From positions 1 through 48,862 of the forward strand of contig BCKE01000105.1 in the NCBI GenBank assembly GCA_001600495.1: a DNA stretch of 48,862 nucleotides, given 5' to 3'. Both the position numbers and the translations under genes were made by a program. The notes under the pieces were generated by a model. The model was not told where the DNA came from, ran no database searches, and saw nothing but the letters and a program-made list of their open reading frames with translations. The stretch is from Pilasporangium apinafurcum. Lineage: Eukaryota; Oomycota; Peronosporomycetes; Pythiales; Pythiaceae. This document shows positions 1 through 48,862 of the stretch, piece after piece (position 1 is the stretch's first letter; every line of letters begins with the position of its first letter).

Positions 1-284
1 CTGTTGGCCACGCACTATATTTTTGATCTCCCTTAGCGCCTCATCTCTCTCCCTCACTTTCCTTCGCTCTCTCCCTCCAATCGCAAATCTAGATAGATTC
101 ATTAGTGGCGGGAGGGTGCTCATGATATTTCGATATTATCCCCAACGACAGATTTTCTTTTTTATACTAAGAACTCGGACTGCATATACTAACCGCGCTA
201 TGCACTCCACTCTCACCGTCTGGACGGCGATCCAGTCTACAAAAACGGAGTAGAGCGTCATTTGATCGACGTAGACGTCGATTT
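1..284. other. Unpaired left end of window, no gene seen
   Basis: This stretch has a pyrimidine-rich start (11-80) and no convincing coding frame. A perfect 8-bp inverted repeat with a 2-nt spacer (ATCGACGTagACGTCGAT) sits at 265-282, just before the first base that has a mirror partner in the window. Whether this stretch belongs to the duplicated arm cannot be judged, because its counterpart would lie past 48862. Confidence 0.5.
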
Positions 285-740
285 GAAGAGAGAGACGTGG
301 TAGCAAGTGGGTGGAAAAGGAAAGATGTTTTTGTGGGTTCTAGAGCACGGAGAGTCCCAATAAGAGGTGCGTCGTGATCTTAGTACATCGTTTAGCTTGC
401 AAGTAAGGGGTAAGCGCAGTATCGGAATGTGCTTGACTTTGTGTTCGAGATCAGACGACATTACATACCTCAAAGTCATTTCAATACATTAAGAGGGAAA
501 ATAGTCAGAAATACATAGTTGCATATAAATACATGTGTAAAGGAAGAAAGTAGAAAGATGATTGTAATCCGATTAGGAAAACGTGGATGCAAAGGGAGCT
601 TAGAGGTAGTGCTAGCGAACTAAGTCTTCCATGTAATTCACTTTTCATTTTGCCATCGAGTTGCCACGTCCGCCTACCAACATCCTTGAAGTTCTTCGAA
701 TTTTGACCAATCAAAAATCTTACAGTCGACTTTCAGCCAA
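285..740. other. Outer intergenic DNA, nothing assigned (copy 1)
   Basis: About 450 bases without a recognisable gene. Several short open frames are present but none has protein-like composition or splice sites that connect it to a neighbour. Several ATTGG/CCAAT pentamers occur around 710-745. The mirror copy is 48407-48862. Confidence 0.4.
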
Positions 741-926
741 TCATCGTATCGTAAACCAAGTAATCGTCACAGAGCGTACCTCTTCACATGTGGCCTTCGT
801 ATAGCCCGTTAACTCGGGCATTATTACCAAGTTAGCGTAGGGTTTACGTCCTGACAGCAGGGTGACATTCTCGATGCCCTTGGTAATAGCACGCTTAAAA
901 ATTTGTAAGACTTTTATTAGAGAGGA
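741..926 (-). CDS. Orphan coding-looking exon (copy 1), unassigned
   Basis: Mirror copy of 48221-48406. Read on the minus strand it is an open 61-codon segment after a TATAG acceptor, with well-composed protein including the run VTLLSGRKPYANLVIMPEL and a TGA at the end. A donor-like GTACGC lies inside the exon just after the run KATCEE, so the exon may end earlier. I do not recognise the family. It could be the internal exon of a gene whose other exons are too short to see, or a gene fragment. Confidence 0.35.
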   Translation of the reverse strand, partial: SSLIKVLQIFKRAITKGIENVTLLSGRKPYANLVIMPELTGYTKATCEEVRSVTITWFTIR

Positions 927-1165
927 CTATACAGTCACCTCAGGGTGATAAGATCTTTTCTTCACCATATAAACCCTGTATCCTGCTACTGATGTGCATT
1001 CCACATTTGTGTTGTCGAGAGTGAATGACTGTGCATATCTTCAAACTTGCAATCCAAGTAATTTGTGTCGAACTGAATGCAATCACATACAAAGCTGAGA
1101 TGATGGAGATGACTAAGGTTAACTAGTATAGCAAATAATAATCCTACCGAGCGATAAATGAGAGT

Positions 1166-2779
1166 CTACACGTTAGTTGAGTGCATTGCCTGCTCCAATA
1201 ATATATTCTCGATCAATTGGTGACTCGCCGTGACATTCATCGCAATAAAGTTCAGCACAAAATTCGTCAGTTCACCCGTCTTCAACACTTGACTTCTATT
1301 GCATTCGCTAAAATCTGGAAACAGCCTAAAACACGTTTGTAAAAGCGTATACTCGAACGGAAGTGTCGTTGGCTTTCGAATAATAACGTAACCCTCCCCA
1401 TGAAAGTGATATCCTGGGGCTGGTTTCTGTGCAAACTCGATCGACTCGAATATCGTGGTCCAGATAACAATCACTCGGTCTTCTTCAATGTACCGCCGTA
1501 TAACTTGCTTCACACTGAAATCTGCGGTCGTGGCATTGATGTTTTTAATGTCTACTCTAAAACTTTCCAACACCGTATCATCTGTGCTGTCAGGGCTCTA
1601 TACATTCAACATCACGTGTTATATATTTCAAAAAAATGTAAGCGGGTTCCAATTGCAAAATAACTCTTACCTTTGCGTTTTTTCGATTATAAAATGATTG
1701 TGGTAGCCCATCCTTGTTGTGCGCAAAATGGTGCCACACCACTGTCGCTGTCGTGTGCATGTCAAACGGCAGGACCTTTGTCACAAATGTCTCCAAGTAT
1801 ATTCCGTCGGCTCCATCCTCTTTCACGTGGGCTTCGTTGTGCGAGTATTCCATTTGAGCGAGTCCGTTTGCTTCAAAAACAGCGTCAATAGTCGCGTGGC
1901 ATTTGTCCGCGTCTGCTAGTAGTTGTTTGTACATAACACGATCAGAATCACTGGGAGATGGGTCATGAACTCTTTTCGAGATGTTTCCAAAGCCTAACAT
2001 TTGACAAGTCTACATAATTGGCCACAGATTCACAAACAACTACGAGTTGGAGGAGGCAGCATAATGCAATTGTCAATCCGCCACAAAGTACGTACACGAG
2101 ATATTGTTCGCTTGCTGAGAATAGCTTGCAAGCTTTTTGCTATTTTCAATTGTGCTTCCAATACAAGCTTCAAGCGAATATTCTCTCGTTCTGCATCAAT
2201 CTGCTGATCGTATTGCCGTCGTGCGATATCTTTCCAAATGCTTATTGCCGACGATGGGCCTGAGAGGTCTTCAGTCGAACAATGCTGCACGATAGAATCC
2301 TGGCTGTCAGATGAAATGAGTGACTTCAAAGAAGCGCGTTGGCCCAACCGTATAGAGCGAGCATCACATTCATGTGGGGCTTTCTTTAATCGGTTCAACT
2401 GCTGCTCCAAGGCATGCACTTGATTACGCAAGTAGATCACTTCCTGCCTCCGCTCATCGCGCGCTTTATTCGGATTACTTTTCGTGTATTTTCTGATCCG
2501 TTTGTTTATCTTCGTCGTTAGTGTGACTTGCTGCTGCAATTGCTGGTGACTATTGCCGTTAGGTTTAACACCAAAATTCCCTTCTGTACCAACTTGAGCT
2601 ATGTCGTCCAACTGGAAGTTAGTTGTAGTCTGCAGGGAGTCAAATTCGCCCGCATCAGTCTGTAGAAGAGCGTCTGCTGCGTTGATTTCCTCTACAAATT
2701 CGTCCATAAATGACAGCGACGCGTCGAACATCGTCACTTCATCCTCGTCTTCATTCAAGAACGTCGGCATCTTTGTCAT
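1166..2779 (-). CDS. M96 mating-specific family protein, bZIP-like (copy 1)
   Basis: Left-arm copy of the gene at 46368-47981, with the same predicted protein. The minus-strand exons are 2096-2779, 1671-2009 and 1166-1597, all phase 0, giving 484 residues. It is divergent from the UTP23 copy starting at 3063 and shares a 283-bp intergenic region with it. See the right-arm entry for the domain description. Confidence 0.75.
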
Positions 2780-2834
2780 CTGAAATGAAAGCTAAAAGGG
2801 TGTATAAACCTACAAATTTTGCTTGTAAAATTAA

Positions 2835-2946
2835 ATTTTCCACCAATCATATGACTTTTTATCAAGCAGATAGGGTAGATTGTCAGATTTGATTCTTCAT
2901 CTTTCTTTTTGTATAGGTTCCCATAATTATTTTCCACCAATCATAT
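2835..2946. promoter_or_regulatory. Divergent promoter with duplicated 18-mer (copy 1)
   Basis: The 283-bp gap between the M96-family and UTP23 start codons carries an exact 18-bp direct repeat, ATTTTCCACCAATCATAT, at 2835-2852 and 2929-2946. Each copy contains a CCAAT pentamer. The placement between two divergent starts suggests a shared upstream element, but the binding factor is inferred only from the CCAAT core. Confidence 0.45.
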
Positions 2947-3062
2947 TTCGTAAAAATTGTAAAGTATGCCTGTTAGTTGATACCATCCATTTTTCCCAAA
3001 ATTTCTGGAACCCCAAACGACACACCAATAACCAATAAGTTGCTTTTGCTGGACGGGGGAAC

Positions 3063-3920
3063 ATGCGATATTTACGCGCTAAAGGGATCCGCAAAGCGCT
3101 ACGGCAGTTCCATTTCCTATGTGGCATCAAACCTCCATATAAGGCATGCAATTTCTGATGAAAACCATAAGCGATGCGAGAGGTTCTAACATATTTGTTT
3201 CTGTCACTTCTAGGTGCTGTTGGATGGCAATTTCATTGCCATGTGCATACAAATGAAAGTGGAGATCCGCGACCGCCTGCCGAAGCTGCTGCAGGTGAAA
3301 ACACACGAATGCGAGTATTTTATTCCCGCTGCTGCTCTGAAAGAGCTGGAGCTTCTCGGTGAAGCCCTGCGTCCAGCATTTGAAGTCGCACAGTCGTTCA
3401 AGGTTGTGGAAGTAGATGAAGAACAGAAAGCAAGCGAAGTGAATGTGACAAATGTCATTCAACGCATCATTGGTATGTCCAAGTAGATTGCAATGCGTCT
3501 CTGTATAGATTGCTTGAGTCTAAACATGCACTGGTGGTGATGGGGATTACAATAGGTGAGCGGAACGAAAAGAAATTCGTGGTAGCCACGCAAGAAGTAG
3601 AGTTGCGAAAGGTGCTGCGTGAGGTGCCTGGTGTGCCGTTGCTCTATCTCAATCGATCAGTGCTGGTATTTGAAGACATTTCCAAAGCGACGTTAGCGAT
3701 TGTGCGGCAGGAAGAAAAAGCCAAGATGTCGAAATTAGATGTAAACGAGAAGCGGAAACTCGAGCATGTCTACGCCAGCGACGAAAGCGGCGACAGCAAA
3801 CCACAAAACCAACCACCGCAGCGATTGAAGAAGAAAGCAAAAGGGCCGAATCCATTGTCGGTGAAGAAATCCACCAAGAAGAAAGTGCGATCCAGGGGCA
3901 AGAAGCAGAAAGAAAATTGA
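3063..3920 (+). CDS. UTP23: UTP23-like rRNA-processing PIN-domain protein (copy 1)
   Basis: UTP23 is a small-subunit processome factor of the FCF1/UTP23 PIN-like family and acts in the nucleolus in 18S rRNA maturation. The exons 3063-3143, 3214-3472 and 3556-3920 join to 234 residues, close to the usual size of about 250. The basic N-terminus (MRYLRAKGIRK) leads into PPYKVLLDGNFIAM, then LKELELLG, FVVATQE, PGVPLLYL and the lysine-rich tail with GPNPLSVKK, which is a UTP23 hallmark. Intron 1 (3144-3213) begins with GC, not GT (AAG|GCATGC), and ends TTCTAG; no GT donor restores the conserved PPYK-VLLDG junction. Intron 2 is GTATGT to AATAG. The stop is 67 bp from the stop of the convergent kinase gene. 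Confidence 0.88.
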
Positions 3921-3987
3921 AAATAATAATGATATTTGGTATGAGGCATTGCTGTTCTAACGGTTCTGACATAGGTTCTTTTCTTTC

Positions 3988-6403
3988 TTAGAAATCTTTG
4001 TCCCACTCACTGCCGTCGTCTGTATACGCTGTGGTCATGTCATCATCCATTATGCCATCAAATTTAGATGTATCCAAAGGATCGGAGAGCTTTGGTTTGT
4101 AAGGTGCCAGCTCTTTTTTCTTGTACATGTTGTCCCAGTTGATGGTGCTAAACCATGGATGCGCTCGAATTGCCCTGGCGCCACCATGTGTCACACCCAA
4201 GCGTTTCGTCAAATCGCGCTCCAGCAGCTTCGAGATGAGATCACGGCACGGCTCCGTCACCCACGCGGGGAACTGCACGGTCTCCTTAACGATGTTGCGA
4301 CAGATCTGCATCTGGTCACTTTGACCTGATCCGACAAACGGTGAGTGACCAACAATCATCTCGTAGATGAGCACACCCAACGCCCAGTAGTCAACACCCT
4401 TGTTATGGCCTTTACCAAGCACCAATTCTGGAGCCAGGTACTCCGGTGTGCCACAGAGTGTATAGGTGCGGTCTTCGACTTTCTTGGCAAAGCCAAAATC
4501 GACCACTTTCAAATATCCCTGCGGATCGATGAGTAAATTTTCTGGCTTAAGATCGCGGTAGATGATGCTACGTTCGTGTAAGTACTCGAGTGCCATCAGC
4601 ACGTGGGTCGCAAAGAACCGCGCGTGGTCATTTTGCAGTCTTCCTGGGGAGTTCGGAGTGCAGTGTAGGTACGTGAACAGCTCCCCACCTTGGACGAATT
4701 CGACTAGCAGATAAAGATTATTCTTGTCCTTGTAGGTCTGGTAGAGCTTGAGAATGAAGGGGTGGCTGCATTGTGCCATGATAGTTTTCTCAGCTAACAC
4801 ATTGTTCTGCTGCTTGTAGGCGACGATATTGGCCTTGTTGAGCACTTTCATCGCATACGGTGTGCCAGTTTTCTTGTGTTTGACCAGTTTCACGCGTCCG
4901 AACGTGCCTGAGCCAAGCGTCCGCAGTACTTCTAGTTCCTCCATCGCGATCTGCTCAGCGCGTTCCAATGCGTGTTTGCGTTCGTCAGCTTCCCTGTTCA
5001 AAATGTTTTGAATCGGTCCCAGTAGCTCCACGAACTTGGCTTGATTTAGCGACAAGCACTCCAACGCACCATTAGCAATCACATCTGCCTGGCGCGGTTC
5101 ATTATGCAGTAACGACATCTCGCCAAAGAAATTACCCGCCGACAATGTTGCGATTTGCCGTTGGTTGTTGCCATCACCATTGCTCCCGGAATTGTCAATG
5201 GATTTTTTGACGATTGTCGTACCGCTTTTGATAATGTAGAATGTCGTACCTTGTTCACCTTCTCGAATTACATACTCACCGTCCTTGAATGAAACCGGCT
5301 CAAGTGCTAGTAAGAGCTTATCTTTTTCGTATGAAGATAAATGTTTGAGGAACGGAATGGATTGGAGCACGCGCATGCTCATATTGCGGTCGATTACCTC
5401 GCGCAGGCTGCCCAAGAGATCATCAAACGCCTGTCGGTCCAGCGCAATAAGCGTCACGTCCGTCTCTGCCGTGACATTTGCAGCCCGGGGTTCATGGGTC
5501 ATCAAAGCACGTTCACCAAAGTAATCCCCATCGCCCAACCGTAGCGCCTCCATGCCGCGGACATCATCGCCCGCATCCGAGCACACGACCGTGCCCGACT
5601 TGATAATGTACAAAACGTTGCCTGAGTCGCCTTTCTTGATGATGCGCTCACCTTTGCGAAAGGAAACAACTTGTGCGGCTTCAGCCAATTGTCCGAGTTG
5701 GGTCTCAGTCAACGGCTTTAAGAGCGCCACGTTGCGCAGCGCGTTCTTACAGTCACCCAATTGGTCGTTCTGGTTTTTTGCTACCAACCGGCGGAACGTC
5801 ACACGATCGAGTGCCCACAGTCGTCCAGGTTGGGTACACATAATGGTTGCTGTGCGTGGGCAATTGTAGACCAGCGCTAGCTCTCCAAACGTCGAGCCCT
5901 TCTGGGCAGTGCTCACCTGTGTGCCATTCACATGGATGGCGAACATTCCAGATTCGACAACATAAAGGAAATCACCCGTGTCGCCTTCCTTGATGATGAC
6001 ATCGTTGACCGCTGCGGGTTTCTCAACCATCAGCTGCACGATCGTGTCGATATCGGCGCGGTTGATTGTTGCGAAGAGGAAATTGATCAGCAATGCCTGG
6101 AGAATGATGTCTTTTGACTCGTTCGACTTCGGAATGGCTGCTATTTCTAATGGCGCGTCAAATTGAACGCTTTCAGCGAAAATGTCGTTCCGCCTTCTCG
6201 CTGCGCGTTTTTCGCGCATGATGACACTAACCTTGTGATCTGGAGAAGTAGAACGAATTTATATGGTGAGCATATCCTCTATCAAGGCAAATTGGCGATG
6301 GGAATAGTCAAGTTTTACCTCCAACTACATCGGAAGCAGGATCAGCTAGCACTGCATCGAAATCTTTATCTTGCTTGGTGGGGACAGAGTTGATACAGCC
6401 CAT
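3988..6403 (-). CDS. PKG-like cyclic-nucleotide-dependent AGC kinase (copy 1)
   Basis: Left-arm copy of the kinase at 42744-45159, with the same predicted protein. The minus-strand exons are 6319-6403 and 3988-6239. The short first exon supplies the MGCINS N-terminus; starting instead at the internal methionine at 6219 would lose the acylation motif. It is convergent with UTP23 (67 bp apart) and divergent from the coiled-coil gene at 7043. Domains are described at the right-arm copy. Confidence 0.92.
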
Positions 6404-6639
6404 GGTTGTGTTGTGAAAAATGAAAAAACGGTAAAAGTAATAGCTTTACCCTGGGGGAGGTCACTCGCCGGTGCGGCGTCGTTTAGCAAAGTGAATGAAC
6501 GACACCGCTAAGGGAAGCAGTTGGTCAACTAACTCGACTGGTGCCGGATTTGGATCGACCCAACTTTCTGATCTGATGCTTTTCAATTTAAAGCGACAAG
6601 CGAAATGGTTGTGGTGCTGTCGATGGCTATTCTAGGCAT

Positions 6640-7000
6640 CCATGCGGATCAGAAAAAAAGCGGTTCTTGTCTATTTTTGACGATGAGCTCTCTACTTAGA
6701 CCGTCGATGTACCGGCAAATACATTGACCAGCAAGTTGAGCATGTGACCACCATATTAGCACGGAAGCAGATGAACTTCGGAAGTTCCATGAACCAATGA
6801 AGAATGAGACCAAATTCCTGATTTCCTACAGCTTTTGCATTGCGTCTTTGACATATTGGCGTAAATGGATTGCCTCTTGAATTGCCTTGAACACTTGCCT
6901 CAATGCTGCTCTTGTCGGTGATCGCAGTCAAATCCGTTTCGTAACGATTCAATTTTAGAATGGAAATCAGCAAAGACAGTTTGTTTTCTCTTCTATCGTG
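6640..7000 (-). pseudogene. Decayed or unassigned coding remnant (copy 1)
   Basis: Mirror of 42147-42507. On the minus strand three reading frames in succession contain protein-like runs (TDLTAITDKSSIEASVQ, then in the next frame AIQEAIHLRQYVKDAMQKL, then a stop and more protein-like sequence). This is what a frameshifted gene remnant looks like. I cannot name the parent family. A multi-exon gene with very small introns is a less likely alternative. Confidence 0.3.
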
Positions 7001-7042
7001 ACGCAGCCATCAAGTAAAGCCTTTGCAGTGCTTTGAAGCAGG

Positions 7043-8777
7043 ATGGACGTTAAGAGATCTCTACTATTACGCTCAAGTATCACTTCCCAGCGAACAGATG
7101 ATATCAGTGACGATCTCAGCGACGCCGATTATGATTATGGATATGAATCCTCTGTCCTCAGCATCAAGCCAGTGAGTAGGCCTATCCAAGTGTCCAATGA
7201 TGCATCATTGTCGCCTCGACGCTTGTCCATAGACTGGAACGACTCGGTCGATCGGTCAGGGATGGCTGAATTGTGTCAGTACGTGCAGCATTTGGAGACA
7301 GAGAAAAAGGATCTTCTAGCCCAAGTGCATTTCTTACAAGAGCAAGACGGAAAACTACAAATGAAGCTAAAGACATCGATTCAGCGGATCGAAGGGCTTG
7401 AGGTAGCGCTGAAAACGGCTGAAGCGAGTCGCTCGATTTGGCAGGACGAAAAACAAGCTATGCTAGCTTTACAGACCGCAGAAACTGAGCGGGTAACTGG
7501 ATTGGCGGCTCTTCTTCATGAGGCTCAGAAGAAATATGACGAAGCAGAGAAAGCACGACAGCAGGCGGTTTTCCGACTCAGTGCTATGCAGGCAACACTA
7601 ACAGAAACCACGACTCAGCAACTACTTTCTGAGTCATCAAGCACTCTACTAGGAAAATCGAACGTTGCATCGTTTGATACTAGCGTCAATTTCACACTGG
7701 GTGAGCATATAGAGAAGTATAAGCGAGAAATTGAGCTGCTGCGCCAACAACTGGAGCTCAAGGACGAGCACGCAATTGAGAAACAGAAGCGTGCGCTTGA
7801 TCTTGAGATCCGCAGCCTGCAATTGGAGCACGCGAGCGCGATAGAGAAAGTGAAATTGGAATGTGAGATCCGCCTGAGCGAATGGCGACATGAGGAGGCA
7901 GTTCGAGCCAAAGAGATGGAGTGTGCCATGGAAGAAGATCGATACAGTATTCGTCTGGAGATGAAGCACGCCACTCAGCGCGCACAAATCGATCAGCGTG
8001 TATCGTTCCTACAGGCACAGTCCGCTCTAGCTGCCCAACAGTCATCATTGGGTTGCCATCATCACTATGGAGAGAGCGATTTTTCCTTTGGTACACTAGA
8101 CGAAGTACTCGTGCGAATGCAAAAGGATCAGCTGCGCACGCGACGCTTTGAAGCACTCAAGAAATCGCTGCTGATCCGCAATGCCAAGCTCGAAAAAGTA
8201 ATGAAGGCGTTCTTATGCCGCTGGAAAATCCAGATTTCAACCGAGAAGATCCTGCAACTGAATGCTGTTCTGCATATGCATCGCATCGTCTCGCATCTGA
8301 AAAGACGGCAGAAACGCGCGTTCTTTAACGAGTGGAAGGCGCAGATCAAATTGTCGCAAGTGCATGCCTTCCAAAGTCAAGCTCTTAGTTGCTGGAACCG
8401 CATGCTTGCCGTCGAACGAATCAACCACGTGTTGCAACAATATGCGGTACGTACTTGTGTTGTCATCATCACTGTCTCCTGCGATGTGTGTCAGATTTGA
8501 TGCTAAAAAATCTTGTTATATTCGTTTTGTTTGGCAGGTAAAGCGATCTGCATTGTACTTTCACCATTGGCGGGTACAGACTATGCTTACCAGTGGGACA
8601 ATATTGGAGAACATGGGCGATGCTTCTGGCGGTGATGGGAACAATAATACTATAGTCACCGGGAGTGATGATGTTCGCGCTCTCCAACAAGAGATTGAAA
8701 AACTTCATGAGCAGTTGGCATCCGCCAAATCCGAGGCGTGGCGGTACAAGCGACAACTACTCAAGCAATTCCTCTAA
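7043..8777 (+). CDS. Coiled-coil protein with Sfi1-like Trp repeats (copy 1)
   Basis: Exons 7043-8446 and 8538-8777 (GTACGT to GGCAG intron, phase 0) give 547 residues. After an acidic, serine-rich N-terminus (about residues 1-75) come long heptad-rich coiled coils (about 78-190 and 225-330). Spaced Trp helices follow: FLCRWKIQ, FFNEWKAQI, LSCWNRML and, in exon 2, YFHHWRVQ, then a last short coiled coil ending LLKQFL. Spaced F/W-x3-W helices resemble Sfi1 repeats that bind centrin at basal bodies and centrosomes. That role is inference, since many coiled-coil proteins carry such helices. The start is the ATG after GAAGCAGG and is the first in frame. Confidence 0.8.
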
Positions 8778-8860
8778 CTTTCATGTCACTCATTTAATCC
8801 CTAAAGTGCAGCTATCCCAATTCCAATCTTTTCATCTTGTTGTATAGAATGAGTTCTCTA

Positions 8861-9136
8861 TTATCGTAGCTTAGCCATACGCCTAATTTGTTTCCTCCTC
8901 ACTTTGCCAAATAGAGGGTCAAGGGTTCGTATTGTAGTGAATGGAATTTTCATTCCTCGCTTTGGTCGCGTCTTTTTGATCATGGACAATTCGCTCTCCA
9001 CAATGTTCGCAGAGAAGTTGCTCTTCCTACCGACCACCACACAAAACGACTTCACTTTCGTGCCAAATTCGAGAATGACGGCGCGAATGCCTGTAGAAGG
9101 AATGCACTTTCTATGATGGATTTGGCCGAGAGATTC
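8861..9136 (-). CDS. Unassigned basic exon (copy 1)
   Basis: Mirror copy of 40011-40286. The minus-strand frame is open from an ACAG acceptor to a TAA, about 91 codons, and very basic at the C-terminus (KVRRKQIRRMAKLR). No upstream exon could be fixed. It lies between the 3' ends of the coiled-coil gene and the copine gene. Confidence 0.45.
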   Translation of the reverse strand, partial: ESLGQIHHRKCIPSTGIRAVILEFGTKVKSFCVVVGRKSNFSANIVESELSMIKKTRPKRGMKIPFTTIRTLDPLFGKVRRKQIRRMAKLR

Positions 9137-9317
9137 CTGTCATTAAGGTGGCAATAAAGCCAATTGAGTTGATCTTGTTGCAATTGAGAGACAAAGTTGG
9201 ATGATTGAGAGCGAATGGGCAGCTATACTAGGTGTTAGGAACTCAAAGATTCAGATCATTGTCATGTATTATTAATCTGTGATGATTGGGACAGGAAGTT
9301 GACAATATTCTCCACAA

Positions 9318-12092
9318 TTATCCACGATAGCCAGGGTAGCCAGGAGCTGCACCATTCTGCGGAGGTGGCTGCTGATAACTTTGAGCAGGATATCCTTGCG
9401 GTGGGTAACCTTGAGGAGCATAGCCTTGCGAATAGCCCTGAGGTGCTCCTTGGGGAGGATATCCGTATCCTTGTTGGGGAGGGTAGCCTTGCGCTGGATA
9501 TCCCTGCGGAGCATACCCTTGAGGTGCATATCCCTGTGGTGCTTGCTGACCATAGCCGGGGTAACCTTGTGGTGGCTGTTGACCTTGAACTGGATAGCCA
9601 TGGGGAGCCGGCTGTTGACCCTGAGGGGGAGGAGCTTGTTGTTGTGACTGAGGATTTGCAACTGATGGTGCTGGTTGTGCCGAAGCATCCACTGGTGCGG
9701 CACCAGCAGGATGTGGAGCGGCTGCAGACCCCACTGGAGTCGCACCAGGTTCTGCGAACGTCTGGAATGTTGGTGGGATGGATGGATTTGGAGCAATTCC
9801 GCGGACTCGCATGTATTGGCAGAGCTGGTTTGGGATTTCCGCTAATGTTTCACTCGTAAGAGCCGCAGGATTCCCAGCGAAGCGACTGTAGGGGACAAAT
9901 TGGACACTAACAAACGCAAGAAGAGGATTAACATCGCTGTAAAGACTAATCATGTATAGCAATAAACACTCACATATCACGAGTAGCAGTTCGTCCGCGT
10001 CGGTCACGGAGGTTGCGACCGTCACCATCCAAGGCAGTCATGGATGAGAAATCAGCTGGCCCCACGCCGATAATCACAATCTGCAGTGAAAACAATATTC
10101 ACCAATAATTAACCACACTGTCGATATTCGTATGTATACACTGGAGAAGTTACCGAAAGTGGCGTAGTGTTGGCAGCTTGAACCAGCGCATCAATGGTGT
10201 CAGGCATGTCCATAATTGCACCGTCTAAAAGAACACCAAAGATGAAACTTTAGTTTTCAACGTACAAGGTTACCTAAGTACTTCGACAACTGTACCTGTG
10301 ATGATGAGCAAAACGAAGTACTTTTGCGTCCGTGGATCACTCATACGGTTAGCAATTTGCATTGTCTGGATAATGATACTGCAAGCAACATCAGGGACAG
10401 GAAAGTGAGGAAGTCAATAAACAAGGATAATCCATCTTTTTAGATACGCGCAACTTACGGAGCGAAGCAGGTGGGACCGTGCAGCTGGATATGACCAAGG
10501 GACGCCGTGTACAGCTGGGGGGGAATAGAGTCATGAGGTTAGTGATGAATATGTGAAGCATGCCATGCTATGTAAGAAAGTGTGCCATACCTGCAGAATA
10601 CCTTGAGCCATGTAAACTTCAGGATTTGAAGGGTTCAAATTCAATGGAAAGCAGTGATCGACAGCGTGTGCTCCAGGTGGAATGCCACCAAAGCCGTACA
10701 CAGGAATCATCTTGTCGTGGTCATACTCCTGGAGAATAGATGCTGTAGCTGAAATGGCGTGTTGGTACTATTACAGTTACATCAACATTATCCAATTATA
10801 AGGACACAATCGAACAATGACTTATCGATCCAGGGATACGAAAATGATGGGTATCTTACTTGATTTGGTCCACGAGGATCGATATAGTGAAGGCTGAAGG
10901 AGAAAGAATGCGAGTGATGAGAAACAATGCTACAAGTTATTAATATAATACGCAATGTTACCTTCTTGGATCGTGAGGAGGGCCATTCGAAGCAGTGTAA
11001 TCAATACCAACGATCAAACTCATCTCTAATCCACCACGAACTACACAAATAGAAGTTAAACCACACGATATCGTCATTAAGCAACCATCGACAGAAGTTA
11101 ATATGAAATGAACATTCGACTCTATACTTACGGTAATCGACGAAAGTGTGCTGGCGGAAGAGTTGCAACTCCACAATCGTCAACAGCCCGGCATTCGTGT
11201 ACTTTTTCCCCTTCTTGCGTTGTAGTTCTTCGTTATTCAGCACCAGATTGCGACCAATGTGCGATTGTAGCTCCTCCAGAGTCGTATTGACCTGACCAAT
11301 CAATCTTGCTTTTCCAATAGTCTCTTCATCAAATACTTGAAAGCACAATGGACGCTTGTAGTCGCCGTTACAGAGCTGTTGCACCGAGATTTCAAATGAT
11401 CTCCAGTTCGGATTGAGGTTATTGTCGATCGTCTCAGTTTTATACACTTGCATAAGCGTGTTATCCGGACGGAAGCGATTGATCACCAGAAAGGGATCAC
11501 TCTTGCTGAAAAATCCATCCAAATTTGGGAGGTTTGACCCCGAGAACCGCACACGTAGTGCTTCGCTCGACGATTTGACCTCTTCGGCGCGCACCAACAG
11601 TCCGCCCTGATGCTTTGAACTCTGTTTCCCACGCGTCAACAGAAACGTTCCACTTTGTCCAGGAGCACCCATGAGCTTTCCCAGCGAAAATTCCGCACCG
11701 CCGATGAAATCCTGGTGCGAGAGCTTGCTGGATTTGCTGTCTTCATCGTAAATTTCCACCTTAAATTCCTGCTGGAGCTCGAAATAGTAGTCCACCATAA
11801 AGAGTTTCGCCCATTTTGGGTTTAGATCGTCCTTTAGTGCTTCCGTGCGACCCAACTCACGCCAATTCCCACCCTCTACTCATGGTCAGAGATTCCAACT
11901 GTTAGTACCAACGATCCACATTAGCAAGCCACAATTCTACAATGGAATACCTCGAACAAACAGCACAGCTAAGGGGTCGGATTTCGAGATGATATCGCGG
12001 TCTTTTAAATTCTTGGCGCTCAGCGAGAGTTCTATTTTGGATGTAGGCTGGTACTGGCGCTGCTGATATGCTGTGGATGGCTGCATATACAT
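9318..12092 (-). CDS. Copine, C2-C2-vWA protein (copy 1)
   Basis: Left-arm copy of the copine at 37055-39829, with the same predicted 693-residue protein. The minus-strand exons in coding order are 11951-12092, 11132-11875, 10962-11040, 10860-10893, 10591-10767, 10459-10514, 10296-10378, 10154-10224, 9974-10080 and 9318-9906. The last exon encodes the P/Q/G/Y-rich repeats. Because of that biased composition the opposite strand is also open for about 190 codons, which is not a gene. Confidence 0.93.
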
Positions 12093-12239
12093 TCTTGCTT
12101 CGTTGTTTTGCTTAGCTCTTGTGACTTCTTCCCCTTTTGACTCTCTTCCTTCTTGCTAATCTCTCCTTCAACGGCAGAGTGTTGGTCACTGCACCCATTC
12201 CCCCCTCCAGAAAATCCAGTGATTGGGTTTTATTGGACT

Positions 12240-12386
12240 ATGGCGTTGGATGAGGATTTACTGGAGATTATCAAAATACGGCTTAACCATGTGGACAAAT
12301 TTGAAAAATCTGTCGACTCCCCTACTGTCCACGGATACTTTTCCTACCCTCTATTCTCTTCCTACATTCTTTTCTTCCCGTCGTGA
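12240..12386 (+). CDS. Possible truncated first exon, unassigned (copy 1)
   Basis: An ATG-initiated frame encodes MALDEDLLEIIKIRLNHVDK followed by an acidic/polar segment, then runs into low-quality sequence and a stop. A GT follows the good part (ACT|GTCCAC). It abuts the 3' end of the inverted Fanzor relic, so it could be the first exon of a gene cut off by that insertion. The family is not recognised. The mirror copy is 36761-36907. Confidence 0.3.
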   Translation: MALDEDLLEIIKIRLNHVDKFEKSVDSPTVHGYFSYPLFSSYILFFPS

Positions 12387-13473
12387 CTCTGGCGGTCTTG
12401 GAAGTCCATATAGGAGACACATAGCGAGTGTAAGGATGTTCTTTGATGCATTCACTTCTCGCTCCCACGTGATTCTGCACTCGCTATTGTTACAGCAGAG
12501 AACTTGGCGGGAAAACTTAACGCTTGCGCTTTTATCAGCCTTTTTCGTCAGAAATGGCGTCTCCTCAAGCTGCTAGTAGCACTTGGAACATCGCTAACTC
12601 GTGCAGTACTCGTCGATTTGCAGCACGATCGCGCGCTTTGCCAGCTCACGTGTGAATCGCTTCACAGGTCTGTGCGCGTGACCTTTGACGAAGTCCTGTT
12701 GACTCCAGTCACCATGGTCAATGCAAACCTGAGAACTTGGTGTGGGTACCAACCGCTTTGCCAGATGTACCAACGTCTTCCGACTAAATCTGAACCGAAG
12801 GAAACGCCATTTACGAAATGGATGCTTTGCACAAAAGCTTACCAAGAAGTCGAGATGTCTCCACACATACTTGACGTTTGTCATATACTGCTCATACAAC
12901 GCTGTCTTGAATGAAGGCATCTCCCGGATAATCCTTTTGTACTCATATTCTCTCTTCTTCAAGTTCTCGTGCCAGAATGTACACTTGTTCATTCCGGCGA
13001 GATGTCTGTACTCTCGCGTAGATATTTGTTGAACATTGTATCGCTGGTTACTGGCTCGCTTGCATTGAATACCGTGGTTGTGTCTTCTCTTCCTTTTTTT
13101 CTTCCGCTTCTTTCGTCGTTTCTGCTTTGACTCCTTCGCTTGACTTTGGTTGAGTATCCTTCCGTTGCATTTCGCTTGACTCTACACGAATGACAGTGTG
13201 AAGCGACCGCGTGCCAGGGTCGATTCCAACGACAGTATTGAGAACGTAGTTGTCAGGAGATACCGTCATATTTTCGTCTTTCTCTTTCACGAGATGCTGC
13301 TGGAAGTGTTCATTCTTGAAAAAAATATTTCTAGCAACGTTGACATCTCTGTCAGTGAGGACACTCCAAGACTTTCTAATACCAAGCATCTTGTTGACAA
13401 GTTGCTTCCGTTCCTTCGTTGGATACAATCTCATCTTCAAGATGCTGTTTGGACTTGGTTTATCTATCTTGCA
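12351..13473 (-). pseudogene. Dead Fanzor/TnpB nuclease (copy 1)
   Basis: Mirror copy of 35674-36796, with the same lesions: one frameshift and two in-frame TAG codons near the zinc finger. It is read on the minus strand, downstream of the recombinase remnant at 13501-13819. See the right-arm entry for motifs. Confidence 0.8.
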
Positions 13474-13500
13474 CTGTTCGATCCTTTTGGGGATCGAAGA

Positions 13501-13819
13501 TCAGAGTCTTTTGAGCATTCCTGCCTTCCTTCTGTTTCTTCTCACAACGAAGACGTTAACATAAGATGAGAGGCGTTCTCTTGCTTCCATGTCTTCATTC
13601 TTGTCTTGATGAAGCTGTTGGTCAACGTGAACCACGATTTGGATGCTATGCTCTTTACATATTTGTGCGAGGAGTCCATACTCAAATCGGTCTTGGATGG
13701 TAACCACAATTCTCGAGATCTGCTTTTTATATGCCATTTCTACCAATCTGGACAGTCCTGACTTACTGTCCTTGACTGGAACCAATGTCCATCTCCTCAG
13801 GCATGCACTGTCATCGACT
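13501..13819 (-). pseudogene. IS607-type serine recombinase remnant (copy 1)
   Basis: Mirror copy of 35329-35646. It keeps the SGL...ISRIVVTIQDRF...IQIVVHVD core typical of IS607 TnpA and lacks the N-terminal helix-turn-helix and the catalytic-serine segment in any joined frame. Confidence 0.7.
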
Positions 13820-14368
13820 TACAACCTTTCTTGAGAAGAAGGGTAGTGGAGAAAAGATCTCATCAAGGAGAATTGAAATAAATATCTGTTTCTATCGATA
13901 GGGAGAAGAAAAGCAGATCAAAGTATATCCCATTGGTGGGAGAAATGAGGGAATAAAGGTTACTAAATGCAATTCTTCTGCACCGTTCCTTCGCTTAAGT
14001 GACAGGAAGTTCTGCGCAGCGTAAGAAGGCAGGTATATCCTAATAATTTATTGCATGAATGTGGACCGACATTATATTAAATGAATACATTCACCCAATT
14101 TCAACGTATGCAAAGCCATATGTCGTGTGTGGAATCTGGAGTTGAATCATTATGAGCGACCTGATTCACTGTCGGTGAGTATCTAAATTGCAGGGCTGTA
14201 AAATTTGTGTGGCCAGTCGACCAGCTTCTTCACATGCATGAAGACAAGAAAATCCACCGATCATGCCACAGTGTAAAAAGAGTAACTGCTCTGGACATTT
14301 TCATTGATATCGACATTGTGGCAAAATAGTGGACTAGATATTCATCATTCGTTTTTTTCGCCCTCCAG
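13820..14368. other. Transposon 5' flank and AT-rich DNA, no gene (copy 1)
   Basis: The stretch 13820-13945 is the outer 5' part of the IS607/Fanzor element, recognised by similarity to the diverged relic at 16963-17112 and containing TCTATCGATAGGG. The remainder to 14368 shows no convincing coding sequence; it ends with a T-rich tract and CCTCCAG, a plausible acceptor for the frame that follows. Confidence 0.4.
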
Positions 14369-14626
14369 AACTACCTCAAGGTGAATCTTCATTATGCTGG
14401 ATCGGACATAAAGACAACTTCGACGAAACGAATTGCGGGTATTGTTGTCCCAGTAACAAAAATTTCAAGACCTATTGTGAAGTTGCTTACACCGAAGCAA
14501 GCATTTTTGGCGGCCGCGTGTCAAAAAAGTACTGTGGACAACTGTAGGTCAAACTTATTAGGATGGGAGTCAATACCTGAGCCAATAGTGTCACAGATCT
14601 ACTATATGCATTGTCTACATCATTAG
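14369..14626 (+). CDS. Possible exon, unassigned (copy 1)
   Basis: This frame is open after a good pyrimidine-tract acceptor (CCCTCCAG|AACTAC). Its first half is protein-like (HYAGSDIKTTSTKRIAGIVV and on). The opposite strand is also partly open, so strand and even coding status are unsure. No family was recognised. Confidence 0.22.
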   Translation, partial: NYLKVNLHYAGSDIKTTSTKRIAGIVVPVTKISRPIVKLLTPKQAFLAAACQKSTVDNCRSNLLGWESIPEPIVSQIYYMHCLHH

Positions 14627-14782
14627 AAGTAGAAAAAAGCATTATGTGGGCATCTTCGTGAAACACGAGCATCCCTTCAAGCAAACACAACAATTGAAAC
14701 ATTTGCCATGGATACAGTGCAATTGAGCGATTGATATAACGTAGATTGAAAACAGCACAGTCACGTGTAATACAAACTCGCG

Positions 14783-14998
14783 CTATTTCTGTGTTGTTGT
14801 TGTTCTCGGCGCTGATAACAATTCTTGTAGCTGTGCCACAGAGAGTGGTTTTTCCATTTGCGCTATCTCTGGTTCACGCAGAAGAGCGTGACTATACATC
14901 CCCAGAGGCGTGGCGAGATTCGTGACAGCAAATAAACTCTGTCTCGCGTTTGGTAACACGGAATCTGCATGTACTATCGTCCTACGGAAAGGCACCAC
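14783..14998 (-). CDS. Possible small gene or exon, unassigned (copy 1)
   Basis: Mirror copy of 34149-34364. The open frame has protein-like composition (SLFAVTNLATPLGMYSHALL, then EKPLSVAQLQELLSAPR) and ends TTTTQK-stop. The first ATG is well inside the frame, so an upstream exon is likely. No family recognised. Confidence 0.3.
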   Translation of the reverse strand: MVPFRRTIVHADSVLPNARQSLFAVTNLATPLGMYSHALLREPEIAQMEKPLSVAQLQELLSAPRTTTTQK

Positions 14999-15100
14999 TA
15001 TTAGTTGTCATTCTATAGTGCAAAAGATTTGGCTGGCGTCAGATGAGCCAGACAAGCAGAGCCTCTTGCAAGAAAATTATAGATATACTCTACCGTTGCG

Positions 15101-15355
15101 TGGTCAATATCGACGTCGTAGAGCCGCTACCTTCATTCAGCGACATCCAAAGCCGCAACATGCGCATTCGTGCGTCCTCTCGTTTCATTGTTCTCACATC
15201 TTCCTTCGCGTCTAATCAATCATCCAACCACAATCGCCAACGGTTATAAGATCATTGATTGGATAAAACAGATATATAAGCGATGATAATTGGCTAATAT
15301 AATGAGACTCTAACAATTGTGAAACGTCAAACAACGAACTTCAAACACACAATCA
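15101..15355 (+). repeat. LTR-like direct repeat, unit A (copy 1)
   Basis: A 255-bp sequence starting TGGTCAATATCGAC and ending CAAACACACAATCA. It is roughly 80% identical by eye to unit B at 16717-16947 in the same orientation, with small gaps. Both units start TG and end CA as LTRs do. No target-site duplication was found at the outer ends. Unit A lies upstream and unit B downstream of the SWEET gene. Confidence 0.75.
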
Positions 15356-15404
15356 AGGCGCGCAGACGAGTGGTTGCAGATCGCAGATAGCACCTCCTTA
15401 CTGC

Positions 15405-15632
15405 ATGAGCTCAGGAGTAAGAAGCTTCTATGCAGTAGAAGACCTAAGTATGCGTGGATGCAGTTGTGACCGTCAAGGATGCTCCCAGGAGGGTAGGAAC
15501 GTGCGTACGAGCGAAGAAAGGGTGACCCTCTGGGCTATCAGTCGTCAGAATCAACAAAAAAAATCACAAAACAAACGTACAATGAAAAGAAATAACTATG
15601 CGACCAATGTTGACATCACTCAAGAGTACTAA
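15405..15632 (+). other. Uncertain 75-codon open frame (copy 1)
   Basis: An ATG-initiated open frame between repeat unit A and SWEET. It begins MSSGVRSFYAVEDLSMRGCS and ends in a Lys/Asn/Gln-rich tail. The composition is mixed and no family was recognised; it may be internal sequence of an LTR-type element or a chance frame in the SWEET upstream region. The mirror copy is 33515-33742. Confidence 0.2.
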
Positions 15633-15765
15633 AATATTGAACTGGTCGCTCACTAATGGATGCGTCTTGGCGAACGATGAAACGTGGATCTAGGGTGACA
15701 TCAGTAGCTATCATTCTTCACCTTACCACCTACTGCTCACTTTGAAACTTCGGAGCTCTGACGTA

Positions 15766-16612
15766 ATGGAGACGGCACTGTACGTAGCTACAACGGTCTC
15801 TTCGTTCTGTTTGGTTGTGAGCCCAGGTTTAGATATCTACCACATTCACAAGGCGAAATGCACCGGAGATACCTCGGTGCTGCCCATTGTCTCTATCTTT
15901 GGCAACTGCTACCTCTGGTACATCAATCATTTTACAAGCTTTACCCCGATGCCCTCACATCTAACACTTTGTCTTCTACTTGCATACCAGGGGCATCTAT
16001 GGATGCCAGACGGGAGAGTGGTTCCCATTGGTGGCAGTATCGATTTATGGTGTGACGGCGGCCGTCATTTTCGTCGCAGTGTACTATCGATACTCCATTG
16101 AACGCGGCTACATCCGCAAACTCTGTGGCAGTGTCTTACTCGGCGTGGGTATTGTCACTGTATATGTGGTGGTAGCTCGGTCAGGCGTGACGAACCAGAA
16201 CAAGGACCAAATTATCGACATCACCGGGTATATCGCCATGGCGGTCAACATCGCTTTATATGCGTCTCCTCTTGAGACGGTCAAATATGTTGTCCAAACG
16301 AAATCGGCGGTCTCTATGCCTGCTGCTTTTTGCGTCGTAGCACTCGTGAACAGTGTATTCTGGGTGGGGACAGCTATTATTGATAACAATATGTACATCC
16401 TGATACCGAACGTTATCGGTGTCGCGCTTGCGCTTGTGCAAGTCATGCTGTGTTGGGTCTACAGACCAGGTCGCACTAGGATGGCAGTGTCTGAAGCACA
16501 GGATGAAGGAAGTATCATCAAGAGTGCGCGTTCATTGCAAATCGAGCCAATGCAGGCGAGTCCAATTGCCTACGAAGCAGTCCACTCGCCGTCGGTGCTA
16601 CAACAAGCATAG
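15766..16612 (+). CDS. SWEET (MtN3/saliva) sugar transporter (copy 1)
   Basis: SWEET proteins are bidirectional mono- and disaccharide facilitators with two three-helix MtN3 repeats joined by a linker helix. Exons 15766-15917 and 15991-16612 (intron GTACAT to ACCAG) give 257 residues, the usual size. Repeat 1 starts METALYVATTVSSFCLVVSP with the conserved first-helix proline, then DTSVLPIVSIFGNCYLWGIY. Repeat 2 holds DITGYIAMAVNIALYASPLE and KSAVSMPAAFCVVALVNSVF, ending IPNVIGVALALVQVMLCWVY. The C-terminal tail of about 50 residues is cytosolic and polar. The start is the first in-frame ATG matching the family N-terminus. The gene lies between two LTR-like direct repeats. Confidence 0.93.
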
Positions 16613-16716
16613 GTTGAGGGTTCAACTGGTGTCTATTTCCTATTAGTAGACATAAAGTGCATGACTTTTCCCGTCAGTATCAATAGGAAAAGCATAAGTA
16701 CATTATGTCGGGAAAG

Positions 16717-16947
16717 TGGTCAATATCGACATCGTAGAGTCGCTACTTTCATTCAGCGACATCCAAAGTCGCAACATGCGCATTCATGTGTCCTCTCACA
16801 TCCTCCTTCGCATTTAATCAACTACAATCACCAGCAGCTCTACGAGCATTAATTGGACAATACATAGATAAGCGACAATAATTGGCTAATACAATGAGAT
16901 TCCTACAACTGTGAAACGTCAAATGATGAACTTCAAACACATAATCA
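16717..16947 (+). repeat. LTR-like direct repeat, unit B (copy 1)
   Basis: A 231-bp diverged direct copy of unit A (15101-15355) with the same TGGTCAATATCGAC start and an ATAATCA end. Both contain GATAATTGGCTAAT-like sequence near the 3' third. Just 3' of it begins the diverged IS607/Fanzor 5' relic at 16963. Confidence 0.75.
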
Positions 16948-16962
16948 ACATCCTCCATTTCT

Positions 16963-17112
16963 CATATCGATAGAATATACTTTGACGTGTTTTTTAAGCG
17001 AAGCAATCCCTATCGATAGAAGCAAAAATTTGTCTCGATTTCTCCACAATGAGCTCTTTTCAGCGCCATTCTTCTCTTCAAGAACGGATGTGAAGCAATG
17101 ACGTTAAAGCAA
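16963..17112 (+). mobile_element. Diverged 5' end of an IS607/Fanzor element (copy 1)
   Basis: This stretch aligns by eye with the 5' flank of the recombinase-Fanzor element (reverse strand of about 13800-13945). Shared landmarks in order are ATTTCTC, TATACTTTGA, CCCTATCGATAGAA, ATGAG-TCTTTT and CTTCAAGAA. It is in opposite orientation to that element and clearly older. No recombinase core follows. Confidence 0.5.
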
Positions 17113-17504
17113 GGCATCAAGAGCAACGCTCATGTGGTCTCACTACAAGTTCAAGAAGTTACTGAGATACAAAATGGAAAGGACTGAAGGAAGGATGATC
17201 GGATGTGAGGAACAGTATACAGCAAAGACTTGTTCTCATAGTCCAGGTTTCGGAGATGGCTACTCTGCGATTGTCTAGTCTTGATTAGCTTTTGCTGGTC
17301 AGTTCGGACCCAAACGAAAAACAGAAAGCCCTCCCTGAGGTACTCGTATTTCGGTATCTCGCATGATCTCTTGACGGCAAATCACTTTAAAAATCTACCC
17401 TTTATAAACATACATGCTATGCACAAATGTTTTCTATGTGGTGTTGTTTGGTTTGATGCCGATGAAATGGTTTGATGCCGATGAAATGGTTTCTGATATA
17501 TCAT
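17113..17504. other. Intergenic, no gene; short tandem duplication (copy 1)
   Basis: No convincing gene. At 17450-17492 a 19-bp unit (mirror AAACCATTTCATCGGCATC) occurs 2.2 times head to tail, just after the stop codon of the APP1-like gene. Confidence 0.45.
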
Positions 17505-19669
17505 CTAGGCTTGAAGGAGGTCCTTTACTCGCTGCATGTCGGTCGCCAGTTCTCGCCATCGTTCTTGTTTGAGGGATTCTGCGTTTGGACCGGTGAAGAC
17601 AATCTGCTCGAGATCTTTCTCTGCGGATCCGGCCACCGCTAGCAAATCTGACGCGGAGATCAATCCTTTTTCGTATGCAATAACTGCTGCACCCGCATAA
17701 GTTGTAAAGAAATGAACTCCTTGGCTGTACAGTGAATGCGTACACACAGTTCGTCACATGTATGCACTCAGAATGGTATGAAAGTTTGCAAAGAAAACCA
17801 ACCTGGCATAGATTGCCTTTTCGACTCCATCTCCTGTTTTCTTGAACGCTGGATTCACATCATGAATAAACGTTCCAAGCACCTGCTCGGGGAATGCCTC
17901 TAAGAGCTTGGAGGCTAGCAGAGCATCACCCTGACCAGAATCGCCGAAGAAAACAAACTTAAACTCCGGAAAGATAGACGCAAACCGGGTAAAATTCTCC
18001 ATTTTAATGCTATGTGTCATCAAAATAGAACAGCATAGAACAAGTTTAGTTTATAGCAGATAAAGCTGCATACGCAATAAGTGACTTACGAGGCGATCTT
18101 TTTGCTGCTGACAAGTCCCGTCACCGAACCATTGAGAACCGTGGCGTTTGGGACACCGAGACTCTTCAAATGCTGTACCGTCAAGTAGCGGCCAACACTC
18201 AGCCAGCCACGTGGTCTCGCGGTGAGAAATGTAATCAGTGATGATGCATGATCACGCTTGGGTTCTGGAATGAGCCCACGAGATATTCTGGAGTAGAGAT
18301 CAGAGACTCCTGGGTATGGGGTATGAAGCGGGTAGCGTCGATCCATCCATCTGCCAGTTTTCATGGACACAATCAGAAAAATGATTATTAAAAGATAACA
18401 CCAATCATGGTCATGATGTGTATGTACCCTGGGTATAATGTGTCATCAATATCGCTCACGACTTTGATCAACTGTGGCTCTTCCATTTTCACTTTCGTCG
18501 CCTCGATGGCGATATGCTGCATCACCTGAACGGCCTCGGTCAAACTCTTGCTGCTATAGATGAGGTAACTTAGATCGCCCGAGTGGGGTGCATCTTCGGT
18601 CAATGATTTCTCAGCTGTTGTAAGTGACAATTGCCCCTTTTCAAATCCTGCTTCCTCCAGCAGTAACTGCTCCTCATTCGCATGGATTTGCTCCTTCAAA
18701 ATCGACAGGTCCTTTCCGTACGTACCACGCAGAACATTAAAGGCAGCTTTACGTAGTACGGCTTTCTCAGTATGCAGCGGCGAGAGCAGACACCGCTGGA
18801 TTGCTCGAATAATCACTGCACGGTTTGTGATACTATACAACAAACAAGCAATTGTCAGTTGCTTCTCACAATATCACCAAGCGCAGCGATACAAGGACCT
18901 GATTTCATGGAGTCTTTGGACAGTGAGCACATCCAAAACCTTAGCGCGCATAGAAGGAGGCGAAGAATGCAACATGAACCCTGTCATGGTCTTGCAGAAT
19001 TGACTTGAATCTTCAGGCGACGTAGCACTAAGGATGCCATTTAAGCTCTCCACAGATGCAGCTGCTAACACGCTATAACATGCCAACGGATCATCGGCAC
19101 GCCGATTTACAGGCTAGTTTTTCAACAGCAACAACAGCAGGTAATCACGAGTCAGTATATATAGTAGTTTGACGAAACACACCACATTATCTTACCTTAA
19201 AGTGAATTTCCTTCTCTTTCTGTGCTTCAGCGCTGAAAACCACCGCTGTGTTTTGGTCTTTTAAGGTTCGGAATCGCCACGCCGTGCGCTACGCAGAATT
19301 ATCGTTACAGTAGTAATTTCATCAGCACCACCAAACGTGCTTTCAGACACAACAAAAGCACTTGGAACCTGCTTAATCCCCTTCCACTTGCGTTGAAGTC
19401 CACCAGCAGCAAGCTTCCATGTCGATACATTACGCCGTAGTCGTACAGAATTGGTAAGTTGCCATGATGGCAGATGCCAGCAATGAATCTGGCACATCAT
19501 TCCGTCCACATTTTCGTAAGAAAACCATAAAAACTAGGATAATTGGAGACTCAAGCTAAAGCATTACCTCATGCAAACTTCTGCTTCCAATCGTTGATTG
19601 CGGCTTATCCACGTGAGACGGCGGATGGCGTGGTAGAAGCAGCGTGCGCGTGGAATTCCGCATTCGCAT
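17505..19669 (-). CDS. APP1-like phosphatidate phosphatase (copy 1)
   Basis: Left-arm copy of the gene at 29478-31642, with the same predicted protein. The minus-strand exons in coding order are 19568-19669, 19369-19533 (3' end uncertain), 19196-19288, 18899-19113, 18428-18832, 18090-18350, 17803-18009 and 17505-17724. Its start codon is 89 bp from that of the divergent, truncated LPP copy at 19759. Confidence 0.82.
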
Positions 19670-19758
19670 TCTCAGGTGCACTATGACGTCGATGCTGCCT
19701 AAAACGAAAAATTGACGAAGATACACTAAATAAAGTATTTACACTATTTTGAAAATTG

Positions 19759-20281
19759 ATGATGGCTACTAACTACACATCCATGCGGACGTCCACTGCA
19801 GCGGCTGACGAACAACTCAACCTCACAGAAGAAGGCATAGAAGTAGCTAAAGAAACCAATGATCGACCGGTAGTTTACCGACGGAAGGAGACTGCTTGGC
19901 AGTATTACCTCCGTCACTACCGCTTGCTCGAGTTTGGCTGTGGAGTGCTGATGTATGGTGTATCGATGGTGTTTTCGCTCATTGATGTCCATGAACGTAT
20001 GTATCTTATATACCAAAGAACCTTTGAAATGGGTTCAACTTTTGTCCAAACTAATCGAATCTTCACATGTGTTCATTCTCATTTGATTATGGTGGCTGAC
20101 AGGTGATATTCCTAGAATTGAAGTGCGATTAAATTCAACGCATTCTATCTGGGCTCGCGATCCAACTATCGACTTGAAAATGATGCCGGAGCAAGATTGG
20201 ATTGGCTACACTCACAACCCGTTAATATCTTTGATTCACAATACTCGGTACCTTAACCTTTATTTCAGTTTCGCACAATGA
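19759..20281 (+). pseudogene. Truncated, chimeric LPP copy at the left breakpoint
   Basis: Exons 1 and 2 (19759-19996 and 20103-20195) match the intact right-arm gene, but pairing ends at the last base of exon 2. Where the right copy has the donor GTTTGT, this copy continues ATTGGATTGG. The frame reads on for 28 codons of unrelated sequence to TGA at 20279-20281, predicting 138 residues. All three PAP2 catalytic motifs, encoded by later exons, are absent, so no phosphatase activity is expected. The shared divergent promoter is retained, so a short membrane-anchored product could still be made. Confidence 0.9.
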
Positions 20282-20332
20282 CGTCATATCCAAGATATAA
20301 CTAACTATCCATCCTCCACTTAAGCAGAAGCC

Positions 20333-22095
20333 CTATGTCGTTTCGTCCTCTTCACACAGGAATTCAAACTCAGCCATGATAGGAACGTGATCGCTTCCGA
20401 ATCGGGAGTTTGGGATTCCGTTGTGATTGCCTTGGAAACCACTGGGCAATCGACCTGATTTGCTATAGCTATCTAACATCGCCAACCGATTAAACCAATC
20501 TGCAGGCCCTTCTTCACTCCGCAATACACTCTCGGATGGAATGTCCAAGATCTTGGACGGCACGAGACAGCTTTCCGTGTACCAAATGTAGTCAATTGTC
20601 CAACATCGACGAAAGTTGACAGTTGTATGCGGCGGCTCGTTGTTCTTCGACTCTTGCGTTAACGCGAGTTCCAATGAGGACTGGGGATCATGATAAGGAC
20701 TGGCGAGTGCATTCTTTATGTACTGTGCGTAAGCACTGCGAAATTTCTCGATGACACCTTCGAGATTCGGATTTTGCATGAATGAACTCTCCATGTACTC
20801 GTACACTGCTGATTCCGGTGAGTTATTAAAGTCACCGCACAAAACAATCTACGTCCGCACATTAATGTTCATCAGGGAATGTCGTCCCAAAGTAAACATA
20901 TCCTGTGAGTCAACAAACATACCGGGAGATGATTTTTACCCGTGATGGTTTCCGCCATGTCGCGTTCGTATTTATCTTTGACGTCACTGGTCATCCGAAT
21001 CAACTCTTCCTCCAGTTCAAATATCTCTGCCATCTGATGATCCACTTTTCTATGGCACACAGACCCAATCAATATCAACATTAGATCTGCTTTGGCAGGA
21101 ACAGCCACATTATCGACTGCACATACTTGGCGTTCCACCATAAATGCGTGCAGCCAACTAATACAAATTGAGCGAAATGGCGCATCTTCAGCAACGCCAA
21201 AATCGCGACTCTATCATGAGGATCGTGGAAATTGACTGATTCACATTCTTTCAGTTCGAATTTGTCTTTCCTACATAATCAAAAGTTAGAGCATATTTTC
21301 ATTTAGTCTATGAAGTGAAATGTATGTGACGTACTTGTAGAATATCCCACAGCCATCATGCTTCTTTTCACCCGACCAATTGGATACATGAATCGATGGT
21401 CTTTTGACGTAGACACTATCGTAGCCACGATCGTCGAGCTTCGACTTGAAGAAGCTACATGAACGAACACAATCATTTGACCTTAGCTCATGATAGTACA
21501 CCCCAAATCACCACCAATAGCCACTTACGTCCAATAGTCACTTAATTCCTCTAAGCAGACCACATCAGCATCCAACTCATCCAGTTGCCGCAACAGCGTT
21601 TTCTTGCGGTTCTCCCAGTTTAAACTAGAGTCTACCACATACGGGAAATGATTGCGTGTGGCCAAATTTCTAGCCAAAATGTTCATCTGCCGCAAAGAAT
21701 AATCCACTCATTGAGGTCAATATCATTTTCTTCTTTTCTCTTGAAAAAGCACCACACTTTAAAATCAGTCGCACCTGTACGACCGTGATGGTGTGTTTGG
21801 ACAATTTCTCTTTGCGCACGTGCTCCAACTGCTGCTTACATTTCAGAAACCGCACAGAATCCTCCACATTATCATTGCTCGTCTTCGCAACGGCGCCATG
21901 CCGTAAATCTTTCCGCCTCGCACCAACAGATGCGGAGGAGGATGAGGATGACGCTTGCGCCATCCTCTGCAACGTTTTCCATAGCTTTGGCTTGCCTTTG
22001 GAGATTGACACTGACGCCAGCAGAGCTACCCCCATGCCGACACACACAGTGAGCGGTCTCATAGTGCTATTACCGCCGCCTACAACCATCACCAT
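20333..22095 (-). CDS. CCR4/nocturnin-type EEP phosphatase or nuclease
   Basis: This is a member of the endonuclease/exonuclease/phosphatase superfamily, CCR4-nocturnin-ANGEL-2'-phosphodiesterase branch. Exons in coding order are 21775-22095, 21529-21686, 21335-21454, 21127-21270, 20923-21049 and 20333-20848, and phases close to 461 residues. The N-terminus has a hydrophobic stretch (VCVGMGVALLASVS) that may be a signal anchor or organelle-targeting element, then a Ser-rich basic linker. Core motifs are MNILARNLA, the metal-binding Glu in DVVCLEELSD, GCTHLWWN, IVLCGDFNNSPES and the catalytic GSDHVPIMAEF near the C-terminus. Substrate (poly(A), NADPH or 2'-5'-oligoadenylate) cannot be chosen from sequence alone. 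Its stop is 137 bp from the left breakpoint of the palindrome, so the gene itself was spared. Confidence 0.87.
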
Positions 22096-22360
22096 TGCAC
22101 CAAGTTGCTTCGTGTGAGCAGGGTTTCCCACTTGCCCCTTGCGCAGCACTTAATGATGGAATTATTTTGCGTTAGGTCAACACATTTTCAATTGCCCCAG
22201 AATAATGAAATTTTAGGACAAGTGATCACATTACTTTAGGAGCAATGGCTGTTGACTCTTTAAATCGATAAACCTTACTTTCTGTTTGGGTAGGTTTTTT
22301 TGTCAAACTCTTCCGAATTTTGGTTGGTGGTGCGTGTGAGTCGTATGAGCAATGGCGGCG

Positions 22361-22370
22361 GTCATTTTTG
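22361..22370 (+). promoter_or_regulatory. Inr-like start-site motif of the uS10 gene
   Basis: GTCATTTTTG resembles the oomycete initiator core TCAYTYY. It lies 148 bp before the uS10 start codon and just upstream of a probable 5' UTR intron, where a transcription start is expected. This is a motif match only. Confidence 0.4.
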
Positions 22371-22508
22371 GATTCAGGTTACCGACAGTCCGAAAGCCAC
22401 TGGTATGTATGCGAGTGCTGCAAGGATTCTTGTGTACTTGGAATATCTATGAACCTGTTATGCTGACCGTTGTGTGCGTTGATTGTGCCCCTAAGCCCTC
22501 GATCCAGA

Positions 22509-22949
22509 ATGTCTCTCGTTAACAAGCCCAAGACTGTTGAAGCGGAAGAAACCCGTATTCACCGCATTCGCATTACTCTTTCCAGCCGCAATGTCAAGAA
22601 TTTGGAAAAGGGTATGTATGGGTGATATCTTAGCGCATTGTATTGGTTGCCAATTTTAATGGGTTTACTGCTATTGTTGTTCTGGATAGTTTGCGCTGAC
22701 CTGAAGCGTGGTGCCGTCGACAAGAACTTGAAGGTGTCGGGCCCTGTCCGTCTCCCCACCAAGATCCTTCGCTTGACGACCCGTAAGTCGCCTTGTGGTG
22801 AAGGTACCAACACGTGGGATCGCTTCGAAATGCGCATCCACAAGCGTATCATTGACTTGCACGCTCCTTCGGACATCGTCAAGCAAATCACTTCCATCTC
22901 CATTGAGCCTGGTGTCGAAGTCGAAGTGACCATCGCTGACTCCGCCTAA
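22509..22949 (+). CDS. RPS20: 40S ribosomal protein S20 (uS10)
   Basis: uS10 is a component of the small-subunit head. Exons 22509-22611 and 22690-22949 (intron GTATGT to GATAG, phase 1) give 120 residues, the family length. Diagnostic runs are [58 protein letters not shown] and [21 protein letters not shown] probable 5' UTR intron (22403-22507, GTATGT to ATCCAG) ends one base before the A preceding the start codon, a common arrangement for ribosomal protein genes. It is divergent from the EEP gene, with about 410 bp between start codons. Coding sequence is rich in C-ending codons, as expected for high expression. Confidence 0.97.
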
Positions 22950-23477
22950 GCGTTGTGTCGATCAACAACTTCCACTTTCGAGTAAATGAACAAGAGTAAT
23001 GGGGGAGAAAAAAGAATTATTGATAATATAATTCTACCCTCGTCTGTTGGGCAAATGCAACCAAAGCTAACCTGATTAGCAACACGTTTCCTGTTTTTGC
23101 ATTTTAATTCTAATGGCTGGAGTACAGGTTTACATCATGCAAACTGGGGTGAATACATTGCGGTAGATGCAGCGTATTTCTAATGGTAGTATGCACCAGG
23201 GTTTGATCAATCAATCTCATCGCATTTTTACCATTTCCATGGTATCATCAAGGTTCACTGCGTATTTAATGACCTTTATATATAAATACAGTTTTATAAG
23301 CCTTTCATAAGTAATCAGAAGCAATAGTATGATTAGTGTGGTACACTCTATTTCATCCACGCCTACGCAACGTACGTCTCTGCCCTTCGTTCAGCACATA
23401 CACAAAGTCCCAACATCGTCACGGGAAAACAGAACCGCCAGAAAAGAACGTAACAGCCGTCGCTTTTCCTATCGATC
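22950..23477. other. Intergenic between uS10 and cytochrome b5 reductase
   Basis: About 530 bp with AT-rich 3' UTR sequence near 22950-23300 and no additional gene. The last 150 bp before the reductase start contain TCGTTCAGCACA and CCTATCGATC but no clear TATA-like element. Confidence 0.5.
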
Positions 23478-24368
23478 ATGTGGGCTCTGCTTCGCTTTCC
23501 TAGCGCTCAATTCATGAATCGCGCGGCGCCACTGGCGGCGGTAGCGGTGCTGACGTTCTTCTCTTCTTCTGTGGCACTCGCGCAATGTGAGGCAGAGGAA
23601 AAGAAAGTGGCGCTCAACCCGCAAGAGTTCCGGTCTTTTCGCGTGCGCAAGATCGAGTCCTTGACTCACAACACCAAGCGTATCACGTTCGATTTGCCCA
23701 GTGAAGACCACGAAATGGGACTGACGGTTGCCAGCTGCCTCGTAGCGCGCGGCAAGGTTAACGGCAAGAATATCATTCGGCCGTACACGCCCACGAACCT
23801 GAACGACGAGAAAGGATTCTTGGAATTGGTTGTCAAGGGCTACTCCGCGGGGTTACTCAGCAAGCATATCACCGAATTGCAAGAGGGTGACACGCTCGAC
23901 ATGAAAGGTCCATTTCCGAAATTCAAATACGTGCCGAATCAGTACAATAAGATCGGTATGATCGCTGGTGGATCTGGGTTGACACCTATGTTGCAAGTCG
24001 TCAAGGAGATCTGCCGCAACCCCGCGGACAAGACGGAAGTGGTACTGTTATTTGCGAATGTGACGGAAGAAGATATCATTTTGCGTGAAGAATTGGATGC
24101 ACTGCAGTACCTTTACCCGCAATTCAAAGTCTACCACGTACTGAACAACCCATCGGACGAGTGGAAGGGGTACAAGGGCTTTGTATCCAAGGAAATGATC
24201 GAAGAGCTCATGCCCGAACCTTCGGATGATAATTTGGTATGTGTCTGTGGCCCACCACCGATGATGTATCATGTTTCGGGCGATAAAGCCAAGGACAAAA
24301 GTCAGGGAGAGCTGCAAGGGCTGCTGAAGGAGCTCAAGTACACGTCCAAGCAAGTGTTCAAATTCTAA
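23478..24368 (+). CDS. NADH-cytochrome b5 reductase
   Basis: This flavoenzyme passes electrons from NADH through FAD to cytochrome b5 for lipid and sterol desaturation. It is an intronless 296-residue protein of normal length. An N-terminal hydrophobic segment (about residues 17-36, PLAAVAVLTFFSSSVALAQC) should anchor it, as in Mcr1-type mitochondrial outer-membrane or ER forms. FAD-binding motifs are RPYTPTN and the GYSAGLLSKHI loop; MKGPFPKFKY follows, then the NADH-binding GGSGLTPMLQV and CGPPPMMYHV, ending KQVFKF. The upstream ATG is preferred because it gives the complete anchor; a second ATG lies 12 codons later. It is convergent with XPF, with 182 bp between stop codons. Confidence 0.95.
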   Translation: MWALLRFPSAQFMNRAAPLAAVAVLTFFSSSVALAQCEAEEKKVALNPQEFRSFRVRKIESLTHNTKRITFDLPSEDHEMGLTVASCLVARGKVNGKNIIRPYTPTNLNDEKGFLELVVKGYSAGLLSKHITELQEGDTLDMKGPFPKFKYVPNQYNKIGMIAGGSGLTPMLQVVKEICRNPADKTEVVLLFANVTEEDIILREELDALQYLYPQFKVYHVLNNPSDEWKGYKGFVSKEMIEELMPEPSDDNLVCVCGPPPMMYHVSGDKAKDKSQGELQGLLKELKYTSKQVFKF

Positions 24369-24550
24369 ACCTCTTTACGATAAAGAAGGGTGAACATTTC
24401 CCAAAAGAAGTGGAATGAGATTTTAGATGCATTTTAGTAAGAAACAAGCACCCAACGGAGAAATATCGAGGATTTGTGTCCATGAGAATGAAAACCATAA
24501 CGTTTGTGACTATGATTGAAACTGTTGTCCTTTACATTATATTACGATGG

Positions 24551-27500
24551 CTACAAGCCTGTATTGAAGAAGGCATATAGCTTTTTGGCACATACTTTAC
24601 CGATTAGTTGTGTCATCTCTTCCATTGACATTGCACTGAGCTCAGCGAGGTTGTTCACCTTTTGCAGTACCTGACGGTAGTTGTGGTCATTAATACCCGG
24701 TAATTTTCTCAGCACGTCCATTGGGCTCGTGTTGTAATACGATGTAGCCAGACCTTCTTCCTGTCTCGATGTTAATGATGAGGAAGTAGTATCGTCGGCA
24801 CTTCCAGCATCGACAGCAGAACTACTGGCCCCTATTGCTAAGCCATTGCCCAGCGCTGCAGCTATTTCCATGTCCGGTTCCTCTTGATTCTTCTTGATGA
24901 CTTTGAACAGCTCTACCGTGGCATGAGGTGATCGAGACCAGAGGATGCGTAGTGAGGGGAAATGCAGAATCAAAAGTGTTAGTTTTGAGATGATATTGCT
25001 TGCACTAATCTCGGCGCCAATCTCTGAGGCATCCTGGAGGGAAAACGCCTTGCCTTGCGTGAATTCGATCAGTAACACTGGTATCTGATAGAATCGGCGC
25101 ATGTTTTCTGCCTGATTAAACAACCGCCCGGAGTTCATGGACCCATAAAGATCGCTGATGCTTTTACGTTCGACGCAAATCTGCGGAGACAGAATGTAAT
25201 CGCCAATCTCGAGTGTGATCGGCAACACCATCATCGCTTCTTTATGCAGCATGGATGGCAGTGCACTCCGAAATTCACGTACATCGACGACCACTTTCAC
25301 ACCGGCACGTTGGATCTTAGCACGTCCACCAGTTCGAGTATCCATGCTGTACTCCAGTTGCTGCTGTTTCTGCATCTTCACGTGGAACGGCAGATCGTAG
25401 ATGTTGGCAGGCATCATCAAGTGCGCCTTCTGGTGGATAAGCGCATCGAATGCACGCTTTTCCTTCTGGATTTCGCCCAAATATGTTTGTTGCTCAGCGC
25501 TTTCTTCGTATAACATAAAAAAAATCTCCAATGGCGCTGGGTGGGTGGCATGAAATACTTCTAGCTCACGAATGAACGCCATGTCTGGATCGTATAGCAC
25601 CACACACTGCGGCATGAGATCCTGCAGTAGTGACGCTGCTCCGTATCCGTGCTGCATCGCCTGGTTGTATGTGCACAACACAACTTGGTCCATTGGATCC
25701 ACAAGTTCCATTGACAGATTTGATGTCACAGCTTTCGATTTTGCCCTACTACCTGTATCCTTACCACGGTTGAGCAGTTTTATATTGCTCTCTTTATGGT
25801 CATTATACGCAAGAACAGCTTCCAAATCCTCCATCGACATCCCGAAACTCGATACATCCGCGAACCCTCCGATATCCATCGTTGATATCTCATCTCGTGC
25901 GCGTTTCTTACTCTCTTGAATGGATTTCTTGTCGCTTTTACTTAGAGACTGAAACGAGAATTCATTCGACCGAAACTTCGCTGCTGCCTTCAGTAAAAGC
26001 TGTTGTTCTAATCCAACGGAAGCTAACGCACCTCCTTTCTTCTTGATAGCAGCTTCTTTCTGTAATAAATAGTGACCAAATCGCTTCTTCATCATCTCTT
26101 GTTCACCCATGCAGAAAAATTCACGCAGTTGAGCACATGTGCGTTCGTCTTTCACCATAATGAGAATGTTGGCCCCTCCATTCGCATGTCTATCAACTGA
26201 TTGCTTGCCATTTTCTTCGTTCACTTCATCAATTATCTGCATTAGCGCCTCCCATTTCGGGTTGCCTTCTAGTACCAACTTCAATTCCACCGTGTCCAGT
26301 GTAGGTGCTGACGAAGAAGTTCCGAGTCTTCTCATCTGAATGGGTTTCTTGGTTTTCTTGTCCACTACCTGATACAACCGATCTTTTGCTGCAGCCAGTA
26401 GTCGATCTGCAGCTTCAGTGAACAACCATGGTGATGGGAACCGCTGCTGTCCGCTCATGGTTTGATGGTTCAATAGAAATGAATAATACGAAATGGCATC
26501 ATACCGTGGCAAGTATGACAGCAACTGCCTTAACGTCGTGAGATCTCCTACAAGTTGCTTCGTCTTCATACTGAGCTTGTGCCAGACTGGATCTAATTGG
26601 CGACGGATGTTGCTTGCGAATGACTTAGTTAGCGCTTTGTCCATCGTGAGTTCCGACGCATCCAGCGCTTTTGTGCTACGCTGCAGCTCCTTAATTGTCG
26701 CTTCCAATGCCACCAAAATCGCTTCTTGAATCGTTTTCATCAGTGGTGAGAAGCTCACCTCGATCTCATATACTTGTGGCTGATGCGCCTGTAGACAGGT
26801 GTTGATTCCCACGTGGAAGCGAGGGTAAAGCATCACTTGGCGCACGTACAAATGCTTGAGTATTTGCTCCATTTTGTTAAATCCTGAGGCAAGCGCCACA
26901 GTTTCCTCGGAAAATCCCCTGATGAATCCGTCACGATTGCGTTCACGGTATAATCGGACGATGAAAGCTTCAATGGACGTTTCCGAGACTCGGTGGGCAT
27001 CATTGATAAGTAATCCTGTGATCATCTATAAGTGCAGCAAAAGAATCAAAGCAGCAAAATCAGTCAAGAATAGAAGAAGATGCATTAAAAATGCCCACAA
27101 ACCGTGGAGTCGATGTGGTTATTGAGCATATCGACGACTAGAATGCGGGATGTGGTGAAGAAACACCCGCCATTCTTGTACAACTGCATTCGCTCCTGTG
27201 CGTTGCTCTTGGCGTCGATCACCTGTTGACCAAATAATCCAAAAGTTTATCTATTCAGCCATCATTCGGATGAATTTTCTAGTAGGATAGCAACCTTTGG
27301 AAGGAACTTGCGGTCCAATCCAAGCGATAGAACCAATTGCTGTAGCATGGGGATTTGGTCGTTCGCATTAAGGCAGAGCACGAGATTCTTTGTGGAGCAG
27401 TAGAGTCGTATGAAACATGCCAGTAATCGATGAATACCCAAGCCTTTCGCCATCACCAGCAGCGCATCTTGGTCGTAGAGTTCCTGCATGATCTCTTTCT

Positions 27501-27588
27501 CGTATGGCAGCCATCGTGTCTGTAGCAAAGATGTAGCAGAGACAGGCAACGCAGTAACAGCTTCATTGCCATGGACAGGTGCTGCCAT
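24551..27588 (-). CDS. ERCC4: XPF/ERCC4/Rad1 structure-specific DNA repair nuclease
   Basis: XPF with ERCC1 cuts the 5' side of bubbles in nucleotide-excision repair and trims flaps in crosslink repair and single-strand annealing. Exons 27295-27588, 27103-27222 and 24551-27025 are all phase 0 and give 962 residues. The N-terminus is the degenerate helicase-like domain (LPYEKEIMQEL, then SRILVVDMLNNHI, ITGLLINDAHR). The nuclease domain holds VVVDVREF, GDYILSP at 746-752 and the catalytic VERKS at 756-760. The C-terminal tandem helix-hairpin-helix includes DVLRKLPGINDHNYRQVL. The start is the first ATG (MAAPVHGN) of an otherwise open 5' frame. All catalytic residues looked for are present. Confidence 0.96.
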
Positions 27589-27946
27589 TATCTTCGTTTT
27601 GGGTTGATGACCAAAGTGCAAACTATTGAGAATCGCAATTGCAAATCACATGTTTTTAGGTAAAACAAATACGTTTAATAGTGTAGATGCGAAGATGAAA
27701 AGAGGATTCTTAGTTGATCGATTCACCCACTACTGCTTCGACATCAAAGCATTGATCAACAATTCAGCGATTCTCAGCATGGTCATCTTATGACAACTTT
27801 ATGTTTTCCCTGACCTATCGTTCTTTTCTAGTTTTGGATTAGCATCAAGACAATGCCTAGGAAATGGAGTCTGGCGCACAAACCGCAGTAGCACGTCTAT
27901 TGATGAAGACGATCGGCCGTTCAGTGTAGCGCAAACTGAACATTGT
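27589..27946. other. Intergenic between XPF start and LPP stop
   Basis: About 360 bp between the XPF start codon and the stop codon of the LPP gene, both on the minus strand. I see no gene. It must hold the XPF promoter and the LPP 3' UTR. Confidence 0.45.
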
Positions 27947-29388
27947 TTACTTCGACACTTCACCATTACCATTATTGTTGTCGTCCTCACGTTCTCTCCG
28001 CTGCATATCAACATCAACAACTAGCGTTGGTATTATGTGAGTGAAAATACAAAGCTCTTGAGCCTGTTGCTGTACCTTGCGACGATTGTGGTACTCTTGC
28101 ATTGGTACACCTGCAGAATCCCAACAAAAAATCGAGCCATAGTTGTAGTTGTAGGAAAGTATCGCTGAGACCGCGCCGATGATACTACCAGTCTGTAGAA
28201 AGATTTCACATCAAGGTATGTAACGGTCAGCATTTGGAGCCAAGGCTTCACAGAAGGCAATATCAATCATCTACTCACTACAATATCACTGTAATGATGC
28301 CAGTTGTCCACAGATCGAGTCACTGCCACCCATGTGGCAACCAAAACTGGAATAAAACACCCAAAGAGCTTGGTGACCTTCCGTCCACCTCGTAGTACTG
28401 ATTGACTGCGGTTCTCCGAGTTCAGTCTTGATCGACCGAGCAGATAAAGCTGAATGTAATAAACAGTAACGAGTTAGTGCATATAACTGGAGCTACTCAA
28501 GAGTTTAAAGGCTGTGTAGATACCGTCAGAAGCAACATTGTTGCCCACACGAACGAGGAGTGACCAGATGGAAAGCTCTTTCGTCCTTCTTTCTCCATAT
28601 GCTTGTCTGTACAAAGATTGGTGACGCCATCCCACATCACATCGTATTGCCAGCCACACATATCGTAGAAGCTGGGACGGAATCGACCGGTCATGTTTTT
28701 CATAAATTGCGTCAGCATACGGGCGAGCCCCGTAGAGAGTAGCAGGCTGAGCAGGAAATCACGGGTATCATGTGGGATAATCCGCGCGCGCTTGAAGAGT
28801 GGCATGACAAAGTTGACAGTAAGGTTCACGACAATGGGAGTGAGGCCACTGAACACATACAGTGCCCATAGAGGAACTATAATTACCATGACCCATATTA
28901 GTTGACAGTACAAACAACATATGTGAATTGACTAAGATTAATAGAACAAACCTTGCTCCGGCATCATTTTCAAGTCGATAGTTGGATCGCGAGCCCAGAT
29001 AGAATGCGTTGAATTTAATCGCACTTCAATTCTAGGAATATCACCTGTCAGCCACCATAATCAAATGAGAATGAACACATGTGAAGATTCGATTAGTTTG
29101 GACAAAAGTTGAACCCATTTCAAAGGTTCTTTGGTATATAAGATACATACGTTCATGGACATCAATGAGCGAAAACACCATCGATACACCATACATCAGC
29201 ACTCCACAGCCAAACTCGAGCAAGCGGTAGTGACGGAGGTAATACTGCCAAGCAGTCTCCTTCCGTCGGTAAACTACCGGTCGATCATTGGTTTCTTTAG
29301 CTACTTCTATGCCTTCTTCTGTGAGGTTGAGTTGTTCGTCAGCCGCTGCAGTGGACGTCCGCATGGATGTGTAGTTAGTAGCCATCAT
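27947..29388 (-). CDS. PAP2-type lipid phosphate phosphatase (intact copy)
   Basis: An integral-membrane phosphatase of the PAP2/LPP family that dephosphorylates phosphatidate, diacylglycerol pyrophosphate and related lipids. Exons 29151-29388, 28952-29044, 28524-28876, 28279-28449 and 27947-28192 join to 366 residues with all phases closing. Motif 1 is KNMTGRFRP, motif 2 is SFPSGHSSF and motif 3 is TRSVDNWHHYSD (Arg, His, Asp present). Hydrophobic segments include LLEFGCGVLMYGVSMVFSLI, LYVFSGLTPIVVNLTVNFVM and FIPVLVATWVAV; the tail is acidic and Asn-rich. The inverted repeat ends exactly at the exon 2 3' end (28952), so exons 3-5 are single-copy. It is head-to-head with the APP1-like gene. 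Confidence 0.95.
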
Positions 29389-29477
29389 CAATTTTCAAAA
29401 TAGTGTAAATACTTTATTTAGTGTATCTTCGTCAATTTTTCGTTTTAGGCAGCATCGACGTCATAGTGCACCTGAGA
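29389..29477. promoter_or_regulatory. 89-bp divergent promoter of two phosphatidate phosphatases
   Basis: Only 89 bp separate the start codons of the minus-strand LPP gene (29388) and the plus-strand APP1-like gene (29478). The region must hold both 5' UTRs or both start sites. It is AT-rich in its first half and contains CATAGTGCACCTGAG near the APP1 start. The left-arm copy is 19670-19758. Confidence 0.6.
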
Positions 29478-31642
29478 ATGCGAATGCGGAATTCCACGCG
29501 CACGCTGCTTCTACCACGCCATCCGCCGTCTCACGTGGATAAGCCGCAATCAACGATTGGAAGCAGAAGTTTGCATGAGGTAATGCTTTAGCTTGAGTCT
29601 CCAATTATCCTAGTTTTTATGGTTTTCTTACGAAAATGTGGACGGAATGATGTGCCAGATTCATTGCTGGCATCTGCCATCATGGCAACTTACCAATTCT
29701 GTACGACTACGGCGTAATGTATCGACATGGAAGCTTGCTGCTGGTGGACTTCAACGCAAGTGGAAGGGGATTAAGCAGGTTCCAAGTGCTTTTGTTGTGT
29801 CTGAAAGCACGTTTGGTGGTGCTGATGAAATTACTACTGTAACGATAATTCTGCGTAGCGCACGGCGTGGCGATTCCGAACCTTAAAAGACCAAAACACA
29901 GCGGTGGTTTTCAGCGCTGAAGCACAGAAAGAGAAGGAAATTCACTTTAAGGTAAGATAATGTGGTGTGTTTCGTCAAACTACTATATATACTGACTCGT
30001 GATTACCTGCTGTTGTTGCTGTTGAAAAACTAGCCTGTAAATCGGCGTGCCGATGATCCGTTGGCATGTTATAGCGTGTTAGCAGCTGCATCTGTGGAGA
30101 GCTTAAATGGCATCCTTAGTGCTACGTCGCCTGAAGATTCAAGTCAATTCTGCAAGACCATGACAGGGTTCATGTTGCATTCTTCGCCTCCTTCTATGCG
30201 CGCTAAGGTTTTGGATGTGCTCACTGTCCAAAGACTCCATGAAATCAGGTCCTTGTATCGCTGCGCTTGGTGATATTGTGAGAAGCAACTGACAATTGCT
30301 TGTTTGTTGTATAGTATCACAAACCGTGCAGTGATTATTCGAGCAATCCAGCGGTGTCTGCTCTCGCCGCTGCATACTGAGAAAGCCGTACTACGTAAAG
30401 CTGCCTTTAATGTTCTGCGTGGTACGTACGGAAAGGACCTGTCGATTTTGAAGGAGCAAATCCATGCGAATGAGGAGCAGTTACTGCTGGAGGAAGCAGG
30501 ATTTGAAAAGGGGCAATTGTCACTTACAACAGCTGAGAAATCATTGACCGAAGATGCACCCCACTCGGGCGATCTAAGTTACCTCATCTATAGCAGCAAG
30601 AGTTTGACCGAGGCCGTTCAGGTGATGCAGCATATCGCCATCGAGGCGACGAAAGTGAAAATGGAAGAGCCACAGTTGATCAAAGTCGTGAGCGATATTG
30701 ATGACACATTATACCCAGGGTACATACACATCATGACCATGATTGGTGTTATCTTTTAATAATCATTTTTCTGATTGTGTCCATGAAAACTGGCAGATGG
30801 ATGGATCGACGCTACCCGCTTCATACCCCATACCCAGGAGTCTCTGATCTCTACTCCAGAATATCTCGTGGGCTCATTCCAGAACCCAAGCGTGATCATG
30901 CATCATCACTGATTACATTTCTCACCGCGAGACCACGTGGCTGGCTGAGTGTTGGCCGCTACTTGACGGTACAGCATTTGAAGAGTCTCGGTGTCCCAAA
31001 CGCCACGGTTCTCAATGGTTCGGTGACGGGACTTGTCAGCAGCAAAAAGATCGCCTCGTAAGTCACTTATTGCGTATGCAGCTTTATCTGCTATAAACTA
31101 AACTTGTTCTATGCTGTTCTATTTTGATGACACATAGCATTAAAATGGAGAATTTTACCCGGTTTGCGTCTATCTTTCCGGAGTTTAAGTTTGTTTTCTT
31201 CGGCGATTCTGGTCAGGGTGATGCTCTGCTAGCCTCCAAGCTCTTAGAGGCATTCCCCGAGCAGGTGCTTGGAACGTTTATTCATGATGTGAATCCAGCG
31301 TTCAAGAAAACAGGAGATGGAGTCGAAAAGGCAATCTATGCCAGGTTGGTTTTCTTTGCAAACTTTCATACCATTCTGAGTGCATACATGTGACGAACTG
31401 TGTGTACGCATTCACTGTACAGCCAAGGAGTTCATTTCTTTACAACTTATGCGGGTGCAGCAGTTATTGCATACGAAAAAGGATTGATCTCCGCGTCAGA
31501 TTTGCTAGCGGTGGCCGGATCCGCAGAGAAAGATCTCGAGCAGATTGTCTTCACCGGTCCAAACGCAGAATCCCTCAAACAAGAACGATGGCGAGAACTG
31601 GCGACCGACATGCAGCGAGTAAAGGACCTCCTTCAAGCCTAG
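29478..31642 (+). CDS. APP1-like phosphatidate phosphatase (DUF2183)
   Basis: APP1-family enzymes are Mg-dependent phosphatidate phosphatases linked to membrane traffic and actin in yeast. Exons 29478-29579, 29614-29778, 29859-29951, 30034-30248, 30315-30719, 30797-31057, 31138-31344 and 31423-31642 close in phase to 555 residues. The catalytic DxDxT is VVSDIDDTLYPG; then YPGVSDLYSRI, FLTARPRG and FVFFGDSGQGD complete the APP1 signature. The N-terminal half (about 250 residues) is unassigned. Exon 2 would hit a stop at 29883-29885; an intron ending at GCGTAG (29858) restores the frame, but its donor could be 29779, 29794 or 29797. Intron 1 is only 34 nt (GTAATG to CCTAG). Confidence 0.83.
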
Positions 31643-32034
31643 ATGATATATCAGAAACCATTTCATCGGCATCAAACCATTTCATCGGCATCAAACCAAA
31701 CAACACCACATAGAAAACATTTGTGCATAGCATGTATGTTTATAAAGGGTAGATTTTTAAAGTGATTTGCCGTCAAGAGATCATGCGAGATACCGAAATA
31801 CGAGTACCTCAGGGAGGGCTTTCTGTTTTTCGTTTGGGTCCGAACTGACCAGCAAAAGCTAATCAAGACTAGACAATCGCAGAGTAGCCATCTCCGAAAC
31901 CTGGACTATGAGAACAAGTCTTTGCTGTATACTGTTCCTCACATCCGATCATCCTTCCTTCAGTCCTTTCCATTTTGTATCTCAGTAACTTCTTGAACTT
32001 GTAGTGAGACCACATGAGCGTTGCTCTTGATGCC
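31643..32034. other. Intergenic, tandem 19-bp duplication (copy 2)
   Basis: The unit AAACCATTTCATCGGCATC occurs at 31655-31673 and 31674-31692, with a further 5-base partial copy, starting 13 bases after the APP1-like stop codon. It is probably a replication-slippage product in the 3' UTR. Nothing else is recognised to 32034. Confidence 0.45.
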
Positions 32035-32184
32035 TTGCTTTAACGTCATTGCTTCACATCCGTTCTTGAAGAGAAGAATGGCGCTGAAAAGAGCTCATTG
32101 TGGAGAAATCGAGACAAATTTTTGCTTCTATCGATAGGGATTGCTTCGCTTAAAAAACACGTCAAAGTATATTCTATCGATATG
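32035..32184 (-). mobile_element. Diverged 5' end of an IS607/Fanzor element (copy 2)
   Basis: Mirror of 16963-17112. It reads on the minus strand, away from the better-preserved element that starts near 35202 on the plus strand, so two element heads face each other across the 3-kb SWEET region. Confidence 0.5.
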
Positions 32185-32199
32185 AGAAATGGAGGATGT

Positions 32200-32430
32200 T
32201 GATTATGTGTTTGAAGTTCATCATTTGACGTTTCACAGTTGTAGGAATCTCATTGTATTAGCCAATTATTGTCGCTTATCTATGTATTGTCCAATTAATG
32301 CTCGTAGAGCTGCTGGTGATTGTAGTTGATTAAATGCGAAGGAGGATGTGAGAGGACACATGAATGCGCATGTTGCGACTTTGGATGTCGCTGAATGAAA
32401 GTAGCGACTCTACGATGTCGATATTGACCA
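32200..32430 (-). repeat. LTR-like direct repeat, unit B (copy 2)
   Basis: Mirror of 16717-16947; downstream of the SWEET gene in its transcriptional sense. Confidence 0.75.
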
Positions 32431-32534
32431 CTTTCCCGACATAATGTACTTATGCTTTTCCTATTGATACTGACGGGAAAAGTCATGCACTTTATGTCTA
32501 CTAATAGGAAATAGACACCAGTTGAACCCTCAAC

Positions 32535-33381
32535 CTATGCTTGTTGTAGCACCGACGGCGAGTGGACTGCTTCGTAGGCAATTGGACTCGCCTGCATTGG
32601 CTCGATTTGCAATGAACGCGCACTCTTGATGATACTTCCTTCATCCTGTGCTTCAGACACTGCCATCCTAGTGCGACCTGGTCTGTAGACCCAACACAGC
32701 ATGACTTGCACAAGCGCAAGCGCGACACCGATAACGTTCGGTATCAGGATGTACATATTGTTATCAATAATAGCTGTCCCCACCCAGAATACACTGTTCA
32801 CGAGTGCTACGACGCAAAAAGCAGCAGGCATAGAGACCGCCGATTTCGTTTGGACAACATATTTGACCGTCTCAAGAGGAGACGCATATAAAGCGATGTT
32901 GACCGCCATGGCGATATACCCGGTGATGTCGATAATTTGGTCCTTGTTCTGGTTCGTCACGCCTGACCGAGCTACCACCACATATACAGTGACAATACCC
33001 ACGCCGAGTAAGACACTGCCACAGAGTTTGCGGATGTAGCCGCGTTCAATGGAGTATCGATAGTACACTGCGACGAAAATGACGGCCGCCGTCACACCAT
33101 AAATCGATACTGCCACCAATGGGAACCACTCTCCCGTCTGGCATCCATAGATGCCCCTGGTATGCAAGTAGAAGACAAAGTGTTAGATGTGAGGGCATCG
33201 GGGTAAAGCTTGTAAAATGATTGATGTACCAGAGGTAGCAGTTGCCAAAGATAGAGACAATGGGCAGCACCGAGGTATCTCCGGTGCATTTCGCCTTGTG
33301 AATGTGGTAGATATCTAAACCTGGGCTCACAACCAAACAGAACGAAGAGACCGTTGTAGCTACGTACAGTGCCGTCTCCAT
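32535..33381 (-). CDS. SWEET (MtN3/saliva) sugar transporter (copy 2)
   Basis: Right-arm copy of the gene at 15766-16612, with the same predicted 257-residue protein. The minus-strand exons are 33230-33381 and 32535-33156. Two complete copies within about 17.6 kb would double the dosage of this sugar facilitator if both are expressed. Confidence 0.93.
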
Positions 33382-33791
33382 TACGTCAGAGCTCCGAAGT
33401 TTCAAAGTGAGCAGTAGGTGGTAAGGTGAAGAATGATAGCTACTGATGTCACCCTAGATCCACGTTTCATCGTTCGCCAAGACGCATCCATTAGTGAGCG
33501 ACCAGTTCAATATTTTAGTACTCTTGAGTGATGTCAACATTGGTCGCATAGTTATTTCTTTTCATTGTACGTTTGTTTTGTGATTTTTTTTGTTGATTCT
33601 GACGACTGATAGCCCAGAGGGTCACCCTTTCTTCGCTCGTACGCACGTTCCTACCCTCCTGGGAGCATCCTTGACGGTCACAACTGCATCCACGCATACT
33701 TAGGTCTTCTACTGCATAGAAGCTTCTTACTCCTGAGCTCATGCAGTAAGGAGGTGCTATCTGCGATCTGCAACCACTCGTCTGCGCGCCT

Positions 33792-34046
33792 TGATTGTGT
33801 GTTTGAAGTTCGTTGTTTGACGTTTCACAATTGTTAGAGTCTCATTATATTAGCCAATTATCATCGCTTATATATCTGTTTTATCCAATCAATGATCTTA
33901 TAACCGTTGGCGATTGTGGTTGGATGATTGATTAGACGCGAAGGAAGATGTGAGAACAATGAAACGAGAGGACGCACGAATGCGCATGTTGCGGCTTTGG
34001 ATGTCGCTGAATGAAGGTAGCGGCTCTACGACGTCGATATTGACCA
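33792..34046 (-). repeat. LTR-like direct repeat, unit A (copy 2)
   Basis: Mirror of 15101-15355; lies about 410 bp upstream of the SWEET start codon in its transcriptional sense. Confidence 0.75.
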
Positions 34047-34148
34047 CGCAACGGTAGAGTATATCTATAATTTTCTTGCAAGAGGCTCTGCTTGTCTGGC
34101 TCATCTGACGCCAGCCAAATCTTTTGCACTATAGAATGACAACTAATA

Positions 34149-34364
34149 GTGGTGCCTTTCCGTAGGACGATAGTACATGCAGATTCCGTGTTACCAAACG
34201 CGAGACAGAGTTTATTTGCTGTCACGAATCTCGCCACGCCTCTGGGGATGTATAGTCACGCTCTTCTGCGTGAACCAGAGATAGCGCAAATGGAAAAACC
34301 ACTCTCTGTGGCACAGCTACAAGAATTGTTATCAGCGCCGAGAACAACAACAACACAGAAATAG
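34149..34364 (+). CDS. Possible small gene or exon, unassigned (copy 2)
   Basis: An open frame ending at TAG 34362-34364 with protein-like composition: SLFAVTNLATPLGMYSHALL, then an acidic-to-polar EKPLSVAQLQELLSAPR and a Thr-rich end. The first ATG in frame is at 34248, well inside the frame, and candidate acceptors (CCGTAG, GACAG) precede the better part, so this is probably a terminal exon. No family recognised, and no partner exon upstream is clear. Confidence 0.3.
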   Translation: MVPFRRTIVHADSVLPNARQSLFAVTNLATPLGMYSHALLREPEIAQMEKPLSVAQLQELLSAPRTTTTQK

Positions 34365-34520
34365 CGCGAGTTTGTATTACACGTGACTGTGCTGTTTTCA
34401 ATCTACGTTATATCAATCGCTCAATTGCACTGTATCCATGGCAAATGTTTCAATTGTTGTGTTTGCTTGAAGGGATGCTCGTGTTTCACGAAGATGCCCA
34501 CATAATGCTTTTTTCTACTT

Positions 34521-34778
34521 CTAATGATGTAGACAATGCATATAGTAGATCTGTGACACTATTGGCTCAGGTATTGACTCCCATCCTAATAAGTTTGACC
34601 TACAGTTGTCCACAGTACTTTTTTGACACGCGGCCGCCAAAAATGCTTGCTTCGGTGTAAGCAACTTCACAATAGGTCTTGAAATTTTTGTTACTGGGAC
34701 AACAATACCCGCAATTCGTTTCGTCGAAGTTGTCTTTATGTCCGATCCAGCATAATGAAGATTCACCTTGAGGTAGTT
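34521..34778 (-). CDS. Possible exon, unassigned (copy 2)
   Basis: Mirror of 14369-14626; reads toward the SWEET side. The same doubts about strand apply. Confidence 0.22.
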   Translation of the reverse strand, partial: NYLKVNLHYAGSDIKTTSTKRIAGIVVPVTKISRPIVKLLTPKQAFLAAACQKSTVDNCRSNLLGWESIPEPIVSQIYYMHCLHH

Positions 34779-35328
34779 CTGGAGGGCGAAAAAAACGAAT
34801 GATGAATATCTAGTCCACTATTTTGCCACAATGTCGATATCAATGAAAATGTCCAGAGCAGTTACTCTTTTTACACTGTGGCATGATCGGTGGATTTTCT
34901 TGTCTTCATGCATGTGAAGAAGCTGGTCGACTGGCCACACAAATTTTACAGCCCTGCAATTTAGATACTCACCGACAGTGAATCAGGTCGCTCATAATGA
35001 TTCAACTCCAGATTCCACACACGACATATGGCTTTGCATACGTTGAAATTGGGTGAATGTATTCATTTAATATAATGTCGGTCCACATTCATGCAATAAA
35101 TTATTAGGATATACCTGCCTTCTTACGCTGCGCAGAACTTCCTGTCACTTAAGCGAAGGAACGGTGCAGAAGAATTGCATTTAGTAACCTTTATTCCCTC
35201 ATTTCTCCCACCAATGGGATATACTTTGATCTGCTTTTCTTCTCCCTATCGATAGAAACAGATATTTATTTCAATTCTCCTTGATGAGATCTTTTCTCCA
35301 CTACCCTTCTTCTCAAGAAAGGTTGTAA

Positions 35329-35646
35329 GTCGATGACAGTGCATGCCTGAGGAGATGGACATTGGTTCCAGTCAAGGACAGTAAGTCAGGACTGTCCAGA
35401 TTGGTAGAAATGGCATATAAAAAGCAGATCTCGAGAATTGTGGTTACCATCCAAGACCGATTTGAGTATGGACTCCTCGCACAAATATGTAAAGAGCATA
35501 GCATCCAAATCGTGGTTCACGTTGACCAACAGCTTCATCAAGACAAGAATGAAGACATGGAAGCAAGAGAACGCCTCTCATCTTATGTTAACGTCTTCGT
35601 TGTGAGAAGAAACAGAAGGAAGGCAGGAATGCTCAAAAGACTCTGA
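35329..35646 (+). pseudogene. IS607-type serine recombinase remnant (copy 2)
   Basis: IS607 TnpA is a small serine recombinase with an N-terminal MerR-like helix-turn-helix and a catalytic domain. Here only the C-terminal two thirds are readable: VKDSKSGLSRLVEMAYKKQ, ISRIVVTIQDRFEYGLLAQI and IQIVVHVDQQLHQDKNEDME, then a basic VVRRNRRKAGML end. The helix-turn-helix and catalytic-serine segment are not in any contiguous frame; a stop codon lies at 35326-35328. An excised GTAAGT-type intron could hide part of the N-terminus, but none was found that restores it. It ends 27 bp before the Fanzor reading frame. Confidence 0.72.
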
Positions 35647-35673
35647 TCTTCGATCCCCAAAAGGATCGAACAG

Positions 35674-36796
35674 TGCAAGATAGATAAACCAAGTCCAAAC
35701 AGCATCTTGAAGATGAGATTGTATCCAACGAAGGAACGGAAGCAACTTGTCAACAAGATGCTTGGTATTAGAAAGTCTTGGAGTGTCCTCACTGACAGAG
35801 ATGTCAACGTTGCTAGAAATATTTTTTTCAAGAATGAACACTTCCAGCAGCATCTCGTGAAAGAGAAAGACGAAAATATGACGGTATCTCCTGACAACTA
35901 CGTTCTCAATACTGTCGTTGGAATCGACCCTGGCACGCGGTCGCTTCACACTGTCATTCGTGTAGAGTCAAGCGAAATGCAACGGAAGGATACTCAACCA
36001 AAGTCAAGCGAAGGAGTCAAAGCAGAAACGACGAAAGAAGCGGAAGAAAAAAAGGAAGAGAAGACACAACCACGGTATTCAATGCAAGCGAGCCAGTAAC
36101 CAGCGATACAATGTTCAACAAATATCTACGCGAGAGTACAGACATCTCGCCGGAATGAACAAGTGTACATTCTGGCACGAGAACTTGAAGAAGAGAGAAT
36201 ATGAGTACAAAAGGATTATCCGGGAGATGCCTTCATTCAAGACAGCGTTGTATGAGCAGTATATGACAAACGTCAAGTATGTGTGGAGACATCTCGACTT
36301 CTTGGTAAGCTTTTGTGCAAAGCATCCATTTCGTAAATGGCGTTTCCTTCGGTTCAGATTTAGTCGGAAGACGTTGGTACATCTGGCAAAGCGGTTGGTA
36401 CCCACACCAAGTTCTCAGGTTTGCATTGACCATGGTGACTGGAGTCAACAGGACTTCGTCAAAGGTCACGCGCACAGACCTGTGAAGCGATTCACACGTG
36501 AGCTGGCAAAGCGCGCGATCGTGCTGCAAATCGACGAGTACTGCACGAGTTAGCGATGTTCCAAGTGCTACTAGCAGCTTGAGGAGACGCCATTTCTGAC
36601 GAAAAAGGCTGATAAAAGCGCAAGCGTTAAGTTTTCCCGCCAAGTTCTCTGCTGTAACAATAGCGAGTGCAGAATCACGTGGGAGCGAGAAGTGAATGCA
36701 TCAAAGAACATCCTTACACTCGCTATGTGTCTCCTATATGGACTTCCAAGACCGCCAGAGTCACGACGGGAAGAAAAGAATGTAGGAAGAGAATAG
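35674..36796 (+). pseudogene. Dead Fanzor/TnpB RNA-guided nuclease (copy 2)
   Basis: Fanzors are eukaryotic TnpB relatives, RuvC nucleases guided by an omega RNA. The frame opens CKIDKPSPNSILKMRLYPTK, a TnpB-family N-terminus. RuvC-I is VVGIDPGTRS (Asp kept). A one-base-type frameshift lies near 36080-36100; the next frame continues STREYRHLAGMNKCTFWHE. RuvC-II is QIDEYCTS (Glu kept), at once followed by TAG (36551-36553), then RCSKCY and a second TAG (36572-36574). The zinc-finger second half is CCNNSEC. In RuvC-III the usual catalytic Asp before VNA is Glu (EREVNASKNIL). Three lesions plus that substitution argue against activity. It lies between copine and SWEET. Confidence 0.82.
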
Positions 36797-36907
36797 AGGG
36801 TAGGAAAAGTATCCGTGGACAGTAGGGGAGTCGACAGATTTTTCAAATTTGTCCACATGGTTAAGCCGTATTTTGATAATCTCCAGTAAATCCTCATCCA
36901 ACGCCAT
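36761..36907 (-). CDS. Possible truncated first exon, unassigned (copy 2)
   Basis: Mirror of 12240-12386. It lies directly downstream of the Fanzor remnant, with its 5' end toward the copine gene. Confidence 0.3.
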   Translation of the reverse strand: MALDEDLLEIIKIRLNHVDKFEKSVDSPTVHGYFSYPLFSSYILFFPS

Positions 36908-37054
36908 AGTCCAATAAAACCCAATCACTGGATTTTCTGGAGGGGGGAATGGGTGCAGTGACCAACACTCTGCCGTTGAAGGAGAGATTAGCAAGAAGGA
37001 AGAGAGTCAAAAGGGGAAGAAGTCACAAGAGCTAAGCAAAACAACGAAGCAAGA

Positions 37055-39829
37055 ATGTATATGCAGCCATCCACAGCATATCAGCAGCGCCAGTACCAGC
37101 CTACATCCAAAATAGAACTCTCGCTGAGCGCCAAGAATTTAAAAGACCGCGATATCATCTCGAAATCCGACCCCTTAGCTGTGCTGTTTGTTCGAGGTAT
37201 TCCATTGTAGAATTGTGGCTTGCTAATGTGGATCGTTGGTACTAACAGTTGGAATCTCTGACCATGAGTAGAGGGTGGGAATTGGCGTGAGTTGGGTCGC
37301 ACGGAAGCACTAAAGGACGATCTAAACCCAAAATGGGCGAAACTCTTTATGGTGGACTACTATTTCGAGCTCCAGCAGGAATTTAAGGTGGAAATTTACG
37401 ATGAAGACAGCAAATCCAGCAAGCTCTCGCACCAGGATTTCATCGGCGGTGCGGAATTTTCGCTGGGAAAGCTCATGGGTGCTCCTGGACAAAGTGGAAC
37501 GTTTCTGTTGACGCGTGGGAAACAGAGTTCAAAGCATCAGGGCGGACTGTTGGTGCGCGCCGAAGAGGTCAAATCGTCGAGCGAAGCACTACGTGTGCGG
37601 TTCTCGGGGTCAAACCTCCCAAATTTGGATGGATTTTTCAGCAAGAGTGATCCCTTTCTGGTGATCAATCGCTTCCGTCCGGATAACACGCTTATGCAAG
37701 TGTATAAAACTGAGACGATCGACAATAACCTCAATCCGAACTGGAGATCATTTGAAATCTCGGTGCAACAGCTCTGTAACGGCGACTACAAGCGTCCATT
37801 GTGCTTTCAAGTATTTGATGAAGAGACTATTGGAAAAGCAAGATTGATTGGTCAGGTCAATACGACTCTGGAGGAGCTACAATCGCACATTGGTCGCAAT
37901 CTGGTGCTGAATAACGAAGAACTACAACGCAAGAAGGGGAAAAAGTACACGAATGCCGGGCTGTTGACGATTGTGGAGTTGCAACTCTTCCGCCAGCACA
38001 CTTTCGTCGATTACCGTAAGTATAGAGTCGAATGTTCATTTCATATTAACTTCTGTCGATGGTTGCTTAATGACGATATCGTGTGGTTTAACTTCTATTT
38101 GTGTAGTTCGTGGTGGATTAGAGATGAGTTTGATCGTTGGTATTGATTACACTGCTTCGAATGGCCCTCCTCACGATCCAAGAAGGTAACATTGCGTATT
38201 ATATTAATAACTTGTAGCATTGTTTCTCATCACTCGCATTCTTTCTCCTTCAGCCTTCACTATATCGATCCTCGTGGACCAAATCAAGTAAGATACCCAT
38301 CATTTTCGTATCCCTGGATCGATAAGTCATTGTTCGATTGTGTCCTTATAATTGGATAATGTTGATGTAACTGTAATAGTACCAACACGCCATTTCAGCT
38401 ACAGCATCTATTCTCCAGGAGTATGACCACGACAAGATGATTCCTGTGTACGGCTTTGGTGGCATTCCACCTGGAGCACACGCTGTCGATCACTGCTTTC
38501 CATTGAATTTGAACCCTTCAAATCCTGAAGTTTACATGGCTCAAGGTATTCTGCAGGTATGGCACACTTTCTTACATAGCATGGCATGCTTCACATATTC
38601 ATCACTAACCTCATGACTCTATTCCCCCCCAGCTGTACACGGCGTCCCTTGGTCATATCCAGCTGCACGGTCCCACCTGCTTCGCTCCGTAAGTTGCGCG
38701 TATCTAAAAAGATGGATTATCCTTGTTTATTGACTTCCTCACTTTCCTGTCCCTGATGTTGCTTGCAGTATCATTATCCAGACAATGCAAATTGCTAACC
38801 GTATGAGTGATCCACGGACGCAAAAGTACTTCGTTTTGCTCATCATCACAGGTACAGTTGTCGAAGTACTTAGGTAACCTTGTACGTTGAAAACTAAAGT
38901 TTCATCTTTGGTGTTCTTTTAGACGGTGCAATTATGGACATGCCTGACACCATTGATGCGCTGGTTCAAGCTGCCAACACTACGCCACTTTCGGTAACTT
39001 CTCCAGTGTATACATACGAATATCGACAGTGTGGTTAATTATTGGTGAATATTGTTTTCACTGCAGATTGTGATTATCGGCGTGGGGCCAGCTGATTTCT
39101 CATCCATGACTGCCTTGGATGGTGACGGTCGCAACCTCCGTGACCGACGCGGACGAACTGCTACTCGTGATATGTGAGTGTTTATTGCTATACATGATTA
39201 GTCTTTACAGCGATGTTAATCCTCTTCTTGCGTTTGTTAGTGTCCAATTTGTCCCCTACAGTCGCTTCGCTGGGAATCCTGCGGCTCTTACGAGTGAAAC
39301 ATTAGCGGAAATCCCAAACCAGCTCTGCCAATACATGCGAGTCCGCGGAATTGCTCCAAATCCATCCATCCCACCAACATTCCAGACGTTCGCAGAACCT
39401 GGTGCGACTCCAGTGGGGTCTGCAGCCGCTCCACATCCTGCTGGTGCCGCACCAGTGGATGCTTCGGCACAACCAGCACCATCAGTTGCAAATCCTCAGT
39501 CACAACAACAAGCTCCTCCCCCTCAGGGTCAACAGCCGGCTCCCCATGGCTATCCAGTTCAAGGTCAACAGCCACCACAAGGTTACCCCGGCTATGGTCA
39601 GCAAGCACCACAGGGATATGCACCTCAAGGGTATGCTCCGCAGGGATATCCAGCGCAAGGCTACCCTCCCCAACAAGGATACGGATATCCTCCCCAAGGA
39701 GCACCTCAGGGCTATTCGCAAGGCTATGCTCCTCAAGGTTACCCACCGCAAGGATATCCTGCTCAAAGTTATCAGCAGCCACCTCCGCAGAATGGTGCAG
39801 CTCCTGGCTACCCTGGCTATCGTGGATAA
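37055..39829 (+). CDS. Copine, C2-C2-vWA protein (copy 2)
   Basis: Copines are calcium-dependent, phospholipid-binding cytosolic proteins that move to membranes on calcium rise. Ten exons (37055-37196, 37272-38015, 38107-38185, 38254-38287, 38380-38556, 38633-38688, 38769-38851, 38923-38993, 39067-39173, 39241-39829) close in phase to 693 residues. C2A starts [21 protein letters not shown]2B holds [20 protein letters not shown] with calcium-site Asp residues. The copine vWA domain has the MIDAS-like DYTASNG, then [17 protein letters not shown]-type [22 protein letters not shown] and [12 protein letters not shown]. After about residue 500 comes an extra Pro/Gln/Gly/Tyr-rich tail with repeated APQGYP-like units. 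Human copines are about 550 residues, so this tail is the main addition. The start ATG gives an N-terminus directly preceding C2A. Confidence 0.95.
39500..39826 (+). repeat. GYP-type coding repeats in copine tail (copy 2)
   Basis: Imperfect tandem units encoding variants of [14 protein letters not shown] and PAQGYP. Low-complexity tails of this type occur in annexins, synexin and other membrane-binding proteins and in shrimp-rhodopsin-like tails, and are thought to promote self-association. Units differ at synonymous positions, so the array is not a recent slippage product. The mirror is 9321-9647. Confidence 0.75.
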
Positions 39830-40010
39830 TTGTGGAGAATATTGTCAACTTCCTGTCCCAATCATCACAGATTAATAATACATGACAATGATCTGAATCT
39901 TTGAGTTCCTAACACCTAGTATAGCTGCCCATTCGCTCTCAATCATCCAACTTTGTCTCTCAATTGCAACAAGATCAACTCAATTGGCTTTATTGCCACC
40001 TTAATGACAG

Positions 40011-40286
40011 GAATCTCTCGGCCAAATCCATCATAGAAAGTGCATTCCTTCTACAGGCATTCGCGCCGTCATTCTCGAATTTGGCACGAAAGTGAAGTCG
40101 TTTTGTGTGGTGGTCGGTAGGAAGAGCAACTTCTCTGCGAACATTGTGGAGAGCGAATTGTCCATGATCAAAAAGACGCGACCAAAGCGAGGAATGAAAA
40201 TTCCATTCACTACAATACGAACCCTTGACCCTCTATTTGGCAAAGTGAGGAGGAAACAAATTAGGCGTATGGCTAAGCTACGATAA
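40011..40286 (+). CDS. Unassigned basic exon (copy 2)
   Basis: An open frame from an ACAG acceptor (40007-40010) to TAA 40284-40286. It encodes about 91 residues with GIRAVILEFGTKVKSFCVVV, NFSANIVESELSMIKK and a very basic end KVRRKQIRRMAKLR. It reads as a genuine C-terminal exon. The 5' exon should lie between 39830 and 40000 but no start codon with a matching donor is convincing. The family is not recognised; basic composition would suit a nucleic-acid-binding or ribosomal protein, which is inference only. Confidence 0.45.
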   Translation, partial: ESLGQIHHRKCIPSTGIRAVILEFGTKVKSFCVVVGRKSNFSANIVESELSMIKKTRPKRGMKIPFTTIRTLDPLFGKVRRKQIRRMAKLR

Positions 40287-40369
40287 TAGAGAACTCATTC
40301 TATACAACAAGATGAAAAGATTGGAATTGGGATAGCTGCACTTTAGGGATTAAATGAGTGACATGAAAG

Positions 40370-42104
40370 TTAGAGGAATTGCTTGAGTAGTTGTCGCTTG
40401 TACCGCCACGCCTCGGATTTGGCGGATGCCAACTGCTCATGAAGTTTTTCAATCTCTTGTTGGAGAGCGCGAACATCATCACTCCCGGTGACTATAGTAT
40501 TATTGTTCCCATCACCGCCAGAAGCATCGCCCATGTTCTCCAATATTGTCCCACTGGTAAGCATAGTCTGTACCCGCCAATGGTGAAAGTACAATGCAGA
40601 TCGCTTTACCTGCCAAACAAAACGAATATAACAAGATTTTTTAGCATCAAATCTGACACACATCGCAGGAGACAGTGATGATGACAACACAAGTACGTAC
40701 CGCATATTGTTGCAACACGTGGTTGATTCGTTCGACGGCAAGCATGCGGTTCCAGCAACTAAGAGCTTGACTTTGGAAGGCATGCACTTGCGACAATTTG
40801 ATCTGCGCCTTCCACTCGTTAAAGAACGCGCGTTTCTGCCGTCTTTTCAGATGCGAGACGATGCGATGCATATGCAGAACAGCATTCAGTTGCAGGATCT
40901 TCTCGGTTGAAATCTGGATTTTCCAGCGGCATAAGAACGCCTTCATTACTTTTTCGAGCTTGGCATTGCGGATCAGCAGCGATTTCTTGAGTGCTTCAAA
41001 GCGTCGCGTGCGCAGCTGATCCTTTTGCATTCGCACGAGTACTTCGTCTAGTGTACCAAAGGAAAAATCGCTCTCTCCATAGTGATGATGGCAACCCAAT
41101 GATGACTGTTGGGCAGCTAGAGCGGACTGTGCCTGTAGGAACGATACACGCTGATCGATTTGTGCGCGCTGAGTGGCGTGCTTCATCTCCAGACGAATAC
41201 TGTATCGATCTTCTTCCATGGCACACTCCATCTCTTTGGCTCGAACTGCCTCCTCATGTCGCCATTCGCTCAGGCGGATCTCACATTCCAATTTCACTTT
41301 CTCTATCGCGCTCGCGTGCTCCAATTGCAGGCTGCGGATCTCAAGATCAAGCGCACGCTTCTGTTTCTCAATTGCGTGCTCGTCCTTGAGCTCCAGTTGT
41401 TGGCGCAGCAGCTCAATTTCTCGCTTATACTTCTCTATATGCTCACCCAGTGTGAAATTGACGCTAGTATCAAACGATGCAACGTTCGATTTTCCTAGTA
41501 GAGTGCTTGATGACTCAGAAAGTAGTTGCTGAGTCGTGGTTTCTGTTAGTGTTGCCTGCATAGCACTGAGTCGGAAAACCGCCTGCTGTCGTGCTTTCTC
41601 TGCTTCGTCATATTTCTTCTGAGCCTCATGAAGAAGAGCCGCCAATCCAGTTACCCGCTCAGTTTCTGCGGTCTGTAAAGCTAGCATAGCTTGTTTTTCG
41701 TCCTGCCAAATCGAGCGACTCGCTTCAGCCGTTTTCAGCGCTACCTCAAGCCCTTCGATCCGCTGAATCGATGTCTTTAGCTTCATTTGTAGTTTTCCGT
41801 CTTGCTCTTGTAAGAAATGCACTTGGGCTAGAAGATCCTTTTTCTCTGTCTCCAAATGCTGCACGTACTGACACAATTCAGCCATCCCTGACCGATCGAC
41901 CGAGTCGTTCCAGTCTATGGACAAGCGTCGAGGCGACAATGATGCATCATTGGACACTTGGATAGGCCTACTCACTGGCTTGATGCTGAGGACAGAGGAT
42001 TCATATCCATAATCATAATCGGCGTCGCTGAGATCGTCACTGATATCATCTGTTCGCTGGGAAGTGATACTTGAGCGTAATAGTAGAGATCTCTTAACGT
42101 CCAT
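40370..42104 (-). CDS. Coiled-coil protein with Sfi1-like Trp repeats (copy 2)
   Basis: Right-arm copy of the gene at 7043-8777, with the same predicted 547 residues. The minus-strand exons are 40701-42104 and 40370-40609. It is divergent from the kinase gene, with 639 bp between start codons that include the decayed stretch at 42147-42507. Confidence 0.8.
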
Positions 42105-42146
42105 CCTGCTTCAAAGCACTGCAAAGGCTTTACTTGATGGCTGCGT

Positions 42147-42507
42147 CACGATAGAAGAGAAAACAAACTGTCTTTGCTGATTTCCATTCTAAAATTGAAT
42201 CGTTACGAAACGGATTTGACTGCGATCACCGACAAGAGCAGCATTGAGGCAAGTGTTCAAGGCAATTCAAGAGGCAATCCATTTACGCCAATATGTCAAA
42301 GACGCAATGCAAAAGCTGTAGGAAATCAGGAATTTGGTCTCATTCTTCATTGGTTCATGGAACTTCCGAAGTTCATCTGCTTCCGTGCTAATATGGTGGT
42401 CACATGCTCAACTTGCTGGTCAATGTATTTGCCGGTACATCGACGGTCTAAGTAGAGAGCTCATCGTCAAAAATAGACAAGAACCGCTTTTTTTCTGATC
42501 CGCATGG
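42147..42507 (+). pseudogene. Decayed or unassigned coding remnant (copy 2)
   Basis: Successive protein-like runs in three frames: VFADFHSKIESLRNGFD, TDLTAITDKSSIEASVQ and AIQEAIHLRQYVKDAMQKL, then a TAG and further open sequence (AQLAGQCICRYIDGLSRELI). The order without a common frame suggests a frameshifted old gene. No family was recognised. Confidence 0.3.
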
Positions 42508-42715
42508 ATGCCTAGAATAGCCATCGACAGCACCACAACCATTTCGCTTGTCGCTTTAAATTGAAAAGCATCAGATCAGAAAGTTGGGTCGATCCAAATC
42601 CGGCACCAGTCGAGTTAGTTGACCAACTGCTTCCCTTAGCGGTGTCGTTCATTCACTTTGCTAAACGACGCCGCACCGGCGAGTGACCTCCCCCAGGGTA
42701 AAGCTATTACTTTTA

Positions 42716-42743
42716 CCGTTTTTTCATTTTTCACAACACAACC
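42716..42743 (+). promoter_or_regulatory. Inr-like pyrimidine-rich start region of the kinase gene (copy 2)
   Basis: TTTTTTCATTTTTCACAACA directly before the kinase start codon resembles the oomycete Inr core (TCATTTT) and leaves a very short 5' UTR. This is a motif match only; the mirror copy is 6404-6431. Confidence 0.4.
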
Positions 42744-45159
42744 ATGGGCTGTATCAACTCTGTCCCCACCAAGCAAGATAAAGATTTCGATGCAGTGCTA
42801 GCTGATCCTGCTTCCGATGTAGTTGGAGGTAAAACTTGACTATTCCCATCGCCAATTTGCCTTGATAGAGGATATGCTCACCATATAAATTCGTTCTACT
42901 TCTCCAGATCACAAGGTTAGTGTCATCATGCGCGAAAAACGCGCAGCGAGAAGGCGGAACGACATTTTCGCTGAAAGCGTTCAATTTGACGCGCCATTAG
43001 AAATAGCAGCCATTCCGAAGTCGAACGAGTCAAAAGACATCATTCTCCAGGCATTGCTGATCAATTTCCTCTTCGCAACAATCAACCGCGCCGATATCGA
43101 CACGATCGTGCAGCTGATGGTTGAGAAACCCGCAGCGGTCAACGATGTCATCATCAAGGAAGGCGACACGGGTGATTTCCTTTATGTTGTCGAATCTGGA
43201 ATGTTCGCCATCCATGTGAATGGCACACAGGTGAGCACTGCCCAGAAGGGCTCGACGTTTGGAGAGCTAGCGCTGGTCTACAATTGCCCACGCACAGCAA
43301 CCATTATGTGTACCCAACCTGGACGACTGTGGGCACTCGATCGTGTGACGTTCCGCCGGTTGGTAGCAAAAAACCAGAACGACCAATTGGGTGACTGTAA
43401 GAACGCGCTGCGCAACGTGGCGCTCTTAAAGCCGTTGACTGAGACCCAACTCGGACAATTGGCTGAAGCCGCACAAGTTGTTTCCTTTCGCAAAGGTGAG
43501 CGCATCATCAAGAAAGGCGACTCAGGCAACGTTTTGTACATTATCAAGTCGGGCACGGTCGTGTGCTCGGATGCGGGCGATGATGTCCGCGGCATGGAGG
43601 CGCTACGGTTGGGCGATGGGGATTACTTTGGTGAACGTGCTTTGATGACCCATGAACCCCGGGCTGCAAATGTCACGGCAGAGACGGACGTGACGCTTAT
43701 TGCGCTGGACCGACAGGCGTTTGATGATCTCTTGGGCAGCCTGCGCGAGGTAATCGACCGCAATATGAGCATGCGCGTGCTCCAATCCATTCCGTTCCTC
43801 AAACATTTATCTTCATACGAAAAAGATAAGCTCTTACTAGCACTTGAGCCGGTTTCATTCAAGGACGGTGAGTATGTAATTCGAGAAGGTGAACAAGGTA
43901 CGACATTCTACATTATCAAAAGCGGTACGACAATCGTCAAAAAATCCATTGACAATTCCGGGAGCAATGGTGATGGCAACAACCAACGGCAAATCGCAAC
44001 ATTGTCGGCGGGTAATTTCTTTGGCGAGATGTCGTTACTGCATAATGAACCGCGCCAGGCAGATGTGATTGCTAATGGTGCGTTGGAGTGCTTGTCGCTA
44101 AATCAAGCCAAGTTCGTGGAGCTACTGGGACCGATTCAAAACATTTTGAACAGGGAAGCTGACGAACGCAAACACGCATTGGAACGCGCTGAGCAGATCG
44201 CGATGGAGGAACTAGAAGTACTGCGGACGCTTGGCTCAGGCACGTTCGGACGCGTGAAACTGGTCAAACACAAGAAAACTGGCACACCGTATGCGATGAA
44301 AGTGCTCAACAAGGCCAATATCGTCGCCTACAAGCAGCAGAACAATGTGTTAGCTGAGAAAACTATCATGGCACAATGCAGCCACCCCTTCATTCTCAAG
44401 CTCTACCAGACCTACAAGGACAAGAATAATCTTTATCTGCTAGTCGAATTCGTCCAAGGTGGGGAGCTGTTCACGTACCTACACTGCACTCCGAACTCCC
44501 CAGGAAGACTGCAAAATGACCACGCGCGGTTCTTTGCGACCCACGTGCTGATGGCACTCGAGTACTTACACGAACGTAGCATCATCTACCGCGATCTTAA
44601 GCCAGAAAATTTACTCATCGATCCGCAGGGATATTTGAAAGTGGTCGATTTTGGCTTTGCCAAGAAAGTCGAAGACCGCACCTATACACTCTGTGGCACA
44701 CCGGAGTACCTGGCTCCAGAATTGGTGCTTGGTAAAGGCCATAACAAGGGTGTTGACTACTGGGCGTTGGGTGTGCTCATCTACGAGATGATTGTTGGTC
44801 ACTCACCGTTTGTCGGATCAGGTCAAAGTGACCAGATGCAGATCTGTCGCAACATCGTTAAGGAGACCGTGCAGTTCCCCGCGTGGGTGACGGAGCCGTG
44901 CCGTGATCTCATCTCGAAGCTGCTGGAGCGCGATTTGACGAAACGCTTGGGTGTGACACATGGTGGCGCCAGGGCAATTCGAGCGCATCCATGGTTTAGC
45001 ACCATCAACTGGGACAACATGTACAAGAAAAAAGAGCTGGCACCTTACAAACCAAAGCTCTCCGATCCTTTGGATACATCTAAATTTGATGGCATAATGG
45101 ATGATGACATGACCACAGCGTATACAGACGACGGCAGTGAGTGGGACAAAGATTTCTAA
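42744..45159 (+). CDS. PKG-like cyclic-nucleotide-dependent AGC kinase (copy 2)
   Basis: A serine/threonine kinase with its cyclic-nucleotide regulatory region on the same chain, as in cGMP-dependent kinases. Exons 42744-42828 and 42908-45159 give 778 residues. The N-terminus MGCINS fits N-myristoylation (Gly2) plus palmitoylation (Cys3). ARRRNDIFAES (about 42-52) looks like a pseudosubstrate, aligning with the PKA-RI type RRGAISAE with Asp47 in the phospho-acceptor place. Three cNMP domains follow, with phosphate cassettes FGELAL...PRTAT (146-160), FGERAL...PRAAN (269-283) and FGEMSL...PRQAD (400-414). The kinase domain has GSGTFGRV near 471-478, Lys493, Asp591 of YRDLKPEN, DFG at 609-611, T-loop TYTLCGTPEY with Thr622, and the PKG-like end SEWDKDF. 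Confidence 0.95.
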
Positions 45160-45226
45160 GAAAGAAAAGAACCTATGTCAGAACCGTTAGAACAGCAATG
45201 CCTCATACCAAATATCATTATTATTT

Positions 45227-46084
45227 TCAATTTTCTTTCTGCTTCTTGCCCCTGGATCGCACTTTCTTCTTGGTGGATTTCTTCACCGACAATGGATTCG
45301 GCCCTTTTGCTTTCTTCTTCAATCGCTGCGGTGGTTGGTTTTGTGGTTTGCTGTCGCCGCTTTCGTCGCTGGCGTAGACATGCTCGAGTTTCCGCTTCTC
45401 GTTTACATCTAATTTCGACATCTTGGCTTTTTCTTCCTGCCGCACAATCGCTAACGTCGCTTTGGAAATGTCTTCAAATACCAGCACTGATCGATTGAGA
45501 TAGAGCAACGGCACACCAGGCACCTCACGCAGCACCTTTCGCAACTCTACTTCTTGCGTGGCTACCACGAATTTCTTTTCGTTCCGCTCACCTATTGTAA
45601 TCCCCATCACCACCAGTGCATGTTTAGACTCAAGCAATCTATACAGAGACGCATTGCAATCTACTTGGACATACCAATGATGCGTTGAATGACATTTGTC
45701 ACATTCACTTCGCTTGCTTTCTGTTCTTCATCTACTTCCACAACCTTGAACGACTGTGCGACTTCAAATGCTGGACGCAGGGCTTCACCGAGAAGCTCCA
45801 GCTCTTTCAGAGCAGCAGCGGGAATAAAATACTCGCATTCGTGTGTTTTCACCTGCAGCAGCTTCGGCAGGCGGTCGCGGATCTCCACTTTCATTTGTAT
45901 GCACATGGCAATGAAATTGCCATCCAACAGCACCTAGAAGTGACAGAAACAAATATGTTAGAACCTCTCGCATCGCTTATGGTTTTCATCAGAAATTGCA
46001 TGCCTTATATGGAGGTTTGATGCCACATAGGAAATGGAACTGCCGTAGCGCTTTGCGGATCCCTTTAGCGCGTAAATATCGCAT
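45227..46084 (-). CDS. UTP23: UTP23-like rRNA-processing PIN-domain protein (copy 2)
   Basis: Right-arm copy of the gene at 3063-3920, with the same predicted 234-residue protein. The minus-strand exons are 46004-46084, 45675-45933 and 45227-45591; intron 1 again has the GC donor. It is tail-to-tail with the kinase gene and divergent from the M96-family gene. Confidence 0.88.
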
Positions 46085-46200
46085 GTTCCCCCGTCCAGCA
46101 AAAGCAACTTATTGGTTATTGGTGTGTCGTTTGGGGTTCCAGAAATTTTGGGAAAAATGGATGGTATCAACTAACAGGCATACTTTACAATTTTTACGAA

Positions 46201-46312
46201 ATATGATTGGTGGAAAATAATTATGGGAACCTATACAAAAAGAAAGATGAAGAATCAAATCTGACAATCTACCCTATCTGCTTGATAAAAAGTCATATGA
46301 TTGGTGGAAAAT
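46201..46312. promoter_or_regulatory. Divergent promoter with duplicated 18-mer (copy 2)
   Basis: Mirror of 2835-2946. The 18-mer ATATGATTGGTGGAAAAT lies at 46201-46218 and 46295-46312, between the start codons at 46084 (minus) and 46368 (plus). Confidence 0.45.
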
Positions 46313-46367
46313 TTAATTTTACAAGCAAAATTTGTAGGTTTATACACCCTTTTAGCTTTCATTTCAG

Positions 46368-47981
46368 ATGACAAAGATGCCGACGTTCTTGAATGAAGAC
46401 GAGGATGAAGTGACGATGTTCGACGCGTCGCTGTCATTTATGGACGAATTTGTAGAGGAAATCAACGCAGCAGACGCTCTTCTACAGACTGATGCGGGCG
46501 AATTTGACTCCCTGCAGACTACAACTAACTTCCAGTTGGACGACATAGCTCAAGTTGGTACAGAAGGGAATTTTGGTGTTAAACCTAACGGCAATAGTCA
46601 CCAGCAATTGCAGCAGCAAGTCACACTAACGACGAAGATAAACAAACGGATCAGAAAATACACGAAAAGTAATCCGAATAAAGCGCGCGATGAGCGGAGG
46701 CAGGAAGTGATCTACTTGCGTAATCAAGTGCATGCCTTGGAGCAGCAGTTGAACCGATTAAAGAAAGCCCCACATGAATGTGATGCTCGCTCTATACGGT
46801 TGGGCCAACGCGCTTCTTTGAAGTCACTCATTTCATCTGACAGCCAGGATTCTATCGTGCAGCATTGTTCGACTGAAGACCTCTCAGGCCCATCGTCGGC
46901 AATAAGCATTTGGAAAGATATCGCACGACGGCAATACGATCAGCAGATTGATGCAGAACGAGAGAATATTCGCTTGAAGCTTGTATTGGAAGCACAATTG
47001 AAAATAGCAAAAAGCTTGCAAGCTATTCTCAGCAAGCGAACAATATCTCGTGTACGTACTTTGTGGCGGATTGACAATTGCATTATGCTGCCTCCTCCAA
47101 CTCGTAGTTGTTTGTGAATCTGTGGCCAATTATGTAGACTTGTCAAATGTTAGGCTTTGGAAACATCTCGAAAAGAGTTCATGACCCATCTCCCAGTGAT
47201 TCTGATCGTGTTATGTACAAACAACTACTAGCAGACGCGGACAAATGCCACGCGACTATTGACGCTGTTTTTGAAGCAAACGGACTCGCTCAAATGGAAT
47301 ACTCGCACAACGAAGCCCACGTGAAAGAGGATGGAGCCGACGGAATATACTTGGAGACATTTGTGACAAAGGTCCTGCCGTTTGACATGCACACGACAGC
47401 GACAGTGGTGTGGCACCATTTTGCGCACAACAAGGATGGGCTACCACAATCATTTTATAATCGAAAAAACGCAAAGGTAAGAGTTATTTTGCAATTGGAA
47501 CCCGCTTACATTTTTTTGAAATATATAACACGTGATGTTGAATGTATAGAGCCCTGACAGCACAGATGATACGGTGTTGGAAAGTTTTAGAGTAGACATT
47601 AAAAACATCAATGCCACGACCGCAGATTTCAGTGTGAAGCAAGTTATACGGCGGTACATTGAAGAAGACCGAGTGATTGTTATCTGGACCACGATATTCG
47701 AGTCGATCGAGTTTGCACAGAAACCAGCCCCAGGATATCACTTTCATGGGGAGGGTTACGTTATTATTCGAAAGCCAACGACACTTCCGTTCGAGTATAC
47801 GCTTTTACAAACGTGTTTTAGGCTGTTTCCAGATTTTAGCGAATGCAATAGAAGTCAAGTGTTGAAGACGGGTGAACTGACGAATTTTGTGCTGAACTTT
47901 ATTGCGATGAATGTCACGGCGAGTCACCAATTGATCGAGAATATATTATTGGAGCAGGCAATGCACTCAACTAACGTGTAG
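46368..47981 (+). CDS. M96 mating-specific family protein, bZIP-like (copy 2)
   Basis: This belongs to a family expanded in oomycetes and named after a Phytophthora mating-induced gene; its members combine a bZIP-like N-terminus with a conserved C-terminal region. Exons 46368-47051, 47138-47476 and 47550-47981, all phase 0, give 484 residues. Residues 1-65 are acidic, resembling an activation region. The basic stretch at about 92-112 (KINKRIRKYTK, then NPNKARDERRQE) leads into the zipper-like YLRNQVHALEQQLNRLKK. The C-terminal two thirds carry ETFVTKVLPFD, RVIVIWTTIFES and PAPGYHFHGEGYVIIR. A nuclear regulatory role is inferred. The initial ATG follows a TTTCAG, so a 5' noncoding exon is possible. 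Confidence 0.77.
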
Positions 47982-48220
47982 ACTCTCATTTATCGCTCGG
48001 TAGGATTATTATTTGCTATACTAGTTAACCTTAGTCATCTCCATCATCTCAGCTTTGTATGTGATTGCATTCAGTTCGACACAAATTACTTGGATTGCAA
48101 GTTTGAAGATATGCACAGTCATTCACTCTCGACAACACAAATGTGGAATGCACATCAGTAGCAGGATACAGGGTTTATATGGTGAAGAAAAGATCTTATC
48201 ACCCTGAGGTGACTGTATAG

Positions 48221-48406
48221 TCCTCTCTAATAAAAGTCTTACAAATTTTTAAGCGTGCTATTACCAAGGGCATCGAGAATGTCACCCTGCTGTCAGGACG
48301 TAAACCCTACGCTAACTTGGTAATAATGCCCGAGTTAACGGGCTATACGAAGGCCACATGTGAAGAGGTACGCTCTGTGACGATTACTTGGTTTACGATA
48401 CGATGA
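48221..48406 (+). CDS. Orphan coding-looking exon (copy 2), unassigned
   Basis: Mirror of 741-926. It is downstream of, and on the same strand as, the M96-family gene stop at 47981, but in-frame joining was not found. It could equally be the start of a feature continuing beyond the window. Confidence 0.35.
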   Translation, partial: SSLIKVLQIFKRAITKGIENVTLLSGRKPYANLVIMPELTGYTKATCEEVRSVTITWFTIR

Positions 48407-48862
48407 TTGGCTGAAAGTCGACTGTAAGATTTTTGATTGGTCAAAATTCGAAGAACTTCAAGGATGTTGGTAGGCGGACGTGGCAACTCGATGGCAAAAT
48501 GAAAAGTGAATTACATGGAAGACTTAGTTCGCTAGCACTACCTCTAAGCTCCCTTTGCATCCACGTTTTCCTAATCGGATTACAATCATCTTTCTACTTT
48601 CTTCCTTTACACATGTATTTATATGCAACTATGTATTTCTGACTATTTTCCCTCTTAATGTATTGAAATGACTTTGAGGTATGTAATGTCGTCTGATCTC
48701 GAACACAAAGTCAAGCACATTCCGATACTGCGCTTACCCCTTACTTGCAAGCTAAACGATGTACTAAGATCACGACGCACCTCTTATTGGGACTCTCCGT
48801 GCTCTAGAACCCACAAAAACATCTTTCCTTTTCCACCCACTTGCTACCACGTCTCTCTCTTC
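48407..48862. other. Outer intergenic DNA, nothing assigned (copy 2)
   Basis: Mirror of 285-740. No recognisable gene; a 69-codon ATG-initiated frame at 48433-48642 has poor composition and no splice context. Confidence 0.4.

Follow-up and report, generated by a model that had tools for sequence, protein, structure and literature searches.

The 48,862-nucleotide contig BCKE01000105.1 (C105) of Pilasporangium apinafurcum, which in its entirety is the window analysed here, carries two inverted copies of one sequence, alike at every one of their 19,911 positions, on either side of an 8,756-bp core that occurs once in the assembly. Our preferred reading, adopted tentatively and with a confidence a little short of even, is that a segment of an oomycete nuclear genome was really, and recently, duplicated in inverted orientation by fold-back. 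In form, the structure belongs to a known kind, the inverted duplication with a single-copy spacer.

The mirror was established by self-BLAST together with a base-by-base test in which position x was paired with 49147-x. This is the pairing rule proposed in the initial annotation, and it is upheld along with the claimed absence of indels, no mismatch or gap being found between the arms in the self-alignment that the annotation had called for. The arm start (285), the arm end (48862), the size of the core and its inner coordinates (20196 and 28951) were likewise correctly placed. Inward of 20196 the mirror match drops to chance within a few bases, so that the inner edges are sharp. A genome-wide sequence search finds the core only once, and the parts of the arms lying outside dispersed repeats and outside the interval 12201-13999 occur at full length only at these two sites of the 36.5-Mb assembly. 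Chance is ruled out as the source of an exact mirror of this length. On the right, the arm ends with the contig itself, at its last base; on the left, 284 bases precede the start of the arm.

Table 1. Features of contig C105 (positions in the window; domains from Pfam profile search)
Feature	Position	Strand	Remarks
Left contig end, outside the mirror	1-284		Query 1-290 matches only itself in the genome
Left arm, inverted copy	285-20195	+	19,911 bp, 0 mismatches to 28952-48862
Single-copy core	20196-28951		8,756 bp
Right arm, copy judged to be in native contact with the core	28952-48862	-	Extends to the contig end
Left inner junction, judged derived	20195/20196		PAP2 gene interrupted precisely at the end of exon 2
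Right inner junction, judged native	28951/28952		Exon 2/intron boundary CAAG/GTTTGT in a continuous PAP2 gene
PAP2-domain gene spanning the right junction	28497-29394	-	PF01569 in 28497-28931; paralog alignments
Truncated 5' PAP2 copy, exons 1 and 2 only	19762-20195	+	ORFs 19753-20106 and 20087-20281
Core genes	20196-28951		Exo_endo_phos-domain, ribosomal protein S10p/S20e, FAD/NAD-binding oxidoreductase, ERCC4-domain, 3' part of PAP2
UTP23/FCF1-like gene	3420-3920, mirrored 45227-45727	+	PF04900, PF24779
Cyclic-nucleotide-binding protein kinase gene	3988-6258, mirrored 42889-45159	-	PF00069, PF00027; 3 stretches
C2-domain gene	11001-11879, mirrored 37268-38146	-	PF00168
MtN3/SWEET sugar transporter gene	15965-16612, mirrored 32535-33182	+	PF03083
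APP1-like phosphatase exon	17754-18050, mirrored 31097-31393	-	PF09949
Dispersed ~1.7-kb repeat with remnants of broken coding sequence	12257-13962, mirrored 35185-36890		At least 37 other places, 81-87%
Dispersed short repeat near the arm's outer end	396-772, mirrored 48375-48751		
Dispersed short repeat within the arm	16950-17374, mirrored 31773-32197		Sequence search of the assembly

The two inner junctions appear to differ in history, the right one being judged native and the left one derived. The right junction lies inside a continuous PAP2-domain gene, whose exons (exon 1 at about 29385-29151, exon 2 at 29044-28952 and exon 3 from 28876, edges read by eye) follow a layout common to three tandem paralogs on contig C57, as their alignments indicate. 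Because the junction falls within a gene of this shared layout, one arm is probably ancestral and the other a copy with a new end. At the left junction the cut PAP2 copy abuts sequence that flanks the Exo_endo_phos gene on its 3' side. The reading frame of the cut copy continues up to a stop, which ends at 20281, and lacks the part of the core that carries the PAP2 match. The exact coincidence of the derived junction with a splice boundary is unexplained, and it counts against fold-back duplication.

The doubled genes number perhaps eight, at least five of them supported by Pfam, and the PAP2 gene is copied in part only. The ~1.7-kb dispersed repeat gave one weak, sub-threshold Pfam match, to HTH_OrfB_IS605. 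A query of positions 1-3000, which contains the short repeat near the arm's outer end, has 48 matches in the genome, two of them within C105 itself. Comparison of the ERCC4-domain protein with bacterial/archaeal and viral contigs found no relative. The Elicitin family has 50 matches in this genome and none in 14 control genomes, which supports its placement among the oomycetes, whereas a search with 5.8S rRNA gave no match.

A fold-back origin would proceed from an ancestral order of left neighbour, core and arm. At the left edge of the core, an end left by a break or a stall would fold back onto its own chromosome and pair within the PAP2 gene, some 8.8 kb further in. Outward copying would then extend this end and give arm', core and arm, the single-copy core representing the loop, and both copies would be present in the organism. 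The contig presumably stops within the arms, or where they end, as reads fail to cross two identical arms of at least 20 kb. The same contig ends also count against a real duplication: both arms run to them, and a second, distinct neighbour of the arm is nowhere seen.

A close parallel comes from human fold-back inverted duplications. All 21 junctions sequenced there contained a single-copy spacer, of 766 to 70,466 bp (Hermetz et al. 2014, PMC3907307). The present structure likewise has two inverted copies within the assembly, and a spacer that occurs once and whose length falls within the 0.77-70 kb of that study. Unlike the arms of C105, of at least 19.9 kb, the human cases described there are on the megabase scale and are joined to terminal deletions (PMC3907307). 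The inverted copies also recall the ODIRA amplicons of yeast, which arise at short interrupted inverted repeats and yield interstitial inverted triplications, whereas C105 shows two copies only (PMC4689423). A shared-word check detected no short inverted repeat at the C105 junction, the core's native left neighbour being absent from the contig. Among oomycetes, segmental duplication is described near the telomeres of Phytophthora sojae; these duplications are described as cross-chromosomal and transposons are suggested as mediators, whereas the copies in C105 are inverted and lie on one contig (PMC11139960). Among the titles listed in literature searches for inverted duplications or palindromes in oomycetes, none concerned such a structure, which does not prove their absence.

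Other near-identical inverted pairs are present in the assembly and speak for a real duplication. Contig C6 holds 4,024-bp arms that differ by one mismatch, with a 1,367-bp spacer and two different outer flanks; no further copies of these arms occur except for a repeat and for relatives at 73-74%. The pair in C4 spans 694 bp with four mismatches and a 325-bp spacer. Short samples from two more pairs were identical, at 252/252 bases in C19 and at 301/301 bases in C51, where the copies lie about 74 kb apart; C8 and C24 are candidates by equal score only. The pairs in C6, C4, C19 and C51 sit within long contigs. Three observations point the other way. Of the three inverted pairs compared from end to end, that of C105 is the longest and alone lacks any mismatch, and zero differences in 19,911 bp would have a probability of 0.007 at the C6 mismatch rate. 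Nor are recent duplications here confined to the inverted type, since C17 holds a direct near-identical pair (two mismatches in 315, an equal-score pair). Self-comparison of six other small contigs, parts of them masked and two (C104 and C112) incomplete, detected no inverted pair of at least 700 bp at 90% identity or more. It is doubtful, on these data, that very recent inverted segmental duplications are numerous in this genome, with C105 as the largest of them, and that copying by fold-back around a single-copy spacer is a main route by which its genes are doubled.

The identity of the arms had been taken to mean extreme recency, gene conversion or an assembly fold-back. The identity itself stands, but it gives no date for the event, as long exact stretches are shared between other contigs of the assembly too: C136:1-9027 exactly equals a stretch of C36, and at all five places sampled C116 matches C103 in inverted orientation, the total being one mismatch in 2,819 bp. 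Zero divergence between the arms may thus only mean that one assembly path was used twice. Re-use of a path would leave copies that are exactly alike and that stop where the contig does, lacking distinct outer flanks of their own. C105 displays both features, and the C136/C36 pair displays the first over its 9,027 bp. A formal 95% bound on divergence, calculated from zero differences, is 1.5e-4; divergence dating was dropped because the exact identity may stem from assembly. Since both arms run to contig ends, an assembly error is possible, whether as a graph misjoin, a misread heterozygous inversion or an amplification chimera.

One such alternative, unlikely but to be taken seriously, is a heterozygous inversion of the 8.76-kb core without any duplication. 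If the haplotypes were X-core-arm and X-(inverted core)-arm, the assembler could walk through both real junctions and write a single arm twice, as arm'-core-arm. This model requires no additional DNA and would account for arms that are exactly alike, for the lack of X in the contig and for possible read support at both junctions. The exact stretches shared between contigs resemble alternative paths, the rest of the argument being drawn from graph logic only. However, no contig with X plus core sequence was found, the core being present once in the assembly, and in the other haplotype the inversion would have to interrupt PAP2. Nor does an inversion alone account for the near-coincidence of the points at which the two arms stop.

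An assembly or library chimera, in which the left edge of the core was falsely joined to the inner end of the arm and the same arm reads were placed twice, is likewise improbable while still carrying real weight. It could stem from misassembly or from an inverted chimera made during whole-genome amplification. Exact identity, the position of both arms at contig ends and the small, isolated contig all fit it, as does the exact sharing of sequence between other contigs. In one report, palindromes occurred in 44-48% of reads from two amplified Arabidopsis samples as compared to 0.5% without amplification, and amplification gave artificial inverted duplications in the gorilla Y assembly (PMC6218980). 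Long-read artefacts of the amplification and fold-back types resemble C105 in placing inverted sequence in reads or assemblies (PMC6218980, PMC12870357). Fold-back read artefacts, however, are classed in the latter source by a second segment that maps to the other strand within 200 bp, with one example that has about 2 kb between the segments (PMC12870357). Library fold-backs of this class are without a long single-copy core, unlike C105, and a plain fold-back read, including an adapter-missed one, is unlikely as the origin of C105 because 8,756 bp of single-copy sequence separate the arms. Of the three readings initially offered (recent duplication, gene conversion and assembly fold-back), the last is judged unlikely in its plain library form, and the scheme otherwise holds in part. 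The inverted pairs of C6 and C4 carry mismatches and that of C6 has distinct flanks, and they are therefore not of the chimeric kind.

It is very improbable that C105 is an old palindrome whose arms are kept uniform by gene conversion and whose core flips at times. Palindromes of this type do look like exact arms around an unrelated core, and palindromic gene blocks are reported, at 11 in a springtail and, as cited there, 17 in a rotifer (PMC5490193). The blocks of Folsomia candida and Adineta vaga resemble C105 in being arranged head-to-head within one scaffold. In the same source, however, the springtail blocks cover a wide range of synonymous divergence, whereas C105 shows none and has an outer flank of 284 bp on the left and none on the right (PMC5490193). 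Nothing in C105 indicates age, and although over its extent the truncated PAP2 copy does not differ from the continuous one, a recent origin explains this equally well.

A telomeric minichromosome with two alike ends was rejected, the telomere-like repeat motif TTTAGGG/CCCTAAA being absent from the last 150 bases at either contig end.

If the structure proves to be an artefact, gene counts of this assembly are inflated by redundant sequence and cleaning is needed. If instead the fold-back duplication is real, at least five genes, that of the cyclic-nucleotide-binding kinase included, were doubled in a single step, and the structure could flip its core through recombination. The copy number of gene clusters in the downy mildew Peronospora effusa changes by a mechanism 'yet to be discovered', as the authors of that study put it (PMC11540230). 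The shape of C105, if real, would point to fold-back copying as a route of duplication in oomycetes.

The contig under study, C105, fills the whole window, contains no N bases and is one of 136 contigs in an assembly of 36,473,033 bp. The initial annotation had claimed a near-perfect inverted duplication around an 8.76-kb unique core, and self-alignment of the window bears out both parts. The arms are in fact exact, with 0 mismatches and 0 gaps over 19,911 bp, while the 8,756-bp core is unrepeated within the window. The arm pair is the sole inverted repeat in the window at the cut-off used. Its inner edge is sharp, the mirror breaking at 20196. The two contig ends are offset by 284 bp, and 19.9 kb may understate the true arm length. 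The lack of divergence between the arms is no safe basis for an age.

Coordinates of the main features (C plus number, contigs of the same assembly)
Feature	Position	Partner	Spacer	Particulars
C105 arms	285-20195	28952-48862	core	inverted
C105 core	20196-28951
Left inner junction	20195/20196			exon 2/intron boundary
Right inner junction	28951/28952			crossed by minus-strand PAP2-domain gene
Dispersed repeat	12257-13962	C10:131288-131944		fragment, 99% identical
PAP2 cluster, L030	C57:8800-15900
C136/C36	C136:1-9027	C36:318501-327527		exactly identical
C116/C103	C116, 29,360 bp	C103:22086-51260		inverted
C6 pair, L031-L033	C6:5620-9643	C6:11011-15034	1,367 bp	inverted; 4,024-bp arms, 1 mismatch; contig 941 kb
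C4 pair, L034	C4:431625-432318	C4:432644-433337	325 bp	inverted; 694 bp, 4 mismatches
C19 pair	C19:217820-218071	C19:236189-236440		inverted; 252/252 sampled bases alike; contig 542 kb
C51 pair	C51:27723-28023	C51:102276-102576		inverted; 301/301 sampled bases alike; contig 309 kb
C17 pair	C17:238665-238979	C17:255916-256230		direct; 2 mismatches in 315

Dispersed repeats and short weak matches set aside, full-length matches to 1-3000, 2900-12200 and 14000-20195 are confined to C105, where they occur twice (1-284 once). The core and the outermost 290 bases each occur once in the assembly; the core has partial relatives on C41 and C57 at 68-73%. Each arm holds three dispersed repeats. Most of 12201-13999 is one such repeat, about 1.7 kb long, found at 81-87% in at least 37 other places among the matches listed, from a search in which 38 of 914 candidates, the window itself not among them, were scored. 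Its frames are broken, with one weak, sub-threshold HTH_OrfB_IS605 match, and by eye it looks TnpB/Fanzor-like.

Genes with Pfam support in each arm encode UTP23/FCF1-like, cyclic-nucleotide-binding kinase, C2-domain, SWEET-type transporter and APP1-like phosphatase proteins. Among the remaining frames, the three searched (1166-1597, 2030-2791 and 7037-8500) have no Pfam support; the others lie at 1590-2009, 8301-8777 and 9318-10037. Core genes carry Exo_endo_phos, ribosomal S10p/S20e, FAD/NAD oxidoreductase, ERCC4 and PAP2 domains.

The PAP2 gene distinguishes the two junctions. Related to it is a tandem cluster on C57 of three intact-looking copies and one decayed copy; the three tandem paralogs share the gene's arrangement of exon 1, exon 2 and exon 3. 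This matching layout indicates that the gene runs unbroken across the right junction, which is therefore native. The left copy is cut exactly at the end of exon 2 and continues into unrelated sequence, where a stop follows a short extension; the left junction is derived. Its coincidence with a splice boundary could be fortuitous, and we propose no mechanism for it.

Three mechanisms are compatible with these data. We tentatively prefer, at slightly below an even chance, that C105 is a genuine fold-back inverted duplication, on the grounds that the derived junction does not have the shape usual in artefacts, that comparable structures are present elsewhere in the assembly, and that a contig would be expected to end like this where identical arms exceed read length. 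Less probable is a heterozygous core inversion, which the assembly would have rendered by using the arm twice; a chimeric join has the same lower probability. Exact arm identity is not decisive between artefact and reality, since other contigs share exact or near-exact stretches. C136 and C36 diverge abruptly after theirs (18/100 bases from C136:9001 differ, ungapped). C116 matches C103 at 5/5 sampled places, with one mismatch in 2,819 bp, and extends 185 bp past the end of C103, an offset of the same manner as that of the C105 ends; a redundant contig and a very recent duplicate are candidate readings. Both cases look like re-used or alternative paths. As for a plain fold-back read, PMC12870357 classes such artefacts by a second segment mapping within 200 bp (one example has ~2 kb between), and the long C105 core argues against such a read.

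The inverted pairs on the long contigs C6, C4, C19 and C51 were encountered incidentally while searching repeats and elicitins, not systematically, and therefore yield no rate. The C6 mismatch is the ninth base from the edge, and the outer flanks differ. A trypsin-like protease gene lies in these arms, as does a long frame, its C-terminus unlike between copies, with F-box and LRR matches at sub-threshold level only. Self-comparison of six other small contigs (two incomplete, some masked) gave no inverted pair of at least 700 bp at ≥90%, a search blind to shorter pairs such as that of C4. The Elicitin family is typical of oomycetes, with 50 matches in this genome versus 0 in 14 control genomes. 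Inverted Elicitin-family matches of equal score (scores, not letters, compared) lie at C8:146065-146343/147711-147989 and C24:453302-453562/455845-456105.

In PMC3907307, human fold-back duplications have spacers of 766-70,466 bp in 21/21 sequenced junctions, a range that the C105 spacer fits. If it is a fold-back duplication, C105 is a further case of an already known type. A genuine second copy of the arm in the organism is about as likely as not.
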